A stretch of DNA of 64,000 nucleotides. Origin: a virus. This document shows, one piece after another, positions 1 to 64,000 of the stretch (the first letter of the stretch is position 1; every line of letters starts with the position of its first letter). The position numbers were made by a program, and so were the translations under genes. The DNA is taken from positions 62,001 through 126,000 of the IMG/VR virus record IMGVR_UViG_3300042453_004886; one strand, 5' to 3'. Under the pieces are notes generated by a model. The model made no database searches. It worked only from the letters and a program-made list of their open reading frames with translations, and had not been told where the DNA came from.

Positions 1-203
1 TCCCCAGAGGATAAACTTGCAACAGCAGTACAAATAAACTGATTGCTTACAGGAACAATTCCTAACACACCGTCAGTAGTAGGAGAAGCGAAAGATAAGT
101 CTCCTGGCCACGTATACCCAGGCTGCATCAGCACGCAATAAAGTCGTTGACTTGCAAGTATTTTTAATCTTTCTGCTCTTCCGTCGTTGTGAATAGTAGC
201 CAT
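1..203 (-). CDS. Partial structural-region protein (N-terminus only)
   Basis: An open frame starts at an ATG at 203 on the minus strand and runs off the window edge, giving about 67 residues beginning MATIHNDGRAERLK. It follows the 381-aa gene by 20 nt in the same direction, so it is the next gene of the baseplate/tail operon. I do not recognise the family. Position after the gpJ-like gene suggests a baseplate or tail-fibre component, but that is inference from order only. The C-terminus lies outside the window. Confidence 0.6.
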   Translation of the reverse strand, partial: MATIHNDGRAERLKILASQRLYCVLMQPGYTWPGDLSFASPTTDGVLGIVPVSNQFICTAVASLSSG

Positions 204-223
204 CTAGTTACCCTCTGTAAGTA

Positions 224-1369
224 TTATGGGCCGAAAACCACGGAGTAATTAATTGTAGGGTCTAGGTTTAAAACCACCGATTCGTTGCTACTAGGGTAAG
301 ATCCCAGATAAATATTTGGCGTGCTGTCTGCAAAATACAATTGAGTATCAAACACTAGTTGCTGAGTCTCCCCTAAAAAAGTAGAAACATGTAATCTTGT
401 TAGAACTCCTGCAGGACGTATATTTTTAAAAGACTCAGGAACCTCGAAGTTTAAGTTAGTAGTCTTTACGTATACGTCTACAATTCCCCCCGTGTCTTCT
501 ATATTAAAATATTTTTTTGTAGATCCTTCTAGATAACTAGTATAACTTCCAAGTTGGTTTTTAAGCAAGCGTATTCTTTGTTTTTTTACATCTGCAGGTT
601 CAATATAATTTCCAGTTTCTGTAAGTCCAGGTATAGAAGTATTTGTTGTAATTCCAGACACTGAAAGTAATTCAGAGTCTAAGAACTGCACAGGGTAAGT
701 AGAATTTATTTGTTTACTGAACCTTCCATCGCTATAGTAGTTTAAATTGTCGTAGTAATACTTCCTGTATACTTCACATCTTTTGTTAAAACTATCATCT
801 GACTCACCAACAAATTTAGTAGGAACATAAAGTTTTGCAGAGGGGTAAGGCTTTAAGTTTTTCCAAGTTTCTCTAAGAGATACTTCTCCGTATACGCCAA
901 AATCAGTCAGATTTTCAAAGTAAGACTTTATTTCTTGGAGTGTTACGCCGGCTGTTTTAAAAACGCTTTTAAGCTCAGTAGCTATTTCTAAAATTCGTGC
1001 TTGGTAATCTTCTACAGTTTCCGTAGAGGCCTTATCCCAAACAATCTGATTGGTTTTTTCTTCACCGTAGTAATCTAAATACGTGTTTTTGACATGCTGT
1101 ATCCAACGATCTGTTACAAGGGGTGGGGTAAGGTACAGGTTTTGATCAAACTCTTTTATGGCATGCACAAACTTTGCAATAGAATCAGACACAGCTATTA
1201 CAATATTTGCAGCTACAGTTCTTGGGGCATTTGTTGTCTGGTTTATACGAGACGCCGCTACACCAAACCAGTTTCTATGTTCAGGGATCTTACTTTTTAA
1301 ATGAAGCGTAACGTCAGTTTTTACGCCATCTAAACTTACGACATTTTGGTTTATTCTATTAAAAGGCAT
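224..1369 (-). CDS. Putative baseplate/tail protein downstream of gpJ
   Basis: A 381-aa protein whose ATG directly abuts the stop of the baseplate-J gene (stop at 1370), so translation is probably coupled. It is polar, Tyr/Asn-rich and lacks signal peptide or membrane segments. The N-terminal half is mixed helical and the C-terminal 120 residues look beta-rich, ending in FGP. In P2- and Mu-type phages the gene after J is often a tail protein I that links baseplate and fibres. Position supports that role here but no sequence motif confirms it. Confidence 0.55.
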   Translation of the reverse strand: MPFNRINQNVVSLDGVKTDVTLHLKSKIPEHRNWFGVAASRINQTTNAPRTVAANIVIAVSDSIAKFVHAIKEFDQNLYLTPPLVTDRWIQHVKNTYLDYYGEEKTNQIVWDKASTETVEDYQARILEIATELKSVFKTAGVTLQEIKSYFENLTDFGVYGEVSLRETWKNLKPYPSAKLYVPTKFVGESDDSFNKRCEVYRKYYYDNLNYYSDGRFSKQINSTYPVQFLDSELLSVSGITTNTSIPGLTETGNYIEPADVKKQRIRLLKNQLGSYTSYLEGSTKKYFNIEDTGGIVDVYVKTTNLNFEVPESFKNIRPAGVLTRLHVSTFLGETQQLVFDTQLYFADSTPNIYLGSYPSSNESVVLNLDPTINYSVVFGP

Positions 1370-2620
1370 TTAGTTTTCCGCCGATACATTCAAGCTATTA
1401 AGTAAAATAATTTTTCCAGCGGGAAGTGTAACTACTCTGTTACCGCCAGAGCCTGTATACGCTGGCTTTCCCCTTAAAGCTACATCTGAGTAATCGTTTG
1501 GGTATAAAACTTCAATACTAACCCCTCTGTCAGAAACAGCTGCCGTGAAAACAGTTGCTTCAAGTGCAGAAAGATAAATAGTTTGACCAATACTAAGATT
1601 TGAAAAGTAGTTTTTTACAGTTGTCTGAGCAGCTGCCAAAGCGTTAGTTACAGATTCATCTGTGAGTGCTTTAGAAGTCTTTATTTTTACAACGCAATCT
1701 AAAGCAAACACAGGAGGAAGTTTTATGTCGTATCGTATACCGGCTGGCTTTTTTTCTTGTATTCTATTTTCAACTGATTCTTTTACTTTTGCTGGCAAAT
1801 CTCCGGCTTCCCAAGTTTCAGGAGTTACCTCTACTACAATCGAACCAGGATGGTTTCCTTCTATAACGTTATTTATAACCCTTGAGTTGTCGTGAACAAT
1901 TACTGACTTAACTCCAGATACAGACTTGAGGTAATTTTCAATAATACTAATAGTCCCGTAACCAATATTTTGAATATAGGCCTGAAAGCCTCTTCTAGCC
2001 TCTTCATCGCTTTCTGACGAGCTTCCACCCGAAATGGCATTACCAGTAAAAGAACTCAAGTCCTGTGAGGCTGTAGACCCCACGTAAAACTGAATTTGAG
2101 GGTATATAGAGCTTGTGAGTAACTTGCCAGCAGGAATAGTAAGAGCTCCGTTATTGAGAGCTTCAACGTTAAGTTTTATGGATGCGATATTACTGGTTTG
2201 ATCAAAGCTACCCTGAGAACCCGTTACGCGTAGCGTTGTTGACGGGCTGGCGCTGATAAGCTGAGTTCCTACAGGTATAGGACTTGAAAATGTTACACCA
2301 GCAGGTCTTACGGCAAAAACTGTTCCAGTTGATTTTGTCCCTGCAGCAGGAACGTAGTTAAAATCTAAAAGCCTTGCTTTTAGCTTGTCCCCTGTAGCTG
2401 TGCTGATATAAAACGAGTCTGTAAGCTGTTTTAAGGTCTCCCAGTAGTTAGATATGGTTGCGGCTATTCCTCGTAGAAGTGCGCCCGCTATAGACCCTTC
2501 AGAAAAGTCTGTAATGCGCTTGTTTGTAGGTAACTGACCTTGGAGCTGCTTGTTTTCAATAGAAGATTTTATCTCTGAAAAAATGTTGTCATAAGTTTTT
2601 GATTCAAACTCTCTTGGCAT
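1370..2620 (-). CDS. Baseplate J-like protein
   Basis: A 416-aa protein with the typical arrangement of phage baseplate J proteins, which form the outer wedge of contractile tails. An N-terminal helical part contains a SEGSIAGALLRGIAATISNYWE segment (about residues 41-62), and STATGDKLKARLLDFNYVPAAGTKSTG follows, matching the family pattern of tool-like repeats TATG..LD..a...G..R..A..A.G. The beta domain 'GTVFAVRPAGVTFSSPIPVGTQLIS' comes next. The C-terminal part has the usual IVVEVTPETWEAG-like segment. It sits after a gp25-like gene, the order seen in Mu and P2 baseplate modules (W/25, J, I). Confidence 0.85.
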   Translation of the reverse strand: MPREFESKTYDNIFSEIKSSIENKQLQGQLPTNKRITDFSEGSIAGALLRGIAATISNYWETLKQLTDSFYISTATGDKLKARLLDFNYVPAAGTKSTGTVFAVRPAGVTFSSPIPVGTQLISASPSTTLRVTGSQGSFDQTSNIASIKLNVEALNNGALTIPAGKLLTSSIYPQIQFYVGSTASQDLSSFTGNAISGGSSSESDEEARRGFQAYIQNIGYGTISIIENYLKSVSGVKSVIVHDNSRVINNVIEGNHPGSIVVEVTPETWEAGDLPAKVKESVENRIQEKKPAGIRYDIKLPPVFALDCVVKIKTSKALTDESVTNALAAAQTTVKNYFSNLSIGQTIYLSALEATVFTAAVSDRGVSIEVLYPNDYSDVALRGKPAYTGSGGNRVVTLPAGKIILLNSLNVSAEN

Positions 2621-2629
2621 ACTAACTCC

Positions 2630-3115
2630 CTAATTCATGACAACATCAGTTGTTAAAGTTCCTGTTTCGGATGAATCAGTTAGCTCATATGAAACAGTCA
2701 CTTTTATCTCACCAAACTCTTGTTTAAGCTCAAACTGAATATCTAATACGTTTATTCTATCGTCTTTATTTATTGCTTCAAACAGTTTTGTTTTCAATTT
2801 CTGAATAAAAACCAAATTAAAAGGTTCTGATAAAAGGGTACCCAAGTCTGATCCGTAATCAGTCCCGTTCTCAACTGTTTCAGTCTCTGTTATAGCCGTA
2901 CCGGAAGAACCAGCAGTTTTGTAGCCGTATATAAGTTTTGAATAGTCTCCTACCTTGGTAGTAATTCTTCTTATAATCGATCTTTTTATGAGCTCTTCAT
3001 TTGTTATAAGAGATAGATCTCCGTTTACTACAACAAAATCAGGATCATCAATACTAAATCCAGCAACGTATCCAAAATTGCCAGTCTCTATTTGAAGGTC
3101 ACCTTGATCAGCCAC
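2630..3115 (-). CDS. Baseplate wedge protein, gp25/GpW-like
   Basis: A 161-aa protein located directly upstream of gpJ. Segments such as GDLSLITNEELIKRSIIRRITTKVGDY (residues about 32-58) and a C-terminal region LDIQFELKQEFGEIKVTVSYEL fit the small baseplate wedge family (T4 gp25 / P2 W / DUF2634-type), in which a residual lysozyme-like fold attaches wedges to the tail. Its start overlaps the end of the preceding 302-aa gene by 8 nt, indicating translational coupling. Assignment rests on gene order plus overall sequence pattern. Confidence 0.6.
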   Translation of the reverse strand: MADQGDLQIETGNFGYVAGFSIDDPDFVVVNGDLSLITNEELIKRSIIRRITTKVGDYSKLIYGYKTAGSSGTAITETETVENGTDYGSDLGTLLSEPFNLVFIQKLKTKLFEAINKDDRINVLDIQFELKQEFGEIKVTVSYELTDSSETGTLTTDVVMN

Positions 3116-4016
3116 CTATAGTACCTCCCTGTTTTTTCTGAGTAGAAACTTCATTATCTGAAGAAACATACGCAGGAATCCCACTCATGCCTTCCCACTG
3201 AGGTAGCTGAACTTGTGTTTTTGTTTTTGATTTTGACCAATCATCTGATATATGGCTTTCAACTTTTTGATTGCAATTTAGGTAAATTTTATCTCCATCT
3301 ACTCTTATATCGGTTCCAGCAGATAGGCTAATTTTACTTTTTGCAATTAAACCAATATCCCCTGCGGATAGTCCAAATTCGTCTTTTACACTCTGCAAGA
3401 GATTTATAGCTTTATGAATAAGCAAGTCGGCTTCGTTTAACATCGTGTGAGCAAACATAATCCTTGAGTGAGCTGTATCAACCATGACAGGAGCTTCAGT
3501 TCTGATTGCAGTTCCAGCTCGTTTCATGAAAGATCTTCCAACTTTAACTTCACTGGAAGTCAAAATATCAACCTTGTTACCAGAAGCCATAAAGACAGAG
3601 TTTGCAGCTACTACATCCCCAAATTGACCCGTGCTTGATGTTATTTTTGACGTAGCAAACGACATAAAATTTTCAGCAGTGCTACCAAATAAAGTTTTAA
3701 GTTTAGTTATAAACAACTCAATTTCTGGGTAGTCTTTAGTACCTACCGCTGCTAGCTCTGTTGCTAAAATGCTATTTAATGAAAGAACCGTATTTTGCTT
3801 TAACTTTTTAGTTTGCTCTGGGTGAGAATCTTCTGCTGGTATTTGTTTAGAACCTGCGTCAGGGTCAGCTACAAAAGTTGAGTTAACAGCCTTCTCAGCT
3901 GCAGCAGACAAAAAGGTAGCCTGAGTAGAAACCTTCTGAACTGAAGTCTTAACCCCATCAGCAAAGCTTAAAACTTTGGTTATAAGTCCAGAGAAATCTT
4001 CCACGCTAAGCTCCAA
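3108..4016 (-). CDS. Putative baseplate spike/central protein with beta-helical C-terminus
   Basis: A 302-aa protein. Residues about 205-260 read 'GLSAGDIGLIAKSKISLSAGTDIRVDGDKIYLN', alternating short beta strands with glycines, as in the C-terminal beta-helix of tail spike proteins (Mu gp45 / P2 gpV). The first half is helical. It overlaps the upstream 441-aa gene by 11 nt and the downstream gp25-like gene by 8 nt, so it belongs to the baseplate operon. Spike function is inferred from strand repeats and position; no metal-binding HxH tip is evident. Confidence 0.45.
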   Translation of the reverse strand: MELSVEDFSGLITKVLSFADGVKTSVQKVSTQATFLSAAAEKAVNSTFVADPDAGSKQIPAEDSHPEQTKKLKQNTVLSLNSILATELAAVGTKDYPEIELFITKLKTLFGSTAENFMSFATSKITSSTGQFGDVVAANSVFMASGNKVDILTSSEVKVGRSFMKRAGTAIRTEAPVMVDTAHSRIMFAHTMLNEADLLIHKAINLLQSVKDEFGLSAGDIGLIAKSKISLSAGTDIRVDGDKIYLNCNQKVESHISDDWSKSKTKTQVQLPQWEGMSGIPAYVSSDNEVSTQKKQGGTIGG

Positions 4017-5331
4017 GAACTTGGAATATGTTTGCTATGTGGGCCCCATTAAATAGATACTTGGAGTATTTTATTCCCTCTCCCGCCAGTATTTTTATTT
4101 TATCACCAGTAGCTTCACTGTCTGCAGATAAAGCTTCTATCCTGCAAAGAACTGTAAAACATATTATTAATACAATTGCCTGAGATCCAAGAGGACCTCC
4201 TATTTGGTTAGCTGCTGTTTTCCAAGAGTTTAGTTTAGACTTAAAGTCACTATTAGTTGAAGCAGCGTTTGTAATAAAGTCCTGTTTTATAGATTGTAAT
4301 AAATCAGAAGTGGCCTCAAAACTTTTATCAACTGCATCTTTGAACTTTGGATTTGCTTGGATAATTGAACTTACTTGATCGGGGTATCTAACTGTGTTTT
4401 CAATCGGGTTGGAATCAAAGAACCACCACCAAAAGCTATCTGTTCCAAAATTTGTGGTTTCTCTGCCGATAAACATAGACATAAGCAGCTCTACTACTGA
4501 CTGTCCTTGAGGTAATAGAGTTTTAAGTTTTAACATCCAGGCAGAAGGTTCTCTTGCTGATACATTTTGCTGCGTGTAAATGCTCAATACTTGATAGCAT
4601 ACCCCAGTATCAAGTTCTTTAAGAATAGTATCTAAGTTAACGATTGCTTTAAAAATATTGTGGTCCGATTCGGTACGTAAAACATAAGCTGAAAACAGCT
4701 GAAAAAGATTTTTAGACGGGTCGTCTTTTATTTTTTGTAAGTCAAGCGATTCTGCAATCGTACTCTTGAGAACATTAGGTATGCTGTTATAACCAGGTAG
4801 TATGTACTGGGGGAAACAACTTAGCATTAATTCTATTTCTGACTTTGAACTGTTAGCAGGATCAAGTTTTTTAGAATTAAATAAACTATAAAGGTCTGAG
4901 TTATAACTTTCCAAATTTGAAGACATTGCAAGGTAAAAAATGTTTCCCGGTAGGCTTGGAATGCTTAAGTCATAATCAAGTCTTTTCTTTAAAACTTCTG
5001 GATTTTTTTCAGGTTGCTTGGAAAAATTGTAATTAACAGAGCTTTCTATTTCTGATACAGGGCTTAGCCTTGAGTCATGGGTGTAAATATACGAGCACAT
5101 GATTTCTTTTAACTGAGTACACAGCTTCGACATGGCAAGCATTGGAGAAGTTTTTATGGTGTTTAGAGCTTCTATGGAGTTTCTTGATACACGAGCTATT
5201 TGATCTTGCACTACTTTTAGTGAGTCAATATCTTGAGATATTGCTACTGCGTTTTCTACAACTTCAGAAACTGGAGCGTTTGCTTCTATTATTCTTGCTC
5301 TTAAAGCATTTGTATTTTTAGCGTAGCTCAT
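4006..5331 (-). CDS. Hypothetical baseplate-operon protein, 441 aa
   Basis: A largely helical 441-aa protein with no recognised family. It starts one base after the stop of the 163-aa gene (5332), and its end overlaps the next gene by 11 nt. The N-terminal 70 residues look coiled-coil-like and a C-terminal hydrophobic stretch (IGGPLGSQAIVLIICFTVLCRIEAL, about residues 375-400) could be a buried helix or a membrane segment. Tight packing between the hub genes and gp25/J suggests a baseplate structural or assembly role. Confidence 0.6.
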   Translation of the reverse strand: MSYAKNTNALRARIIEANAPVSEVVENAVAISQDIDSLKVVQDQIARVSRNSIEALNTIKTSPMLAMSKLCTQLKEIMCSYIYTHDSRLSPVSEIESSVNYNFSKQPEKNPEVLKKRLDYDLSIPSLPGNIFYLAMSSNLESYNSDLYSLFNSKKLDPANSSKSEIELMLSCFPQYILPGYNSIPNVLKSTIAESLDLQKIKDDPSKNLFQLFSAYVLRTESDHNIFKAIVNLDTILKELDTGVCYQVLSIYTQQNVSAREPSAWMLKLKTLLPQGQSVVELLMSMFIGRETTNFGTDSFWWWFFDSNPIENTVRYPDQVSSIIQANPKFKDAVDKSFEATSDLLQSIKQDFITNAASTNSDFKSKLNSWKTAANQIGGPLGSQAIVLIICFTVLCRIEALSADSEATGDKIKILAGEGIKYSKYLFNGAHIANIFQVLGA

Positions 5332-5823
5332 CTAATCGTTCCTGCTAGGAGGGATTTCTTGTCCTGTGCGGTTAAAAACTCGGCCAGCCAAGTCTTTTGC
5401 AAGATGCTGGGGGTGAGGAGAAGCCGGCAACAGCGATTGTATATGTTCTCCTGCCTTGCTTACGATTTCGTCTGTAGATTTGATCAAAGGAACTTCGTGC
5501 CCAAGGTGAGAAAGTCTATCTTCTAGCAAATTACCAAGTTCTGGTAGTTTAAGTAACTTACTTGGATCAAATTCTTTAAGAGCGGTTTCAAATTTTTTAT
5601 TTAAACCTTCTATCTGCTCATTAATAAAATTTTTTCCAGTTTTTAGTAATTCTTCTTGACCGTACATTTTATAAGAGGACACTAACTGATCAGCAGTATT
5701 TTTTACTATAGTTGATTGATCCCCAAGCAAGTTTGAAGTGTACTTATGGGTCTCTTCCATCGCGTTAAACTCACCTGTTAGCTTACTTAATACGTTTAGC
5801 TGATTAAAGTCAAAATTAAACAT
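5332..5823 (-). CDS. Hypothetical helical protein, 163 aa
   Basis: A small, predominantly helical protein rich in Lys/Glu/Leu, with many heptad-like stretches between residues 15 and 100 and a proline-rich end (ASPHPQHLAKDLAG...). It starts 2 nt after the stop of the 711-aa gene and its stop abuts the 441-aa gene. No family recognised. The location inside the baseplate operon suggests a structural or chaperone role. Confidence 0.6.
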   Translation of the reverse strand: MFNFDFNQLNVLSKLTGEFNAMEETHKYTSNLLGDQSTIVKNTADQLVSSYKMYGQEELLKTGKNFINEQIEGLNKKFETALKEFDPSKLLKLPELGNLLEDRLSHLGHEVPLIKSTDEIVSKAGEHIQSLLPASPHPQHLAKDLAGRVFNRTGQEIPPSRND

Positions 5824-5825
5824 AT

Positions 5826-7961
5826 TTACCCCCGTACAATCATTCTATTTCTAGATAAAAGATTCAGTACAAATCTGGTTCTTTCAAGTAGAGTGCTATT
5901 CCATACCGTGTCGACTGTAGGGTAGTCGTAATGCTTTGAGTAAGGCTCTATTATTTTTTGAATATTTTCATCCGTAACTGCAGTTACATCAGACAGGCTA
6001 GCTATAAAAGAATTTGCCAATTCTTGTCCCATCTCACCATTAAAAAGACTTAGCATTACAAAAACTACAAATGCCGAGTCCCACGGTCTTACGTAGATCT
6101 CTTTTTTTATCCCAATATCATCTACTAAAGTAACTGTTCTTGAATCTTTAAGGACTAACATATTTTTAAGACCGTTTTTGTTAACGGTAAGTCGCTTGAA
6201 CTCTGAATACAGATTAATTATTTCTTGTGCTAATGTTCTGACTTGAGCAGACCATACACCAAACAACCAAGAATCAATATCTGCACGACTTAAAGCAGCG
6301 TCAGCTGTATTCGAGGATCTAAAATTTATTTTACTGGCGTAGTTGTTGTTTGATACCTGCCCAGTGCTTATAACATTTGAAAGTGCATAGTCATTGTTTT
6401 CCCATTTGGATGATTTTATTAACCTCAAGTAATTTATGTTATGAGAAATCAATCCACCGTATTCTGAATAATCTTCTGACAAGGTAGAGTAATCTAATAA
6501 ATACTGGGCATACTTGGTTTTTTGAGTAGAGCTAAACAAAGAGTTATTTGTTAACGAATCCTCTAAAAAACCAAACATGTTTGGTATTGCTATAACGTTT
6601 GTTTTATTGTCTTCTTCGCTATACGTATAAACAGTTATTGCCTTATTAGCTAGATACTCTCTTAAAAGATTACTATGACTATTTTGAAGGATAGAAAGAC
6701 GTAGTACTGCTATAAGAGAAGCTAACGAATTACTAGACTTAGAAGAATTGCTGGATGCTGGCTGTTGTATATCATCAAAAACAAAATTCAGACTTTGTGT
6801 AAAGCTAGTTGAAAAGGGATCAAGTAGGTTTGTAAAAGCAGCACAGAAAGAAGCAGATAGTTTCTTTTCTATCTGAAAAGTGTTATCAGAAGAGTTATTT
6901 AGCTCATCTAATAAATTACTGTTTTTTGACTCTTTATTTTCGAAGAAAGAATCCGAATAAGTAGAACTTTTTATAAAACCAAAATGCTTTCCAGACTTCC
7001 AATCTTTAAGTTCAGAATTAGCCAGCGTTGTAACAAACATGGGTATTTGGTAATTTTTTGTATCTACTCCACTTTCTGTACTTGCAGATACTGAGTTTGA
7101 AACTATCCCATGAACTACTTTTACAGAGGGCTCTTTAACACTTACTTTGTTTTGTTCTGCTAGCTTTTTTGTAACTTTCTTCAAAGACTTTATCTGCGGC
7201 TCATTTGAGCCCATCGAAGATGATGAAACATCTTTAGCGAGGTTGTGTACCTCGTCACCAAACGTGGCTAGATTGCCCGATTCGCCGTCGTTTACCCATA
7301 TGCCATACCCTGCAGGGTTACTGACTTTTTGGGCCTCTTTAATGAGCTCTGGGGTGATATTTGAAACGTTGTCTAGCAGTAGTCGGTATTTATCGTGAGT
7401 TGTAGAGAAAATATGAGCGCCGCGGGGATTCTGGCTAACAGGAGCAAACTTGTAACCTGGAAAACTCTCGGAACCTGTGAAATTTATTTCGTTGCTTGCT
7501 CCTGTCAAGAACGCTATTCTAGCGGGTTGATCTGGTTTATTTTCTATGTAAATTACAGATTTATCTTCATTTGATCCCGAGTTGTTTATCGTGTTGTAAC
7601 TTATAATTTTTGACTCAGTAAACCCCTTTGAAAGAATTACTGTAACAGGGGTTCCAGTAACAGGTATGAACGTAGAACCTGCAGAAGACTGTAAAAGTTT
7701 TGCAGAGTACAGCGTAAAGTTAGATCCAACACTGGTTTTAAATCTTTGGACAAATTCTTTACCGGGTGCCGTTACAACCTGAACAATGTTTGTGTTTTCA
7801 CTGCCCGAAGGCTCTGCCCCAGCAACTGCTACAATTGCTTTTTGCTTGTGAGCGTCTACTTCCACAATAAACCCATCATACGTAGACGGGTCGTGGTGCC
7901 GACTAAGCGTAGCTTGCAGCTGCTCTTGTTTTATTCCACCATGAAATCCCGAGTTTAACAT
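5826..7961 (-). CDS. Baseplate/hub-associated protein, 711 aa
   Basis: A 711-aa protein whose first 130 residues (DGFIVEVDAHKQKAIVAV...VTVILSKGFTESKIISY) look like a small beta barrel of the OB type found at the start of phage spike and hub-associated proteins. The centre is Ser/Asn-rich and low in complexity and the C-terminal third is helical. Its ATG overlaps the stop of the 1343-aa hub gene (position 7961 shared). A role at the hub or spike is inferred from the N-terminal pattern and gene order. Confidence 0.5.
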   Translation of the reverse strand: MLNSGFHGGIKQEQLQATLSRHHDPSTYDGFIVEVDAHKQKAIVAVAGAEPSGSENTNIVQVVTAPGKEFVQRFKTSVGSNFTLYSAKLLQSSAGSTFIPVTGTPVTVILSKGFTESKIISYNTINNSGSNEDKSVIYIENKPDQPARIAFLTGASNEINFTGSESFPGYKFAPVSQNPRGAHIFSTTHDKYRLLLDNVSNITPELIKEAQKVSNPAGYGIWVNDGESGNLATFGDEVHNLAKDVSSSSMGSNEPQIKSLKKVTKKLAEQNKVSVKEPSVKVVHGIVSNSVSASTESGVDTKNYQIPMFVTTLANSELKDWKSGKHFGFIKSSTYSDSFFENKESKNSNLLDELNNSSDNTFQIEKKLSASFCAAFTNLLDPFSTSFTQSLNFVFDDIQQPASSNSSKSSNSLASLIAVLRLSILQNSHSNLLREYLANKAITVYTYSEEDNKTNVIAIPNMFGFLEDSLTNNSLFSSTQKTKYAQYLLDYSTLSEDYSEYGGLISHNINYLRLIKSSKWENNDYALSNVISTGQVSNNNYASKINFRSSNTADAALSRADIDSWLFGVWSAQVRTLAQEIINLYSEFKRLTVNKNGLKNMLVLKDSRTVTLVDDIGIKKEIYVRPWDSAFVVFVMLSLFNGEMGQELANSFIASLSDVTAVTDENIQKIIEPYSKHYDYPTVDTVWNSTLLERTRFVLNLLSRNRMIVRG

Positions 7962-10900
7962 TAATCAACAATCCCAAATTTGGCGCCTACTCTGTTTGCA
8001 TTAATTTGACTGGCATACGCTGCCATTTGTCTTCTCAAGTAGGCTAAAACTTGTTCCATTCTTTCATTGTTCTGTGACCTGACTCGGCTGTCAGCCGGAA
8101 GACGTGAGTTTACTTCATCCAACCTAGTTGGAAAATAAGTATGAGCATTTACACAATATGAGTAAGCAAGCTCTAGACTAAGTCTTTGATTAGCCGTGTA
8201 ATACGGTGTTTTTCTAAAGTATGAGGGATTTTCAATTAAATAGTGAGCTACTTGAAATTGTCTTGTGTACGAAAACTGAACTCGAGCTCTAGACCCCATA
8301 AAATACGATTGGCTAGAATTATAATTATACTGCATTATACTTTCTAGATGATCTTTAATATTTTGTATCATTTCAGCAGAACTTCTAAGTTCATGTGTAT
8401 CTGCTTGACTAGCAAGGGGTACCCCAAGAAGTGCTAAAGTGTAATCAATTCCAGTTCGTGTAATTTCATTAAATCTCGTTTGCATTAAACCTATAGACTG
8501 CGGACATATCCTAGCTTCAGCTCTAAATTTTATGATTGGTTTGTTAGTTTCAATAAAGTTATTAAAATCACCACTTTGATGTATTGCTCTAAAGAACTCA
8601 TCTGGATATAAACCTGAGGAAACCTGATTTATAAATGCATTAACTTCTGTAAGATCGTTTTGATTATCTATAAAATTTCTTAGTTCATTCAAGCAGTCAG
8701 CAAACCTTCTTAAAAATACAGTAAATTGCTTTTTGGATTCTTCGTAGTTTACTCCGTAGTTTTCGTCCCAGTTTATATTTGATTCTTGATAGTCGTCGTA
8801 TGAAGTAATTTCTCCGCCAGTAGAAGCCAGCCAATTAAAACAATAACTATACAAATGCTTTCTGTAAGCGTCTCTAACATTAATGTTTTCTTCTACTCCA
8901 GCGTCTTCTAAACCAAATACTCGTCCAGCTAAACCATACGTGTTATTAAATAAATTTTCAGTAAGATTTACAATGGTATTATCTGTATTTTGTCCGTAGT
9001 ATCTTAAAAATTGAGTTGTAACTGGACATTGATCTACATGACGTGGGTAGTAGGCACTTATTCTATCCACTAAAGTAGCAAACAAGTTTGCATTTATATT
9101 TCTTAAGGGCCTAAAATCCAAACTTCTACAAGCATTAGCAGCAACTTGGCCTCGAGTAGTGCTTGAAATTTGTTCTGCATCTTTTTGAACTTGGGAAGAG
9201 TCTGTTGGTAATTTGAGTGCATCTGCTAATTTTAAATTTTGAAGCTTTATAACTTCTACTAAAAGTTTTCTTGCTTTTACGGGGTCTTGAGAGCCTTCTT
9301 TACTTACTCCAACAAGCATAGTAGTACAGCCGTTTTGAACGCCCCCAGACGCAAACATGTGAATTACGCCTTCAATTCTAAATTGATCCCCATTAAAGTA
9401 ACCAAGGTTATGCGTTTCAAGAACATGCCCAGGTCTTATATCTGGATTTAACGGCACCAATAAATCCACCGAGTGAACATCTCTGGAGTAGATGCTCATC
9501 ATTGCATTTAGTATAAGATCGGCTACAACATCTGTTGTCTTGCTGTCGCCGGTTTCATCCCAGAAATATCTATGTCTAACTGGATATCTAATTTTAGACA
9601 AAAATTTAAGAGGTCCATTGATATCAGCCATAGAGGTACTTAAATTATAATTTCTTAAATTTATGTCTCTACTTGAAAAATCAAATGTAGCCCTGTTAAG
9701 AGCTGCTGCATCAGCAGGATCTACAACTTCTCCAGCATCAATAATGCCATCTGTGTTTTTCCATATGCTTACAAGATTCTGCTTGTTAACCTCTTTAATT
9801 GTTCCAAGGGCACCAAAAGGATTACCCCTGAGACTGTGAGATACCCTTACACCTACACCGCCAGATCCTTTTGTTGCACTAGGATTTAAAAGTGTAAATT
9901 TGGTAATCATACCTAAAGTCATCCAGCTTGCGTGAGCAGATATGATATTTGGCTGGATAGTCGCCCCACTTTTATTTTTTGCTTGCCTTTTATAGGTGTA
10001 AACCCAAGGATCTGATTCTCCCCTTAGTATATTTATACCAACGGGTAGTTCAGAAAAAGAAATAGGTTCATCTCTTTCTACTTCATTGGTGTTAGGAGAT
10101 GAAAATAGAGCATCCCTTCCATCTGTTTTTGCAGAACTTTTTAGTTTTAAAGGACGGTAAAAAGCAGCCGCGTAAGACTGCACATTTGTCATGTTTATTC
10201 TAGTTTCACCTGGTTCAGGGGCAGGATTATCTTTCAAGAATTTTTCATATTTTTCATAAGTTAACTTATCCTCTGCCGTAGAAGAACTTAAGGCCAAACT
10301 TAGAGCTTTTGGGCTAGCATCTTTGTATGCTTTTATAGCTATTCTCAATGCTTCTCTTATCGTTACTATATCTTGACTTACAAGGGTAGATAAAGAACTA
10401 AGTTCTTCCTGCCACGAAGTTTCATATAACTTTTTAAGTTTTTTTGCAGATTCTCTTACATACAAAAATACTGGTCTTGGAATAAGTGTAGAAGGTTCAG
10501 CTATAGTGTAGTTGGAATAGTCAATTGGCCGTAGTGCGGTTTGACCAACAGCTTCTAATGGGTCATCTTGTTTGGTTAAATCTATTTCAGTAAATCCAGA
10601 CTCACCTTTAATAAAAGATTGATTTCCATTATTATTAGAACTATATATTGGATTTCCAGGACCTGAAGTAAGTATATAACCTACATTTGCTAGGGAGGAG
10701 CCTTTAAAAACATCAAAGTTATCACTGATTTCTTGCAAGAATCCAAAAAACCAGTGTTCATAGCCAGCTGGAAGCTCACTACCGCTGTAAGACCCCAATA
10801 TACCAGAATACAACGACGTAGCGTCAGTAAGGTCAAAACTTACGTTTGGTCTTGAAATTTGTGATATTTGATTATAAATTATATCTTCTGGAAGTGTTCC

Positions 10901-11992
10901 GTCATCAATATTTACGCTTTCTTGAAAAGTCTCAAGTTCTCCAAACAGGTTACCGTCTGGTTGTGTTTTGTAAGCTTCCCCTAAGCTTCGTATAGTCCAA
11001 GCAATCTTGCCACTTTCAATATCGCAATAAAGCTCTCTAGGTATTGTTTCTACAAGAGAAAACCACCTGAGTGCATCCACAGGAAACTGGTCAGCAATTG
11101 AAAAAGGCACACCTACACCCCCCAAGACAGAGAGACCGTTTTTAGAGCCCTGTATGTCCTTCTCCATGAGGCCTGAGAGCTTCATGGGAGGTCTCCCAGA
11201 GGGATGAAACAATAAAGTTGTGTCTCCTGGTGTGCATGCCCCCGCAGAGCCTTGAACAATCAAAGCTCTCATAATTTCATTTCTACTTACACCACTTGTC
11301 GATGCAAGGTTGGCTTTTGGAACTTTTAAAGATCCAAAAAATTTGTTATCAATCAAAAATCTCAAATGATCCCTTGCAATAACCGTGCAAGTAATGCCGT
11401 CTTGAGGATTTTCACCCCTGCCTAGTTTAAGTTCAACGGAATCAATAATACCGTTGAATACCTTGCTAAAAACCTTAGGGTTTAAAACAAATTTATTGTC
11501 TGCAGATTTAGTTATGTATTTTTCTACTGATTCAAACTTGTTTATGTAACCCATGAAGATTTCTATCTTCATTTCAGGCCTTAGCTCGTAACTTTTTTCT
11601 TTATATGTTGAGTTAGAGCCCCAAGTAACGACATGTTCAGGGTCGTAATTACTAGCGTTTAATTCAGGTACTTTTGAACTGTAACTAAGGCCAGGAGGAG
11701 GTATTATTCCGTTAAGGTCAAGAATATCCGTAGCAAGAGTAATCTTTGCAGTAGAAGCAGCGTAGTACCTTACTAGCTGTACTCTGGAGCTAACGATTTT
11801 CCAGTCTGTAAAGTTATGGTATATAGTTTGCCAATTTCCAAGAACAATGGGTTTGTCTGGGTTTTCAACGTTGTAAACCGTGTACTCTTCTTGAGTACAG
11901 ACTGCTACGCAAACAGGAACTTTTGCCGAACTGGAAAGTGTATTTCCATTTGAGTCAAGTGTGTACTTGTAAGAGTAATTTTCCCAGCCCAT
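7961..11992 (-). CDS. Large baseplate hub-like protein, 1343 aa
   Basis: The largest minus-strand protein (1343 aa). Around residues 145-235 the text 'MKIEIFMGYINKFESVEKYI..VFNGIIDSVELKLGRGENPQDGITCTVIARDHLRFLID' matches the pattern of phage hub proteins of the gpD/gp27/VgrG type: an input beta domain with 'F.G.I......G....C...D....L'. Another region near residue 900 (LIPLNPDIRPGHVLETHNLGYFNGDQFRIEGVIH) resembles the late-control beta barrel. The rest is helical and unassigned, so it may be fused with other baseplate parts. It is the first gene after the tube terminator at 12043-12068 and heads the baseplate operon. Confidence 0.6.
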   Translation of the reverse strand: MGWENYSYKYTLDSNGNTLSSSAKVPVCVAVCTQEEYTVYNVENPDKPIVLGNWQTIYHNFTDWKIVSSRVQLVRYYAASTAKITLATDILDLNGIIPPPGLSYSSKVPELNASNYDPEHVVTWGSNSTYKEKSYELRPEMKIEIFMGYINKFESVEKYITKSADNKFVLNPKVFSKVFNGIIDSVELKLGRGENPQDGITCTVIARDHLRFLIDNKFFGSLKVPKANLASTSGVSRNEIMRALIVQGSAGACTPGDTTLLFHPSGRPPMKLSGLMEKDIQGSKNGLSVLGGVGVPFSIADQFPVDALRWFSLVETIPRELYCDIESGKIAWTIRSLGEAYKTQPDGNLFGELETFQESVNIDDGTLPEDIIYNQISQISRPNVSFDLTDATSLYSGILGSYSGSELPAGYEHWFFGFLQEISDNFDVFKGSSLANVGYILTSGPGNPIYSSNNNGNQSFIKGESGFTEIDLTKQDDPLEAVGQTALRPIDYSNYTIAEPSTLIPRPVFLYVRESAKKLKKLYETSWQEELSSLSTLVSQDIVTIREALRIAIKAYKDASPKALSLALSSSTAEDKLTYEKYEKFLKDNPAPEPGETRINMTNVQSYAAAFYRPLKLKSSAKTDGRDALFSSPNTNEVERDEPISFSELPVGINILRGESDPWVYTYKRQAKNKSGATIQPNIISAHASWMTLGMITKFTLLNPSATKGSGGVGVRVSHSLRGNPFGALGTIKEVNKQNLVSIWKNTDGIIDAGEVVDPADAAALNRATFDFSSRDINLRNYNLSTSMADINGPLKFLSKIRYPVRHRYFWDETGDSKTTDVVADLILNAMMSIYSRDVHSVDLLVPLNPDIRPGHVLETHNLGYFNGDQFRIEGVIHMFASGGVQNGCTTMLVGVSKEGSQDPVKARKLLVEVIKLQNLKLADALKLPTDSSQVQKDAEQISSTTRGQVAANACRSLDFRPLRNINANLFATLVDRISAYYPRHVDQCPVTTQFLRYYGQNTDNTIVNLTENLFNNTYGLAGRVFGLEDAGVEENINVRDAYRKHLYSYCFNWLASTGGEITSYDDYQESNINWDENYGVNYEESKKQFTVFLRRFADCLNELRNFIDNQNDLTEVNAFINQVSSGLYPDEFFRAIHQSGDFNNFIETNKPIIKFRAEARICPQSIGLMQTRFNEITRTGIDYTLALLGVPLASQADTHELRSSAEMIQNIKDHLESIMQYNYNSSQSYFMGSRARVQFSYTRQFQVAHYLIENPSYFRKTPYYTANQRLSLELAYSYCVNAHTYFPTRLDEVNSRLPADSRVRSQNNERMEQVLAYLRRQMAAYASQINANRVGAKFGIVD

Positions 11993-12015
11993 TGCGCCCT
12001 CAAATTAAAATCTAT

Positions 12016-12027
12016 TTTATTCTATAA
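12016..12027 (-). promoter_or_regulatory. Candidate AT-rich promoter motif upstream of the baseplate operon
   Basis: The 92-nt gap between the tube and hub genes is very AT-rich and, on the minus strand, contains TATAGAATAAAA about 25 nt before the hub ATG. Similar TNTAGAATA text appears before the 219-aa gene (31760-31769), in the 26.8-kb gap (26805-26811), and in several copies at 42103-42135. It could be a phage or host -10 element. No -35 partner is convincing. Confidence 0.3.
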
Positions 12028-12042
12028 ATATAAGTATAAATT

Positions 12043-12068
12043 CGGGGGCTTGATTAATCAAGCCCCCG
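12043..12068 (-). terminator. Perfect palindromic hairpin after the tail tube gene
   Basis: A 26-bp perfect inverted repeat (CGGGGGCTTGATT with its complement) lies 17 nt after the tube stop. It is followed on the minus strand by AATTTATA. It likely ends head/tail-tube transcripts before the baseplate operon. Being symmetrical it could act on both strands. Confidence 0.7.
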
Positions 12069-12084
12069 ACTTTAATTAAATAAA

Positions 12085-12642
12085 CTAGGAGTTCATTAAT
12101 TCAATACCTTCAGCGGTACCTTGCCACTGATTAGCGACAATGTTACGACCTGAGGTAGCACCGAAGCTCATGGTGTCTGTTTTGCAAAGGTGAAGTCTGT
12201 AGGTTTTCTTTGCGTTTCCACTTTTTTCGTTTAAGTACTTGATTTGACCATTCCAGCTCTTCATCTGCTGGTCTACGAAGTCTTCCTGTCCAGTCTGGAC
12301 ACGGAAGTCAATTGAGAATCTTGCTGCTCGTTTGATTCTTGAGACTTCGTTTCTACCAATCTGGTCTCCGCTGAAGAATCCAAAAGTTTCTTCAAGGACA
12401 CCGGTATTAAGCATTCCGCGTTCCATCTGCCAGACGATGTTAATTTCACCGTCAAGGTGACGAGGCATTCTCTGGTTTAGTTCCAAGTAGGTTTCAGTGA
12501 CGTTTACTACACGAACAAGGATAGAAGTAAAACGACCAACTAAAACCTGCTGACTTGCCCCAGAAGAAGAGTTATAGCTAAACACAGTTACATCGACATC
12601 AAACCCCTGAATGGGATCTGTCATGTTTGCATTAAATGGCAT
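12085..12642 (-). CDS. Contractile-tail tube protein
   Basis: A 185-aa protein placed immediately downstream of the sheath gene, the invariant order in myoviruses (sheath then tube). Its size is in the usual range (about 115-190 aa) and the sequence is beta-rich with a central helix. Stretches such as RHLDGEINIVWQMERGMLNTG and RFSIDFRVQTGQEDFVDQQMKSWNG fit the tube fold, which stacks hexamers into the inner tail tube. It has a strong upstream ribosome site (AAAGGAGATATTTAAA ATG on the minus strand) and is followed by a perfect hairpin terminator, consistent with high expression. Confidence 0.75.
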   Translation of the reverse strand: MPFNANMTDPIQGFDVDVTVFSYNSSSGASQQVLVGRFTSILVRVVNVTETYLELNQRMPRHLDGEINIVWQMERGMLNTGVLEETFGFFSGDQIGRNEVSRIKRAARFSIDFRVQTGQEDFVDQQMKSWNGQIKYLNEKSGNAKKTYRLHLCKTDTMSFGATSGRNIVANQWQGTAEGIELMNS

Positions 12643-12668
12643 TTTAAATATCTCCTTTACTTACCAAA

Positions 12669-15287
12669 CTAAACTGTTCCAGTAGCAACTGTAAGGGAAA
12701 CAGGAACAACAGACCTGTGTAAACCAACCTTGATAAAGTCAGCTGGATAAACAGGTGTAAAGAAGATATCTACACGAAGAATGCCAGCAGCTGCCTGAGC
12801 TGGAGGATTATTTTCGTCGTCTACCTTGATGTCTGAGAAGTTTTCAATTTCTCCTGCAGACTTCATGAGATAAAGCAGATTTCTGAGAGACAGTTTGATA
12901 TTTTCTCTTAGAGCAGAGTTGTTAGGCTCTGACTTTGCAAACTGCAATCTTGCAAATGCGTTTGATCTGATGTAGTTGTAAGTCCTGCGAAGAGAAATCC
13001 ACTTCCAGCTGGTTTCCTTGGAAAGGCTGAGTCCATTCAAGCAGTGGAAAACACCAGTTACTTGATCTGGAATAATCATTTCTACTCTAGCTTTTGTAAA
13101 CTCATTGTATGAAAGTGTTCCAGGATTCTGAACGTCTACGGCAGAAACTCCTATAAAAGCAGGTGAGCTGCTTCGTGCTGCTGGCGATATCTGAAAAGGA
13201 GTCATAGCCAAGTGACCTGCGTAAAAACCATCGGGCGGCACGCTTAAAGGAGCAAGATCGTTTCTCTTGCTGTAAGAGCAGTGCCCCGCAACCATGACGG
13301 CGTACTTGCTATCCAAGTTTTGTGTAAGCTCTCTTGCAGCCGGTACTGAAAGCCTTCTATCAGCTGAAAGAACTGCAATACGTAAGCCGGTGACTTCGTC
13401 TGAGCTTTCAGCTTGAGCAATAAGTTCACTACGCACGCGTGGATTTGAGTTTCCTGATGCAATAATGATGTTTGCTTGATTCTGACCAAGTACCTTGATG
13501 GCCTTTACCCAGTCTTCTATCGAGGGATCTGGACCGTCGTACCCTCTGGTTAGCCTTCCATTAAATGTAGCAATTGAAGCGGACTTGTTTTCGGGGGTCT
13601 TACCAACATAAAAGATCCTGGCAATATCCGAATTCTTTGTAGCAACAACCATGGGATACTGACCATCATCAAGTACACCGTCATCGGTAAGTTTAAAAGA
13701 ATAGGGCTCAGAAATTTGATTGTCTGAGTAGTTATCCGAGTAGGATAGTACAACAGTAATGTTTCCATCTGTTCCATAGCTTACGTTAGCTTGGATATTA
13801 TTACCCCAAGCACCCTCAGCGTTTGCCTCAATCATGAGAACATCGCCGTTGACTACAGGAGCTGGAGTAAATACACCAGGAACACCTTTTGTATAGGTTC
13901 CTAGCTTGATTTCTCCTTCTCTGACCCTGTAAGTTGTAGCACCCATGCTTAGTTTTAGGGTTCCTGAGTTATCCTTGTAAGCATAAATAATTTTATCTTC
14001 TTCATTACTTACAACAATATCTAGATTGCCTAAAGAAAGATTGCCACTGTCACCAAGAGCAATTTCTCCACCTGTTAGGCTTATCTTTGTTTTCTTGTCA
14101 GCGTCAACCCCTTCTTTGGCTACAGTTGCAGTAATTTCAGATCGAATAAACTTGAAAAGCCTTACAGTTTCAAAAGCTCTTTTAGGTCCTTGAATAGCTC
14201 CACCCAGCTTGGAAATAGCGCCTGCGTTCAAGGCTTCAAAATCAACTCCAGGGGAGTCGATTTTTGTTTGCATGACCAAGTTTGTATCTACAGGAGTGGA
14301 GTCTTCGTTAGACACTCTTGTAACAAGAAATTTACTGCTGTCTCCTTCAAGGGCATCTTCAATACCCGTACGAATAAGGAGAGCTTCTGGATCAAGCGTG
14401 AGCGGCTGTAAGCTAAATCCAAGATGTCTGGCATTTGCATTTGCAATAAGAGCTTCTACAAGCTTTGGTGCATCAGTGATGTTCTTTTGAGTGATCGCAT
14501 CAGCTCCAAGTAAAACATGAATTCTTGCAGAGCTGTTTGCAGTAGCAGTTACATCAAACCTGAGAGAAATAGATCCGTTTATAAGACGAATTTCTGAACT
14601 TAATGAAGTATCCGCAGCAAGTGCTATAGTACCTCCAGCATCTACTCTAAGTAAAGAAGCCTGCTCAGCATACCTGATTGAGATTTTTGTATTACTCTGT
14701 GCAGAGTCATTTCCTGGGTTCTGTGGATCTATATTGTAGGTTCTCATTGCAAACCTGATAGGCATGTTCAAGGCATTTGGATTAGAGGTACGAATTGTTA
14801 CAATGTTTCCATCGGTGCTTACATCGCTAAAGTCAAATAGACCTTTTCTCATGACAGCTGCAAAATCGTTTGCAACGTCAATAGACTTGTCTACACCGTT
14901 ACCTACAAAAGGAATCTTGAAAGCGGTTGAGTAAACAGTTACAGTCTCGCTTACTCCAATGACGTTTGTGTTTTCAACGTCAAATTTCAAATAAGCTCCG
15001 GAGTTTAGGCCCGAGCCCATAACTCGAACAACACCAAAGTCGTTAGCGCCTTGGTCAGCAGCTGTTTGAATAGCAATAGAACCAGATCCGCTGCCGCTAA
15101 ACTCCCTTCCAGTTTTGCCGTACTTTTTAGCAAGACTGGCGGCATCAATAAGTTGAAATACGTTACGAGGCCCCTTTAAAAACCTTCCAACAACACCAAT
15201 TCTGTTAGTGGTTGCTGGCGAAAGTTGCCTTGGTGTTTGATCAATTTCTTCAAAAGAAATATTTGGAAAAACCAAAGGGTCTGCCAT
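12669..15287 (-). CDS. Tail sheath protein
   Basis: An 872-aa contractile tail sheath subunit. The N-terminus (PNISFEEIDQTPRQLSPATTNRIGVVGRFLKGPRNVFQLI) shows the family start 'PGVyv.E.......i....t...a.vG....GP...p..i'. The last 130 residues contain the conserved C-terminal sheath core: RRTYNYIRSNAFARLQFAKSEPNN, then SLRNLLYLMKSAGEIENF and GILRVDIFFTPVYPADFIKV. At 872 aa it is much longer than minimal sheaths (about 350-500 aa). The extra mass lies around residues 180-480 and probably forms surface domains. The start has a GGAGG site 5-10 nt upstream. Confidence 0.9.
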   Translation of the reverse strand: MADPLVFPNISFEEIDQTPRQLSPATTNRIGVVGRFLKGPRNVFQLIDAASLAKKYGKTGREFSGSGSGSIAIQTAADQGANDFGVVRVMGSGLNSGAYLKFDVENTNVIGVSETVTVYSTAFKIPFVGNGVDKSIDVANDFAAVMRKGLFDFSDVSTDGNIVTIRTSNPNALNMPIRFAMRTYNIDPQNPGNDSAQSNTKISIRYAEQASLLRVDAGGTIALAADTSLSSEIRLINGSISLRFDVTATANSSARIHVLLGADAITQKNITDAPKLVEALIANANARHLGFSLQPLTLDPEALLIRTGIEDALEGDSSKFLVTRVSNEDSTPVDTNLVMQTKIDSPGVDFEALNAGAISKLGGAIQGPKRAFETVRLFKFIRSEITATVAKEGVDADKKTKISLTGGEIALGDSGNLSLGNLDIVVSNEEDKIIYAYKDNSGTLKLSMGATTYRVREGEIKLGTYTKGVPGVFTPAPVVNGDVLMIEANAEGAWGNNIQANVSYGTDGNITVVLSYSDNYSDNQISEPYSFKLTDDGVLDDGQYPMVVATKNSDIARIFYVGKTPENKSASIATFNGRLTRGYDGPDPSIEDWVKAIKVLGQNQANIIIASGNSNPRVRSELIAQAESSDEVTGLRIAVLSADRRLSVPAARELTQNLDSKYAVMVAGHCSYSKRNDLAPLSVPPDGFYAGHLAMTPFQISPAARSSSPAFIGVSAVDVQNPGTLSYNEFTKARVEMIIPDQVTGVFHCLNGLSLSKETSWKWISLRRTYNYIRSNAFARLQFAKSEPNNSALRENIKLSLRNLLYLMKSAGEIENFSDIKVDDENNPPAQAAAGILRVDIFFTPVYPADFIKVGLHRSVVPVSLTVATGTV

Positions 15288-15325
15288 ACCGTTTTCCTCC
15301 TAGCATTAGGGTAGCGAGTAGCCCC

Positions 15326-16576
15326 CTACTTGAACACTGCAAACTCCCTAATATTAGAAGATCCAAAAGAAATGTAGTGATCCGTAATAATATATAAATT
15401 ACCATTACTTGGATCAACCAAGTCAATATTTTTTACAACGGAACCAGCATTTGGATGTCCTACCCCGTAAACAAGTTTTGACATAGAACTATTCCAAGCA
15501 ACAGGTATCCAGCTGGATGTATCACTTGTGTCTAATAGCTTATTTGTCAACTTAGCCCCCGGACCAGGAATTTTATTAATAACAGTCCCGTCATACTTAA
15601 TTATACTACTAGATGTCTTATTAAAGTATACTGGAATATTTCCATTTTGTAGTATTCCAATAGGTAAAATATCTAATCTAATAAATGCTCTGTCAGAGTT
15701 TTTATCTTTAAGTGCATCTACTGAAAGAGGTTCCCTTGTTTTAGGGTCAACTAGCCTGTTGGTTGTTTTATCCCAAGTTACAGAAACTCCGGAAGGAGTA
15801 TTTAAAATAACAACTCCATAGCCCGTAACCAAAACATCATGTTTTTCAAGGTAAAAAACAGGAGCTCCGTCAGCCTGTAGCGATCCAATAATGGGGTCTT
15901 TACCACGAACCCCCTGATCCACTCGCCATTCTCTTAATGGGTAGTAGTGAACCTGCCACATCAACTCTGCAGTGTGAATAATCAGGCTACTTCCCGCATC
16001 CCAGTTTGTCGTAGGAAAATTACACCAAGTTACAAAAGAACTTTTTACCCACCCGTTAAGATTAAATAAATCAGTAGAAAGAATTAGTCTTACATATTCA
16101 ACATACTTTCTAAGCATACTTTCAGCATCGTTTGTTTCAAACGACTGCACAGAGGTTGTTGTTCCAAAAACATTGGATGGGTCACCTATAATTGTTGAGC
16201 TTTGCGGTAAAGTTCTCAGGCTGTAAGACAAAAAATCGAGTCTTATTTTAATATTTGCAGTTGCAGTATCTATAGCATTTCTTGGCTTTGTAGGGTCAGA
16301 ACCCATGAGACCATAAGGCTTAAAACTTATAGAAGTATTGGTAGATTCAGGAGTTGGCCTACTTGTTCCTTCATAGTTAAACGGGTAAACAGATAAAGTA
16401 AGGCCCGACTCTTTTAGTTCAACCCCATTAAAGTTTCTGTACTTCTTTACCTTAAGCGGAGCTCCGTTGTAGTTAATACCCGCTCCGCCGTTTAGTAGCT
16501 CATGCTTTGCAAGCTGAACAATGGTCGTTTCAATGATGTCATCTATTGTGGTGGGTACGCCAAATTGACGAATCAT
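15326..16576 (-). CDS. Putative neck/tail-completion protein, 416 aa
   Basis: A 416-aa protein between the head genes and the sheath. In Mu-like order this interval encodes head completion, neck and tail-terminator proteins. The sequence is beta-rich and polar, with no membrane segment and no motif I can assign. It starts 1 nt after the stop of the 555-aa gene. Function is inferred only from position. Confidence 0.55.
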   Translation of the reverse strand: MIRQFGVPTTIDDIIETTIVQLAKHELLNGGAGINYNGAPLKVKKYRNFNGVELKESGLTLSVYPFNYEGTSRPTPESTNTSISFKPYGLMGSDPTKPRNAIDTATANIKIRLDFLSYSLRTLPQSSTIIGDPSNVFGTTTSVQSFETNDAESMLRKYVEYVRLILSTDLFNLNGWVKSSFVTWCNFPTTNWDAGSSLIIHTAELMWQVHYYPLREWRVDQGVRGKDPIIGSLQADGAPVFYLEKHDVLVTGYGVVILNTPSGVSVTWDKTTNRLVDPKTREPLSVDALKDKNSDRAFIRLDILPIGILQNGNIPVYFNKTSSSIIKYDGTVINKIPGPGAKLTNKLLDTSDTSSWIPVAWNSSMSKLVYGVGHPNAGSVVKNIDLVDPSNGNLYIITDHYISFGSSNIREFAVFK

Positions 16577-16577
16577 A

Positions 16578-18245
16578 CTACATACCCGTATCCAGCATGC
16601 GCTTGATCTTGTTTAGACCATCTTTCATCTGGGTAGAAGGATTGCCTTGCACGGCACTTGCGCCCCCAAGTGTAGAAGACTCAAGGTGAACTGTTTCTAG
16701 CCTTTCTAGGGCAATTCCAGATATAAGTACCGAGTCCTTTGAGGTGTTAAAGTTAGCAAATGCTTGGGTTAGTCTCAAATCCTTCTGAACAACTGCACTT
16801 TCAAGACCATCAGGCATTTCAGTTATTTCAAATAGAAATGTAACTTCAGTCTCGGCATCGGAAGTGTACCCGACAAAATCAAGCGCGGGTGTATAAACTT
16901 CTGTCTTTTCTGGGCCTACAAACACCTTTAGAGTAGGTATAACAGAAGCAAGAACGTTGTTCAAAGGACTTCTTCTGGTAACTTCTCCGATATTCTTTGC
17001 AACGTTTTCTACCAAGTTTAAAGCAGTCCAGCCCTCTTGAACTACGACTGTAAACTCACCTTTTGATGCAGATCCAAGATAAATTTTGTATTTTAAAACG
17101 TTACTGTTAACAACACTGCTTCCGTCTTTTTTATTACTCAAAGAGGCTCGACCAGAAGCAAGCTTGAAAGCCAACAAATCTGTTGACATGTGACATCCAT
17201 TGGTGGTTATTGGTAAATTAAAAGAACAGTTTTTAATGTTAGCAAATATAGTTGGATTGGCATCTGATGAAAGATCAAGATAGTTAGGACCATAACCAAA
17301 CAGAAGCCCAGCTACGCCAGGTTTCAGAGTAGTCCCATCCAAGTGAACTAAAGATGCTCCAATAAAAGAAACCGGCCTTGATGAAGAGTTTCTTGGTTGA
17401 AACTCAGACTCAACAACAGAAGCTGTGAAATTTACAGTAATATCTTTACTGTTGTGAACGATAGATTTAGATAAAGACTGGGCAGGCTTTAACTTATCTA
17501 TAGTTATGACTTCTGTAGCTGATCTTGTTCTATTACTGTCATTAGCACTTTGATCGGAAGGGCTGATCCAAGCAACTCGAGATCCATAGCTTTGAACCGT
17601 GAGCAGAGAAAGCTTTCTCATAATTGTAGAGGGACTATCCCCTATTGAAACGGGGATATTAAGCTTTTCACCGTCAATGTAAACAAAAAGATTTCCAGCT
17701 TGAGTCGCGCCTGTTACTGTTTCTGCAGTTGATTTTACTGGGTCAACTTTATTTAAATCTATATCCAAAGCCATTGCTAAAGTTTTGTCATCAAGGTGGC
17801 TATCAATTACCGTAGCTTGAATAGCACTAACAACGCCGCCTAAAACAGGACTTCTGATGAAGTTTTCAAGATCATCAAGAGCTTGCTTTTCAAGAAGCTT
17901 GGCGTAATCGCGCTGAGCATCGATCTGAGCAGCCAGCTGAGAGGTCATCATGGCACAGGCTAGCTTTGCAACAATTTGCCTGATACCTGTTGTAACGACG
18001 TCTACAGAAAGAACCTGCTCAAGTAAAATTTCTGCAGCTCTTTGAACACCAGGGTTAGAAAGATCTGTAATCTTACCGTAAAAAACATTTCTTCCAAGAG
18101 TATCAGTGGCAGTTAAAAGTCTGAACTTTACTCTTGGAAAAGCATGATTTGTAATATATGGGAGAACAGAGTCATCCCCTACATTTGAAAGAATGACGTT
18201 CAGGTTTTTAACCATCGATATTGTAGTGGCATCTGTAAATTCCAT
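16578..18245 (-). CDS. Hypothetical head-tail region structural protein, 555 aa
   Basis: A 555-aa protein following a hairpin terminator and heading the neck/sheath/tube operon. The N-terminal 160 residues are mostly helical and the middle is beta-rich, containing FASSFIGASLVHLDGTTLKPG-like text. No family recognised. Its gene is tightly coupled to the 416-aa gene downstream, suggesting the two products act together at the neck or in head completion. Confidence 0.55.
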   Translation of the reverse strand: MEFTDATTISMVKNLNVILSNVGDDSVLPYITNHAFPRVKFRLLTATDTLGRNVFYGKITDLSNPGVQRAAEILLEQVLSVDVVTTGIRQIVAKLACAMMTSQLAAQIDAQRDYAKLLEKQALDDLENFIRSPVLGGVVSAIQATVIDSHLDDKTLAMALDIDLNKVDPVKSTAETVTGATQAGNLFVYIDGEKLNIPVSIGDSPSTIMRKLSLLTVQSYGSRVAWISPSDQSANDSNRTRSATEVITIDKLKPAQSLSKSIVHNSKDITVNFTASVVESEFQPRNSSSRPVSFIGASLVHLDGTTLKPGVAGLLFGYGPNYLDLSSDANPTIFANIKNCSFNLPITTNGCHMSTDLLAFKLASGRASLSNKKDGSSVVNSNVLKYKIYLGSASKGEFTVVVQEGWTALNLVENVAKNIGEVTRRSPLNNVLASVIPTLKVFVGPEKTEVYTPALDFVGYTSDAETEVTFLFEITEMPDGLESAVVQKDLRLTQAFANFNTSKDSVLISGIALERLETVHLESSTLGGASAVQGNPSTQMKDGLNKIKRMLDTGM

Positions 18246-18265
18246 GGTTACCTACCTGAATAAAA

Positions 18266-18311
18266 GACCAGCCGAGAGATAGCATGCCTTTCGGCAGAGG
18301 CCCGGCTGGTC
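18266..18311 (-). terminator. Hairpin terminator after the 122-aa gene
   Basis: On the minus strand GACCAGCCG pairs with CGGCTGGTC across a loop that itself contains GCCGAAAGGC. A TTTTATTC run follows. It lies directly after the stop at 18321 and ends the capsid operon, a classical intrinsic-terminator shape. Confidence 0.7.
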
Positions 18312-18320
18312 GTCATAGTT

Positions 18321-18689
18321 TTACTGCTTTCTGGCGCGAGGCTTTGCTGGAGCAGCCTCGGAAGAAACAGATTCTTCAGCAGCTGCCTCTTCTTCAGCAA
18401 CTACGGGCTCTTCCTTGGGCGCTGACTTTGACACTACCTTGGCTTCAACTTGAAGCTTTGACAGTTCAAGAGCAAGAGTCTCAAGAGAAAAGTTTACAGG
18501 GCTAAAGTGAGGAAAGCCCGATCCAGAAAAAGCCTGGAAATTTGAGTGAGCGTACGCAATGCCACCGCGCATAGCAAGGAGCTTTTCAGCGAGTACTGCG
18601 TCTTCAACAGAAACAAGATCGCCAACCATCAAGTGCTGACCAAGATCAGCATTGTGGTGAGCATGTCGTGTCAATAAAACAAACGTCAT
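18321..18689 (-). CDS. Small head-region protein with acidic/Ala-rich tail
   Basis: A 122-aa protein. Residues 1-60 form a compact domain (MTFVLLTRHAHHNADLGQHLMVGDLVSVEDAVLAEKLLAMRGG) and residues 85-122 are a low-complexity Glu/Ala/Pro tail ending in PRARKQ. Its place after the capsid and putative decoration genes resembles the small gp35-type head gene of Mu-like phages. A basic terminus after an acidic linker suggests a disordered extension. Function unproven. Confidence 0.5.
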   Translation of the reverse strand: MTFVLLTRHAHHNADLGQHLMVGDLVSVEDAVLAEKLLAMRGGIAYAHSNFQAFSGSGFPHFSPVNFSLETLALELSKLQVEAKVVSKSAPKEEPVVAEEEAAAEESVSSEAAPAKPRARKQ

Positions 18690-18710
18690 AAAAAGCTCCT
18701 TGCTTGCGAA

Positions 18711-19238
18711 CTATCGAACGCGGTGGGCGCGGATAGGATCAACAGCAGTCAACACACCGCCTACAACCTTGAGAGTTGCAAGCTTGAGTGAACGACCCTT
18801 GTAAAAATCGCTATCAGGAACAGCTGCAGCCATCTTGAAAGCACCTGCGGCTACACCAGCCTCAGGAACGCCAGCGGCAACCACATCCTCAGCGTCGCGA
18901 GCAACATCCATGGCCACACCAGCGGCGGCAACAAGACCACCGACCTTCAGCTCAACACCGGTGGTAAGTTCACCAGTAAGAACAGGGTGAGCATAGAGGT
19001 GATAGTGACCATCAGCAAGACCTGAAACATCAAGCTCAGCATCCGTGTTGGCAACAAGATCACCAAGAACAAAATCAAGTGAACGAACGTGAAAGTTGCC
19101 AATAGCTTCCTTCAGGCGAACAATGCCCTTGGATACAGCAACCTTACCGGCAGCCTTCTTGTAGGCAAGAACGCCTTCAACAATACCGGGCTCTGCAAAG
19201 CGAGAATCGAGAGCCCCCCAAGCTTCATTAAATCCCAT
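18711..19238 (-). CDS. Putative capsid decoration/head protein
   Basis: A 175-aa protein directly downstream of the major capsid gene, separated from it by a hairpin. It is Ala/Val/Gly-rich, beta-rich and has GC-richer, strongly biased codon use like the capsid gene, which suggests abundant expression. 'DGHYHLYAHPVLTGELTTGVELKVGGLVAAAG' is typical of small beta-barrel decoration proteins in composition, but I recognise no specific family. Decoration or cement function is inferred from position and codon bias. Confidence 0.5.
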   Translation of the reverse strand: MGFNEAWGALDSRFAEPGIVEGVLAYKKAAGKVAVSKGIVRLKEAIGNFHVRSLDFVLGDLVANTDAELDVSGLADGHYHLYAHPVLTGELTTGVELKVGGLVAAAGVAMDVARDAEDVVAAGVPEAGVAAGAFKMAAAVPDSDFYKGRSLKLATLKVVGGVLTAVDPIRAHRVR

Positions 19239-19261
19239 GATTTAAATACTCCTTTTAAGTT

Positions 19262-19281
19262 GGGGGAAGTTTCCTTCCCCC
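19262..19281 (-). terminator. Hairpin between capsid and downstream gene
   Basis: GGGGGAAG pairs with CTTCCCCC around a 4-nt loop, followed on the minus strand by AACTTAAAAGG, which also holds the ribosome site of the next gene. It probably gives partial termination so that capsid mRNA exceeds downstream mRNA. Confidence 0.6.
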
Positions 19282-19301
19282 GCCTCAACTCCTAAACCAA
19301 G

Positions 19302-20468
19302 TTAGGCAATAATGGTAGGGCCACCGATCTTGTTCTCAACTGCAGCAGCGCTGGCGGCTACGGTCATGATACCAATCCAATCGGGATACATGACGTAGGG
19401 AAGGCCGCAGTTACCAATCTGGACAGAGCGCCCAGGAGCCTGAGGAGGCGTGGTGTCGGGGCCAGAACGGCTCCAGAGACCAGGCTTACCATCTGGTGCT
19501 TCGCCAGGAGCAAATACAGTACGGCCAATGCTAAGGCCGGACTGCATCTGGTGATTCTTGGCCACAACAGCAATCTTGTGCTGGGGCCAGATCTTGTGGC
19601 GACCGACTGAACCGCTGAGAGCGCCACCGGTGCCGGTGATGAGGCCGTCATCAACGATCATGTCGAAGGTGAGAACTTCAAGACCAGCAATGGCCTTGAT
19701 TTCGCCGTTCTCCCAGGTGACGTGACCGGTGACGTTGCCAGCACCGCTGCCTTCGAGGTAGGCGCGAATCTTGGGATGGCTCTCGAGCATGGCCTTGAGG
19801 TCAGAGGTCATGATGATGCTGGTAGGAGGGGTCTTGGCAAGGTTCATCATGCGGCGACGCATCTTGATGATGTCAACAATGGGATTGGCATCGTCATCGG
19901 TCCAAACCTTGGAGCCATCGCCAGCCTGGAAACCGGGAGTTGTACCGACGGTAACCAGATTCTGTGAAGGAATACCAGTGTTAACGTTAATCTTCATGCC
20001 GGTGCGAGGGTCGGTGTAGTTAATGCTACCGAGAAGGCACTGGGCGCGAAGCATGGTCCAGAGCATGTTCTGACGAGCAACAAGCTGCTGCATGCGGTCG
20101 GCCACGATACGCATACCGTTGGCTTCGTTCATGCTACCAGGCTCACGCAGGTTGTTGATGACATCTTGAGGGAGGAAGTCTGACTCACGGATGTACACCG
20201 GGTAGACAGACATGCGCTCGACGCGGGTCGAGGGCTGGAGGGCGTCTGGACGACCGGGCTCAACAATAGGTGCAAACCCGAGATCCATGGTAACGCGCTC
20301 AATTACGATGGTGCGATCCATCGTGTACTGAGCAGGGAAAAACTGGGCAAGAGGATCACCAGAAAACTGCTCGAACTTCTTTGCGAGCATGGTTAACTGG
20401 GTACCACCCAGAGCTAGAATATCGACTGAGCCTGCCTGAGACCAGTCATTAGCAAAAGGCGCTGGCAT
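19302..20468 (-). CDS. Major capsid protein
   Basis: A 388-aa protein in the canonical position after the protease/scaffold gene. Residues about 80-180 (TRVERMSVYPVYIRESDFLPQDVINNLREPG then VADRMQQLVARQNMLWTMLRAQCLLGSINYTDPRTG) match the pattern of gpE/HK97-fold capsid proteins of the E family, in which 'R...W....L..G......' precedes a beta hairpin. The gene is visibly more GC-rich and codon-biased than its AT-rich neighbours, as expected for the most abundant virion protein. The start has GGAGAG 7 nt upstream. Confidence 0.8.
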   Translation of the reverse strand: MPAPFANDWSQAGSVDILALGGTQLTMLAKKFEQFSGDPLAQFFPAQYTMDRTIVIERVTMDLGFAPIVEPGRPDALQPSTRVERMSVYPVYIRESDFLPQDVINNLREPGSMNEANGMRIVADRMQQLVARQNMLWTMLRAQCLLGSINYTDPRTGMKINVNTGIPSQNLVTVGTTPGFQAGDGSKVWTDDDANPIVDIIKMRRRMMNLAKTPPTSIIMTSDLKAMLESHPKIRAYLEGSGAGNVTGHVTWENGEIKAIAGLEVLTFDMIVDDGLITGTGGALSGSVGRHKIWPQHKIAVVAKNHQMQSGLSIGRTVFAPGEAPDGKPGLWSRSGPDTTPPQAPGRSVQIGNCGLPYVMYPDWIGIMTVAASAAAVENKIGGPTIIA

Positions 20469-20497
20469 ACGGTTACTCTCCTTTTACTGGGCTCAGC

Positions 20498-22135
20498 CTA
20501 CTGGCCCATGCGCTCCTTAAGAATGGTTTCGTAAGCAAACGAGTTGCTGCTTACGTCGCCGCTGCTCAAAACCTGCTTGTTGCCGACCTGAGCAAAGTTG
20601 ACACGATTTTCGGCGGGAAGCTTGGCAAGCAGGTCGAGTACGACATCTGCAAGAGCGGCTTCGTTACCGTTCATCGAGAGCTTCTGGTTCACACCAGCAG
20701 TCTTGATGGCTGCAAGGGCTTCGTCCACAAGAACAGGGGGCACGCCCTCTGCCTTGAGTGCTTCAGCCTTCTGACTAAGCTTGAGTTCAGCAGCTTCCGT
20801 AGCTGAAACAGCAACCTCAGCAGCCATGTTTGAAAGCTGCTCGGTGGCTGAATCAAGCTTGACGCGGGTCTCGTCAAGCTTTGACTGAAGACCTGCCTTC
20901 TCCGCTTCAAGTGCGGAGACCGTCTGACTGAACTTTTGCTCAAGCTCGGCCATGCGAGCCAGGAGCTGTTCATTCATTTCTGGCATCGATGTACCCTCCT
21001 CTTGGGTCTTTACTGCCGAGGGGGTCTCCACCCCTGCAGCATGGGAACTCAGCTGTTCTGAAGGAGCAGCTGAACGGGGCTCAGAGCCCTGACTTAAAAA
21101 AGCGACGTGAGCAACAGAACCTGCGGGTTGAAGCGGAGGCATTGCTCGGAACTGACGGGTTTCTCCACCATTTTCATTGGACATGGCCATCTGAACCTGG
21201 TTAGCAGAAAGATTGCCAAGGTCTTCGCCCTTGACACGCTGACCGTTCTTGTAAAGTGCGCTAGGTGCAGCAGCACTTGCGGTATACTTGCCCTCTGACT
21301 TGCAGCCACATTCGCTCATGGGCTTTTCGCAGTCTGGGCACATGGCATCAGAAGCCATCTTCTCTTCTGCCATGCCGGCTTTTGCAGACATCTTCTCCAT
21401 GTCGGCTTTTGAAGACATCTCTTCCTCTTCAGGCATATCTGCCTTCATGGCGTAAGCTTCTTCTTTCTTCATGGGTACTCCGTTGTTGTAAACCATACTC
21501 TTTGACATAGGGGAGGCAGTCAGCTGCTGCTCCTGCTCCTCCTTGGCAATCGAGAAGAAATTTAGAAGCTTATCAATTCCTGTTGAAAGCTTCTGGAGAA
21601 CTGATGTAGTTTCTTCCTGAGACATGTCATGCTCCCTTTGATTTAAGACAAAGAAATGAATATCCTCAGGATTCTCACTTAGTACTTGATTCTGAGGAAG
21701 CCCCGGAACAAAAGGCGCATTGGTCAAAGCAACAGCGGTCAACAAAGTACCAATGTTGCCTCGACCAATTTGCTTGGAGTGTGCATTGCGGGTAAGCTCT
21801 GCACTGGAATAACGATACTTGCCTTCTCTAATTTCTTTTACAACTGTGGGATCAACTGCTTCGAACTGCCCGTAAAGAATTTCGCCTTCTTGAACAATAT
21901 TCTTTAAAAAAGCAGTGGCAGGTTCGCCATCAGTAGCACCAGGATAACGAGAGTGGCCATATCTAAGATAGGGCTCAAATCCAGCTTCATTGTTAGAAAA
22001 GTTTCTTTTGATCTCATTAAAGTCATCTTGGGTAAAAACAACGTACTTGTACACTGGGTGCTCCCAGGCGCCCAGCTTTGCTATTGGAATTTGTAGTGTA
22101 TTCGCTAATGTAATATTATACGAGTCCACTATCAC
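20498..22135 (-). CDS. Capsid maturation protease fused to scaffold (Mu gpI-like)
   Basis: A 545-aa protein. Residues 1-165 (VYKYVVFTQDDFNEIKRNF..PYLRYGHSRYPGATDGEPA..GQFEAVDPTVVKEIREGKYRYSSAELTRN...LTAVALTNAPFVPGLP) match phage I-type prohead proteases. Its H of the YGHS motif and the 'R.SSAE' / 'LTNAPF' motifs correspond to catalytic His and Ser regions. Residues about 385-480 are coiled-coil (MAELEQKFSQTVSALEAEKAGLQSKLDE), the scaffold part. In between is a Met/Lys/Glu-rich linker with four clustered cysteines (CPDCEKPMSECGC, about residue 266). An internal start at about 20978 could yield free scaffold, as in Mu gpZ. The start is a GTG. Confidence 0.75.
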   Translation of the reverse strand: MIVDSYNITLANTLQIPIAKLGAWEHPVYKYVVFTQDDFNEIKRNFSNNEAGFEPYLRYGHSRYPGATDGEPATAFLKNIVQEGEILYGQFEAVDPTVVKEIREGKYRYSSAELTRNAHSKQIGRGNIGTLLTAVALTNAPFVPGLPQNQVLSENPEDIHFFVLNQREHDMSQEETTSVLQKLSTGIDKLLNFFSIAKEEQEQQLTASPMSKSMVYNNGVPMKKEEAYAMKADMPEEEEMSSKADMEKMSAKAGMAEEKMASDAMCPDCEKPMSECGCKSEGKYTASAAAPSALYKNGQRVKGEDLGNLSANQVQMAMSNENGGETRQFRAMPPLQPAGSVAHVAFLSQGSEPRSAAPSEQLSSHAAGVETPSAVKTQEEGTSMPEMNEQLLARMAELEQKFSQTVSALEAEKAGLQSKLDETRVKLDSATEQLSNMAAEVAVSATEAAELKLSQKAEALKAEGVPPVLVDEALAAIKTAGVNQKLSMNGNEAALADVVLDLLAKLPAENRVNFAQVGNKQVLSSGDVSSNSFAYETILKERMGQ

Positions 22136-22280
22136 TCACAACTTTCAGTAAACAAGACCTTTAACTTTGAACACTTAATATAACTCTAGCAGATAAAATA
22201 GTATTTGTAAAAATAATAAAATAAAAAACTTTAATTACAGCTACTAAAATTTTATGCTGTAAGTAGAAACCTTGCAAGCT

Positions 22281-22844
22281 CTACTCACCCTTATTGAGCA
22301 TCTTATTATAAATTCTAGCAATAAATTGACTAAGTGGAAACTTTTGTTTGAAATCTGTGGGCTCTTGTTCTGAAACAACAGACTCTTCAAACTGGATGTG
22401 AGGAACAACAGGCTCCTCGGGCTGTACCAATTCTTTGATTCTTTGCTTCTCGCTTTTACCTGCTGCTATAAGCTGCCTGGAAAGCTCTTTTTCAAGCTCA
22501 TTGAGAAGCTTGGCACTGATTGCCTTGGCTTCCTTTTTGTTGCTTGCAGCGGCAAATACACCGTTTGCAATGATAGAGGCAACAGACTTCAAGTTAGGAT
22601 TATCTTCGCTAAGCTCTGAAAGCTGACTGCTCAGGTTCTGAAGAACAGCAGGAGCAGATTGACTGATGACAGGATTCGAGCTTGATCTTGCTTGAACCTG
22701 TAAAATATCAATCTGCCGTTTCAAGGGTCTTGCCACAAAGCCAATAAAAAAAGAAACCAGCACAGTTGCGGTGAGTTCTACAGGATCAATTCCAAGTGCT
22801 TTAAAAACACCAAGAATAAGCGGTAAAGCGTGATCCAAACTCAT
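22281..22844 (-). CDS. Membrane-anchored helical protein, possible holin/spanin
   Basis: A 187-aa protein with one N-terminal membrane segment (about residues 24-40, ATVLVSFFIGFVARPLK) followed by a long Lys/Glu/Ala-rich helical domain. It sits beside another single-membrane-segment gene. This layout fits lysis-module accessory proteins (holin, antiholin or inner spanin), but no endolysin is visible in the window, so lysis function is only a suggestion. The 145-nt gap upstream (22136-22280) is AT-rich and has no gene. Confidence 0.45.
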   Translation of the reverse strand: MSLDHALPLILGVFKALGIDPVELTATVLVSFFIGFVARPLKRQIDILQVQARSSSNPVISQSAPAVLQNLSSQLSELSEDNPNLKSVASIIANGVFAAASNKKEAKAISAKLLNELEKELSRQLIAAGKSEKQRIKELVQPEEPVVPHIQFEESVVSEQEPTDFKQKFPLSQFIARIYNKMLNKGE

Positions 22845-22853
22845 TTCATTCCT

Positions 22854-23330
22854 CTACTTTTCACCCAGCTTGGGGATTTGAACACCTACTCCTGGAGCAA
22901 TATGTAGCTGCTGGGTTTGCTTGGTTGTATTTACCCATACTTGCTGAACAGAAAGCTCTACAAGAGTGAGCAGCAAGGCCTGAAGCAAACCAAACGTGAC
23001 AAGATGTTTCCAGCTCAAATTAAACTGTCTCTTCTCGTTGAAAAAAGACTTGGCAACCTGAATAACGTCGTGGTTATCTGTATTGCTTTTCTTAAGATCT
23101 TCTAGTTCTTTCTTGATGACGTGTAGCTCATTTTCGTGGACAATAGCCCATGTCTTTAAACCACCTCTTCCGTCACCGTTTCCGTTTATCGTCTTCAAAA
23201 GATAATCAAGCGCATTTTTCATGTCGTCTTGGCGATCTTCAAGATTTTCAGTCAATTGAAGAACGCGCTCAAGTTGCCTGCCGTGTTCTATCGCCATCTG
23301 GAGAAGAGCATTATACGGGGGGCTATCCAT
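22854..23330 (-). CDS. Helical protein with C-terminal membrane segment
   Basis: A 158-aa protein: residues 1-105 are helical and probably coiled-coil (ERVLQLTENLEDRQDDMKNALDYLLK), then a hydrophobic segment HLVTFGLLQALLLTLVEL (about residues 109-128) and a short polar end. It ends 9 nt before the neighbouring membrane protein gene starts. It could be a holin-like or tape-related membrane protein. Role unknown. Confidence 0.45.
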   Translation of the reverse strand: MDSPPYNALLQMAIEHGRQLERVLQLTENLEDRQDDMKNALDYLLKTINGNGDGRGGLKTWAIVHENELHVIKKELEDLKKSNTDNHDVIQVAKSFFNEKRQFNLSWKHLVTFGLLQALLLTLVELSVQQVWVNTTKQTQQLHIAPGVGVQIPKLGEK

Positions 23331-23519
23331 TTAACCCTCTCCTTCTAGACCTAAATCCTCTGAAAGTATAGGTCCTTCAATCTTGACCTTCTTTGATCGC
23401 TTTCTGCGGGTTCTAGGTAACATCTCGTTGATCTTTTTTGATAGCACTTCAAGCTGAGACTCAGCGTGCTTTAAAAGCTCTTCTACCTCTTCAGGAGATA
23501 GGTTTTTCTCAGAAGCCAT
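23331..23519 (-). CDS. Small charged protein, 62 aa
   Basis: A 62-aa helical protein (LSPEEVEELLKHAESQLEVLSKKINEML) followed by a basic cluster RTRRKRSKKVK, with an acidic end. Its start abuts the stop of the 108-aa gene at 23520 and its stop abuts the next gene at 23330, so it belongs to a tightly coupled set. No family recognised. Confidence 0.55.
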   Translation of the reverse strand: MASEKNLSPEEVEELLKHAESQLEVLSKKINEMLPRTRRKRSKKVKIEGPILSEDLGLEGEG

Positions 23520-23846
23520 TTACCCTCCTCCAAGGCTAGGAGTGATGTTTACCTTCATCTCAGATATGGTCTGTGTTCTTCCGTCGGAAAGAATCAACTC
23601 AAGCTCTGCATCCAGATTTAGCTCTGAAAAATCTGTATCTCCAAGTTGCCAATAAAACTCGCATCGGCCTTCTCTTGGAGATCCAATAACAACGCATGCA
23701 CGCCTTAAAAGAATTTCTCCAGTATCTTTTCTTCCAATTACAAAATTTAAAACTTTATTTGTCAGGTCAAAAGTTGTACCGTTTGCTTTAAGGCTAAAGC
23801 GTATAGTTGGTAGAGTTCTGTACTGTTTTATTTCTATTGTGACCAT
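23520..23846 (-). CDS. BppU-like N-terminal beta domain protein
   Basis: A 108-aa beta-rich protein. 'LPTIRFSLKANGTTFDLTNKVLNFVIGRKDTGEILLRRACVV' with 'CEFYWQLGDTDFSELNLDAELELILSDGRTQTIS' resembles the N-terminal immunoglobulin-like domain of baseplate upper proteins (BppU, DUF2479), which attaches receptor-binding parts. It begins 2 nt after the stop of a 43-aa gene. Fibre/adhesin attachment is a reasonable inference. Confidence 0.45.
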   Translation of the reverse strand: MVTIEIKQYRTLPTIRFSLKANGTTFDLTNKVLNFVIGRKDTGEILLRRACVVIGSPREGRCEFYWQLGDTDFSELNLDAELELILSDGRTQTISEMKVNITPSLGGG

Positions 23847-23848
23847 GC

Positions 23849-23980
23849 CTAGTCACCCTCATATATAAATTCTACTGTAACTTCAAAAGTTTCCTGTTGA
23901 ACGGCTACTTCAAGAGGGGCAAGAATTTCCACGCCGTGGATTCTTTTATTGAACCATTTGCCTCGAGTAAACAAGGCCAT
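23849..23980 (-). CDS. Small coupled protein, 43 aa
   Basis: A short reading frame from ATG at 23980 to TAG at 23849, product starting MALFTRGKWFNKRIHG and ending FEVTVEFIYEGD. It starts 4 nt after the stop of the 159-aa gene and ends 2 nt before the next gene starts, fitting exactly between them, which is the best evidence that it is real. The centre (GVEILAPLEVAVQQETFEVTVEF) reads as two beta strands. Function unknown. Confidence 0.55.
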   Translation of the reverse strand: MALFTRGKWFNKRIHGVEILAPLEVAVQQETFEVTVEFIYEGD

Positions 23981-23984
23981 CAAA

Positions 23985-24464
23985 TCAACCGCCATACTGC
24001 GTCACATCTCCAAATTCATTTAAGGCTATGTCCACGTAGTACTCTTCTTGCAAGTTTTCTGGAGACCAGCTTGTGGCAGAATCTTTTTTTACTGCAAAGT
24101 TAATTCTTGTTGGACCTTCAGGGTCGTTAGGTATTTTCCTGATATTTTTATCTTTTAAGCCCTGAACTTCTCTGGTTGTAAAATCAATTTTATTTATTAC
24201 AGGGGTAAAATCGATGGGAAGTTCGGTGTCCACATAGCTGTGAGTTGTTCTCAAGTTAGCCGATCCGGTGTCCCAGAGAACAATAAAAATACTGTTATCA
24301 GGGAGGGTTAGCTCAGCACCATAGACACCGTTGCCGAGCTCTACAACGCCTTGAGTGGATCTTGCCTGGTACTGTGAACCAGTTTTGGTTTTAATCGTAT
24401 ATCCTACGGTTGTGAGTCCCGTCTGGGATTGGCCGAAGGATGCACTCAGGAACAAGATGGCCAT
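23985..24464 (-). CDS. Hypothetical structural protein, 159 aa
   Basis: A 159-aa beta-rich protein. The text 'GLTTVGYTIKTKTGSQYQARSTQGVVELGNGVYGAEL' has the pattern of small phage beta domains seen in fibre-associated and virion proteins. It leads the small-gene group 23331-24464, and a GGAGAAG site lies upstream. No specific function can be given. Confidence 0.5.
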   Translation of the reverse strand: MAILFLSASFGQSQTGLTTVGYTIKTKTGSQYQARSTQGVVELGNGVYGAELTLPDNSIFIVLWDTGSANLRTTHSYVDTELPIDFTPVINKIDFTTREVQGLKDKNIRKIPNDPEGPTRINFAVKKDSATSWSPENLQEEYYVDIALNEFGDVTQYGG

Positions 24465-24514
24465 TCATTTCTTCTCCTGATGAAACTTTTTTTATCATAT
24501 AATAAATTTCTAAA

Positions 24515-25045
24515 TTAATAAATGTTTTTTACAAAATCAGATTTACGAAAATCGTGTGGCATCATCTGATAATTCTTAATTTCGGGAAGAAGGACAACAC
24601 CTGCTTCTCTGAAAACCAAATTAATCAAATGACTGAATATCATCTTATTATCAAATTCTAACCCATGTCTGGGAATTTTGTTATTGAATTTTATAAGTGC
24701 AGCTACAGATTCAAAATAATTGTAACCAAGGTCGATATATATTCTTAGTAAGTCAAGCGCTTCTAACTTGACATCAAAGTGATCTACTTCAACTCTCCAG
24801 ACTTGATAAACGTCCGGATTAAACATTTCTCCGGGTGCTAGAAATAAAACTTCTTTTATAGACTCTAACTGTACTTCATAAGTAAAAATACAACCATCTG
24901 CTCTGACACGTGAAACTATTTTGATATCTGGTAAGCTGTGTCCTGTTAAAAAATTAAAAATCTTTTCTCTGTAGTTATGCTTTACTTTTATAAGAATATC
25001 ACCAGGTTCGAACCCATATTTATTTGTAACTGGTTTCAATCCCAT
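24515..25045 (-). CDS. Permuted papain-like (YiiX/NlpC-type) protein, probably inactive
   Basis: A 176-aa protein. The start 'YGFEPGDILIKVKHN..NFLTGHSLPDIKIVSRV' and the end 'NKMIFSHLINLVFREAGVVLLPEI...MMPHDFRKS' follow the layout of permuted papain-fold amidases, in which GDIi......SH.... is followed by CSELv...f..aG..l.P......P.dl..S. The catalytic Cys position reads Phe-Ser here (IFSHL), so enzyme activity is doubtful. It may have become structural. Alternatively the resemblance is chance. It lies between a hairpin terminator and a very AT-rich 50-nt gap. Confidence 0.35.
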   Translation of the reverse strand: MGLKPVTNKYGFEPGDILIKVKHNYREKIFNFLTGHSLPDIKIVSRVRADGCIFTYEVQLESIKEVLFLAPGEMFNPDVYQVWRVEVDHFDVKLEALDLLRIYIDLGYNYFESVAALIKFNNKIPRHGLEFDNKMIFSHLINLVFREAGVVLLPEIKNYQMMPHDFRKSDFVKNIY

Positions 25046-25066
25046 GACTTCATCCTACATAAGAAA

Positions 25067-25092
25067 GGGTGGGCAGGTTGCCCTGCCCACCC
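25067..25092 (-). terminator. Strong hairpin terminator after the 535-aa fibre gene
   Basis: GGGTGGGCAGG pairs with CCTGCCCACCC around a 4-nt loop, followed on the minus strand by TTTCTTATG. It lies 21 nt after the stop of the 535-aa gene and isolates that highly expressed gene. Confidence 0.8.
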
Positions 25093-25113
25093 CGGTTACG
25101 ACCTAGCTAGAGC

Positions 25114-26721
25114 TTAGCCCTGGAAAGGAGCGATCCAAACCATGATCTTCATACCTTCAACAAGATCATTCTTGTTGAGGCTGATGGTGGTGCTGGAAAC
25201 CTCGGTGTAGAAAGCGGGCTCGTCTTCGGCAATACCGTCAACGAACACGAGGATGGCATCGCTGCCCATGACATACTGAGGAATGGTAAGTACCTTATCA
25301 ACGTTGGCGGAAATGTCGCCAGCGGTGATTTCATAGCGGTACTTCTGCATCTTCATGGCATTGCGAGCAGCAGCTTCGTCTTCAATGGCCTGATCAAGAG
25401 CAGCAAGGGCATCTTCAGCGGTAGAACCGGAAGCGATACCGAGTTCAGCAGCGAGAGCGTCAGAGATACCGACGTTGTCGGCACCGGCTACGCTGGCGAT
25501 GAGGTTGATGAAGGAGTCAAGAGCAGCGTCAAGAGCATCGTGATCGTCACGAAGGGTCTTGACAACAGCATCGAGCTCTTCAGCAGCATCCTTGATGGAA
25601 GTGGTGGCATCGAGGTAGTTGCTGCCAGAGAAAGCAGCAAAGGTGCCGTCGGTGTTAAGGCCAACTGCGAGCTCGATAGCATCAACTTCATCCTGGAGAG
25701 CGCCGCTGCCGGCCTCGATGAGGTCAGCGAGGTCGTTAAGGGCCTGAGCAACGTCAGCAGGGTTCTTGGCGCCCCAGCCGAGTTCAGCAGCATCCTTCTC
25801 GAAGGAGATCATAGCAGCAGCGTTGCCATCGGCGTTGTCGATGGTTACGCCAGCCATGAGCATGATGGCGCCAGTGATGTCAGCGCCAGCTTCGAGGGTG
25901 AGCTTACCGGCAACATCGAGGGTTGAGTTGAGGTCAGCAGCACCGGCTACGGTGAGGAGAGCGCCGAAGTTAGCGTCGCCATCAACGTTGAGCTCAGCGT
26001 CGAAATCAACGTTACCGACAACACCGAGGGTTGAACCCATGGTGACAGCGCCGTCAGCGTTGAAGGTACCAGCAACGTCAACGTTGCCGCTGAATTCAGC
26101 AGCGCCAGCGTCAACATCCTTGACCTTGATGTCGAGGAGAGCAGAACCAAGTACATCGCCAGCAAGATAAGAAGCGATGAACTGAGCATTGGTTTCATCC
26201 CAGACGAAACCAGCGTGCTCGCGGTCAGAACCGCTGATAGCACCGCGGTGTACGGAGACACCGGCGAGGCCAGCGGGAACAGGATCGTTAGCGCCAGTGC
26301 CGTGGTTGACGTGGATGAGGCGGTCAGCAACTTCAACAACGGTTGACTCAACAGTGGTGGTAGAACCCTGAACAACAAGGTCGCCCACAACGGTGAGGGT
26401 GCCACCGACGGTAGCAGCGCCAACGGTTTCGAGGGTGTCAGCAGTTACCTTGCCAAGGAACTCGCGGTCGCCAGCGATTTCAGCCTTGAGATCAAGACCG
26501 TTGGCGCCAACCTCGAGAGCATCAGCTGATTCGAGCTTGATACCGAGTGAGTTGCTGAGGATCTCGATACCCTTGTCGGCAGCGAGGTTGAGACGGAAAG
26601 CGCGGGTAGTCTGATCAAGAACGATGGCGCCGTCAGCAGCGACGACGTCATTGTTGAAAAGAGCAGCCTTCACGCTTTGGGCGCGAAGTGACTTATAGGC
26701 AAAAGCCTGATTAAGAGCCAT
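25114..26721 (-). CDS. Abundant fibre-like virion protein, 535 aa
   Basis: A 535-aa repetitive protein. Residues about 105-290 consist of short beta repeats of the kind 'GTLTVVGDLVVQGSTTTVESTVVEVADRLI', 'GNVDVAGTFNADGAVTMGSTLGVVGNVDFDAEL', typical of trimeric phage fibres. Residues about 320-440 are helical, and the last 75 residues form a beta domain (DKVLTIPQYVMGSDAILVFVDGIAEDEPAFYTEVSSTTISL) shared in pattern with the 136-aa neighbour. The gene is GC-rich with strong codon bias, like the capsid gene, and has its own leader and a strong terminator, so it is probably abundant (head fibre or tail fibre). Confidence 0.65.
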   Translation of the reverse strand: MALNQAFAYKSLRAQSVKAALFNNDVVAADGAIVLDQTTRAFRLNLAADKGIEILSNSLGIKLESADALEVGANGLDLKAEIAGDREFLGKVTADTLETVGAATVGGTLTVVGDLVVQGSTTTVESTVVEVADRLIHVNHGTGANDPVPAGLAGVSVHRGAISGSDREHAGFVWDETNAQFIASYLAGDVLGSALLDIKVKDVDAGAAEFSGNVDVAGTFNADGAVTMGSTLGVVGNVDFDAELNVDGDANFGALLTVAGAADLNSTLDVAGKLTLEAGADITGAIMLMAGVTIDNADGNAAAMISFEKDAAELGWGAKNPADVAQALNDLADLIEAGSGALQDEVDAIELAVGLNTDGTFAAFSGSNYLDATTSIKDAAEELDAVVKTLRDDHDALDAALDSFINLIASVAGADNVGISDALAAELGIASGSTAEDALAALDQAIEDEAAARNAMKMQKYRYEITAGDISANVDKVLTIPQYVMGSDAILVFVDGIAEDEPAFYTEVSSTTISLNKNDLVEGMKIMVWIAPFQG

Positions 26722-26758
26722 GAGGTTTAACCTCCCTCATATAGAACGTTACTAAACT

Positions 26759-26779
26759 GAGCATTCACCGTGAATGCTC
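26759..26779 (-). terminator. Hairpin in the leader of the 535-aa gene
   Basis: GAGCATTCAC pairs with GTGAATGCTC around a single base. It lies between the end of the 136-aa gene and the start of the fibre gene. There is no strong T run, so it may be a terminator for upstream transcripts or a 5' stabilising hairpin for the fibre mRNA. Confidence 0.45.
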
Positions 26780-26866
26780 TCCTATGGATTTTAGCTGGAA
26801 GTAATTCTATTATGAGGCAAATTTTGGTCTAGGTTTTGACAAAAAAATAACACAAGGAACATTATA

Positions 26867-27277
26867 CTATGGAATCAAAGTGTAGTTTGCGGGAAAAGGT
26901 ATGACATAAATTTCGAAAGTTTCTTCACCCTCTGTGGGATCCGTTAATCTTATCGTTGTAGAGTCAATTTCAAGATAAGCTTCCCCTGGAACTTGCTTTA
27001 CTGTATTTGCGTAAAAAACAATACTGTTTGTTCCTGGAGCGTAAGATACACCTTGAGCTGACAGATCAATATCTACCACACCAGCAGGCATACTCTCAAC
27101 GTAAAACCTCTGGGTTTGAACATTTCTCGTCTGCTGAAGTTGATCTTCAAGCGTCACAACACGAGCAGTTAGAGCATTGATAACTTGCTCTAACTGCTCG
27201 TGTGAAAGCTGTCCTACGCCGCCCAGTTGGCTATGGTGATCGGGAATCCAGGGGAAGTTTTGAATCTTTGGCGACAT
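26867..27277 (-). CDS. Coiled-coil plus beta-domain protein, 136 aa
   Basis: Residues about 20-50 (GQLSHEQLEQVINALTARVVTLEDQLQQ) form a clear coiled coil, followed by an 85-residue beta domain 'GVSYAPGTNSIVFYANTVKQVPGEAYLEIDSTTIRL'. The same strand pattern ends the adjacent 535-aa fibre protein. It is probably a small trimeric fibre or tip component. The downstream 145-nt gap (26722-26866) carries a hairpin and AT-rich text. Confidence 0.5.
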   Translation of the reverse strand: MSPKIQNFPWIPDHHSQLGGVGQLSHEQLEQVINALTARVVTLEDQLQQTRNVQTQRFYVESMPAGVVDIDLSAQGVSYAPGTNSIVFYANTVKQVPGEAYLEIDSTTIRLTDPTEGEETFEIYVIPFPANYTLIP

Positions 27278-27307
27278 TCAGCTTCTCCAGTGAAACAGGT
27301 ACGGTGG

Positions 27308-27571
27308 TTAGTCTGGCTCAGCCTGAGCCTTCTTTTCCAGGTGCTCTTCAATAATAGCACTTCTTTGCTTCAGAGCTTCCTCAAACGCGGGGTGAAGATC
27401 GATACCAATTTTACTGGATATCTGCTCAACCTGAAGCATCAAAGCTTTAAGTTGTTCATTTTGAAGCTCATCAAATTTTGATACAGTTTCTTTTTTTACT
27501 TCTGATATAAGTTTTTTAGATATAAACTTTAAAACACCTGATTTTGTTTTTTCAAAATACTCTTTAGGCAT
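27308..27571 (-). CDS. Small helical protein, 87 aa
   Basis: An 87-aa Lys/Glu-rich helical protein (FEKTKSGVLKFISKKLISEVKKETVSKFDELQNEQLKALML) with no recognised family. Its start overlaps the end of the 142-aa gene by 8 nt, so the two are translated together. Possibly an assembly factor for neighbouring fibre proteins. Confidence 0.5.
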   Translation of the reverse strand: MPKEYFEKTKSGVLKFISKKLISEVKKETVSKFDELQNEQLKALMLQVEQISSKIGIDLHPAFEEALKQRSAIIEEHLEKKAQAEPD

Positions 27572-27992
27572 CTTTAACCTCTATAGTAAACTCTTCCATG
27601 TATATTTTTGCGTTTTCATGCGTAGAAGCTAAAAATACGTTATACCTTCCAGGAATTGAAAAACTAAGCTTTAGCTCTTTAGACAGCTCTACACTCTGCT
27701 TGTTTATGTTTATATTTACAGGCTTTACTTTGCTGTTATTCTTAATTGTAATAACCTCATCAATTTTTGCTGTAAGCTTATCTGGTTTTATGTCTAGAAC
27801 TTCTTTTTCAAGTAAAATTACTTCGTCATTTTCATTCTTTGCAAGATAGAATTTATAGTAGTTGTAAGTGTTTATAACTTTAGACCCTTCATCCAGGTAT
27901 AGATAATTTCCTGAGCGAAAGTTATCATCTGATCGATCTTCAACCTGTGTAATATATCCAGATTCCAAATCACCAAACACTACTGAAATCAT
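27564..27992 (-). CDS. Beta-rich protein, 142 aa
   Basis: A 142-aa protein. The second half (LTAKIDEVITIKNNSKVKPVNININKQSVELSKELKLSFSIPGRYNVFLAST) has the strand pattern of an immunoglobulin-like fold. No cysteine pairs or signal peptide. It lies 13 nt after the 374-aa fibre-like gene, within the fibre group. Possibly a virion surface domain protein. Confidence 0.45.
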   Translation of the reverse strand: MISVVFGDLESGYITQVEDRSDDNFRSGNYLYLDEGSKVINTYNYYKFYLAKNENDEVILLEKEVLDIKPDKLTAKIDEVITIKNNSKVKPVNININKQSVELSKELKLSFSIPGRYNVFLASTHENAKIYMEEFTIEVKDA

Positions 27993-28005
27993 AAATACTC
28001 CTAAT

Positions 28006-29130
28006 TTATGCCGGTATAAAAGTGTAAAGGTATGAAATTCTTAAGTTCATAGGAACATATGAAGCGCCTGATCCAGAGCTTTGTCCTATAGTAGCACTTT
28101 CAAAAGTTAGTGTAGTTTCACTGCTTGAAGCTAAAACTGCGTACCCGTCACTTTCGTTTCTCTCGGGGGTCCAGTATTGACCAGCTAGCTCCGCTTTTCC
28201 GCCAATAAACAATAAAGAAAGAATAACAAGCTTTTTTCCGCCAGGTGCCGCAGGAAAACTATACGTGTAGTCTGTATCAGTAGTAGGTGTAGCTACCACT
28301 ACACTAGCCCAGTATAAATTATCAAGTCTATCGTAATGATTTTTTAGATTTTGTTCTAGCTTACTATAATCTACAGCGCCGTCTAGAATATTAGTCGCAC
28401 TTATTGTTAGATTATCTAGGTAACCTAATAGTTTACTTGTAGGAATAGATCCATCTCTAATAATGCTACCTTCAATAGTTCCGTCTGGATTAATTAATCT
28501 GCCTACATAACCGTTTGTATTAGATGAGGTCCATATACCAATTCCACCTGCTTGAACTGCTCCTACATAAATAGCTCCACGTTGACTATGATTATTCGTG
28601 TGTGCATTATCTGCGCCCCATCCTCTAATTCCAAGAGCGCTTCCATAAAAAATAGCTTGGTTATCCGGATGTGAAGGCTCAATTTTTACAGTGCCTGAAT
28701 TCGAATTAGCTTCGCTAGCGGTGCCGGGCTGAGTGCCGTCTTTTAGAGGAATAGGCGTAAATGGCTCATAATGGGCAATGTTCCAAACTAGCTCATCGTC
28801 TTTAATTCTTGAAATAGATCCTTTTGTGGTTGTATCTAACTTCAACCAGTGATTTTCACTACTGACTACCTTAAAAAGAGCTTCTGCATTTAAATTTGGA
28901 TTTGGTTCATTTCCGTTTGCTACTGGAATGTACGCACTATTAAGATTTACACCCTCGCCTCGGGCGTGAAGACCGTCAACCATATCTGCATTGAAATAGC
29001 CAAGAGGAGCTGTTCCATTCGCATCCGGACCGTTATTTAATGAGGAGTTGTGTCCCTGGCCGATACCGTGGACTCGGTTTTTACCTGTAATTTTCTTCTG
29101 GATGTGGTTAATAAACTGCAGAAAGTCCAC
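28006..29130 (-). CDS. Tail-fibre-like protein, 374 aa
   Basis: A 374-aa protein starting MDFLQFINHIQKKI. 'PLGYFNADMVDGLHARG' (about residues 41-57) is the short motif NADtvDGlha common in phage tail fibres. The middle is Gly/Asn/Ser-rich beta text and the C-terminus (about 265-374) is a compact beta domain (KKLVILSLLFIGGKAEL). Its ATG lies 3 nt after the portal stop. A head or tail fibre role is likely. Confidence 0.55.
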   Translation of the reverse strand: MDFLQFINHIQKKITGKNRVHGIGQGHNSSLNNGPDANGTAPLGYFNADMVDGLHARGEGVNLNSAYIPVANGNEPNPNLNAEALFKVVSSENHWLKLDTTTKGSISRIKDDELVWNIAHYEPFTPIPLKDGTQPGTASEANSNSGTVKIEPSHPDNQAIFYGSALGIRGWGADNAHTNNHSQRGAIYVGAVQAGGIGIWTSSNTNGYVGRLINPDGTIEGSIIRDGSIPTSKLLGYLDNLTISATNILDGAVDYSKLEQNLKNHYDRLDNLYWASVVVATPTTDTDYTYSFPAAPGGKKLVILSLLFIGGKAELAGQYWTPERNESDGYAVLASSSETTLTFESATIGQSSGSGASYVPMNLRISYLYTFIPA

Positions 29131-29133
29131 GGT

Positions 29134-30840
29134 TTACTCCTTTACTGGCGGCTTAGGCGTAGCCTGATTTTGCTGAGGACCCGGCGCAGGGTTTGCAGCA
29201 CCCGGCTGAATGCCCTTGGCAATAGAAGCCATGTTTTCCCGATGACGATAGCGAGCTTCTGAGTTTTTCATATTAAAATCCTGGGAAGCTTTTTCACTAT
29301 CCATTTTTTGCTTATCTTTGAGCATCTTTGCTTTGGTAGCCAAATCTTGTTTCTTGACTTCCAGATCACGATCTTTTTGACTGACAGACTCTACGCTAGC
29401 TTTTGCTCTGACCATGGCAGCGTCTGCCTTGATCTTGTCGTTATCAACCTTCTTGACAGGAGCCATAAGGATCTTCTTTTGGTCTTCCTGACTGAGGATG
29501 GGCTTGAGCGTCTTGGAGGGCAAGCCAAACATCTCTCGAACTTCGTTGAGATCCTGCTCGTCTGCAGGGTTGAGGTAACCATTTTTGACCAGCTTATCAA
29601 ACACACTTGCCAGAACCGTACTGGTGGCTGGGTCAAAGGGCTCAATGATAAACTCGCCGGGATCTGTATTGTCAAAGTTCAAGCGAATCATCTGACCGAT
29701 GACCTGTTCACAGAACGGCTCCACGATTTCTTTTGCAAGTGCTTGAATCATGAGCTTGAAAACATTCCAGTGAGTCTGACCAGGATTGCTTAGTCCAGCT
29801 GAGCCTTCTTCTAGTAGAAGCTGCGGAATAAGTAATCCCCTGAATATTGCTCTGTTGTAATAATTAATTGCATCCAAGAATACTGTACCAAAATTGTTTC
29901 CAGTTGTCAGAGTATCAATCTTGATATCGTCTTGCATCGAAGGACGCTGGAAAACAAGAGCAGTTCCTCGATGCATCTCTGCCAGAGCTGCTTCAGCGGC
30001 CTCTCTGATGGTCATATTGCGTAGTTTTCCAGTTGTATGGTCATGGACACTATCTGGAGTTACACCGGCTGGAACGACCGCGTAGGTGATTGGAGTGCCG
30101 TACCTGTCGAGAGCAACGTTATACATCTCAAGAACGATATCCTTGAGGGTCCAGTTCTTGTAGATCTTCTGAATAGCAGAGGTGCCCGTGTACATGCCTG
30201 AACGCTTGTTATGTACGGTCAAACAAAGCTTGGACTTGGGCAGATGGTTGTAAGTAGCTCCATCTACCCCAATCTGCCAGATACCGCAGTGGGTGATTCC
30301 AGCAGGAGGCGTGTAATAAGGATTATCCAGAGGAGCTTTGTCAATCAATCTTCCGTGAACATTGGGGACAATCAAAATAGACGCAGGGTGGTAGTTAATG
30401 ATTTCATCAATTTGAATCTTGCCTTCTACAAGCTTCCAGAGAACCTCTGAAACGCTGTAACCAAAGATGAGGCTGGATTCCGTGAGTTCACCAATGGCGT
30501 ACTCAACAGTCCCTTCCATTTCATCAATGGCTTTTCTGACAAAAGTTTGAATCTGAGCATCGGGGTGCCGGTATTCCCTGACGGAGGCGATCAGGGAGAG
30601 TTTCATGAACTCGATACCGGCACCCACGGTCTCATCTGTCTTGGCTGCCCGCTCATACTCAATCAGACGACTGAAGTTGGCGGGAGCCATGTACTGAGTA
30701 AGCATTCCCGGGCCACGAGAAAGCGTACTCCCTATCTGGCGTGCGCTGCCGCGAGGAAGGCGATCACGCTCTAATTCAGCACTGGCTGTTTCAGCTGCAG
30801 CTTGTACTGGATTTGCAGTTTCTCGCCTTCTTCTGGCCAT
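29134..30840 (-). CDS. Portal protein (DUF935/Mu gp29-like)
   Basis: A 568-aa portal, the dodecameric ring through which DNA is packaged and ejected. Residues about 165-395 contain portal-family text: YHPASILIVPNVHGRLID, NWTLKDIVLEMYNVALDRYGTPITYAVVPAG, IDTLTTGNNFGTVFLDAINYYNRAIFRGLLIPQLLLEEG, HWNVFKLMIQALAKEIVEPFCEQVI. The last 130 residues are a long basic/acidic helix with a Pro/Gln-rich end. It precedes protease/scaffold and capsid genes in transcription order, though a fibre group lies in between, which is unusual. Confidence 0.85.
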   Translation of the reverse strand: MARRRRETANPVQAAAETASAELERDRLPRGSARQIGSTLSRGPGMLTQYMAPANFSRLIEYERAAKTDETVGAGIEFMKLSLIASVREYRHPDAQIQTFVRKAIDEMEGTVEYAIGELTESSLIFGYSVSEVLWKLVEGKIQIDEIINYHPASILIVPNVHGRLIDKAPLDNPYYTPPAGITHCGIWQIGVDGATYNHLPKSKLCLTVHNKRSGMYTGTSAIQKIYKNWTLKDIVLEMYNVALDRYGTPITYAVVPAGVTPDSVHDHTTGKLRNMTIREAAEAALAEMHRGTALVFQRPSMQDDIKIDTLTTGNNFGTVFLDAINYYNRAIFRGLLIPQLLLEEGSAGLSNPGQTHWNVFKLMIQALAKEIVEPFCEQVIGQMIRLNFDNTDPGEFIIEPFDPATSTVLASVFDKLVKNGYLNPADEQDLNEVREMFGLPSKTLKPILSQEDQKKILMAPVKKVDNDKIKADAAMVRAKASVESVSQKDRDLEVKKQDLATKAKMLKDKQKMDSEKASQDFNMKNSEARYRHRENMASIAKGIQPGAANPAPGPQQNQATPKPPVKE

Positions 30841-30866
30841 TTTTACCTCTTGGTTAGGCAGGGCAT

Positions 30867-31711
30867 CTATCTATTAAATCTACCATCAAAGTCGCCACGC
30901 ATGAATGCTAAAGACTCTGCTGCTTTTTGTTCTCTTTCTGACAGAGCAGAGAGGGACTCTGCCCAGGCTTCTGCTTCTGTATCTGACATGGCGTAGAACT
31001 CTGATGGCTGAATGTTTCCATACCTGGCTAGCTGAGCGCCAATGTCTAGGTTCAGGAAACGGCGATACTGCTGCCGAACAGCTTTTTTGAGAGCTGCTGG
31101 ACCTGCTGCATCTCAGGCTTACCAAGGAAGAACATCTCAAGGAATAGTGCTTGATAAAACTGACCATCCTTGAGGGTAAGCATGTCTGACCGCTTGCTCC
31201 AAGAGAAGTTTGAAAGATCCTGCTTGTCAACCTTTTCAAGGCACTGGTAAGCAAGAGCTTCTTCAAGCTTACCGCGCTTTGATAGCTCTTCGCCGTCAAA
31301 GCCTTCAAGAAGCGCACGACGATCCGAGTTACGGGGCTCGCGGAAAATAACCTTACGCCCACTGAGAAGCTCTACAGGCTTGATGCCGGACTCAAGAAGA
31401 GTCTTTGCAAGCTTCTCTGCCTGAGCGTACTCATCCTTGTTGATAGTGTTGGCTTGAATGAAAAGTTGCTCATAGAACTGACCATCCTTGTAGCTCAGGA
31501 GATCAGCCTTCTTCTGCCAAGTAAGCTGGGCAAGATCAGATTCGCCATCTTTTACCAAGCAGGTGTAAGCAAGTGCTTCTTCCATGCGGCCTGGCTTGCT
31601 CAGCTCTTCACCGCCAAAACCTTCCTGAAGAAGGCGACGGTCTGAGTTTCCTGCTTCTCTAAAAACAATCATCCTACCGCTAGGTAGTTCTACTGGAGCG
31701 CTGAGATTCAT
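30867..31711 (-). CDS. Frameshift product of tail-assembly-chaperone-like gene (281 aa predicted)
   Basis: The 219-aa frame (31711 to 31052) contains A AAA AAG in the correct phase (after codon 208). A -1 slip there continues in a second frame, AVRQQYRRFLNLDIGAQLARYGN..., to a TAG at 30867. That second frame has protein-like text (QPSEFYAMSDTEAEAWAESLSALSEREQKAAE) but no obvious start of its own, and it fills an otherwise empty 185-nt gap. Frameshifted pairs of this kind are a hallmark of tail-assembly chaperones (lambda G/GT and analogues), where the long form binds the tape measure. Predicted from sequence, not demonstrated. Confidence 0.7.
31052..31711 (-). CDS. Tail-assembly-chaperone-like protein with internal duplication (219 aa)
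   Basis: The unshifted product is 219 aa and consists of two tandem repeats of about 105 residues. 'VELPSGRMIVFREAGNSDRRLLQEGFGGEELSKPGRMEEALAYTCL' is matched by 'VELLSGRKVIFREPRNSDRRALLEGFDGEELSKRGKLEEALAYQCL', and 'DLLSYKDGQFYEQLF' by 'DMLTLKDGQFYQALF'. The 'LPSG..v.fREP...D.R' start is typical of phage tail-assembly chaperones. It is the first minus-strand gene after the divergent promoter region and has a GGAGGA ribosome site. Confidence 0.6.
   Translation of the reverse strand: MNLSAPVELPSGRMIVFREAGNSDRRLLQEGFGGEELSKPGRMEEALAYTCLVKDGESDLAQLTWQKKADLLSYKDGQFYEQLFIQANTINKDEYAQAEKLAKTLLESGIKPVELLSGRKVIFREPRNSDRRALLEGFDGEELSKRGKLEEALAYQCLEKVDKQDLSNFSWSKRSDMLTLKDGQFYQALFLEMFFLGKPEMQQVQQLSKKLFGSSIAVS
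31082..31088 (-). other. Programmed -1 ribosomal frameshift slippery site A AAA AAG
   Basis: The heptamer A AAA AAG is in the classical X XXY YYZ phase relative to the 219-aa frame and is the same heptamer used by E. coli dnaX. Downstream within 5 nt is a small GCTG..CAGC hairpin, and upstream is a weak SD-like AGCAGGTCC. A -1 slip gives a 71-residue extension to 30867. Confidence 0.7.
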
Positions 31712-31865
31712 GAGATTCCTCCTGTTTTTACTTGGTGTCTAGAAAAATATAGCACCTAATTTATTCTAGTTAAGTATTTTAGAAAAGTCTAGTAGAAAAT
31801 AGAAGATTTAAAAAATAATTGTTGTAAAATGTTTTTATAGATAATTCTACAAAACCGAGGTAAAG
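31712..31865. promoter_or_regulatory. AT-rich divergent promoter region
   Basis: A 154-nt AT-rich gap separates the minus-strand structural block from the giant plus-strand gene. On the plus strand TTTTTATAGATAATTC ends about 14 nt before GAGGTAAAG, the ribosome site of the giant gene. On the minus strand CTAGAATAAATT lies about 50 nt upstream of the chaperone start. The TNTAGA motif recurs before other AT-rich operons. No copy of the right-hand GGTGCGTAC element is present here. Confidence 0.45.
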
Positions 31866-34800
31866 ATGGATCGGTTTTCAAATCCAAGAGACTTTAGATA
31901 TAAAGAAGAAATAGAAACAACTTTAGTAAATCTTTTTAATGCTGTCCTTGATGAATACGCTGAGGCAGATGTCTTCTCTGAGGATACGGCTGAAGCTGTA
32001 GACTCGTCTACAAAATTAAAATTAGAAGCTATCCAAGTTATAAAAGACTTTCTCCAGGACAAATATACTGGAAACATCTTTAATGATGTCATGACCCTTA
32101 CTCAAGAGGGTAACTTAAAATTTATTGCAGAAGAACTTATAAATCTGTATGGGGATCCTCAAAACCTCAGCGTACTTTTAGATGATTTTTCTAAAGATGG
32201 TATAAAAGGCACTCACGCTGGCGTAATCAAACATTTATCAAAGTTTTCGCAAGATTTCGTAAAAGCCAGCTTTTTTAGCAGATTCAACGATCAGCAGGAC
32301 TTAAAAGATGACGGCACGTTTGACTACAGGCTTGGTAGGTCTTTTTTAACAAGCAAATACTCAAAACTGAGCCGGGTAAACAGATTAGGAGCACCAGAGC
32401 TCGGGCTAGATGCCAGAGGCATGGTGGACTTTTACAGAAACCTTGTAAAAGACTCTTACAGCCCAGGGCTTGTTTCAGGTTACAACATTGGTCGAGCAAT
32501 GCTTGGATCTATTGTTGGAGCCAAAGAATCCGTACAAATCGGTATGTTCCAGATGGAACACGGGATTCTTCTTGACGCTTTGAGACTTCAACAAGAGCTC
32601 GGTACAAAAGTTAATCTCATGCTCAGCCCACCTCAAAAAAGAGATGGGGCACCCCAAGAAGTCGGATTCTTCAACGTCATTGCCCGAAACTTACTGGGTG
32701 GAACTTCTGTAGAATTTGACAAACAAGTTATGGAGGGCGTAGCAAAAGCCGGTTACGCACACTACAAATTCTTAGGCGTAGACCTTGAGTCCTCCTTGGA
32801 AAACAGAAAAGTCATGATTGGTTCATTCAACATGACCCGAGGCGCTCTGGGCCAGATCATTGACCAGTCTAGAAATTTAGTCAGTAAACACCCGCACAAC
32901 TTTGAGCTTGGGTTCTTGATTGACTACGGGTTGGTTAAAAACCACGGACTTAGAAAGTCTGCATTTGAACGTATAACCAAAGAAGCAAAAGATTACGCTG
33001 GTTGGTTGTTTAATAGAGGAAATGACAGACTAAAACCACTTGGTTACAATCCAGAGCATATTCTATCCGGTCCTCAAACTTATGAAAAAATAAGGCAGGC
33101 GCTAGGATTTGGAGATGGGGTAAACCCTGAAAACTTGACTAAAAAAGTCAATGCTTTCTTTGCTCTGAACGTTATTACAGACCGAGGAATGGGCGTTGAT
33201 AGCGAGGGAAGACCTACAGGTAGATCTATATCTGGAAATAATCCACAGGAAGGTTTTTACCACACACTAGAGCAAAAACTAAGAGCTAGCACAGAATCTA
33301 AAATTACAATCCTTATATCTAGCAACTTTAAAGGAATAAGAAATCAAAACATTGGTGGAAGTCAAGACGCCTTCGAGTCTGGTGCATTTAAAGCACTACA
33401 AGATTTGAAAAGACAGTATCAAGACAGACTAGAAATAATTGAAACTCACGAACACATCCACGCTAAGACAGCTTTGATCTACGGAGAAAGCGGTGAGCTA
33501 GACATTATCAGCGGAAGCGCAAACGTGTCTGGACAAGGTTTTGGTGGTGAATCACAAGACGTAGGCCTATACTTGTCTTCAAAACATTTTGTAAAAGCTT
33601 CCAAGTATTTAGAAAAGCAAGCAGAAAACGTACTTGGTTACTTACAGACCTTGGCCGTAAGACCTGTACTCAGAAAATCACTGGTAAGAGAAAGCAACGC
33701 AATATCAGAAACACTGATGCGTGAGCTCAAGCTTCGTCTGAGCCCAGAACTGATGAAACGAGTTACTTTTACAGCAATTCAGCACATGGGTAGTGATGGA
33801 GAAATTTACCAAAAAGGTACACGAGTAAGTATATCTTTAAACATCAAGGGAGTCAGGGGTAAAGGAAGGTTTTACGTTGCAAACGCTCTCTCATTTGACG
33901 TATTTGAATACCTTGGAGAGCCAACAAGACTGTATATTCCGCAGCTGTACAAGATCATAGACCCAGTTCTGGGTATGCACCCAGAACAGCGCGTGAATAT
34001 GGATCCAAAAGCGCCAGGTTCTACAGGTATGCGTGGAGCGCTTACCGTGCAAGAATTTAGCGCGGCAGCTGTTGTGGCTGCAGGTATTGATTCTGCATAC
34101 AGTCAGCTAAACTCTGAGGCAGCAAAACTTACTGGATCCTACAGCGAACATATTTTAGATAAAACTGTGTTTGCAAGAATGATAAAAAAATCTATGAAGG
34201 AAGGCTTCAGAGAAACCTTTAAAAACTTTGAAGGTCTTCCCCTTGGCCAGTCTTCTCACGCAAGATCTTTCAAAAGACTTATCTTTGGCTTGACTGTTAG
34301 AGAACTATCAAAAGGTACGAGCTTATCTGAGACCGAGAAAAAGGTTTTACTTGAGCAAGCAAGGCTGATGGGCCTTAACAAGACTGAGTCTGGTTTAGTT
34401 TCAAGAATACTTAGAAAGGTAGCCGCGTTATTTGGGTTTAAAACACCGGATACTAAAGTTGCTTCTCTCTTGGATCTTTCTGATTACCCTGAAGTAGACC
34501 CACACACTCTCGATAGAAGCTTTTACTTGGATGAATTTGATTACGATACAGATTTGATGGGTAATAAAATACAGCACAAAGCAAATGCTCCCAGCGAAGT
34601 TATACGTGTACTCGAAAACGGAACCCGAGTAGAAAAATCAAAATTAAGGTTCACCGTACTTGCTCAGAGTCTAAGTCACGAAGCTCCTGCAAACATCTTT
34701 ATAACAGAAGGTTTTAACGAGCTTTACGCGTTTAACTACGATTCAACTGCAGAAACTCTCTACGGTTTTCTAAACGCCGCTAAACCAGATGCTCTACCAC

Positions 34801-37800
34801 AGCGTCAGCAGAACATGTTGGGTTCTGACACTGGTTTACTTACAGTTACGGGTAGTGCGGCAGAATATATTAAAAAAGTAAAACTAAAAATAAAAGGACC
34901 TGAAAAGGACTCAGCAGGAAACGTTTTAGAATCTCGTGCAAGGTTTGGAAACAGATTTAACATCCTACTTATGAATGGTATGGGTGAATCTACCTTCATG
35001 AACTCAAAAGTCATGAATGGTGCCTATGTTACCCGAGAAATCAAAAAAACAAAAAGTTACTTTACAGGTAGCGTAGGTGGTTCGATTACAAATGATGAAA
35101 TATCATTTATTGACCAAAGACTGAAACGGGACAAAGAAGGTAACTGGACTTTATACGATCCAAAAAGTAAAAAATACGAAAGAGTATCCCAAGAGGATGG
35201 AAAACCACTTCTTACAATAGATATAGATCAAAGAAACATAAAGCTTTTGGAATTCTTTAACTCCGAGGGGGTTAAAACCGATTCCACAATGCCAAACCCT
35301 ATCTATGACATGTCCGGGCACAAACTGGAAATCATGGACATACAGACCAGTATGGGTGCCAGTGGAAAGCTCGAAATAGAGTTCAACTACAGGGTTCTTT
35401 CACCTGCAGGCGGATCTATGAGAATCTTGTCCAGCGGTCTAAAAATGGTCACTGTAGGTGTAAAGGGTGGCTTTTTTGATGTCATTGCAGGCGGAATAAA
35501 CAAATCTATTGAGTCTTTAAAATCCGAGGACTTGACCTATAGAACAAAAGAAGGCGGATCCTTAAGTCTTGGTACCTACGGAGAATTCTATCAAGACGTG
35601 TTTACCATGTGGGGTAAAAAAATAGATCCCTCGATGTCTGAAAAACAAAAAGAATCCATGACAGGTGAAATGATTCACTTGATGGTAGGTGAATCTATTG
35701 TAAAAACAGGCGTTGTATTCCTGCAGACAGCTGCAATTCGTTTAGAAGAAAAAAGATTTTACAGCAGGGTTGTTGACATATTTAGTGATGACGCAAAGTT
35801 TGATGTATTTAAAAGAATGCTTGAAAGCTTTGAAAAACAGTCTGAATCAGCAAAAAAAGGTACCGGTATTAATAGGACTATCTTAAAAGGTATCAATCAT
35901 CTTTTAGGAGGCTCTGGCTTAGACGAGGTAAAACTTACCGAAGAGCTTAAACAAAAAAATAGAAAAAATCTACTTAAGTCAATCAGATCAATAAGAAATA
36001 AACTACTTAGAGGTGACGATTTCGGTACCGTACTCAGTAGCATATCGGACAAGCACGCCCTGACAGCGGCAGCAGCCCTGCACGTCATGCAATCCATGCT
36101 GGCTGGCGTAAAAGCAGATAGCTTCATGGAAGAGACGTCCAGGCGTCTTTCTGGTGCGGCTATCACACCGATGAACGAACCTCAATTTGACTTTAGCACG
36201 CCGGTTCCCTTGGTGCTTGACGACGCTTTCTCAGTAAAAGCTTTTCCAATGTCTAACCGCATGAGCGCTCTTATGCCAGGAAACCAAGCTGGTAGCCATA
36301 CTCAAACTGTTCTTGGAGCTCTGTCTAGAAACCTGGGAGTCGAAAAACGAGATAGACAGCTGTCAGAACTTTTTTCGCTGGCTTACTTGGGAGGAAGTGC
36401 AACTCAGATTGCTCAAAGAGCACTCGGTAAAAAATCAAAGGTATCCATCAAAGATCTTAGTTCATTCCATCAAGATTACATGCCAAGTCTTCTTATTGGT
36501 GGTGTCAACTTTGAACCACTTGCTTATGCATTTGCAGGCATGTCCAGAGAACACGAAGCTGCGTTTGGAACTATAACAGATTCAGTAAGAAGGCTTACAT
36601 ATGAAGATCTAAGTCCAGAAGAAATAAAAATAGAAGAAGCTAAGGCTATAGAAGCAGTAAAAAGTTTAGGTACACCAGGTACAAGAATTGCTCAAAACTT
36701 TTCTTCTGGTGTGCAGTCTGCAAGATCAGACATGAAGATATTTGAGCTCATGAAAAAATACAAGGTAGGCTCACCTAGAATGAGAATACCTGTTTTTGAG
36801 TTTACTGCTGTAGGTAGCGGCAGAAACAGATTCAGTGCTTCAAACCTTGTGGCCTATGAAGAGGTCTCGTTGCTCTCTGCTGAAACGTTGACGGAACTTC
36901 AGGGTGTGTTTAGCGACTTTTCCTCCGAAATATTTGACTTGCACGTAGAAGCAATGCGAGGGCTGCACAAAGTAAGAGCTCTCAGGCTTCAAATGGCTGC
37001 TACAGGAGGTTTGGTTACAAAAGAAACCAGAGACCAGTACTTGGGATACTTGGACAAGATAAGAAGGCTTCAAAGCGAAATAGAAAACCTTGCTGCAACA
37101 GATGTTCAAAAATCCGGAGCAAACATTATTGGAGGCTTTGCTGTAATTGCTAACTTTATACCTGGCTTTCACAACATGAAGCTAGGTGAAGATCAAAACA
37201 TAAGGACTTTTGAAACTTCAATCATAGTTGGTGACGAAGTCATGATGAGAGTCATGAACAAAGCAGAAAAAGCTATGAAAGCAGCAGACTCTCTTGTAGA
37301 TAGAAAAGAGTTCAAAGAAAAGCTATCAAAAAAAGCGCAGAAAGCTATGGATAACCATCTTAAAAAAGTAACAAAAGCTGCAGATGTAAAGTTTGAAGCT
37401 GCCTTGCTTGAAAGCACGGATGACGCAAAAGGATACACTTCTAAAAAATCAGGTGTAGGTAAGATCCTTGAAGGATTTACCAATCTTGGTGCTGACTACT
37501 ACAAAAAAATGAGTACTATTTCGTCAACTTCCACATTCTTGAATAGTTTAATAAACATAAGTGAAGCATTTGAAACTATTTACGGAGTTCAGATATCTGG
37601 AAAAACTAATATTGATGACGTTGTAAAAACTTTTACAAGATCAGACGATACTAGTTATTTCCGTACACAGGGCTCTCAAGATTTTTCACAAAACATTCAA
37701 CAGCTAAAAGCTTTAAAGCACGCTCAATCTGTACTTGGAACAGGGACAAGTACATACCTAGACAGTGAGCTACAAGTTCACAAAGAAAACATTCTAAAAG

Positions 37801-40800
37801 GTGTAGCTAATACAATCAAAGCACTCCAAAACGAAAAGAAATACGGTCAAGAAGTAGCTACACTAGCAAAATCATTTGAAGCTCTAAGAAAAGACCTTTT
37901 CTGGGTTAATCGAGTAAAAGAACTTAAAAAGATTGGCGAGGGCGGAGAGTTTGAAAGCGTTCAGGAAGCAAGAGATATTATCTTTAATAAGTTATCAAAA
38001 GTAACCGATTTTATAAGATACTTTGAAGATACCCCAAGACTAGGACTGGACAGAGATATAATTCTTCAAAGATTAAGGAAAGACAGAGATAAACTATTAA
38101 AAGAAAAATCAATCGTTGACACAATTATTAAAAAAGAACAAAGAATTATAGACAACGAAGATAAAGTAAAAAATATAATACGTTCCATACAAAAAAAGAG
38201 TCAAGGATCTACTCTTGGTGAAGTTTTAAGTGAAAGAACAAAAGTTACAGAAGAAAACGGAGAAAAAAAGAAGTCTGTATCAACAGAAGTTATTGGATCC
38301 TTTGGTCAAGCAAACGTTGACTTGTTACGGGTACAACTAAGCATATTTGAAAACAAAGCCAGAATGGCCGGGCTGTCTAAGGGTGTAGCAGACGTTCTTC
38401 ACGACACAATAAGAATGAAGAAGTTTGAAATTGCACTCTACGAAAATAGATTAAACCCTGCTGACTTAAGAAAAGGTATAGATACTTTAAAAAATCTAAT
38501 TAACTCAACAAATAATATGAGCGATAAAAAGTATTACGGAAAAATGCTTGATGTTGCTCAGTACAGGTTAGAAGTATCTACAGGCACTAAACGTAGTAAA
38601 AACAACCTTATAAAGAGAAGCGCAGAAGACGTATCTCATGCTCTCTATGCAGCCGGATTTAGCGTTCTTCAAGCTGTGGAAGATGAGTCTTCTCAAAACT
38701 CATTTGGCAGTGAAGACGAAACTGTAAAATATGTAAGAAAAGTTCAAAACCTTCTTGGTGTTTCTAATGTAAAAAATGCACTTCAACTAAGAAGTTACTT
38801 AAGAGGCATAGGGCTAGAATCTGCTTACAGCAGAGCGGGTGCTCCACTTGGATCTGAAGGTGGTGTCAAGTCTGCTCCTATATTCTCAATAAGAGAAGGA
38901 AATAGAATATTCAGACAGCTTGGTACAAGTTTTGAACTTGATGAAAAAGCCAATAGACGTTCTATATTCTTACACATGAGCGGAATGGCTCTTAATCTGG
39001 GTGACTTTGACGGTGACGTTGCAATTCTCACAACTATTGAAAGATACACATTCCTTGAACACTTAAAGCACAAACTCGGTGGAGAAGATAACCTTATTGA
39101 CGTAGAAAGATCTGCAAAAGAACTCATCAAGCAGCTTGAGCAAGCGGGTGCAGATAAAGGCACCATAGATGAATATAGGCTTCTTATAAGCAAACAACGA
39201 GATCCACTTACTAATAACTTGCTAAACCTGAAAGAAGAATATTTAAATCTAAAAACTTCTGTTACGGACTCAGCAAGAAGACTTGTAAGCACTCACATTG
39301 CCGAATACTGGGGTCTTGGAGAGAATGGTCTTTCAAAGCTTGCAGCAAACTATTATGGTAACGCTTACACGGATCCTGATGCTGACAAAGAACTTCTTGA
39401 ACAAAGACTTGCTGTCAAGCTCAATAAGTTCTCGAGTGATATGTACAGCAGCCTTCGCGAAAAAGCATCCAAACTCATAGATAAAAAGATAGCTCAATCA
39501 GACAATTTTGATAAGACTGCAAAAGCTTATGAAGCTCTTCAAGATAACGAAGAATACAGAAAGCATGTAAGAGAGTGGGTTAATAAAGATTCAGGAGCTC
39601 TTGTTGAAGAAAGTTTGGGTGATTTAAAAAACATTTTCAGCACAATAGCCGGTGTTGAGATGTCAGCAGATGAGATTTTAAGATTTGGTATCAAGACTGC
39701 TTTTGCATCTACAAAACTGATTGGTAACTTCTCTAATTTGCAAAATACCCAGCACGCACTATCCACCATGAGCAAGTTTGCAAGTCAAAAATTTTACACT
39801 GACGTTATAAACACATATGCAAATGTAAGTGGTGGGGACATCAGAGCAGTTGCTCCAGAAATTGAGTCCCACTACCAGCAGCTTCAAAAAGAAAAGCAAG
39901 AAACGTTAAATATTATTGTTAGCAGTAATCAGGGTTTCATGCAAAGACTGCAGCAGGCAACTCGTGATGCAATCAAGCCAAAAACTTCAGGTGCTACAAG
40001 CGAATCCAATAAAGGTGTCCTGCAAGAGCTTTATGAAGATAGCGTACTCATTCGAGCTATTGATGCTTCTGTAGCTCTTGTAACGGGTAAATCTTTATTT
40101 GGAAATTCTGTTAACTACAGTTTTAACAGCGCAAACGAACAAAAAATTCTTCGTAGCCTGAATGTTAACGAACTTATCAAGATTGAAACTACACCAGATG
40201 GTTCAACTCGAGCAACCTTAAAAACCGACTACGATTCAAGCTTAAAGTTTATTGTAGACGAATTGCTTGATCCTCTCGTGCGTGCTTCCAAAGACGAGCA
40301 CAGAGCAAGGGCTCTTTTACAAGAACGCTGGAAAGGAAAAGAACTAGACGCAGCTCAAAAAGACGCTTTGACCAACATAGATATCCAAGCAGAAACTCAA
40401 GCACTCATGTATGGAAAACTTCTTATAAACCAGTTCCAAGACATCAAGAGAATTTTGAAATACAGAAAAGCAGCTGAGTCCGCCGGGGAGGACGGATTTG
40501 AAAGAGCTCGATTCGGATTATCCAGACAGCTTAAACTTGTGTTCTTGCAAGAACACATGCGAGGTGGTCGCCTCAATACACCAGAAGCATTCCAGCGCGT
40601 TGTAGGAGACGTTTATCAAGATTACGCAAAAGCTGAGATGCTTGATTCTCTTGAATCCGATGCAAGAGCACTCGACCCCACAGGAAGGCTTTACGACAGC
40701 TTGCTTCCGGCTTTCAGTAAATATGCTCAGGGTGAAAATGAACTTGAAATTTATAAAGCCCTCGTTCGTAAAAACCCGGAACAATACACGGCTCTAGGAA

Positions 40801-41759
40801 ATATTCACATGGCGCTGGTAGAAGCCGCCACTGGTCAGAATCCTTTGGAAACCGTACAGCAAGTCATGCAGCTCAGAGAAGAAAAAGTAAAAGAAGTTTA
40901 TGCTGGACAAATCGAGAAAAAGATAGAAGCAGTCGGTAAAGCTAAAACGGTTGTATCGATGGCTATAGGAGGTTTCCTTGTAATGGGCGGTTTGGCCGCA
41001 ACAGAAGCTCACGCCGCAACAACTGATAAAGATAAAGAATCACCCTTCAGGGATAAAAAAGATTCTCTTACAAAAGTTATTACTGAAACCATCTTTAACT
41101 GGGAACCCCATTTAACCGCTGCTTCTATATACTCCCAGCAAGGGTTTGATACCAATTCTAAACTTGTTGCAATCGCTGGCTTAACCGCAACCATGGCTGC
41201 AGCTCATGTAGCAACTGGTTTTTCTGAAAGACTCGTCAAGAAAGCAGGATTCAGATCTGCAGACGGAATGACCTTTAATAAAAACTTGGAACACGCGGGC
41301 GGTTTGCTTGGAGTAGTTTCTGCTGTATTTGCAGGAAGTGCTATTTCAGGAATTCAAGAAGAATTCATGAAGCGCGAAATGAGAACCCCTGTCAGCAATC
41401 TTGCTACTCAAATAACTGAAGAACTTGCTACCCGAGACGCAATTATCATGGCTTCTTCTGAAGATATTACTGATCTAACAGACCAAGAAGATGCAGTAGT
41501 TGAACTAGCTTACGATGAAAATGGAGATGCTATTCCTGTTCCAGAAGGACTTACTAGAGATGAGGCGCTTAACATGAGTGACGAAAATCACTCAAGCGTT
41601 CCTATGATGCTTACAGAGCGCGACAACATGGGTATTCCAGAAGTCTACAAGAATCCCGTGCTTGATGAAAATGGAAAAGTTACACGTCCTTCAAGAACAC
41701 CGCAAGAAAACTACAAAGATGCCCTTAGAGAGCACAGAATTAGAACTGGTGGTTTGTAG
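31866..41759 (+). CDS. Giant 3297-aa protein with PLD-type HKD motifs and RNA polymerase DFDGD motif
   Basis: Two phospholipase-D-type motifs lie in the N-terminal fifth: HYKFLGVD with GSFN (residues 299-325, full HxKx4D) and HAKTALIY with GSAN (residues 532-556, Asp replaced by Tyr). Much later, 'RQLGTSFELDEKANRRSIFLHMSGMALNLGDFDGDVAIL' places DFDGD at residues 2380-2384 in a context that lines up with beta-prime 'HRLGIQAFEP..GKAIQLHPLVC.AFNADFDGDQMAV'. Hydrophobic segments occur near residues 3026-3048, 3098-3118 and 3145-3163. The middle is long helical text. Giant proteins with DxDGD motifs beside structural genes are known as ejected virion RNA polymerases in crAss-like and Thermus P23-45-type phages, so that role is inferred. 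The combination with a PLD domain is unusual. Confidence 0.75.
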   Translation: MDRFSNPRDFRYKEEIETTLVNLFNAVLDEYAEADVFSEDTAEAVDSSTKLKLEAIQVIKDFLQDKYTGNIFNDVMTLTQEGNLKFIAEELINLYGDPQNLSVLLDDFSKDGIKGTHAGVIKHLSKFSQDFVKASFFSRFNDQQDLKDDGTFDYRLGRSFLTSKYSKLSRVNRLGAPELGLDARGMVDFYRNLVKDSYSPGLVSGYNIGRAMLGSIVGAKESVQIGMFQMEHGILLDALRLQQELGTKVNLMLSPPQKRDGAPQEVGFFNVIARNLLGGTSVEFDKQVMEGVAKAGYAHYKFLGVDLESSLENRKVMIGSFNMTRGALGQIIDQSRNLVSKHPHNFELGFLIDYGLVKNHGLRKSAFERITKEAKDYAGWLFNRGNDRLKPLGYNPEHILSGPQTYEKIRQALGFGDGVNPENLTKKVNAFFALNVITDRGMGVDSEGRPTGRSISGNNPQEGFYHTLEQKLRASTESKITILISSNFKGIRNQNIGGSQDAFESGAFKALQDLKRQYQDRLEIIETHEHIHAKTALIYGESGELDIISGSANVSGQGFGGESQDVGLYLSSKHFVKASKYLEKQAENVLGYLQTLAVRPVLRKSLVRESNAISETLMRELKLRLSPELMKRVTFTAIQHMGSDGEIYQKGTRVSISLNIKGVRGKGRFYVANALSFDVFEYLGEPTRLYIPQLYKIIDPVLGMHPEQRVNMDPKAPGSTGMRGALTVQEFSAAAVVAAGIDSAYSQLNSEAAKLTGSYSEHILDKTVFARMIKKSMKEGFRETFKNFEGLPLGQSSHARSFKRLIFGLTVRELSKGTSLSETEKKVLLEQARLMGLNKTESGLVSRILRKVAALFGFKTPDTKVASLLDLSDYPEVDPHTLDRSFYLDEFDYDTDLMGNKIQHKANAPSEVIRVLENGTRVEKSKLRFTVLAQSLSHEAPANIFITEGFNELYAFNYDSTAETLYGFLNAAKPDALPQRQQNMLGSDTGLLTVTGSAAEYIKKVKLKIKGPEKDSAGNVLESRARFGNRFNILLMNGMGESTFMNSKVMNGAYVTREIKKTKSYFTGSVGGSITNDEISFIDQRLKRDKEGNWTLYDPKSKKYERVSQEDGKPLLTIDIDQRNIKLLEFFNSEGVKTDSTMPNPIYDMSGHKLEIMDIQTSMGASGKLEIEFNYRVLSPAGGSMRILSSGLKMVTVGVKGGFFDVIAGGINKSIESLKSEDLTYRTKEGGSLSLGTYGEFYQDVFTMWGKKIDPSMSEKQKESMTGEMIHLMVGESIVKTGVVFLQTAAIRLEEKRFYSRVVDIFSDDAKFDVFKRMLESFEKQSESAKKGTGINRTILKGINHLLGGSGLDEVKLTEELKQKNRKNLLKSIRSIRNKLLRGDDFGTVLSSISDKHALTAAAALHVMQSMLAGVKADSFMEETSRRLSGAAITPMNEPQFDFSTPVPLVLDDAFSVKAFPMSNRMSALMPGNQAGSHTQTVLGALSRNLGVEKRDRQLSELFSLAYLGGSATQIAQRALGKKSKVSIKDLSSFHQDYMPSLLIGGVNFEPLAYAFAGMSREHEAAFGTITDSVRRLTYEDLSPEEIKIEEAKAIEAVKSLGTPGTRIAQNFSSGVQSARSDMKIFELMKKYKVGSPRMRIPVFEFTAVGSGRNRFSASNLVAYEEVSLLSAETLTELQGVFSDFSSEIFDLHVEAMRGLHKVRALRLQMAATGGLVTKETRDQYLGYLDKIRRLQSEIENLAATDVQKSGANIIGGFAVIANFIPGFHNMKLGEDQNIRTFETSIIVGDEVMMRVMNKAEKAMKAADSLVDRKEFKEKLSKKAQKAMDNHLKKVTKAADVKFEAALLESTDDAKGYTSKKSGVGKILEGFTNLGADYYKKMSTISSTSTFLNSLINISEAFETIYGVQISGKTNIDDVVKTFTRSDDTSYFRTQGSQDFSQNIQQLKALKHAQSVLGTGTSTYLDSELQVHKENILKGVANTIKALQNEKKYGQEVATLAKSFEALRKDLFWVNRVKELKKIGEGGEFESVQEARDIIFNKLSKVTDFIRYFEDTPRLGLDRDIILQRLRKDRDKLLKEKSIVDTIIKKEQRIIDNEDKVKNIIRSIQKKSQGSTLGEVLSERTKVTEENGEKKKSVSTEVIGSFGQANVDLLRVQLSIFENKARMAGLSKGVADVLHDTIRMKKFEIALYENRLNPADLRKGIDTLKNLINSTNNMSDKKYYGKMLDVAQYRLEVSTGTKRSKNNLIKRSAEDVSHALYAAGFSVLQAVEDESSQNSFGSEDETVKYVRKVQNLLGVSNVKNALQLRSYLRGIGLESAYSRAGAPLGSEGGVKSAPIFSIREGNRIFRQLGTSFELDEKANRRSIFLHMSGMALNLGDFDGDVAILTTIERYTFLEHLKHKLGGEDNLIDVERSAKELIKQLEQAGADKGTIDEYRLLISKQRDPLTNNLLNLKEEYLNLKTSVTDSARRLVSTHIAEYWGLGENGLSKLAANYYGNAYTDPDADKELLEQRLAVKLNKFSSDMYSSLREKASKLIDKKIAQSDNFDKTAKAYEALQDNEEYRKHVREWVNKDSGALVEESLGDLKNIFSTIAGVEMSADEILRFGIKTAFASTKLIGNFSNLQNTQHALSTMSKFASQKFYTDVINTYANVSGGDIRAVAPEIESHYQQLQKEKQETLNIIVSSNQGFMQRLQQATRDAIKPKTSGATSESNKGVLQELYEDSVLIRAIDASVALVTGKSLFGNSVNYSFNSANEQKILRSLNVNELIKIETTPDGSTRATLKTDYDSSLKFIVDELLDPLVRASKDEHRARALLQERWKGKELDAAQKDALTNIDIQAETQALMYGKLLINQFQDIKRILKYRKAAESAGEDGFERARFGLSRQLKLVFLQEHMRGGRLNTPEAFQRVVGDVYQDYAKAEMLDSLESDARALDPTGRLYDSLLPAFSKYAQGENELEIYKALVRKNPEQYTALGNIHMALVEAATGQNPLETVQQVMQLREEKVKEVYAGQIEKKIEAVGKAKTVVSMAIGGFLVMGGLAATEAHAATTDKDKESPFRDKKDSLTKVITETIFNWEPHLTAASIYSQQGFDTNSKLVAIAGLTATMAAAHVATGFSERLVKKAGFRSADGMTFNKNLEHAGGLLGVVSAVFAGSAISGIQEEFMKREMRTPVSNLATQITEELATRDAIIMASSEDITDLTDQEDAVVELAYDENGDAIPVPEGLTRDEALNMSDENHSSVPMMLTERDNMGIPEVYKNPVLDENGKVTRPSRTPQENYKDALREHRIRTGGL

Positions 41760-41760
41760 T

Positions 41761-42045
41761 TTAAGTAAAAAGCAAGAATGCGATAGCTTCCTGCATCTCT
41801 CTGAGGAAAACTTTGTCTTGATCGGTAAGCTCTGATTTCTTCAACCGTTTTAAACGCTCTAGAAGGTGCCTTGGAGTACCCTTGTATACCGAAACCATAC
41901 GCTCAACTGTATCTCCGATTTTACGGCCTTCCAGGACGGAATAATCGCGAATTGCCTCTGCGAACGATGCTGCAATGCTTGCATTGAACTGAACTTTGTC
42001 TTTTGGACCTTTTGCGTACTTACTTCTGTTATTTTCTGAGCTCAT
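41761..42045 (-). CDS. Small protein, possible ribbon-helix-helix regulator
   Basis: A 94-aa protein read toward the end of the giant gene; the two stop codons are 1 nt apart. 'DKVQFNASIAASFAEAIRDYSVLEGRKIGDTVERMVSVY' (residues about 16-54) could be a beta strand plus two helices of a ribbon-helix-helix DNA-binding fold, preceded by a basic Lys-rich start. It stands alone at the border between AT-rich and GC-rich DNA, a natural place for a regulator. Fold assignment is tentative. Confidence 0.45.
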   Translation of the reverse strand: MSSENNRSKYAKGPKDKVQFNASIAASFAEAIRDYSVLEGRKIGDTVERMVSVYKGTPRHLLERLKRLKKSELTDQDKVFLREMQEAIAFLLFT

Positions 42046-42370
42046 GACGTCATCTTGCCCCCAAATTTATTTTGAACCCTGGTTTTTATATACTGCCCTT
42101 AAATATTCTAGGATATTCTAGATATTCTTGTCTATAAAATTTATTGAAATAAAATCTAGATTTTCTGTATGCTGAAAATTTTTTAGCTATAAATTTCAGA
42201 TTACTTTATTTGAAAAATTCATTAGAAAACTTGCGGGATATCAATATAGGAAAATCTATATTCTAAACAGCGAAAGTAGAGCTGGATGGATGGGGTTCTA
42301 TATGGTCCCCCGGACACCCCCCTACACCCTACAAGGGTTTAGGGTATCGGTGTTCGTTCTGGACCATAGA
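42046..42370. promoter_or_regulatory. AT-rich to GC-rich junction with repeated TATTCTAG motifs
   Basis: The gap holds no gene. Bases 42100-42170 contain TATTCTAG, TATTCTAG and ATATTCTTG in close succession, then TCTATAAAAT (reads ATTTTATAGA on the minus strand), a likely promoter for the 94-aa gene. Another ATATTCTAAAC occurs near 42259. From about 42290 composition switches sharply to GC-rich, with runs of C (GGACACCCCCCTACACCC). It marks the left edge of the GC-rich module. Confidence 0.4.
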
Positions 42371-42390
42371 GCCACACCTGTGCGTGTGGC
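42371..42390 (+). promoter_or_regulatory. Leader hairpin of the first 167-aa paralog
   Basis: GCCACAC pairs with GTGTGGC around CTGTGC, 21 nt before the start codon. The identical 20-nt hairpin precedes the second paralog at 43102-43121, so it is part of the duplicated unit. It may control mRNA stability or translation. Confidence 0.55.
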
Positions 42391-42411
42391 CATGCTGCAT
42401 AGGAGGAAACC

Positions 42412-42915
42412 ATGCAGTTCAAGAAGAGCAAGCCCGTCAAGGGCAAGAAGCCCGTCGTCGCCGTGCCCGCCGCCAAGCCCCGCAAGGGGCTTCTGGCCCG
42501 GGTCGCGGAGGCCCTTGGCTTCGGCGCTCAGGCCCCGGTCCGCGACAGCGAGCTGGCCCAGTCCAGAATCTCCCGGGTTCTCCTCGACAACGCCCTCCGG
42601 GGCGAGCGCGAGTTCTCCACGGAGCTGATCAATCGGAGTCGCAAGACTCTGGAAGATCAGATCCGGGCGGTCCGGGCGGCGGGGGACTTCCGGGCCCCCA
42701 AGGCCGAGGCCCAGAACGTCGCTCCCGCTCCCGTCGTCGCCGCCGCTCCTGTCGCCGCCCGGATCTGGGGTGTTTTCAACACCCTTGACCGGGCCCGGCT
42801 GCGGGCGTGGTCCAAAGCTTGGGTCCAGGCCCAGGCCGAGGCCCAGGCCCAGGCCCAGGCCCAGCCCGTCGCCACCCGGGCGCGGGATTCCCGGGGGCGG
42901 TTCGTGAAGGCGTAA
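42412..42915 (+). CDS. Paralogous basic/Ala-rich protein A, 167 aa
   Basis: First of two tandem paralogs (about 60% alike by eye with the gene at 43143). The N-terminus is basic (MQFKKSKPVKGKKPVV), followed by a conserved core 'PRKGLLARVAEALGF...VRDSELAQSRISRVLLDNALRGERE' and 'RKTLEDQIRAVRAAGDFRAP'. An Ala/Pro linker then leads to a conserved segment IWGVFNTLDRARLRAWSKAW, an AQ-repeat and the C-terminal RDSRGRFVKA. Basic ends plus a helical core suggest a nucleic-acid-binding or nucleoid-like protein, but no family is recognised. AGGAGG lies 7 nt upstream of ATG. GC content is very high with C/G at wobble positions. Confidence 0.6.
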   Translation: MQFKKSKPVKGKKPVVAVPAAKPRKGLLARVAEALGFGAQAPVRDSELAQSRISRVLLDNALRGEREFSTELINRSRKTLEDQIRAVRAAGDFRAPKAEAQNVAPAPVVAAAPVAARIWGVFNTLDRARLRAWSKAWVQAQAEAQAQAQAQPVATRARDSRGRFVKA

Positions 42916-43021
42916 GCCTCACGACCGGCCCAAACTCCCCATGGGCCTTGGTAACCCATGGGGACGCGACAGGTTTAGTAGTCTCATCCTATTAGAAAAA
43001 CTACTTTTCTTTTTCCTTTTC

Positions 43022-43092
43022 AGAGGGGGTCAGCTTTGCTGACCCCCTTTAAAAAGAGCGACTGGTGCGTACTTAACGTAATAGTCAAACCC
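43022..43092 (+). promoter_or_regulatory. Hairpin plus two-box element, copy 1
   Basis: AGGGGGTCAGC-TTT-GCTGACCCCCT hairpin, then TTTAAAAAGAG, then box A GGTGCGTAC (43064-43072), 12 nt, and box B TCAAACCC (43085-43092). It precedes paralog B (43143). Interpreted as terminator plus promoter. Confidence 0.6.
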
Positions 43093-43101
43093 TTTTACAG
43101 A

Positions 43102-43121
43102 GCCACACCTGTGCGTGTGGC
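43102..43121 (+). promoter_or_regulatory. Leader hairpin of the second paralog
   Basis: Identical 20-nt GCCACAC..GTGTGGC hairpin to 42371-42390, 22 nt before the start codon of the 165-aa gene. Conservation of leader as well as coding sequence shows duplication of a complete transcription unit of about 730 bp. Confidence 0.55.
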
Positions 43122-43142
43122 CACACTGCAGAGGAGAAAACC

Positions 43143-43640
43143 ATGCAGAAAAAGAAGAAGACCGTCGTCGTCGCTGTGCCCGTCGCCCCCGCCGCCGAGC
43201 CCCGCAAGGGGCTGTTCGCCCGGGTCCTCGAGGCCCTCGGTTTCCGCTCGGCGCCGCTCGTGCGCGACAGCGAGCTCGACCAGCCCAGGCTGTGCCGGAT
43301 GCTCCTTGACAACGCCCTCCGGGGCGAGCGGATGGTGTCGGAGGAGATGCTCAACCGGGGTCGTAAGACCCTGGAGCAGCAGATCCAGGCGGTCAGGGCG
43401 GCTGGGGACTTCCGGGCCCCCGTCGCCACGCCCGTCGCCGTCGCTCCCGTCGCCGTCGCTCCCGCCGCCGCTCCCGCCCGGGTCTGGGGTGTCTTGAACA
43501 CCCTGGATAAGGCACGGCTTCGGGCCTGGTCCCGGGCTTGGTCCGAGGCCCAGGCCGAGGCCCAGCCCGTGGCCGAGCCCGTGGCCGAGCCCGTCGCCAC
43601 CCGGGCCCGGGATGCCCGGGGCCGGTTCGTGAAGGCGTAA
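43143..43640 (+). CDS. Paralogous basic/Ala-rich protein B, 165 aa
   Basis: Tandem duplicate of the gene at 42412, with the same architecture: basic start (MQKKKKTVVV), core 'PRKGLFARVLEALGF...VRDSELDQPRLCRMLLDNALRGER', 'RKTLEQQIQAVRAAGDFRAP', VWGVLNTLDKARLRAWSRAW and C-terminal RDARGRFVKA. The variable parts are the Ala/Pro/Val linkers. Both genes share a 3' hairpin CCCCATGGG..CCCATGGGG and an identical tail TTTAGTAGTCTCATCCTATTAG. Preceded by two-box element copy 1. Function unknown. Confidence 0.6.
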   Translation: MQKKKKTVVVAVPVAPAAEPRKGLFARVLEALGFRSAPLVRDSELDQPRLCRMLLDNALRGERMVSEEMLNRGRKTLEQQIQAVRAAGDFRAPVATPVAVAPVAVAPAAAPARVWGVLNTLDKARLRAWSRAWSEAQAEAQPVAEPVAEPVATRARDARGRFVKA

Positions 43641-43741
43641 GCCTCACGACCGGCAACAGATCCCCATGGGCCTTGGTAACCCATGGGGACGCGTAGAGGT
43701 TTAGTAGTCTCATCCTATTAGAAAAACTACTTTTCTTTTCC

Positions 43742-43817
43742 TTTTTAGAGGGGGTCAGCTTTGCTGACCCCCTTTAAAAAGAGCGACTGGTGCTTACTGG
43801 AAGTAACAGTCTAACCC
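43742..43817 (+). promoter_or_regulatory. Hairpin plus two-box element, copy 2
   Basis: Same AGGGGGTCAGC..GCTGACCCCCT hairpin as copy 1, then AAAAAGAGCGACT, box A GGTGCTTAC (43789-43797), 12 nt, box B TCTAACCC (43810-43817). It precedes the 51-aa membrane protein. Confidence 0.6.
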
Positions 43818-43855
43818 TTTTGCGGCCATTTTAATCACGAAAGGAGGTGATAAGT

Positions 43856-44011
43856 ATGCGGATGAGCATGGAAGAGAAGTACGTTCGTAGGCGCCAGAAC
43901 CTGGCGCTGTTCGTTCTTCTCGTCCTGTTCCTCGTCGCTGGCGCGATGGAGAACCCCATGGATCGGTTTTCCTTGGGGTCCTCCACGCCCAGCAGCGTGG
44001 AGCAGGACTAA
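43856..44011 (+). CDS. Small single-pass membrane protein, 51 aa
   Basis: ATG at 43856 to TAA at 44011. The product begins MRMSMEEKYVRRRQN, followed by a clear membrane segment LALFVLLVLFLVAGAM (residues 16-31) and a short polar end rich in Ser/Pro. The preceding GAAAGGAGGTGAT is the full complement of the 16S rRNA tail, an unusually strong ribosome site shared with the two microprotein genes at 46673 and 51191. Too small to classify; possibly a membrane-active early protein. Confidence 0.6.
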   Translation: MRMSMEEKYVRRRQNLALFVLLVLFLVAGAMENPMDRFSLGSSTPSSVEQD

Positions 44012-44021
44012 TTGACTTCCT

Positions 44022-44137
44022 ACTCGGCGCTAGCGCCGCAATGCGCTGAGTAGGCTCTTTTTGAGAGGGTAGTAGCTTCGGCTGCTGCCCTCTTTAAAAA
44101 GAGGGATCGGTGCTTACCCCTTTCTAAGGTCTTACCA
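44022..44137 (+). promoter_or_regulatory. Double hairpin block plus two-box element, copy 3
   Basis: CCTACTC pairs with GAGTAGG around the palindrome CGGCGCTAGCGCCG. A second hairpin AGAGGGTAGTAGC-TTCG-GCTGCTGCCCTCT follows, then AAAAAGAGGGATC and box A GGTGCTTAC (44109-44117), 12 nt, box B TCTTACCA (44130-44137). The whole block of about 100 nt recurs at 46818 and 51328. It precedes the 477-aa gene. Confidence 0.6.
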
Positions 44138-44215
44138 GGCCTTGCTGTCGCACATTCGTCAGAAATCCCTTTCCCCCCTTTCAGGGGGGATTTTGCCATG
44201 AAAGGAGAAACTACC

Positions 44216-45649
44216 ATGGCAAGCTCAATTCGCGACGCGTTCCTCCCCCTCATTCCGGAGCTGAAGCTCCGGCAGGAGGCGCGGAGGGAAGCCCTCCGCG
44301 CGGACCGCCGGCAGGCCCGGGCAGAGGCCCGAGAGGCCGGCAAGGCCAAGGAGGCGCTCCGGGCGGCTAAGCGGTCCGAGCGCCGCGCCGCCCGCCAGGT
44401 GGCCGCCCATGAGCGCCGCGAGGCCCTCAAGGCGGCCTTTGCAAAGGCCGCCGAGGGCCGCCCCAAGTGGGTCCAGGTCGCCTCCCGGGTGCTACTCATT
44501 CACCCGGACGAGGTCGCTAGACGGCCTCGAAAGGCCGTCCTGGGAGCGCTTCCCACCTGGGCGCTCGTGGACCTGTACTGCCCAGACCCCTTCTGGGAAG
44601 GGGTTATCTGGGAAAACCTCTTCCACGAGGGGGAGGAGCTTATTTCCCGAGAGTTCCTGGAGAAGATCCTCCGGGGCACTTCTTGGAAAAAGCTCCAAGA
44701 GGCTTTTTCCAGATGGTGCCAGCTCGAAAACAGGCCCCCGGAGTGGGAGCCCTACGCGGCGTGGAAGTTCTTTATCTCCGGTGTTTACACGGGGGGCAAG
44801 AAGTTCTTCCCGCTAGCGGGAAGGGTCAGCCACATCCAGGGCATCCTGGAGCACGGCCCAGCGCCGGAAACCCTGTCGGAGGAGGACCTGGATGCCTACG
44901 TCCGGCATCCTGGGGAGTTCAGGCTGAGTGAGCTCCTGGAGAGCGCCGAGGATCGGAAGAACCTCGCGGTTCTCCAAGAGTACCTGGAGCGCCAGCGGGA
45001 GACGTATCTCCCGGAGGAGTTCCGGGAGATCACTGCCAATCAGATCCTCAGCAGGTGGAAGACGCACAAAGACGTGCGCTTCCGCCTGGAAGGGCAGGAG
45101 TGGAGCTCTCCCGACGGGAAGATGGCGGCCCGGTTCTTGCCCAGGACCGACATCAGGGGGCTGCTGGCCGGTGACATCACCGACTGCTGCCAGCACCCTA
45201 TCGGGGCAGGGTCCGAGGCTGCCTGGGACGCGGTCAGGCAGCCCAGCACGGGCAACCTGGCCTTCTTCCGGAAGGGCCGGATTGTGGCATTTACCTGGGT
45301 GTGGGAAGCCCAGGACGGGAGCATGGTGCTTGACTCGATCGAGTACCTGAGCTCCCGCTACATGCCAGAGGTGGCTCAGGCACTTGCTGCTTTTGCAAAG
45401 CAGCTGAGGTGTGAAGGAGTCTCCACCTTTTGGGTTGGGGGCTACTCTGAAGCAGAGCTGGCCTCCCAAGTCCGGGTCCTGGCGGGATTGCTAGGCAGTC
45501 CTCGGTGGGTAAAGGCTTCCCAAGAGGGGGCCTCCCTGAATGGGGAAACTCTCCAGGGCCCCAACCTGGTCCCTTCCGGGGAATTGCCAAAGCCCGTCTT
45601 TTGGATGGGCTACTCGGACCTGCACTACAACATAGTCAGGTTCGATTGA
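44216..45649 (+). CDS. Hypothetical 477-aa protein with GNAT-like C-terminal pattern
   Basis: ATG at 44216 is chosen over an in-frame ATG at 44198 because AAAGGAG lies 9 nt before it. Residues 12-75 are a long Arg/Ala/Glu helix (REALRADRRQARAEAREAG), likely coiled coil. The C-terminal part contains 'DGKMAARFLPRTDIRGLLAGDITDCCQHPIGAGSEAAWDAVRQPSTGNLAFFRKGRIVAFTWVWEAQDGSMVLDSIE', about residues 298-375. This has a Cys-Cys pair followed by a strand pattern resembling phage proteins with a GNAT-type or PcfJ-type domain. I cannot name the family or assign an activity. It is the largest non-polymerase gene of the GC-rich module and has its own two-box element. Confidence 0.5.
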   Translation: MASSIRDAFLPLIPELKLRQEARREALRADRRQARAEAREAGKAKEALRAAKRSERRAARQVAAHERREALKAAFAKAAEGRPKWVQVASRVLLIHPDEVARRPRKAVLGALPTWALVDLYCPDPFWEGVIWENLFHEGEELISREFLEKILRGTSWKKLQEAFSRWCQLENRPPEWEPYAAWKFFISGVYTGGKKFFPLAGRVSHIQGILEHGPAPETLSEEDLDAYVRHPGEFRLSELLESAEDRKNLAVLQEYLERQRETYLPEEFREITANQILSRWKTHKDVRFRLEGQEWSSPDGKMAARFLPRTDIRGLLAGDITDCCQHPIGAGSEAAWDAVRQPSTGNLAFFRKGRIVAFTWVWEAQDGSMVLDSIEYLSSRYMPEVAQALAAFAKQLRCEGVSTFWVGGYSEAELASQVRVLAGLLGSPRWVKASQEGASLNGETLQGPNLVPSGELPKPVFWMGYSDLHYNIVRFD

Positions 45650-45690
45650 TGGGCTGGAGTTTGGTAGTACCTCCATCAATAAAAACTACC

Positions 45691-45778
45691 ACCTTTTTTA
45701 GAGGGGCACACAGCTTAGGCTGTGTTGCCCCTCTTTAAAAAGAGGAACTGGTGCGTACTGGACGTATTGGTTTACCCC
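45691..45778 (+). promoter_or_regulatory. Hairpin plus two-box element, copy 4
   Basis: AGAGGGGCACACAGC..GCTGTGTTGCCCCTCT hairpin (one bulge), then TTAAAAAGAGGAACT, box A GGTGCGTAC (45750-45758), 12 nt, box B TTTACCCC (45771-45778). It precedes the GNAT-like gene by 23 nt. Confidence 0.65.
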
Positions 45779-45801
45779 TTAGCTCTTGAAAGGAGCTAAA
45801 G

Positions 45802-46227
45802 GTGATCACCGTTTGCAACAAGGAAAACTACCTTATTATTGAGGACGAGGTGCTCGACCTCGTCCGAGGCCAGTACCCCGCAGGAGGGCTGGCCCAAGTC
45901 GTCGGTGCGGAGAGCTCGCACCGGGTCGTCACTCTCCGGGACTGCGGAGACCTAGTGGGCATTTGCCTGCTTGACGTCGAGGAGGCCACGGTCGACGACC
46001 TCGTCGTCAAACCCAGGTACAGAAAGTACCTGGGCGAGATGCTCGCCTCGGTCCGAGAGATCGCCGGAGAAGGGGCTTGGACGGCGTACTGCCGGGCTAA
46101 GACGTCTGCTGTCACCGTTCGGGCTATGGCCCGCAGGGGGCAGCTGAGGCTTCTCCATCTCGGAGAGCCGGAGTACGACGACTACTTTGCCGAAGAGATG
46201 GTGGAGGTAGAGTTTCAGCTACTCTAG
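45802..46227 (+). CDS. GNAT-like acetyltransferase domain protein, 141 aa
   Basis: GTG start with GAAAGGAG 6-13 nt upstream. The order 'HRVVTLRDCGDLVGICLLDVEEATVDDLVVKPRYRKYLGEMLASVREIAGEGAWTAYCRAKTSAVTVRAMARRGQLRLLHLGE' follows the GNAT fold: strand pair, then 'l.v.p.yr..G.g..ll......a' helix, strand, and 'A......G' with the C-terminal strands. The pyrophosphate-binding loop is degenerate (RYRKYLGEML). Substrate cannot be predicted. The fold call is moderate and activity uncertain. It might modify host proteins early in infection. Confidence 0.45.
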   Translation: MITVCNKENYLIIEDEVLDLVRGQYPAGGLAQVVGAESSHRVVTLRDCGDLVGICLLDVEEATVDDLVVKPRYRKYLGEMLASVREIAGEGAWTAYCRAKTSAVTVRAMARRGQLRLLHLGEPEYDDYFAEEMVEVEFQLL

Positions 46228-46254
46228 CCTCCTTCCTGAGTGACTTCCTGAAAC

Positions 46255-46340
46255 CTTTTTTAGAGGGGCACACGGCTTAGGCTGTGTTGCCCCTCTTTAA
46301 AAAGAGGGAATGGTGCGTGCATTGGGCAGCACTTAACCCC
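46255..46340 (+). promoter_or_regulatory. Hairpin plus two-box element, copy 5
   Basis: AGAGGGGCACACGGC..GCTGTGTTGCCCCTCT hairpin, nearly identical to copy 4 with a base change in the stem. Then box A GGTGCGTGC (46312-46320), 12 nt, box B TTAACCCC (46333-46340). It precedes the 61-aa gene. Confidence 0.6.
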
Positions 46341-46364
46341 CTTTCATGTTCAGGAAGGATCCAC

Positions 46365-46550
46365 ATGAACATGAATGCCACCCGGAGCGATGTGTTCCGG
46401 GCTGTCGTGCAGGAGAACAAAATCCTGCGCGAGCGTCTTGAGGAATGTCAGAGGTTGATCAATCTCTTTTCGGACCTCGAGACGCGCCTTGCTGAAGAAA
46501 GGGCAAGGCAAATTGAGTTTGAACGGGAGCTCTTCTGGAGCTGCCGTTAA
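46365..46550 (+). CDS. Small coiled-coil protein, 61 aa
   Basis: ATG at 46365, AGGAAGG upstream. The product is almost entirely helical with heptad spacing (VVQENKILRERLEECQRLINLFSDLETRLAEERARQIEFERELF), so a dimeric coiled coil is likely. An open frame extends upstream into the hairpin/promoter element, but the ribosome site supports this start. Function unknown. Confidence 0.55.
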   Translation: MNMNATRSDVFRAVVQENKILRERLEECQRLINLFSDLETRLAEERARQIEFERELFWSCR

Positions 46551-46556
46551 AACTCA

Positions 46557-46632
46557 CCTTTTTGAGAGGGGGCAGGGATGCCCCCTCTTTAAAAAGAGGG
46601 ACCGGTGCGTACTGGATGCATTGGTTTACCCC
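46557..46632 (+). promoter_or_regulatory. Hairpin plus two-box element, copy 6
   Basis: AGAGGGGGC-AGGGAT-GCCCCCTCT hairpin preceded by TTTTTT, then AAAAAGAGGGACC, box A GGTGCGTAC (46604-46612), 12 nt, box B TTTACCCC (46625-46632). It precedes the first microprotein gene. Confidence 0.65.
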
Positions 46633-46672
46633 TTTGTTACGCGGCCATCTCTAAAAGAAAGGAGGTGATTAC

Positions 46673-46801
46673 ATGATGGAGTCGGATTTCCTCCGGGCCG
46701 AAGCGGCCCTCGAGGAGGCGATCCTCCGGGCTGAAGAAGCTGCCGAAACGGCGGCAGCCCGGGAGGAGTGGGCCGCTGCTTTCGCGGCGGTCTGGGGTTA
46801 G
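46673..46801 (+). CDS. Microprotein upstream of polymerase paralog 1, 42 aa
   Basis: ATG at 46673 (a second ATG follows at 46676), TAG at 46799-46801. The product is acidic and Ala/Glu-rich (FLRAEAALEEAILRAEEAAETAAAREEWAAAF), a single helix. GAAAGGAGGTGAT, the complete complement of the 16S tail, lies 2 nt upstream. A clear homolog of 39 aa occurs at 51191 before the second polymerase gene, with the identical run ILRAEEAAETAAAREEW. Conservation across the cassette duplication shows this is a real gene, possibly a polymerase partner. Confidence 0.65.
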   Translation: MMESDFLRAEAALEEAILRAEEAAETAAAREEWAAAFAAVWG

Positions 46802-46817
46802 TTTTTTCGTTTCTTTT

Positions 46818-46936
46818 CCTACTCGGCGCTAGCGCCGCAATGCGATGAGTAGGCTCTTTTTGAGAGGGTAGTAGCTTTAGCTGCTGCCCTCTTTAAAAAG
46901 AGGGACCGGTGCGTACTAGCACTAAAGGTTTCCTCC
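46818..46936 (+). promoter_or_regulatory. Double hairpin block plus two-box element, copy 7
   Basis: Same CCTACTC..GAGTAGG and AGAGGGTAGTAGC..GCTGCTGCCCTCT hairpins as at 44022, then box A GGTGCGTAC (46908-46916), 12 nt, box B TTTCCTCC (46929-46936). No good gene follows directly; the next 60 nt are a hairpin-rich noncoding stretch. Confidence 0.6.
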
Positions 46937-46996
46937 CAGAAACAAAGGAAGATGAGCTCACTCGGTGAGATCTTCCTTGCTGTCAGAGACAGCAAT
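46937..46996 (+). ncRNA. Candidate short structured RNA between two elements
   Basis: Between copies 7 and 8 of the element are two hairpins. In the first, GGAAGAT pairs with ATCTTCC enclosing CTCAC-TCG-GTGAG. The second is TTGCTGTC-AGA-GACAGCAA. A 36-codon frame crosses the region but runs through the next hairpin and lacks a spaced ribosome site. If the flanking boxes are promoter and terminator, the product would be a short RNA of roughly 100 nt. Confidence 0.35.
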
Positions 46997-47073
46997 GTTG
47001 CGTACATAAAAGCGGGGTCTAACCCCTCTTTAAAAAGAGGAATTGGTGCGTACACGCATTAAATGTCTTCCTT
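46997..47073 (+). promoter_or_regulatory. Two overlapping two-box elements, copy 8 and an extra core copy
   Basis: An extra core, GTTGCGTAC (46997-47005), 12 nt, TCTAACCC (47018-47025), is followed at once by GGGGTCTAACCCC hairpin, TTTAAAAAGAGGAATT and box A GGTGCGTAC (47045-47053), 12 nt, box B TCTTCCTT (47066-47073). They precede the leader of the first polymerase paralog. Confidence 0.55.
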
Positions 47074-47104
47074 TTTTCCCCGGATTTTTTATCGCGTAAT
47101 CCGG

Positions 47105-47145
47105 TGATCGCCATATACTTGGCGCCCTTTGCTCGGGGAGAGAGC
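47105..47145 (+). promoter_or_regulatory. Two-hairpin leader of polymerase paralog 1
   Basis: Hairpin 1 is CGCCA-TATACT-TGGCG (47109-47124) and hairpin 2 is GCTC-GGGGAGA-GAGC (47131-47145), about 27 nt before the start codon. The same two hairpins precede paralog 2 with a changed loop in hairpin 1 and compensatory stem change in hairpin 2 (GGTC/GACC). Hairpin 2 displays an SD-like GGGGAG in its loop. This may be a translational control element. Confidence 0.6.
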
Positions 47146-47171
47146 GTTTTCAGCGCATGAGGAGGAAACCA

Positions 47172-50100
47172 ATGCGTATGAACAAATTGGTGAATCAAAA
47201 GCACCAAGCGCTGGCGAAGCTGGCGGTGGAGAGATTCAAGAAAGCACAGGAAGCTCCTGAGGAGAAACCTGAGCCGACTATGGATCTCATCGCTCGGGCG
47301 AACGAGAAGGCTGTTGAATACAGCCGGCTTCGTAAGCTTGCCCTTGAAGTTCTCTCTCATGAGAGCTCTGAAGAGGGCTGTGTCGAATTCGGGATCAAAC
47401 CTGAAGACGACATGGGCGTAATTCGCCGCAAAGTGGTGAACCGTTTCAAAGCGGGTAACCACTCGGTGGTCCGGGGCGAGCTCAAGACGCTGTTCCCTCG
47501 TCACGAGGAGGACATCTACGAGCCCGCCGAGGTCACCAAGCAGGATGTTGCCGACATGGCACTCCTGTTCGGCGCGGAGTGGCCCACCGACGAAGCCTTC
47601 GGCTTGTTCGGTGTTACCTTTGACTGGGACAATGCCGGAAGGCTTGTTGTCAACGGTAAGAAGGCTCTGAGGAACGTCATCGCCGTTTTCGGTGGTGGTA
47701 TGCCTCACGAGCTCTTTCAATATCAGACTGCAGCTCTGGTATTGTTGGCCGCCCAAGGTGCTGCAGCCCAGGAGCGTGAGAGGTTTGCATCAAACGCAAG
47801 CCCTTACCAGGTCCAGAAAGCGCTGACGAAAGCCTTCCAGAAGGTGATCAACAGCGGGCCTGTGAACAAGGGTAGCGAACAACCGGCCTACGGGTTTGTT
47901 GATGCAACCTGTGCGCTCCGACTCAAGGAGATCGTTCGACCGATCGAAGTCCTGCTGGTAGAAGATAGCATCGTCTACCTGGAGCAGATTGATCCCATTC
48001 TTGGCAACAAGATGGTGAAAGAACTGCACCCGGACTACGGTGTGGATATCGAATCGGGTAACTACCGGCCTGCCGGTAAGATGCTCGACGAGAACCACAT
48101 CGCGGTAAGGTCGAGCGATGGGGCCAAAAGTGCCAAGCGCACCCGTATGGCCTCAGGTGAGCAACAGGAACCGGTGAATCCTGTGCTCTCTCGTGTTTCC
48201 TACAGAGGAACTCGAGCAACCGGCTCCCTGATCACCGCGTTCCTTGCGCCGTGTGCAGACCCGTTCTTGGCGGGTGGTCCTGGCGGTAGCCTTGATTTGT
48301 CGGGTGAAACCGGCGTCAAGACCAGCTACTGGGACGACGCGCTGCACAGCGGCACGAGCTTCGATATCCGTTCCGCCGAGGATAGAGAAGCCTTCCTGAA
48401 CACCCTCCCCAGCGATGGGGATGTTCTCGGCGAGACCCTTAGCGTGTTTGGCGCCCCACCTGTCAAGGTGCCTTCAGACGCTAGGGGCGTGGTCACTAAG
48501 GTGACCGCGGCCCCCGATGGAGCCTACCGCAATATGCGGTGGCAGGTGCATAGTCGTTTCAAGGAAACTTCTGTGTTCACCAAGCTCCGCGGATCAATCA
48601 AGACGATGGTCTCTGCAGGCCTAGTTGCGAAGATCCGACTCGGGGAAGGGTCCATCACCCACTTCGACATCCGCAATAGCGGACTTGCCCTGTCGGGGTG
48701 GGAAGGAGAGGATTTGTTCCTCTCAGGAGACGCATTCAAGGGAACCGGGAAAGGCAACAGCCAATTCCGGGTGGAAGTCGCCGTTGAAACGATATGGCAT
48801 TTCCTTCCTTTGGAAGCGGACAGTCTCCTATCCTCTCTGCTCCCGGAGGCGCTCTACAAGGGCGGAATCGTGGAGTATGACGAGGCGTTCGATCTCGACG
48901 GGGCTTACGAGCCTCTGATGAGGGAATTCGAGCGTCGTTTTGCCAAAGTCGCTGACCTTGGTAAGACAGTCGAACTGCCTGAAGTCTGGGACAAGTGGTT
49001 GCTTGAGCATGCCACGAAGGTCGGGCTGAAGGTGGAAGACCTCGTCTGGAGCCCCTTCCAAAAGGAGGGAGTCACTGGCAAGCAGGTGGCTTTCAACATT
49101 GGTAAGGGTATCACGGGGCTCCCAGAGTACCGCGTATTTGTACTTTACGACGATGGCTGCAAGGCTGTTGTGAGGACCACGACTGCGTTTAAAACCGCGA
49201 TGTTGGTCCGTGTAGAGTACGGAAGCGTCAGGAAGGCAGCCAGCAAGGCCCAACTTATGCTCGAAGTCGCTTACGGCGCTAAGGCAATGGGTCTTGACGA
49301 GCTCGCTGAGTTCCTCGAGTACGAGGGGCGTTCCAAAGCGCGTGCGGTGCTCAAGCTCATCCGTTCGGTTGGTCCCAAGGCAGCAATTGCTGAGGGAAGT
49401 CGAGTAATCGATGCCGCCGAAGCAACGGATGAGGACCTGCTTGAGATCGAAACCCTGCTCGAGAGTGATCTCGAAGCATGGCCGGAAGATCTTGTTATCG
49501 AATGCAAGTTCGAGGACAAGAACGGAAAGCTGTGGAGAGTTGTCTTGGCTCACCACTTGGTTTCGGTCATCTCAAAGGAGAACCCCCAGAGAAAGGCAAT
49601 CTCTGGCATTCTCGATGCGATCCTTAACAAAGATCGTACAAGGTTCGAGAATAACATCCGGGTCCTTGAAGGTGGGCTGTCTAACATGGTTTCTTTGGCC
49701 AATAAGAAACTGTGGAAGAAGGTTCACGCAGGTCCAAATGCTGCACACGGTAAGCGGGTCATCGTACTCGCCTCTCACGTGGGCTGCCATGAGGAACTGC
49801 TCGTCAATCCGTTCGGCAAAAATGCTAGACATCTAGCCAAGCAGAACGGTTGCGAGATCAAGGAACTGGATGGGCGGTGGGTAGTCGTCCAGCGAGCTCC
49901 ACAAAGCCTGCCGATTTTGCTGAGAATCGTGTTAACCACGGCTATCGGTAAGAACGTGTTCGGCATGACGGACCTTGCTGCCTCGATCGACAACGGCGAT
50001 CACGATGGAGACACTATCCTCGTGACGGTCATCCCTGACCAAATCGCCGAAGTGACCCTGCAGAAGTACAACGCTCGCAGAAAGTCGCTGTCGATTCACG

Positions 50101-50975
50101 AGGGTACGCACAAGGCGGATCCGTATCACTGGATCGAGCAAAACACGTTTGTGGATGGAAAACACAACGTCTGGGCTCGTCCTTCCGTGGTTACGGTTGA
50201 AAACTTGCGCAAGTACGACGAGGCGGGCATCCGGGCATATACACTTGAAATGCCTTCGGATGCCAACAGGGCACACCTCGCCCTTGCCATCGCTTCGATG
50301 CAGCTTCCCACAGGCTGGGGGGAGTTCAGCATCGAGGAGGCCAACGGCCTGATGTTCAGCGTCTACGAGCCGGAGCTTGGTGGTTTTAACCCCAAGTTCG
50401 CTGCTGCTCATGCCGCAATTGCCAATCTTGGCAATGAACGTCTCAAGGAGTTCCTCCAAGCTACGGATAAGCTCGACCTTCGGGAAGACTTCGCCAAGGC
50501 TTGGCTTCGGTCCGCAGATGCCAAAAGCTGGTGTCAGAAGACCGTGAGTTACGCAAAGTTTAACAGCAATGGAAAGCTTTCCGTATGGAACCTCACCCAG
50601 GCCACGGTCCCTCAGGAGCAGAGGCTCGCAGCCGTACCCAGGTTAGTTGCTTTTGCAATGAAACTCCTGTCAGTTGGGAACGTCAACAACCAGTTGATGC
50701 TCAATCTGGACAAGGTCGTTGTCGAGAGCATGGTCAAGGAGACCAAGGGCGAAAACCGGCGTTACTACCCGGTTCTAGTCAAGGGTAAGCCAGAAGTGGT
50801 CGAGCTGAAAAGCGTGATCAAGAAACTGGCAGCAAAGGGAGTCCCGGGCGCTCAGCGCTTGGAGATCTGGATGGACCACATCCTCCCTGAGTTCTCCAAG
50901 TACCACCCCAAGGAGTACCATGCCGCAATGGCCTTCAACGGGGACTACGATTGTTCCGATTCGGAGGAAGAATAG
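47172..50975 (+). CDS. RNA polymerase beta-prime-like protein, paralog 1 (1267 aa, DHDGD)
   Basis: ATG at 47172 is chosen because GAGGAGG lies 5-11 nt upstream. The region from residue 859 to 955 matches the catalytic core of multisubunit-type RNA polymerase beta-prime in order. GKRVIVLASHVGCHEELLV corresponds to GKRVDYSGRSVI...L.L.QCGLP, VVVQRAPQSLPILLRIVL to LNRAPTLHRLGIQAF, and IDNGDHDGDTILVTV to NADFDGDQMAVHV. D943, D945 and D947 would chelate the catalytic Mg. No separate beta subunit is seen, so it may be a single-chain two-barrel enzyme like phage YonO or P23-45 gp64. A Gly/Lys loop (residues 521-535) is conserved in paralog 2. It probably transcribes from the two-box elements; that is inference. 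Confidence 0.75.
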   Translation: MRMNKLVNQKHQALAKLAVERFKKAQEAPEEKPEPTMDLIARANEKAVEYSRLRKLALEVLSHESSEEGCVEFGIKPEDDMGVIRRKVVNRFKAGNHSVVRGELKTLFPRHEEDIYEPAEVTKQDVADMALLFGAEWPTDEAFGLFGVTFDWDNAGRLVVNGKKALRNVIAVFGGGMPHELFQYQTAALVLLAAQGAAAQERERFASNASPYQVQKALTKAFQKVINSGPVNKGSEQPAYGFVDATCALRLKEIVRPIEVLLVEDSIVYLEQIDPILGNKMVKELHPDYGVDIESGNYRPAGKMLDENHIAVRSSDGAKSAKRTRMASGEQQEPVNPVLSRVSYRGTRATGSLITAFLAPCADPFLAGGPGGSLDLSGETGVKTSYWDDALHSGTSFDIRSAEDREAFLNTLPSDGDVLGETLSVFGAPPVKVPSDARGVVTKVTAAPDGAYRNMRWQVHSRFKETSVFTKLRGSIKTMVSAGLVAKIRLGEGSITHFDIRNSGLALSGWEGEDLFLSGDAFKGTGKGNSQFRVEVAVETIWHFLPLEADSLLSSLLPEALYKGGIVEYDEAFDLDGAYEPLMREFERRFAKVADLGKTVELPEVWDKWLLEHATKVGLKVEDLVWSPFQKEGVTGKQVAFNIGKGITGLPEYRVFVLYDDGCKAVVRTTTAFKTAMLVRVEYGSVRKAASKAQLMLEVAYGAKAMGLDELAEFLEYEGRSKARAVLKLIRSVGPKAAIAEGSRVIDAAEATDEDLLEIETLLESDLEAWPEDLVIECKFEDKNGKLWRVVLAHHLVSVISKENPQRKAISGILDAILNKDRTRFENNIRVLEGGLSNMVSLANKKLWKKVHAGPNAAHGKRVIVLASHVGCHEELLVNPFGKNARHLAKQNGCEIKELDGRWVVVQRAPQSLPILLRIVLTTAIGKNVFGMTDLAASIDNGDHDGDTILVTVIPDQIAEVTLQKYNARRKSLSIHEGTHKADPYHWIEQNTFVDGKHNVWARPSVVTVENLRKYDEAGIRAYTLEMPSDANRAHLALAIASMQLPTGWGEFSIEEANGLMFSVYEPELGGFNPKFAAAHAAIANLGNERLKEFLQATDKLDLREDFAKAWLRSADAKSWCQKTVSYAKFNSNGKLSVWNLTQATVPQEQRLAAVPRLVAFAMKLLSVGNVNNQLMLNLDKVVVESMVKETKGENRRYYPVLVKGKPEVVELKSVIKKLAAKGVPGAQRLEIWMDHILPEFSKYHPKEYHAAMAFNGDYDCSDSEEE

Positions 50976-50988
50976 CAAACTGATCGGG

Positions 50989-51046
50989 AACTTGGCGGCT
51001 TTGTCTTAAGAACGCACAGAAAGTGCAAAAGCAAAGCTGCTAAGTT
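50989..51046 (+). promoter_or_regulatory. Structured 3' UTR of polymerase paralog 1
   Basis: A 15-bp stem (AACTTGGCGGCTTTG with CAAAGCTGCTAAGTT, two G-U pairs) encloses the conserved apical motif GAACGCAC-AGAAA-GTGCAA. The counterpart after paralog 2 has a different stem sequence that still pairs and the same apical motif. This is strong internal evidence for a conserved RNA structure. Confidence 0.6.
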
Positions 51047-51069
51047 ACCTGATCAAGACAACTAAATAA

Positions 51070-51154
51070 CCTTTTTAACAGAGGGGGCTGGTTCATTCCA
51101 GTACCCCTCTTTAAAAAGAGGGACCGGTGCGTCGGTGCGTCCAAGGTGCAACCC
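51070..51154 (+). promoter_or_regulatory. Hairpin plus two-box element, copy 9
   Basis: CTTTTTAACAGAGGGGGCTGG..CCAGTACCCCTCTTTAAAAAG forms the hairpin. Box A GGTGCGTCG (51126-51134), 12 nt, box B TGCAACCC (51147-51154). GGTGCGTC is tandemly repeated here and in copy 10. It precedes the second microprotein. Confidence 0.55.
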
Positions 51155-51190
51155 TTTTGCGGCCACTTAATCACGAAAGGAGGTGATTAC

Positions 51191-51310
51191 ATGATGGAAG
51201 ACTTCCTCGCGGAGGCCATCCTCCGGGCTGAAGAAGCTGCCGAAACGGCAGCAGCCCGGGAGGAGTGGGCAGCTGCTTTTGAAGCCCTGGACCAGTGGGT
51301 CTGGGGCTAG
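51191..51310 (+). CDS. Microprotein upstream of polymerase paralog 2, 39 aa
   Basis: ATG at 51191 to TAG at 51308-51310, preceded by GAAAGGAGGTGAT as in its paralog. The product (MMEDFLAEAILRAEEAAE... ending QWVWG) shares 16 consecutive residues with the 42-aa microprotein at 46673, while the ends differ. It is acidic and helical. Presence before both polymerase genes suggests a conserved partner, antitermination or specificity role, but function is unknown. Confidence 0.65.
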   Translation: MMEDFLAEAILRAEEAAETAAAREEWAAAFEALDQWVWG

Positions 51311-51327
51311 TTTCTTGTTTGTTTTCC

Positions 51328-51449
51328 TTTCCTGCTCGGCGCTAGCGCCGCAATGCGTTGAGTAGGCTCTTTTTGAGAGGGTAGTAGCTTCGGCTGCTGC
51401 CCTCTTTAAAAAGAGGGACCGGTGCGTCGGTGCGTCCAAGGTGCAACCC
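51328..51449 (+). promoter_or_regulatory. Double hairpin block plus two-box element, copy 10
   Basis: Third copy of the CTGCTC/GAGTAGG and AGAGGGTAGTAGC-TTCG-GCTGCTGCCCTCT block. Box A GGTGCGTCG (51421-51429), 12 nt, box B TGCAACCC (51442-51449). It precedes the leader of polymerase paralog 2. Confidence 0.6.
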
Positions 51450-51478
51450 TTTTTGCAGGTTTTTCTCGTGGAACCTGA

Positions 51479-51519
51479 TGATCGCCATACAGCTGGCGCC
51501 TTTTGGTCGGGGAGTGACC
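51479..51519 (+). promoter_or_regulatory. Two-hairpin leader of polymerase paralog 2
   Basis: Hairpin 1 is CGCCA-TACAGC-TGGCG (51483-51498) and hairpin 2 is GGTC-GGGGAGT-GACC (51505-51519). It matches the paralog 1 leader with a compensatory pair change in hairpin 2 and the loop GGGGAG kept. About 30 nt separate it from the start codon. Confidence 0.6.
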
Positions 51520-51548
51520 GCATGCTAGTCGAAAGAAAAGGTAGGACT

Positions 51549-54500
51549 ATGATGTCCGAATACCTGAAGCTTCGCGAATCGGTAGCAAGTGCTCTGTTGG
51601 GTGACACCAACGAGCACGGGCTGCCGCCCGTCGAGGCCGGCTTCGAAGCCTTCAGCAGACAAACTGCTAAGGCGCTGAAATCCTTGGGAATGGCATTCCA
51701 GGGTGCAACCCTTGTGGAAGAAGAGTTTAACAGACTCTTCGGAAACTTGGGCGATCACGGGTGGGAGCTCACCCCCGTGGACCAGATGGACCTTGTTGTC
51801 CTCTCGGTTATGCTGGGAGCGCAATTCCAGGGATGGGAGACAATTTCCTTTGATAAGGAGATTCTCTCGTTCGATCAGGCTGGCAACCTGGTCGTCGGTG
51901 GCCGCAAGGCTATCGGCCCCGTGCTGCTCGTGCAGAGCGTCAGGGATCTTGGGAATCCCGTCGTCGTAAATACGGCGGTGCTTTCCAAGTACCAGGCCGC
52001 GGCCTACGTCATGCTTCTCGGAGCACGTCGTGGCCTGAGTTCCGCCTTGAAGGCGTGCGACCGGTTCCTCATCGATCCCGAACAGGGGTTCATCGATGCG
52101 GATCGGAAAAGACTCCTTGACGGGAGTCTCCGCGTCGTCGAGGTAGAGCTCCTTGGCAATCTGCTGGAGCCCGTCGAAAAGACCGACCGTCTGCTCGTGA
52201 ACTCGGTGGTTCGGGAACTGCTTCCCAACTACCGCGTTCGCGCCTCAAAGGACAGCTACGCCCCATTCGGAAAGCTGGCCCCGGTACCTGGTTTCCTCGA
52301 CGTTCCAACCGTCGACGAGGCCAAAGGCGTGAAGCGGGCGGATGCCGCAGATGTCACTCAGTGCAGACCGGTTAACCCCGAGCTCTGCGCTCTGTCGTAT
52401 CAAGGCACGCGGGGCACAGGCGTTCTCTTGGACGTCTTGCTCGCCCCGTGCGGTCTCGCGACACTCACCGGGTTCGGAGACGGAACCGCTGCAGTGCTCT
52501 CCCGAGAATTCGGGGACAAGGCAGCCTTCCATGATCCGTTCGTGGTGAGGGCCACCAGTTTCGCGGTCAAGAGCCAGGAGGACTGCGAAAAGTTCATGGC
52601 GACTATTCCCAAGGTAGGGGAAGAACTCGTCGGCAGCAAGTTGAGCGTGCACGGTGCGCCAACGAAACTGTTGCCCCTTGGCAAGAAGCTCGTCACCGGG
52701 GTCTCCCAAGCCACGGAAGACCCCACGTATGGCAACATACGCTGGGAAGTGAGGGGCGAGGCAATCGACCGTAGCGGAGATGGTAAGCTCCGCGGGCTTC
52801 TCAAAGCCATGACGGTGTTCCCAGCCGTCAAGATCCACCACGGGCATGGCTTCCCGTGGAAGGAACTTACCAGGAACGAACTCGTCATCGCCCTTCCGGG
52901 CAATGTTAGGACGAAGTTTGACCTCCTAGCCGGGATGGCGTGCTGGAAAGGCAGCGGAAAAGGCTCGGGTAAAAACCGGGTCGAGACCGCCGTCCAGACC
53001 TTCAAGCGGCACCTTACCCATGATGAGTTCGAAACTCACATGGGGGAGGTACTCCCCGCTGAGGGCTTCGACGCCGATGGCACCCCACGCTACGACGAGA
53101 CCGTAGACGTGGGTGGAGGATACTCACAGCTGGTCCAGTCTTTCGAGGAGCACTATGCTGTTCCTCTTAGGATTGGCCGTCTCATCGCCAAGGACCTGTG
53201 GTCCAGGCTTCTGGATGCTTACCTCAGACAACTGGGTAAGCGGAAAGCAGACCTGGAGTGGGAGCCCACCCCGATTGGTGGCCAGGCAGCCAGCTTGGAA
53301 ATCATGAAGGGAATCACGGGCAAACCGGAGGTGCTTACGTTCGTCGTCCTTGACGATGGGCGGACAGCGCTTGTGCAGCAGACAACTGCATTCACCACAG
53401 CCATGGTGCTGAAGGTGGAGCACACGTCTGTTGCCCGGAGCGTGTCGATCGCGCACATGATGCTGGACGCTGCCATAGCGTTCAAGGCACTTGGGCACGA
53501 GAAGACCGCTCGTTACCTTGAAGAACAGTCCAGGACCCCTGCAAAGGGTGTCGAGCGGCTGTTTGACTTGGTAAACGGGCACATCCCGGTCAGCCACAGG
53601 ACCGTCGGTCTCCACCCCGGCAAAAGCCGGCTGCTCCCCGAGGGAACCGCCATGCTCAAGGCCATTATCGAGAGCGATCTCGAGACCTGGCCTGCTGATC
53701 TCTGCCTCAGTGCAGGGCTCAACGAGCAGGAGTTCTGCGTCGACAGGACCGTTCTGGCAACCATGCACGCGGAATCGCCGCAGCGGGGTGCCGTGAAGGG
53801 GCTGATCGAAGCAGCTCTTGGCGGGGATCTCACCCGGTTCCAGAACAATTTCCGGACGCTTCGCGCCGCTTTGCACAAGATGCTCAGCGCCGCGAACAAG
53901 GGTTTCTTCAAGAAGCTCATGTCTGGACCGCGAGGCTCCCATGCCAAGCGTGTCCCGATCACCTCGTCCGGTGCTGCTCATGATGAACTTCAGATCCACC
54001 CAAAAGGGCAGGTCTGGAGGAATTTGGAAACCATCTTGGGAGAGAAGATGGTGGACGGGCAGTATGTCCTGCTTCTCCGGGCGCCGATGAAGACCCCGAG
54101 CTTGCTCAGGGTCAAGTCGTCGTTCTCCGTAGGGGTGAACAAGTTCGCCGTCTCCGAGAAAACCGCGTCGTCGTCACGAGGTGATTTCGATGGAGAAGGC
54201 GTCGTAGTCGTCCCGCTGTCCCAAGAGGCCGTCGAGGAGCTTCTGAGCGCTAACTACAGCGCTTGGGAGCTCAGCTTGAAAGCTCACTCGATCAAGACGG
54301 GAGGCGAATTCCACTGGGAAGACGCCAACCTGCTGATCGATGGAAAGCACAACGTTTGGGGTAAAGCCAAGCGTGTGTCGATCCAGAGCTCGATCGCGCT
54401 CGATGAGGGAACCATCCGGGCCTACCGCATGGAAATGCCCGGCGACGCCAACAAGGCCACCATGGCCCTCATGTTGGCTGCAATGGGCAAGTACCAGCTG

Positions 54501-55127
54501 AACAACGTCCTTGGGCTTCTCTTCGAAGTCTGGGAGGCGGAGCTTGGCGGGTACGATCCGAAGTTTGCTGATGCCCACAAGGCAATGCAGATCGAGGATC
54601 CCATCGAGCGCGAGGAGGAGTTCCTCAAGGCATGCGCCAAATTGAACTTCACGGAGGAGTTCGGGCGTGCTTGGCTTTCCATCTCCGCGGCGAAAACCTC
54701 AACGATGAAAGCCCTTCAGAAAGGCTATCTCATTGGGGAGCACATGACGTTCCGGCACGTCATCAGCCAGAGCACTCCTGCCGACGAACGATCGATGTCC
54801 GCATGGATGGCGATCGCGTTCGCGATGAAGCTGCTTTCGAGCGGTGAAATCAACAACGAACTCATGCTCAACCTCGATATTGCCCGAGTTGAGAATTGGG
54901 TGGTTGTCGGTAAGGACCGGAAAGGCAAAGACATCCAGCGCCCCACCGGAGAAAGCTACGACCTTGCACAAGGTATCAGCTTCCTCTGGAAGCAGGGGCA
55001 CCCTGCGGCTACTCGGCTGCAGCACTGGATGATGGCGGTTCTTCCGAGGCTGCGCGAGTTGAGCAAGGAGAAATCCTACAGGGCTTTCAGCCCGGACATG
55101 CTCAACAGCTCATCTGAGGAAGACTAG
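51549..55127 (+). CDS. RNA polymerase beta-prime-like protein, paralog 2 (1192 aa, DFDGE)
   Basis: Start at the first of two adjacent ATGs (51549), after AAAGGTAGG. An upstream open frame exists but crosses the leader hairpins. Collinear with paralog 1 throughout (for example LSYQGTRGTGVLLDVLLAPC versus VSYRGTRATGSLITAFLAPC). The core reads AKRVPITSSGAAHDELQI (about residue 800), VLLLRAPMKTPSLLRVK (about 840) and RGDFDGEGVVVVPLSQEAVEELL. The last part lines up very well with beta-prime [20 protein letters not shown]. The third metal ligand is Glu (E883) rather than Asp, so catalysis may be altered or lost. It could be a second polymerase with other specificity, or a regulatory partner of paralog 1. 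Confidence 0.72.
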   Translation: MMSEYLKLRESVASALLGDTNEHGLPPVEAGFEAFSRQTAKALKSLGMAFQGATLVEEEFNRLFGNLGDHGWELTPVDQMDLVVLSVMLGAQFQGWETISFDKEILSFDQAGNLVVGGRKAIGPVLLVQSVRDLGNPVVVNTAVLSKYQAAAYVMLLGARRGLSSALKACDRFLIDPEQGFIDADRKRLLDGSLRVVEVELLGNLLEPVEKTDRLLVNSVVRELLPNYRVRASKDSYAPFGKLAPVPGFLDVPTVDEAKGVKRADAADVTQCRPVNPELCALSYQGTRGTGVLLDVLLAPCGLATLTGFGDGTAAVLSREFGDKAAFHDPFVVRATSFAVKSQEDCEKFMATIPKVGEELVGSKLSVHGAPTKLLPLGKKLVTGVSQATEDPTYGNIRWEVRGEAIDRSGDGKLRGLLKAMTVFPAVKIHHGHGFPWKELTRNELVIALPGNVRTKFDLLAGMACWKGSGKGSGKNRVETAVQTFKRHLTHDEFETHMGEVLPAEGFDADGTPRYDETVDVGGGYSQLVQSFEEHYAVPLRIGRLIAKDLWSRLLDAYLRQLGKRKADLEWEPTPIGGQAASLEIMKGITGKPEVLTFVVLDDGRTALVQQTTAFTTAMVLKVEHTSVARSVSIAHMMLDAAIAFKALGHEKTARYLEEQSRTPAKGVERLFDLVNGHIPVSHRTVGLHPGKSRLLPEGTAMLKAIIESDLETWPADLCLSAGLNEQEFCVDRTVLATMHAESPQRGAVKGLIEAALGGDLTRFQNNFRTLRAALHKMLSAANKGFFKKLMSGPRGSHAKRVPITSSGAAHDELQIHPKGQVWRNLETILGEKMVDGQYVLLLRAPMKTPSLLRVKSSFSVGVNKFAVSEKTASSSRGDFDGEGVVVVPLSQEAVEELLSANYSAWELSLKAHSIKTGGEFHWEDANLLIDGKHNVWGKAKRVSIQSSIALDEGTIRAYRMEMPGDANKATMALMLAAMGKYQLNNVLGLLFEVWEAELGGYDPKFADAHKAMQIEDPIEREEEFLKACAKLNFTEEFGRAWLSISAAKTSTMKALQKGYLIGEHMTFRHVISQSTPADERSMSAWMAIAFAMKLLSSGEINNELMLNLDIARVENWVVVGKDRKGKDIQRPTGESYDLAQGISFLWKQGHPAATRLQHWMMAVLPRLRELSKEKSYRAFSPDMLNSSSEED

Positions 55128-55141
55128 CTGTGTCACAAATA

Positions 55142-55191
55142 AACTCGAGCTATCCCACGAACGCACACGAAGTGCAAGGGATGCTCGAGTT
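55142..55191 (+). promoter_or_regulatory. Structured 3' UTR of polymerase paralog 2
   Basis: AACTCGAGC pairs with GCTCGAGTT and, after a one-base bulge, ATCCC with GGGAT. The apical part GAACGCAC-ACGAA-GTGCAA matches that of the paralog 1 element at 50989, although the outer stem sequence is different. An extra TCACA/TGTGA pair flanks it. Confidence 0.6.
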
Positions 55192-55216
55192 TTGCTGTGA
55201 TTCGATCAACTAAATA

Positions 55217-55301
55217 ACTTTTTAACAGGGGGGCTTGGTTCATTCCAATGCCCCTCTTTAAAAAGGGTAACTGGTGCGTACAAAAACTCACAATCTACCC
55301 C
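55217..55301 (+). promoter_or_regulatory. Hairpin plus two-box element, copy 11
   Basis: CTTTTTAACAGGGGGGCTTGG..CCAATGCCCCTCTTTAAAAAGG hairpin, parallel to copy 9 with compensatory GCTTGG/CCAATG. Box A GGTGCGTAC (55273-55281), 12 nt, box B TCTACCCC (55294-55301). It precedes the hairpin array and the 156-aa gene. Confidence 0.6.
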
Positions 55302-55324
55302 TGAGGCGGCGTCCCTATGAACAA

Positions 55325-55552
55325 CGTGCTCTATGAGCACGGATTTGGTTTGGCTGGGGCCTTCGGCCCCAGGCAAACCGTTCGGACACGCCTGCGGCGT
55401 GGGGGATCACGCCTGCGGCGTGAGGGACTGCGTCCCTAGGACTATCCAGGCCTTGCGGCCTGGATAAGTTGGGGCGAGGTAAGTCGTGCTCAAACCGGAG
55501 GGGAGGGCTGGCGCCCTCCCCTCCGGTTTGGCACAGCGGCGCTTCGCGCCGC
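55325..55552 (+). ncRNA. Array of eight consecutive GC hairpins, mostly with 3-nt loops
   Basis: In 228 nt: GTGCTC-TAT-GAGCAC (55326), a 15-bp stem with TTC loop (55347-55379), CACGCC-TGC-GGCGTG (55387), TCACGCC-TGC-GGCGTGA (55407), GGGAC-TGC-GTCCC (55424), TATCCAGGCC-TTGC-GGCCTGGATA (55443), an 18-bp stem with TGGC loop (55491-55530) and GCGGCGC-TTC-GCGCCGC (55536). There is no plausible gene. It could be a structured leader/noncoding RNA, or DNA hairpins that extrude for polymerase recognition as in N4-type promoters. Confidence 0.5.
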
Positions 55553-55636
55553 GGTCTCCGTTGTTGGGGTTTGTGGGTTTCAGTGGGGTTAATTGACGGG
55601 GAATACCCCCAGTCACACTCAACGCAAGGAGGAACC

Positions 55637-56107
55637 ATGCGACACTTGATCGATCCCACTAGTCTCCGGGAAGTCACCAGCTCGGCCGGCAACACGGCCC
55701 TGCTGGGGAAGTTGATCACGGGCGAGGACTTCGCTATCCAGTCGAGTCAGAAGTTCGATGGCGCAGCTCAGATCCACGAGCTGCACACCCGGCTGACGGA
55801 GAGCGGGAACCCTGTCTGGCTCTGGGGACTTGCCCCCTCGGAGCGGACCGGCAGGCTGGAGTGCTGGGTCAACCGGGCCCTGCTGCTCGGATCTCTGTCG
55901 GACGAGCAGACTCTCCGGAAGCTCCAAGCGGTCTACCCGCAGGCGAGCTTCTTCTCCGGATGGGGCATCGAGTCCGAGGAGGACGCGCTGACGCGCCTCC
56001 TCCTCGGAGCTCAGGCTACCCAGGCTCCCGCTCCCCAGGCCGCTGCTCCCGTCACAAAGGCCCGCCGCAAGGCTGAGGCCAAGGCCGCGGAGGAGCTGCC
56101 CTTCTAG
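55637..56107 (+). CDS. Hypothetical 156-aa protein with Ala/Lys linker and -ELPF end
   Basis: ATG at 55637 with AAGGAGG 6 nt upstream. A longer open frame extends into the hairpin array but has no ribosome site. Residues 1-110 form a mixed alpha/beta domain with five tryptophans (SGNPVWLWGLAPSERTGRLECWVNRALLLGSL; FFSGWGIESEEDAL), and residues 115-152 are a low-complexity Ala/Pro/Lys linker ending AAEELPF. The hydrophobic -PF tip after an acidic/basic linker recalls SSB C-terminal tails. It lies between two copies of a covarying hairpin pair. Function unknown. Confidence 0.5.
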   Translation: MRHLIDPTSLREVTSSAGNTALLGKLITGEDFAIQSSQKFDGAAQIHELHTRLTESGNPVWLWGLAPSERTGRLECWVNRALLLGSLSDEQTLRKLQAVYPQASFFSGWGIESEEDALTRLLLGAQATQAPAPQAAAPVTKARRKAEAKAAEELPF

Positions 56108-56121
56108 CGAAGGGCAGCTCG

Positions 56122-56154
56122 GGGACCCCAGAACGCTTCGCGTTCTGGGGTCCC
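56122..56154 (+). terminator. 15-bp hairpin with TTC loop after the 156-aa gene
   Basis: GGGACCCCAGAACGC-TTC-GCGTTCTGGGGTCCC begins 14 nt after the stop codon. It is followed by AACCCC, with no T run, so if it terminates it does so differently from host intrinsic terminators. Confidence 0.5.
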
Positions 56155-56187
56155 AACCCCAGCGGTTCACTTTGTCTGTTTCGTGCT

Positions 56188-56249
56188 CAAGTCGGAGGGG
56201 AGGGCTGGCGCCCTCCCCTCCGACTTGGCACAGCGGCGCTTCGCGCCGC
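56188..56249 (+). repeat. Second copy of the paired hairpins, with covariation
   Basis: CAAGTCGGAGGGGAGGGC-TGGC-GCCCTCCCCTCCGACTTG followed by GCGGCGC-TTC-GCGCCGC. It matches 55491-55552 except that AACC/GGTT is replaced by AGTC/GACT, keeping all pairs. Flanking GTGCTCAA and GGCACA are also conserved. The two copies bracket the 156-aa gene. Confidence 0.6.
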
Positions 56250-56292
56250 GGCTTCCACGGCGTCAATTCCCCTCTCCCGGGGAATTGGTGGA

Positions 56293-56427
56293 GGGGTAGC
56301 TTCGCTACCCCCGCCTGGCGGCGGCCAAGCGTGGGCTTGGGTCGGTTCAGTCCGGCCTTCCCGCGTCTCGGCTGCCACTGAAGCCGGACGCCCCGGCCCG
56401 GCCCCCCTTCGGGGGGCCGGGCCGGGG
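56293..56427 (+). repeat. Further GC hairpins with TTC loops
   Basis: GGGGTAGC-TTC-GCTACCCC (56293-56311) and a 17-bp perfect stem of C/G only with a TTC loop (56391-56427). The stretch between them holds no gene. A weak two-box core GTTGCGTAC, 12 nt, TGTGCAAC follows at 56435-56463. Confidence 0.5.
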
Positions 56428-56568
56428 GCGTTTTGTTGCGTACACTATACAAGGGTGTGCAACAAAGCGGAAAATTTGAGGGGAAAGACCTCTGGTAACA
56501 CTCACGTCACGAAAGCCAACACCATGGCAAGACGTAAGTTACCATTTGGCAACCCCTCAAACCACCTC

Positions 56569-56727
56569 TACCGGGTGGGGACATCCGGTAGAAACCCGTG
56601 AAAACGGGAGTTGTCCGTACCAGACAAGTTCTTGCAGGAGCTTGTCTGGGTAGCGGGTGTGGCTGCAACCACACACGGTACTACGGACCTTTGAAGCCGA
56701 GGCTCTGAGACTGATCAGCTCAGGGCC
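56569..56727 (+). ncRNA. Candidate multi-stem structured RNA
   Basis: Six stems can be drawn: TACCGG/CCGGTA (56569/56585), CCCGT-GAAA-ACGGG (56595-56608), GTCCGTA/TACGGAC closing a junction (56613-56619/56682-56688), CAGACAAG/CTTGTCTG (56621/56641), GTGTGG-CTGCAA-CCACAC (56657-56674) and GGCTCTGAG/CTCAGGGCC (56701/56719). GTCCGTA..TACGGAC encloses two hairpins, a three-way junction. It lies in a 670-nt region without a convincing gene, just upstream of a GTG-start gene, so it could be a riboswitch-like leader or free RNA. It does not match a tRNA. Confidence 0.45.
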
Positions 56728-56778
56728 TTGGGCTTCATTGCTTTACACAAAATCAATTTTACACATAAGGAGAAACCT

Positions 56779-57105
56779 GTGTTCATTAACCTCACGCCTC
56801 ACACCATCACGGTGCTTGACCAGGACTCCGTCCTGGTCAAGGCGATCCCGCCCTCCGGGGCGGTGGCTCGCCTGGAGAAGCGGGACGGGGATGCCATCCT
56901 CGTGGATGGGATCCCCGTCAAACGTCCCCATTTCGGGGAGGTCATGAACCTCCCCGAGCCCCAGGATGGGATCTTTTTCATTGTGTCCGCCATGGTGCGG
57001 ACCAGTCCGGGGCTGCTCTCCCGAGGAGACTTGGTCTCCCCTGCGGACTTCGTCCGGGACAGCCAGGGAAACATTGTTGGCTGTCGGGCGTTCGACGCCA
57101 ACTAG
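56779..57105 (+). CDS. Small conserved phage/plasmid-type protein, 108 aa
   Basis: GTG start with AAGGAG 6-11 nt upstream. The product begins MFINLTPHTITVLDQDSVLVKAIPPSGAVARLEK and continues with GIPVKRPHFGEVMNLPEPQDGIFFIVSAMV...RGDLVSPADFVRDSQGNIVGCRAF. This pattern (NLTPH, IPPSG.vAR, GiPV...fG.v..LP.P..g..yiVS.lV, R.D...P....RD..G.IvG) is a widespread small protein of phages and mobile elements whose function I do not know. It is beta-rich and cytoplasmic. Confidence 0.6.
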   Translation: MFINLTPHTITVLDQDSVLVKAIPPSGAVARLEKRDGDAILVDGIPVKRPHFGEVMNLPEPQDGIFFIVSAMVRTSPGLLSRGDLVSPADFVRDSQGNIVGCRAFDAN

Positions 57106-57116
57106 GTCAGTAAGTC

Positions 57117-57141
57117 AGGGCCGGGCTATAAGCCCGGCCCT
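57117..57141 (+). repeat. Hairpin with ATA loop, copy 1
   Basis: AGGGCCGGGCT-ATA-AGCCCGGCCCT, 11-bp stem, between the 108-aa gene and the zinc-ribbon gene. An identical copy lies at 57302-57326 after that gene. No T run follows either copy. Confidence 0.6.
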
Positions 57142-57159
57142 CGCTCGAGAGGAGAACCC

Positions 57160-57294
57160 ATGAAAGAAGAAGAATACGCGGCCCTCCGGGACGCGGAGTT
57201 CATCTGCGCCTCGTGTGGAACAAACCACACGGGGCGTGGGGGCTTGCTCATGAAAGACGGTTGGGGGTGTGAGGACCCCTACTGTCAGTACTGA
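57160..57294 (+). CDS. Tiny zinc-ribbon-like protein, 44 aa
   Basis: ATG at 57160 with GAGGAG 5-10 nt upstream, TGA at 57294. The product (MKEEEYAALRDAEFICASCGTNH...GWGCEDPYCQY) has CxxC and CxxxxC pairs with an additional His, enough for one zinc site. The gene is flanked by two identical 11-bp hairpins, as if it were a self-contained unit. Too short for a family call; small zinc-ribbon proteins of phages often bind host enzymes or RNA polymerase, but that is only analogy. Confidence 0.5.
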   Translation: MKEEEYAALRDAEFICASCGTNHTGRGGLLMKDGWGCEDPYCQY

Positions 57295-57301
57295 GCGAAC
57301 C

Positions 57302-57326
57302 AGGGCCGGGCTATAAGCCCGGCCCT
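57302..57326 (+). repeat. Hairpin with ATA loop, copy 2
   Basis: Identical to 57117-57141 including flanking CAGGGCCGGGCT and CCCTCGC. It closes the zinc-ribbon unit. Confidence 0.6.
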
Positions 57327-57357
57327 CGCAACACTGCACGTGCTCGAACGGACCTTC

Positions 57358-57545
57358 GGTGCGTACATAACGTAGCGATCGCCACCAGCGGAGCTATATT
57401 GCGTACACCAGCTAAAGGTGTCCCTAGGACTAACCGGAGCAACGTGCAAAAAAATTGATGGGGGTAACCCCACCAAGGCCTGATTTCGCAAGAAATTAGG
57501 TGGGAACTGTCTTGGGGCTTTTCCCTCTGACATTCCCAAATGTCG
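57358..57545 (+). promoter_or_regulatory. Noncoding stretch with two core elements and a hairpin region
   Basis: Core copies GGTGCGTAC (57358-57366, box B degenerate) and ATTGCGTAC, 12 nt, TGTCCCTA (57398-57426). Further on, CCTGATTTC-GCAA-GAAATTAGG with flanking CCCCACC/GGTGGG makes a longer stem near 57463-57512. No gene in this 281-nt gap. It leads to the 151-aa gene. Confidence 0.4.
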
Positions 57546-57575
57546 TAGCCGATTCTATTCGTAAAGGAGGCCAGC

Positions 57576-58031
57576 ATGCTGGTCAAGATCCACGCTAACA
57601 TCCGAGTTTACGTCCCGGGGGAAAACGAGCTGACCATCAACGGTCAGGTCAAGAAGCCGTTTCTGGGGCTCCGGGGCCCTGGTGACATCAACGTCACGAT
57701 CTACGGCGGTACCGCCGGGGTCGAGGGTCTCGAGAAGCTCGTGAAAGAGCTGAAGAGCCACGCGCCGAAGACCGGGTACGGTTACGTGCAGGTCACGGGA
57801 GTGCGCAGGTCGGACTCGGGATTCATCGGTTTTGCGGGTGACGTCACCTGCACCGGGAGTCCTACCAACAAGATGCTGGAGTGGGCGGAAGGCCTCGATC
57901 TCGTTGCCCTGCAGAGGGACGTCGAGGAAGAGCTGAACGGGCGTTCTTCCCGTGCTCGCACCTGGGCACAGAAGAACACCAACGCCCAGCCCCGGAAGGA
58001 CGATGACAACGGAACGGCAATGCCCTTCTAG
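57576..58031 (+). CDS. Hypothetical 151-aa protein with acidic C-terminal tail
   Basis: ATG with AAAGGAGG 6-13 nt upstream. Residues 1-75 are beta-rich (VKIHANIRVYVPGENELTINGQVKKPFLGLRGPGDINVTIYGGTAGVEGLEKLV) and residues 75-125 mixed. The end 'PRKDDDNGTAMPF' resembles SSB-type C-terminal tails (DDDIPF), so an SSB-like or replication-associated role is possible, but the body does not clearly match an OB fold. Preceded by a hairpin-rich leader. Confidence 0.5.
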   Translation: MLVKIHANIRVYVPGENELTINGQVKKPFLGLRGPGDINVTIYGGTAGVEGLEKLVKELKSHAPKTGYGYVQVTGVRRSDSGFIGFAGDVTCTGSPTNKMLEWAEGLDLVALQRDVEEELNGRSSRARTWAQKNTNAQPRKDDDNGTAMPF

Positions 58032-58042
58032 TCATCGTTAAA

Positions 58043-58073
58043 TTTCAGGGGAGGACTTCGTCCTCCCCTGAAA
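58043..58073 (+). terminator. 14-bp hairpin with TTC loop
   Basis: TTTCAGGGGAGGAC-TTC-GTCCTCCCCTGAAA follows the 151-aa gene by 11 nt. The arms include A/T pairs at the base, but no downstream T run is present (CCCCCC follows). Confidence 0.55.
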
Positions 58074-58089
58074 CCCCCCGGAGGTCACC

Positions 58090-58515
58090 TTGGATTTTCC
58101 CGTCTACGAGTTGGACGTTAGCCGTCCAAAATACAGAAGACGAAAGAAAACCTTAAAAAGTGTCCTCACCGCTCTGGTTGGAATATCCGTGATGTACGCC
58201 ATGGCAAGATATTTGCCTGGCGCACGTTACGGATGGGTCGAGGCGGATTACCACCAGTTCCAGGGAAACTACATGGGAACCATGTTCAAAGGAAACCGGG
58301 AATACGTGGTGATCTACAAGAACTCGGAAGTTCGCTCGTTTGAAATCAACCCAGGCATCAGCCTGAGCTTACCTCATCTGGGAGCAATGGTTGAAGTTCA
58401 CTATAACAACGAGCAATTTCCGAAAATCATGCAGGGAAGAGACCTGAAGGCAATTCATATTCCGGACCCTGCACCGGAAAACGAAGGATTGCCTACGCGT
58501 TACGGCGTATTCTAG
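58090..58515 (+). CDS. Membrane-anchored protein, 141 aa
   Basis: TTG start with GGAGGTCACCT upstream. A basic stretch (KYRRRKKTLK) precedes a membrane segment (about residues 25-43, LTALVGISVMYAMARYLPG), and about 95 residues of beta-rich domain follow, probably outside the cytoplasm (FKGNREYVVIYKNSEVRSFEIN). It is 9 nt upstream of the TctA-like gene, so the two may form one membrane complex. No family recognised. Confidence 0.5.
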   Translation: MDFPVYELDVSRPKYRRRKKTLKSVLTALVGISVMYAMARYLPGARYGWVEADYHQFQGNYMGTMFKGNREYVVIYKNSEVRSFEINPGISLSLPHLGAMVEVHYNNEQFPKIMQGRDLKAIHIPDPAPENEGLPTRYGVF

Positions 58516-58524
58516 GAGGTTCAG

Positions 58525-59769
58525 GTGCCGATAGATATCATACCGGCACTTGGAGCCGGATCTCTTCTGGGAATGCTTGCGCTTTTCCCGGGGTTTCACT
58601 TTGCCATGGTCCTGCTTGTTGCGGGACCATGGATCCTCAACCACTTCACGCTAGCCAGTGGAATTTTGTGCATGGCAAGCGCGGTATGCGTGAGTAAATG
58701 CATGCATACCTTGGCGGTGGTGTATCACCCGGTATCGGGTAACAACATCGCCTCGGCAGATCCTGCTCAGCGCTTGGCTGCAGCGGGACAAGGCCGTTAT
58801 GCCACAGCGCTCATGGGAGACGCTGTCTGGGGCTCTGCCACAACCTTGGCGATTTTGCTAGGGGCTGTGGTGCTGTTCCAGACCTGGCTCCAGACAGACC
58901 TGATCAAGCAGGCGATCAAGCTAATTTCCAGCTTGAGCGGATTGGCAATCTTGGTCTGGATAATAGCTCTATTAGCCAGCTCCAAGAATCTGCTGGCAAC
59001 GATTTTCGTGTTCGGGAGTAGTGCAGCCCTGGGCGTCATTGCCCTGATGCACCCCGCAGTAGAGGGATCTACTCACACGATGACTCCGTTGCTGACAGGA
59101 ATGTTCGCGTTTCCAGTTCTTCTGAACACTCTCTTCGAGAAGCACTCCTCGTACCAGAGGATCGAAGTAGAGAAGCAAGACGAACTGGAGACAGATCCAG
59201 GCTTGAAACTCATCGGATTTATCACGGGTATTCTATCCGTGGGACTTCCGGGTTTGGGAACCTCAAGCTTGGTGTCCGTAAGTCAAGGCCTGACAGAATC
59301 AGATGCAGAATATCTCACCATGGCTTCCTTTGCGGAAACTACAGGTGAAATGATGGCGCTGATTCTGGGCATCCTGAGCATTGCCTCCCGTAGCTCAGAT
59401 GCAGCAATTATTCAGCAGGCCTTGCTGAAGCATACGGGAGAGTTCGCCATTCACCCGACTTTCATGTACCTGCTGCTGGGAACGATGCTCGTGTCCTGCT
59501 GGGTGGGTCTGAAACTGGTTAACGTGGTGAGCTTTCCGTACAGAGTCATGCTTAACCTCATCCCGGTGAAGCTTCAGGCTCTGATTGTGGCTTCGGCCAT
59601 GATCGGGCTGGTGTGGCATCACACGTCGATGTGGGGCATGGGGATCGTCTTGGCAGGCACCCTGATTCACCTCGGAGCTAAACAGCTCTATGTGTCGAAT
59701 CAAGTCCTGTTTGCCTGCATGGTGATCCCGATGCTGATGAACATGGCTCAATTCAACCCGTTCCGGTAA
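58525..59769 (+). CDS. TctA/DUF112-like multi-pass membrane protein, 414 aa
   Basis: GTG start with TAGGAGG upstream. About ten hydrophobic segments are visible. The start 'LGAGSLLGMLALFPGFHFAMVLL' and the middle 'FITGILSVGLPGLGTSSLVSVSQGL' match the two pseudo-symmetrical loops of TctA-type permeases (G..lG..pG.hp....; G...G..PG.G.......). Family members are about 500 aa in bacteria and about 400 aa in the shorter archaeal branch, so this resembles the shorter form. TctA is the large membrane subunit of tripartite tricarboxylate transporters. No TctB or TctC gene is visible. In a phage early region its role (uptake, membrane change) is unknown. Confidence 0.6.
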   Translation: MPIDIIPALGAGSLLGMLALFPGFHFAMVLLVAGPWILNHFTLASGILCMASAVCVSKCMHTLAVVYHPVSGNNIASADPAQRLAAAGQGRYATALMGDAVWGSATTLAILLGAVVLFQTWLQTDLIKQAIKLISSLSGLAILVWIIALLASSKNLLATIFVFGSSAALGVIALMHPAVEGSTHTMTPLLTGMFAFPVLLNTLFEKHSSYQRIEVEKQDELETDPGLKLIGFITGILSVGLPGLGTSSLVSVSQGLTESDAEYLTMASFAETTGEMMALILGILSIASRSSDAAIIQQALLKHTGEFAIHPTFMYLLLGTMLVSCWVGLKLVNVVSFPYRVMLNLIPVKLQALIVASAMIGLVWHHTSMWGMGIVLAGTLIHLGAKQLYVSNQVLFACMVIPMLMNMAQFNPFR

Positions 59770-59864
59770 ATTTGAGGGAAAGAGCGCATGACGTTCTTCT
59801 ATGCGAGGCGGTTATTGACTGGTCAGACCAGCAAGACACCCCACCCGACATAGGAGAGATAAGC

Positions 59865-60218
59865 GTGTCGACGCACTCTGACCTTCAATTCCCCAACTTC
59901 TCGAAGCTCTTAGTGGAAGCAATCGACCGCCTGAAGAAAGAAGGAGCGACTCCGCTTTCCACAATGGAGCAAGTTGTTGTGGGATTCATCACAGCAGAGG
60001 AAGACAAAGATACCAGCATCGGTGAGCGAATCGTATACGAGCTTGATTTTCTCAAGCTGCCCAAGTGGGTTGCGCTCATCACCTGGTTATCCCCGTTCGG
60101 AATCTGTTCTCATCATCCCCGAATGATTCTCCGCATAGCAAACTACCTGCTCGGTTATACCCGAAGCGAGGAAGAGCACAAGTTGCCCCGGCTCATGCGG
60201 AAAGAGTTCGGAATATAA
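59865..60218 (+). CDS. Hypothetical 117-aa protein
   Basis: GTG at 59865 is favoured because AGGAGAG lies 7-13 nt upstream; an in-frame TTG at 59772 would add 31 residues but lacks a ribosome site. The product is helical (FSKLLVEAIDRLKKEG; LSTMEQVVVGFITAEED) with a hydrophobic part LPKWVALITWLSPFGICSHHPRMILRIANYLLG near residues 71-104. No family recognised. A hairpin (CCCCTGGCTCCTTT..AAAGGAGTCGGGG) follows at 60227-60259. Confidence 0.5.
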   Translation: MSTHSDLQFPNFSKLLVEAIDRLKKEGATPLSTMEQVVVGFITAEEDKDTSIGERIVYELDFLKLPKWVALITWLSPFGICSHHPRMILRIANYLLGYTRSEEEHKLPRLMRKEFGI

Positions 60219-60226
60219 CTGAATAT

Positions 60227-60259
60227 CCCCTGGCTCCTTTGAATTAAAGGAGTCGGGGG
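60227..60259 (+). terminator. Hairpin after the 117-aa gene
   Basis: GCTCCTTT pairs with AAAGGAGT around GAATT, extended by outer CCCC/GGGG. It is followed by ACTTCCCC and no T run. Confidence 0.5.
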
Positions 60260-60313
60260 ACTTCCCCTGATCATACCCAATACCTTCCCAATACCTTTAG
60301 GAGATTAAGACCC

Positions 60314-60736
60314 ATGCGCTATACTGCTCGAATTGCCAAAGTGTCGGACTTCCCCAACACGAATTCGTTGAGCGTGATTGCCGTTCTGAAGACAGAGAAC
60401 GGACAGCTCATCGAGGACGTCTGGGTGAGCTTCTATCTCCCGTACAGCCTCGACATCTCCAACGATGTCCGGTCCCGTGTCTGCACGGAGATCGGATTCG
60501 AAGCCCAGGGTTACTCCTCTCAGCCCATCCCGGGACGTGAAGGGAACCCCACCAAGGGTCTGCAGCCGCTCCACGCCTTGGTTGGCCTGGACCGTAAAAG
60601 CATCGTCAGCATGCTCTCCCGTGAGGTTCGCCGCGGCACGGTCGTCAAGGATAAGGCCTTGGCGAGCCGCAACAAGAACCTCGTGTCGCGTGCTGCTGAA
60701 TGGCTGCAGTCGGCTGTGAAGCAGGCTGCCGAGTAA
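60314..60736 (+). CDS. Hypothetical 140-aa protein
   Basis: ATG with TAGGAG 12-17 nt upstream. The first 60 residues are beta-rich (MRYTARIAKVSDFPNTNSLSVIAVLKTENGQLIEDVWVSFYLPYSLDI) and the rest helical and basic (RKSIVSMLSREVRRGTVVKDKALASRNKNLVSRAAEWLQSAV), which could bind nucleic acid. No family recognised. A GGGGAGGGC-TTCG-GCTCTCCCC hairpin follows near 60753. Confidence 0.5.
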   Translation: MRYTARIAKVSDFPNTNSLSVIAVLKTENGQLIEDVWVSFYLPYSLDISNDVRSRVCTEIGFEAQGYSSQPIPGREGNPTKGLQPLHALVGLDRKSIVSMLSREVRRGTVVKDKALASRNKNLVSRAAEWLQSAVKQAAE

Positions 60737-60793
60737 CCTAGTAAAACCCAGGGGAGGGCTTCGGCTCTCCCCAAACCTACCTAAGGAGAAACC

Positions 60794-60988
60794 ATGGGCA
60801 AGATCAATTTCCTGATCGTCAGCTGCACGCTGACGCTCATCATCAACTTCGTCAACATCCTCGCGATCACGCGGGGAGAATACGAATATGGCATTGGAAG
60901 CTGGGTTGGACTTTGCATGTCCACCATGGCCATCTGGATGGCCGGGACCTGCATCTACCAGTACAACAAAATCAAACAATCTCTGTAA
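60794..60988 (+). CDS. Small two-pass membrane protein, 64 aa
   Basis: ATG with AAGGAG upstream. Two membrane segments are visible: INFLIVSCTLTLIINFVNILAI (residues 4-25) and SWVGLCMSTMAIWMAGTCIY (about residues 36-55), joined by a short charged loop. Such proteins in phage early regions can be superinfection-exclusion or holin-like factors. No evidence separates these. Confidence 0.55.
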   Translation: MGKINFLIVSCTLTLIINFVNILAITRGEYEYGIGSWVGLCMSTMAIWMAGTCIYQYNKIKQSL

Positions 60989-61014
60989 GAACAATCTCTG
61001 TAAGGAGGAAACCC

Positions 61015-61365
61015 ATGGGAACCAATGATTTGCTCCGTTCCTACATGAACGAGCAAGAAACTTACAACGCCAACCGGAAGACCCACATGCAGGTGATCGT
61101 CCAGCACCTGCGTGACAACAAAGTCCCTGAGTACAGCAGAGAGTCCTTCAAAGTGGCCCCCTGGTTCACCGGGTGGGTCTACTTCCTGAGCGAAGAGGGA
61201 GCCGTCACGGCATCCCTTTTCGAGAACGCAGAAGAAGTCCACTGGGGCAGCCTTACCACGGGAGAATGGTGCAACCGCATCGTTCTCGTCGAGGGACAGC
61301 TCTACACCTTTGGACAGTGGAGCAACCCGATGGGGCTCCCTGACGCCTTTGTCTGGAACGGATAA
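61015..61365 (+). CDS. Hypothetical 116-aa protein
   Basis: ATG at 61015 with AAGGAGG 6-12 nt upstream. The product has a helical start (LLRSYMNEQETYNANRKTHMQVIVQHLRDN) and a Trp/Tyr-rich beta part (WFTGWVYFLSEEGAVTASLFENAEEVHWGSL; LVEGQLYTFGQWSNPMGLPDAFVW). Not recognised. It follows the two-pass membrane gene by 26 nt and is likely cotranscribed. Confidence 0.5.
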   Translation: MGTNDLLRSYMNEQETYNANRKTHMQVIVQHLRDNKVPEYSRESFKVAPWFTGWVYFLSEEGAVTASLFENAEEVHWGSLTTGEWCNRIVLVEGQLYTFGQWSNPMGLPDAFVWNG

Positions 61366-61372
61366 GGTTTTC

Positions 61373-61508
61373 CCGAGGAGAGGTAGCCTCCTCGGGTTTA
61401 CGTGCCCCCTGAGCCTTGCAGGGCTCAGAATTGGGGAAGAGACGGGTGCAGTTGCAGCTGCACCCGACGCCACGGGCTGTTGCAGGGGGTAGGCGAAAGC
61501 CTACCCCC
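61373..61508 (+). repeat. Four successive intergenic hairpins
   Basis: CCCGAGGAG..CTCCTCGGG, CTGAGCC-TTGCA-GGGCTCAG, CGGGTGCAG-TTGCAG-CTGCACCCG and GGGGGTAGGC-GAAA-GCCTACCCCC fill the gap between the 116-aa and 73-aa genes. None is followed by a T run. There is no gene in this 170-nt interval. Confidence 0.5.
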
Positions 61509-61535
61509 GCATCAGTTATCCCTTAAAGGAGACTT

Positions 61536-61757
61536 ATGAGACTCAGCGTGAACGCCCTGGAAGCTGTATGGTTCCGTTCGAACTTGCTCAAGAGCAAGAT
61601 CGATCGGCTGTACAAAACGACAGCGGACTACCCGGAGCTGGACGGATTGGTTGCGGATCTCCAGGACATGGTCCGTCGCCTGGAAATCGATACCTACACC
61701 CTCTGGCGGAACGAAGCCGCAGAGGAAGAAGAAAAGACTGGAGTGCTCAAACCATGA
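61536..61757 (+). CDS. Small helical protein, 73 aa
   Basis: ATG with AAAGGAG 5-11 nt upstream. The product is helical and charged (VWFRSNLLKSKIDRLYKTTADYPELDGLVADLQDMVRRLEIDTYTLW) with an acidic cluster EEEEK near the end. Its stop overlaps the next start (ATGA), so the two are coupled. Unknown function. Confidence 0.5.
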   Translation: MRLSVNALEAVWFRSNLLKSKIDRLYKTTADYPELDGLVADLQDMVRRLEIDTYTLWRNEAAEEEEKTGVLKP

Positions 61758-61969
61758 GTCACGAAGAAACTATGAAGGTTGCGTCCTCCCTGAGGCTGTT
61801 GACACAGCTGATCAACGAGCTGCAGGAAACTGCAGCTCAAATCCCTGATGGAAAGCTGTCCCGAGAAATCCGGGGCAGCCGTGAATTGGCGAGAGATATC
61901 CGGGGCATGCTCGGAACTCTCCGCAGAACCCCTGAAACGAGTGTCATACGCTCGATTCAGAAACTATAG
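61754..61969 (+). CDS. Small helical basic protein, 71 aa
   Basis: ATG overlaps the TGA of the 73-aa gene by the ATGA arrangement. The helical product (LRLLTQLINELQETAAQIPDGKLSREIRGSRELARDIRGMLGTLRRTP) carries several Arg in its second half. Pairing with its neighbour suggests a small heteromeric complex. No family recognised. Confidence 0.5.
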   Translation: MSHEETMKVASSLRLLTQLINELQETAAQIPDGKLSREIRGSRELARDIRGMLGTLRRTPETSVIRSIQKL

Positions 61970-61980
61970 AGGAGGAACCC

Positions 61981-62277
61981 ATGGAAGTCTACAAATTTCT
62001 GGAAGCAATCAAGAAAATCCAGAATGTCGAGTTCTTCCCAAAGCCCAATGGATACCAGTGGGTGGTCGGGGAGGAGCTTTCGGTGATCAGCACCGAAGGA
62101 TCTTACGGAGGACGAGAAGGCCTGCTCGAGATGACGATCTTGTCGGATTGGAGTTTCGAGCCAGCAGGCTTTCTGACGGCTGAAGAGGCAATGGAAGGCG
62201 TTTACGCTTTCCTGGATGGCAAGAACTGGAAGGCGGAGATCTTCCGGTTCCGGGACGCCAAACAAAAGCAAAGCTAA
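61981..62277 (+). CDS. Hypothetical 98-aa protein
   Basis: ATG with GAGGAGG upstream, 11 nt after the previous stop. The product is compact alpha/beta (MEVYKFLEAIKKIQNVEFFPKPNGYQWVVGEELSVIST...SFEPAGFLTAEEAMEGVYAFLDGKNWKAEIFRF). Not recognised. It is the last gene of the GC-rich module, followed by a hairpin with a TTA loop. Confidence 0.5.
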   Translation: MEVYKFLEAIKKIQNVEFFPKPNGYQWVVGEELSVISTEGSYGGREGLLEMTILSDWSFEPAGFLTAEEAMEGVYAFLDGKNWKAEIFRFRDAKQKQS

Positions 62278-62281
62278 CACA

Positions 62282-62304
62282 GGGGCCAGGCTTAGCCTGG
62301 CCCC
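62282..62304 (+). terminator. Hairpin closing the GC-rich module
   Basis: GGGGCCAGGC-TTA-GCCTGGCCCC begins 5 nt after the last stop and is followed by CGAACTTTTCC. It marks the point where composition returns to AT-rich. Confidence 0.65.
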
Positions 62305-62352
62305 CGAACTTTTCCAGTCTACCTGGCTATCTTTACTTTAAATCTTGCTTTT

Positions 62353-62670
62353 TCAGTATCTCCACCCCGCAAGGGTCTAACCCACACTTCAGTATCTCCA
62401 CTAAATAAAGGTTTACCCCATTTTCAGTATCTACACTAAATAAAGGTTTACTACACTACAGATAGTGTATCAAATTCTGGTATCTCCACTAAATAAAGGT
62501 ATTCCCCACACTAGGGCTAGTGTTATTTTTTAAGACAGGGCTTTAAAATCTGGTATCTCCACTAGATAAAGGTTTACTACACTAGCGCTAGTGGTGTTAT
62601 ATTTTTAAAACACTACACTAGATCTAGTGTATTAAAATTCTGGTATCTCCACTAAATATGGGTCTACCCC
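62353..62670 (+). repeat. Array of six diverged two-box elements with interleaved palindromes
   Basis: Box A RGTATCTMC starts at 62355, 62391, 62426, 62479, 62552 and 62642. Each is followed by exactly 12 nt and an 8-nt box B (TCTAACCC, TTTACCCC, TTTACTAC, TATTCCCC, TTTACTAC, TCTACCCC). The 12-nt spacer is nearly constant (ACTAAATAAAGG). Palindromes built on CACTA..TAGTG lie between copies at 62452-62469, 62508-62523 (followed by TATTTTTT), 62580-62593 and 62614-62631. No gene lies in the 630-nt gap. It could be a promoter/terminator array, or iterons of an origin. Confidence 0.65.
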
Positions 62671-62909
62671 CTCGAAAAGAATTAAAGAGGGTAGAGTATG
62701 AATAAGTTATCAAAGTAACCAAGTAACTACCAAGATAGCAGGGATAGAGGAACCGAAGGTGGGGTAGATGACCCCAGAGTTGCTTTAAAGGGGTCTATAA
62801 GGCGCTAGAAGGCGCGTTGGCTACTTCACGATAGTTGACACCTGAGGTTATAATAAAAAAGCTTATAGCCTCTCGGCATCAGATATATCAAACAGGATGG
62901 AGAATAAAT

Positions 62910-63167
62910 ATGCTCGGAATGACTTTTCCTAACCTTGAATCTTACGAAATTGCAAAAGAATTAGCTGAAGAACTCGGTATTCAATATAAGATCAAGATCG
63001 GCCCATCAGACGAATCGCTGGAAGGTCTGAGGTTGGTCAGCTTTCACGGACTCCCCGATCGACTGATCATGATGTCCGATCTATTTGCTATTAGACTCAT
63101 GATGGCTCAAAAAGAAAGAGCTCAGCACATCCGAGATCTCAAAAAGATGTGGAGCATGACCACATGA
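62910..63167 (+). CDS. Small protein, 85 aa
   Basis: ATG at 62910 with GGATGGAG about 8 nt upstream; an in-frame TTG at 62835 would add 25 residues. The product is alpha/beta (MLGMTFPNLESYEIAKELAEELGIQYKIKIGPSDESLEGLRLVSFHGLPDRLIMMSDLFAIRLMMAQKERAQHI). Its end overlaps the next start (ATGA). Not recognised. AT-rich codon use contrasts with the genes before 62.3 kb. Confidence 0.5.
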   Translation: MLGMTFPNLESYEIAKELAEELGIQYKIKIGPSDESLEGLRLVSFHGLPDRLIMMSDLFAIRLMMAQKERAQHIRDLKKMWSMTT

Positions 63168-63766
63168 AAGATTTCGGCGTCATACAAAAACTGAAAGACC
63201 ACATCCTTACAGATGTTCCTAACTTTAAATCCTGGGAGTGGGGCTTAGACAGCAAAGGAAACACCTGCGCCTGTTGTGGAAGATACACCAATTACAGAGC
63301 ATCTATAGAATATTCGATTAAATTAAATATTCCTATATGTGACAATTACTATTGCCTTGCTTTTAGCCCTGAACTATTTGATTTCTACCTGAGCAAATTC
63401 AAGGCTACCATGACTAGAAAAGAAAATTATAAAATTTATTCATTAATTTCAAAAAACCTATTGACAAACGAAATTGGGTTATTTGATAATAAAAATGTTG
63501 TTCCGGTTAAACTAAAAGAATTGAAAGGTTCCGAGGTTTATCCTGCAGCAAGAAAAATATTTAAAAAATATTCTTCGAGGGCTATTTACATTTTCGATGG
63601 TTCTGCGTTAATATCAAAATATCGAGAGTGTAGTTCTTGCAAAAGACAAGTTAAAACACAAAATCTCACGCTCTTTTCCGCAGCTTCGCCAGTTCAAGTA
63701 ATGAGATCAGACCACTATTTCTGCAAACAAACCCTCGAATGTAATTTTTGTTCCTCCCTGCTTTAA
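63164..63766 (+). CDS. Cysteine-rich protein with two zinc-finger-like sites, 200 aa
   Basis: ATG at 63164 overlaps the previous stop; an in-frame GTG at 63149 is possible. Cysteine pairs CACC (about residue 25) with C..YYC (about 47-51), and CSSC (about 158) with CKQTLECNFC at the end, could bind two zinc ions, one at each end. The middle is Lys-rich and helical. Unknown family; a nucleic-acid-binding role near the candidate origin is plausible. Confidence 0.5.
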   Translation: MKDFGVIQKLKDHILTDVPNFKSWEWGLDSKGNTCACCGRYTNYRASIEYSIKLNIPICDNYYCLAFSPELFDFYLSKFKATMTRKENYKIYSLISKNLLTNEIGLFDNKNVVPVKLKELKGSEVYPAARKIFKKYSSRAIYIFDGSALISKYRECSSCKRQVKTQNLTLFSAASPVQVMRSDHYFCKQTLECNFCSSLL

Positions 63767-63876
63767 CCTCAACCCTATTCACACGATGCTCCCGCGCACG
63801 TGAATAGGGTTGAATGCTATTCATACCAAGTTCCATTGCAGACATCTGCAATTCCACAATCTCTCTTCCAAATAAG

Positions 63877-63971
63877 TTATACACAAGTTATCCACATATT
63901 CATTACCAAAATTAAGCCACCTAGATAAATCAGGGGGTACACTAGATCTAGTGTACCCCCACTTTTCCACA
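63877..63971 (+). promoter_or_regulatory. Cluster of three DnaA-box matches (candidate origin)
   Basis: TTATACACA (63877-63885), TTATCCACA (63888-63896) and TTTTCCACA (63963-63971) all fit TTWTNCACA, in one direction, within 95 nt of AT-rich DNA. The last two are exact or near-exact strong boxes. Together with the adjacent palindrome this suggests host DnaA binding and a replication origin; the window ends before the rest can be seen. Confidence 0.5.
63933..63960. repeat. 28-bp perfect palindrome between DnaA boxes
   Basis: GGGGGTACACTAGA and its exact complement make a 28-bp palindrome centred on AGATCT. The inner 18 bp are identical to the palindrome at 62614-62631, 1.3 kb away. It could be an operator for a dimeric protein, or a terminator. 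Confidence 0.6.
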
Positions 63972-64000
63972 AACCCGATTTTCAGCCACAGTTTTACAGG

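Follow-up and report, generated by a model that had tools for sequence, protein, structure and literature searches.

Two classes of inverted-repeat elements in a block of a large phage genome with two probable polymerase genes: candidate promoters for phage-encoded RNA polymerases

The 64,000-nucleotide window analysed here is part of a 194.6-kb record of a large bacterial virus, probably a complete phage genome, and carries a family of short repeated elements with 17 clear copies (11 of class A and 6 of class B) and up to four weak ones (Table 1). The family is real: all clear copies are intergenic and on the + strand, class A at 43.04-55.30 kb and class B at 62.36-62.67 kb, and they are confined to one GC-rich block of about 20 kb and to the edge of that block. 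The same block holds two neighbouring genes that are paralogues and each follow a class A copy; their products, P0001 and P0002, are probably single-chain two-barrel RNA polymerases. Judging from the sequence, the best reading, which we take to be about as likely as not, is that the elements are promoters with a hairpin-type core for one or more phage-encoded RNA polymerases.

Table 1. Elements of the family and the two putative polymerase genes (positions in the window)
Feature	Coordinates	Strand	Remarks
Class A element 1	43044..43092	+	CCCCTTTAAAAAGAG block, box A at 43064, right arm, 3' box; GC-rich stem-loop directly 5'
Class A element 2	43769..43817	+	box A GGTGCTTAC at 43789
Class A element 3	44089..44137	+	box A GGTGCTTAC at 44109; no good stem
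Class A element 4	45730..45778	+	box A at 45750
Class A element 5	46292..46340	+	box A GGTGCGTGC at 46312; pairs in shifted register
Class A element 6	46584..46632	+	box A at 46604
Class A element 7	46888..46936	+	box A at 46908; pairs in shifted register
Weak copy, doubtful	46997..47025	+	GTTGCGTAC-N12-TCTAACCC; no upstream block; 3' box inside small stem-loop preceding element 8
Class A element 8	47025..47073	+	box A at 47045; precedes polymerase gene 1; pairs in shifted register
Putative polymerase gene 1 (P0001, 1272 aa)	47157..50975	+	probable single-chain two-barrel RNA polymerase; QRAP...NGDHDGD
Class A element 9	51106..51154	+	box A GGTGCGTCG at 51126; no good stem
Class A element 10	51401..51449	+	box A GGTGCGTCG at 51421; precedes polymerase gene 2
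Putative polymerase gene 2 (P0002, 1192 aa)	51549..55127	+	P0001 paralogue, 33% identity; LRAP...GDFDGE, third Asp of metal triad is Glu
Class A element 11	55253..55301	+	box A at 55273; block end is AAAAAGGG; no good stem
Weak copy, doubtful	56435..56463	+	GTTGCGTAC; hairpin forms; 3' box poor
Weak copy	57358..57386	+	GGTGCGTAC; stem 3-7:13-17 intact; 3' box poor; model search E 0.42
Weak copy	57398..57426	+	ATTGCGTAC; 3' box TAAAGGTGTCCC; model search E 8
Class B element 1	62355..62383	+	
Class B element 2	62391..62419	+	
Class B element 3	62426..62454	+	followed by palindrome ACTACAGATAGT
Class B element 4	62479..62507	+	followed by ACACTAGGGCTAGTGTTATTTTTT
Class B element 5	62552..62580	+	perfect 5-bp stem TATCT/AGATA; followed by ACTAGCGCTAGT
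Class B element 6	62642..62670	+	

An earlier note on this DNA had described a fixed layout of 9, 12 and 8 nt in intergenic positions and + orientation, which was borne out. When at most one mismatch in box A and at least 6 of 8 matches in box B (the 3' box) were allowed, 9 matches were obtained on the + strand between 42.2 and 62.7 kb and none on the opposite strand, and the window had no match before 42.2 kb. In 200 first-order Markov surrogates the mean was 0.01 copies. A similar frequency inside coding regions had been named as grounds for refutation; none of the 15 class A and weak copies lies in an assigned gene, in a stretch that is 78% coding. The suggested search of the full genome, for which the 194.6-kb record was scanned with a PWM and with a covariance model, returned no further good copy. 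The motif is recurrent, intergenic, co-oriented with the genes downstream and rarer elsewhere in the genome, as expected of a promoter family. Since tandem duplication partly relates the copies, they are not independent of each other.

In the left part of the block, one class A copy stands ahead of nearly each gene. Copies 1-6 and 9 had been placed near a ribosome site, and 23-60 nt separate the end of box B from the start codon in copies 1-6, as against 37 nt in the copy at 51126; the polymerase genes have longer leaders, of 83 and 99 nt. All six copies whose first box differs were recovered. The first box itself was only partly as described: GGTGCGTAC is exact in six of the 11 strong class A copies, and the remaining five carry the variants GGTGCTTAC, GGTGCGTGC or GGTGCGTCG. 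The consensus TYTAACCC proposed for box B turned out to be loose; not one exact match to GGTGCGTAC-N12-TYTAACCC is present. The four weak copies lack the upstream block and are doubtful, and only those at 57358 and 57398 were retrieved in the model search (E ~0.4 and 8).

The best conserved part of the class A element is an invariant 15-nt block, CCYCTTTAAAAAGRG, which the earlier note did not mention. It is present in 11 of 11 class A copies, where it ends 5 nt 5' of box A and is conserved better than either box, and it is absent from class B. Directly 5' of it lies a GC-rich stem-loop whose sequence varies while its folding is kept, with a UUCG loop in two cases.

The 12 nt that had been taken for a neutral spacer form one arm of a conserved inverted repeat. 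The left arm is nearly fixed in each class (GGTGCGTAC in class A and RGTATCTCC in class B); the right arm varies and yet is complementary to the left one in most copies. Both classes are imperfect inverted repeats about a common axis, with a stem at 3-7:13-17, which reaches up to 11 bp, and a loop of 5 nt at 8-12. At this axis, 65.5% of the cells were paired over both classes, against at most 48.5% when the axis was slid, and covariation was 0.300 against at most 0.145; permutation of the inverted repeat with Watson-Crick pairs only gave 40/20,000. Fixed positions together with positions that vary but stay paired, as in the promoters of phage N4, characterise the whole set and not every copy: a good stem is absent from three class A copies, three more pair in a shifted register (Table 1), and class B stems mostly contain one C-A mismatch.

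From the full PWM, classes A and B were first read as unrelated, and this was overturned by a test of the 3' box. A PWM of the class A 3' box scored each of the six class B elements in the correct register, and none of 41,900 background positions reached the median class B score. Since the 3' box TAAAGGTYTAMCCC is common to both classes in the same register and at a constant distance, they belong to one family. Most class B copies have no gene directly behind them and none has the upstream block; as the 3' box is retained there nonetheless, the shared part would appear to be a DNA-like recognition unit.

The earlier note had pointed to the products of the two large genes, given there as 1267 and 1192 aa, as polymerases, and this gained independent though weak support. 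The catalytic DxDGD loop and the RxP motif upstream of it are present in P0001 (GDHDGD), and P0002 (GDFDGE) is one residue off. The best Pfam match of a metal-binding fragment was RNA_pol_Rpb1_2, which fell short of the curated cut-off (E 0.0085 for P0002 and 0.2 for P0001), the best PHROG match of P0001 was a weak one to 'RNA polymerase beta subunit' (E 0.095), and a Smith-Waterman comparison of P0002 with RpoC, in which the RAP...DFDG signatures were aligned, gave p ~0.002. These matches are weak and short, but concordant (Rpb1_2 / RNAP beta). Sequence searches against the PDB gave no relevant match, and AlphaFold models built from the two-sequence alignment were too poor for the fold to be read (pLDDT 36.4 and 37.7).

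Relatives of the block were also searched for. Among viral contigs, no match was found for P0001, the P0001/P0002 alignment, the giant protein P0003 of the same genome or three element patterns; the phage collection gave none for P0001 or the C-terminal 2097 aa of P0003, the plasmids none for P0002, and the genome contigs none for the P0001/P0002 alignment. A relaxed element pattern matched 11 single, unrelated sites in the genome contigs, about the number expected by chance. One 39-kb contig encodes a head protease 98% identical to that of this phage, and it ends short of the block and does not contain P0001.

As the signals lie nearly all before genes in the block that bears the probable polymerases, they are probably these polymerases' own start sites. 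The recognising enzyme would most likely be P0001, P0002 or both. The left arm would be read class-specifically by the polymerase, the inverted repeat would be extruded or otherwise melted, and RNA would start in or just past the 3' box, 20-60 nt 5' of the ribosome site; in class A, the upstream stem-loop and A-tract would terminate the preceding transcript. Since each polymerase gene is preceded by a class A copy of its own, the block would be self-transcribing. The block is not enriched in sigma-70-like promoters (5 found against 3.5 expected by chance). Elsewhere in the genome, the regions upstream of genes showed no dominant motif. The promoter for a dedicated polymerase proposed in the earlier note is compatible with the placement, the shared 3' box, the lack of an excess of sigma-70-like promoters and the probable polymerase genes behind copies, but its plain two-box form is not supported. 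A fuller picture can be drawn from the same sequence, and we consider it rather unlikely to hold as a whole: two diverged two-barrel polymerases of a jumbo-type phage would read hairpin promoters in a self-transcribing GC-rich block, with the 5' arm setting the class and the common 3' box the start.

Class A might instead be an RNA-level cis element of a long message, such as an attenuator, a put- or nut-like antiterminator or a protective or processing leader hairpin, which we consider possible though not probable. Before each gene there are two adjacent stem-loops, the upstream GC stem and then the box A hairpin, the former folding in spite of its sequence changes. The + strand folds much better than its complement (z -5.9 versus -1.9), G-C to G-U swaps facing fixed G's favour this strand, and the summed folding energy of -90.5 was not reached in any of 1000 sets with shuffled spacers (-54.7 +/- 6.1); such an advantage of the RNA sense is equally expected of a transcribed RNA element. 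AGAGGG, CCCUCUUU, AAAGAGGG and CCCUUUU could pair alternatively, as in an attenuator, and CTCTTTAAAAA resembles boxA. On the other hand, class B keeps the 3' box and the spacing while lacking an upstream stem-loop, its + strand folding is not significant (z -0.6) and most of its copies have no gene behind; the fixed left arm also exceeds the needs of a terminator or protective hairpin, and none of seven Rfam matches, all far below gathering scores, passed the threshold. The put RNA of phage HK022, present twice per phage, downstream of PL and PR, likewise consists of two adjacent stem-loops (PMC9378689), and class A resembles it in having such a pair upstream of phage genes. However, put and nut sites follow early promoters in one or two copies and do not stand before every gene, whereas class A has 11 copies and is accompanied by a second class that lacks this upstream stem-loop.

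Inverted repeats would likewise suit a DNA-binding protein that acts on the block, such as a repressor, a replication initiator or a partition protein, and the six tandem class B copies, interleaved with ACTAG..CTAGT palindromes in AT-rich DNA at the block edge, could be an iteron-like origin or centromere. This seems improbable to us, given half-sites that are unequal (left arm fixed, right arm variable), unlike those of a dimer site, and class A copies that are unclustered, in one orientation and just 5' of genes. It is very improbable that the copies are functionless by-products of the tandem duplication of cassettes, or recombination sites between them. The block does contain the duplicated genes 42412/43143, and both polymerases were duplicated with short upstream ORFs and conserved leaders, so that flanks would have been copied along; but the elements are conserved where their flanks diverged, the right arm shows compensatory changes, and the 3' box recurs in class B, well away from every duplicated gene. 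A leader peptide, with box A as a start codon (GTG/TTG CGT ACN) of short M-R-T ORFs after the SD-like AAAAAGAGGG, was rejected as a general explanation on three grounds: in three strong copies the frame ends after 3-7 codons with the 3' box conserved beyond the stop, ORF lengths are not clearly different from another frame, and a start codon is absent from class B.

Single-chain two-barrel polymerases are considered to lie near the ancestor of every cellular RNA polymerase. If the promoter reading is true, hairpin promoters, known from the T7-like enzyme of N4, would extend to the unrelated two-barrel superfamily, enzymes of the YonO/QDE-1 kind would gain a sequence-defined promoter set, and promoter recognition free of sigma or other factors would become directly testable on at least 17 matched elements beside two enzymes. 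If class A is an RNA element instead, it would be an unusual one, repeated ahead of nearly every gene of a phage cluster.

Among known systems, YonO of SPbeta, the best studied single-chain two-barrel polymerase, is an 839-aa enzyme of phage late genes with the signature RxP...DxDGD, whose promoter was stated to be unknown in 2017 (PMC5467207). The proteins described here share this single-chain two-barrel signature, but they are longer (1192-1272 aa), and profile-profile comparison (hhalign) with 17 YonO proteins detected no similarity. The Thermus phage P23-45 has two two-barrel RNA polymerases of its own, gp96 (vRNAP) and gp64 (nvRNAP); according to the parts of PMC10770324 drawn on here, one promoter motif is AT-rich and the other GC-rich, and cappable-seq and ChIP served to map the promoters. 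Our phage is similar in its putative single-chain two-barrel polymerases, in having an AT-rich and a GC-rich motif class and in the restriction of the motif to part of the genome; it differs in that the motif does not occur outside one 20-kb block and its edge, and in the inverted repeat, which those parts of the paper do not describe for P23-45 promoters, and its elements are predicted from sequence. In N4, the promoter hairpins combine fixed bases with bases free to vary while pairing, the three sites have a GC-rich heptamer centred at -11, and the vRNAP of ~3500 aa is T7-like (PMC4496689). Unlike in N4, the stem here reaches 11 bp with a 5-nt loop, the + strand folds better and no T7-like polymerase (PF00940) was found in the record, though control genomes likewise gave none. 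Like N4, our phage combines an inverted repeat of fixed and varying-but-paired positions with a giant protein, P0003, whose 3297 aa compare with the ~3500 aa of the N4 vRNAP.

The eleven class A elements and the six class B elements, which carry a different first box (RGTATCTCC), were all found at the positions claimed, on the + strand of the window, which covers 62001-126000 of a 194,626-bp virus record. With at most one mismatch in box A and at least 6/8 matches in box B, 9 copies were counted on the + strand versus a mean of 0.01 in 200 Markov surrogates, and none on the - strand or in the first 42.2 kb. The whole-genome motif search proposed at the same time, carried out with a PWM and a covariance model, revealed no further good copy elsewhere in the 194,626 bp. 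Sites corresponding to the three or four weaker core copies exist, but the membership of four weak copies is doubtful.

Features discussed in the text (unprefixed positions are window positions; L014, L017 and L018 prefix other sequence coordinates)
Feature	Position	Strand	Remark
Class A elements (n=11), box A starts	43064, 43789, 44109, 45750, 46312, 46604, 46908, 47045, 51126, 51421, 55273	+	
Class B elements (n=6)	62355-62642	+	
ACTA-N4-TAGT palindromes	62455, 62510, 62581, 62617, 63941; L014:1169, 1517, 2153		often TACACTA..TAGTGTA
Hairpins CTGCTCGGCGCTAGCGCCGCAATGCG..GAGTAGGCTCTTTTT	~44018-44060, 46821-46862, 51333-51374		CTACTC in two of three
P0001 and P0002 gene leaders	47074-47157, 51450-51549		
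Giant protein, 3297 aa	31866-41759		N-terminal PLD-like domain (E 9e-13); one DFDGD, residue 2380
Paralogous 167- and 165-aa proteins	42412-42915, 43143-43640		GC ~0.72
AT-rich stretch	L014:250-800		right of the block
196-bp direct repeat	L017:8431-8626, L018:1-196		contig ends

The 12 nt between the boxes had been taken for a spacer, but they are one arm of an inverted repeat. The summed folding energy of box A, spacer and box B was -90.5 kcal/mol, compared to -54.7 +/- 6.1 kcal/mol with shuffled spacers (0/1000), and the observed value was attained 34/20,000 times when spacers were swapped between copies, permutation counts that overstate independence because the copies are paralogous, partly through tandem duplication. 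On the complementary strand, the effect was small (z -1.9). With the two classes pooled and the register held at i+j=20, 55/80 inner-stem pairs were counted versus at most 39 when slid, and in the ungapped alignment A6, 65.5% of the cells were paired versus at most 48.5%, with a covariation score of 0.300 versus at most 0.145. Double changes occur at 5:15 (C-G in class A, T-A in class B), -1:20 (T-A or C-G), -4:23 (G-C or A-T) and 6:14 (G-C or T-A). Within a class, the left arm is nearly invariant and the right arm varies. The fold is absent from the copies at 44109, 51126 and 55273, and is found in a shifted register at 46312, 46908 and 47045.

The earlier note, describing two conserved boxes, overlooked the best conserved part of class A, CCYCTTTAAAAAGRG, which lies just upstream of box A in 11/11 aligned copies. 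With this block a GC-rich stem-loop is closed; the stem-loop varies in sequence from copy to copy but folds in all of them, and in most it has a T-tract on its 5' side able to pair with the A-tract. Three near-identical terminator-like hairpins also lie upstream of class A copies. Box A at 43064-57426 reads NTG CGT ACN behind the SD-like AAAAAGAGGG, giving short ORFs starting M-R-T, probably a coincidence.

A PWM of positions 16-29 built from class A alone ranked the expected offset top in 6/6 class B copies, whose median score was attained by 0/41,900 background positions. The two sets are thus two classes of one family. Class B lacks the upstream block and stem-loop, and most of its copies are not followed by a gene. 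The part common to the two classes is thus the 29-bp unit itself, a pattern in favour of recognition at the DNA level. The palindromes form a separate family of candidate terminators or operators, several of them located immediately ahead of a ribosome site or in the gaps of the class B array.

Genes for portal, tail sheath and head protease identify the virus as a contractile-tailed phage; Microcystis and Microcoleus phages are among the best, though distant, matches of sheath and portal (27-34% identity). The genome is probably complete, since both contig ends share a direct repeat with one mismatch. GC is about 40% over most of it versus 52-61% between 42.3 and 62.3 kb, and GC3 is 0.57-0.90 for genes of this block versus 0.27-0.49 outside; the genes assigned to the block run on the + strand. 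No flanking direct repeat of at least 14 nt was found around 42300-62300. Three features favour a real junction over a chimeric assembly: the repeat at the contig ends, block borders that fall between genes, and the presence of one element family on either side of the right-hand change in composition. Two paralogous proteins of the block belong to no known family, and only the second gene has a class A copy upstream. The AT-rich stretch, apparently non-coding and with large inverted repeats, is a possible replication origin.

The large proteins encoded behind elements 8 and 10, P0001 (1272 aa) and P0002 (1192 aa), are 33% identical over nearly their full length. They had been guessed to be polymerases; scanned whole they gave no family match, but short fragments around DxDG[D/E] had Pfam RNA_pol_Rpb1_2 as top match (E 0.0085 for P0002 and 0.2 for P0001) and the best PHROG for P0001 was 'RNA polymerase beta subunit' (E 0.095). 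In Smith-Waterman comparisons, P0002 aligned RAP...DFDG...VPL..EA with E. coli RpoC (p ~0.002 by shuffling), other pairings being not or only marginally significant. RxP followed by DxDGD is common to all two-barrel enzymes compared (RpoC, YonO, P23-45 gp64 and gp96). Both are probably single-chain two-barrel RNA polymerases. The signature of P0002 is GDFDGE (DFDGE, codons 879-883, 54183-54197; DHDGD in P0001); replacing all three aspartates of YonO by asparagine abolished activity (PMC5467207), so that P0002 may or may not be active. In the leaders of both genes GATCGCCATAYASYTGGCGCC recurs, as does a GSTC..GASC stem in which double changes are seen, possibly a conserved leader RNA. The giant protein, without a polymerase profile match, is a possible virion polymerase in the style of N4, P23-45 or crAss. 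No relatives of elements or polymerases were found in the collections searched.

By elimination and precedent, the elements would best fit promoters. They stand directly ahead of ribosome sites, as had been noted; several block genes end in T-tract hairpins, so that a new transcription start is needed, and sigma-70-like sites are at chance level in the block. This placement, the lack of sigma-70-like sites above chance and the polymerase-like neighbours favour the proposed promoter for a dedicated polymerase, but its plain two-box layout is not supported. P0001 and P0002 would recognise the elements, the hairpin would act in DNA form, and transcription would start at the elements. The main rival, an RNA-level attenuator or antiterminator before each gene, agrees with the better folding of class A in the RNA sense, the RNA-like character of its upstream stem-loop (UUCG loops) and the alternative pairing available to strands of the two class A stem-loops, but leaves class B unexplained. 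Both could also hold together, as a promoter whose upstream part terminates the previous message.

A precedent for the promoter reading is phage P23-45, which uses a pair of two-barrel polymerases and has an AT-rich as well as a GC-rich class of promoter (PMC10770324); the candidate pair and the two motif classes resemble this arrangement. In N4 promoter hairpins, variable stem bases are free to change while paired, and the fixed arm facing a varying but paired arm is shared with these elements (PMC4496689).
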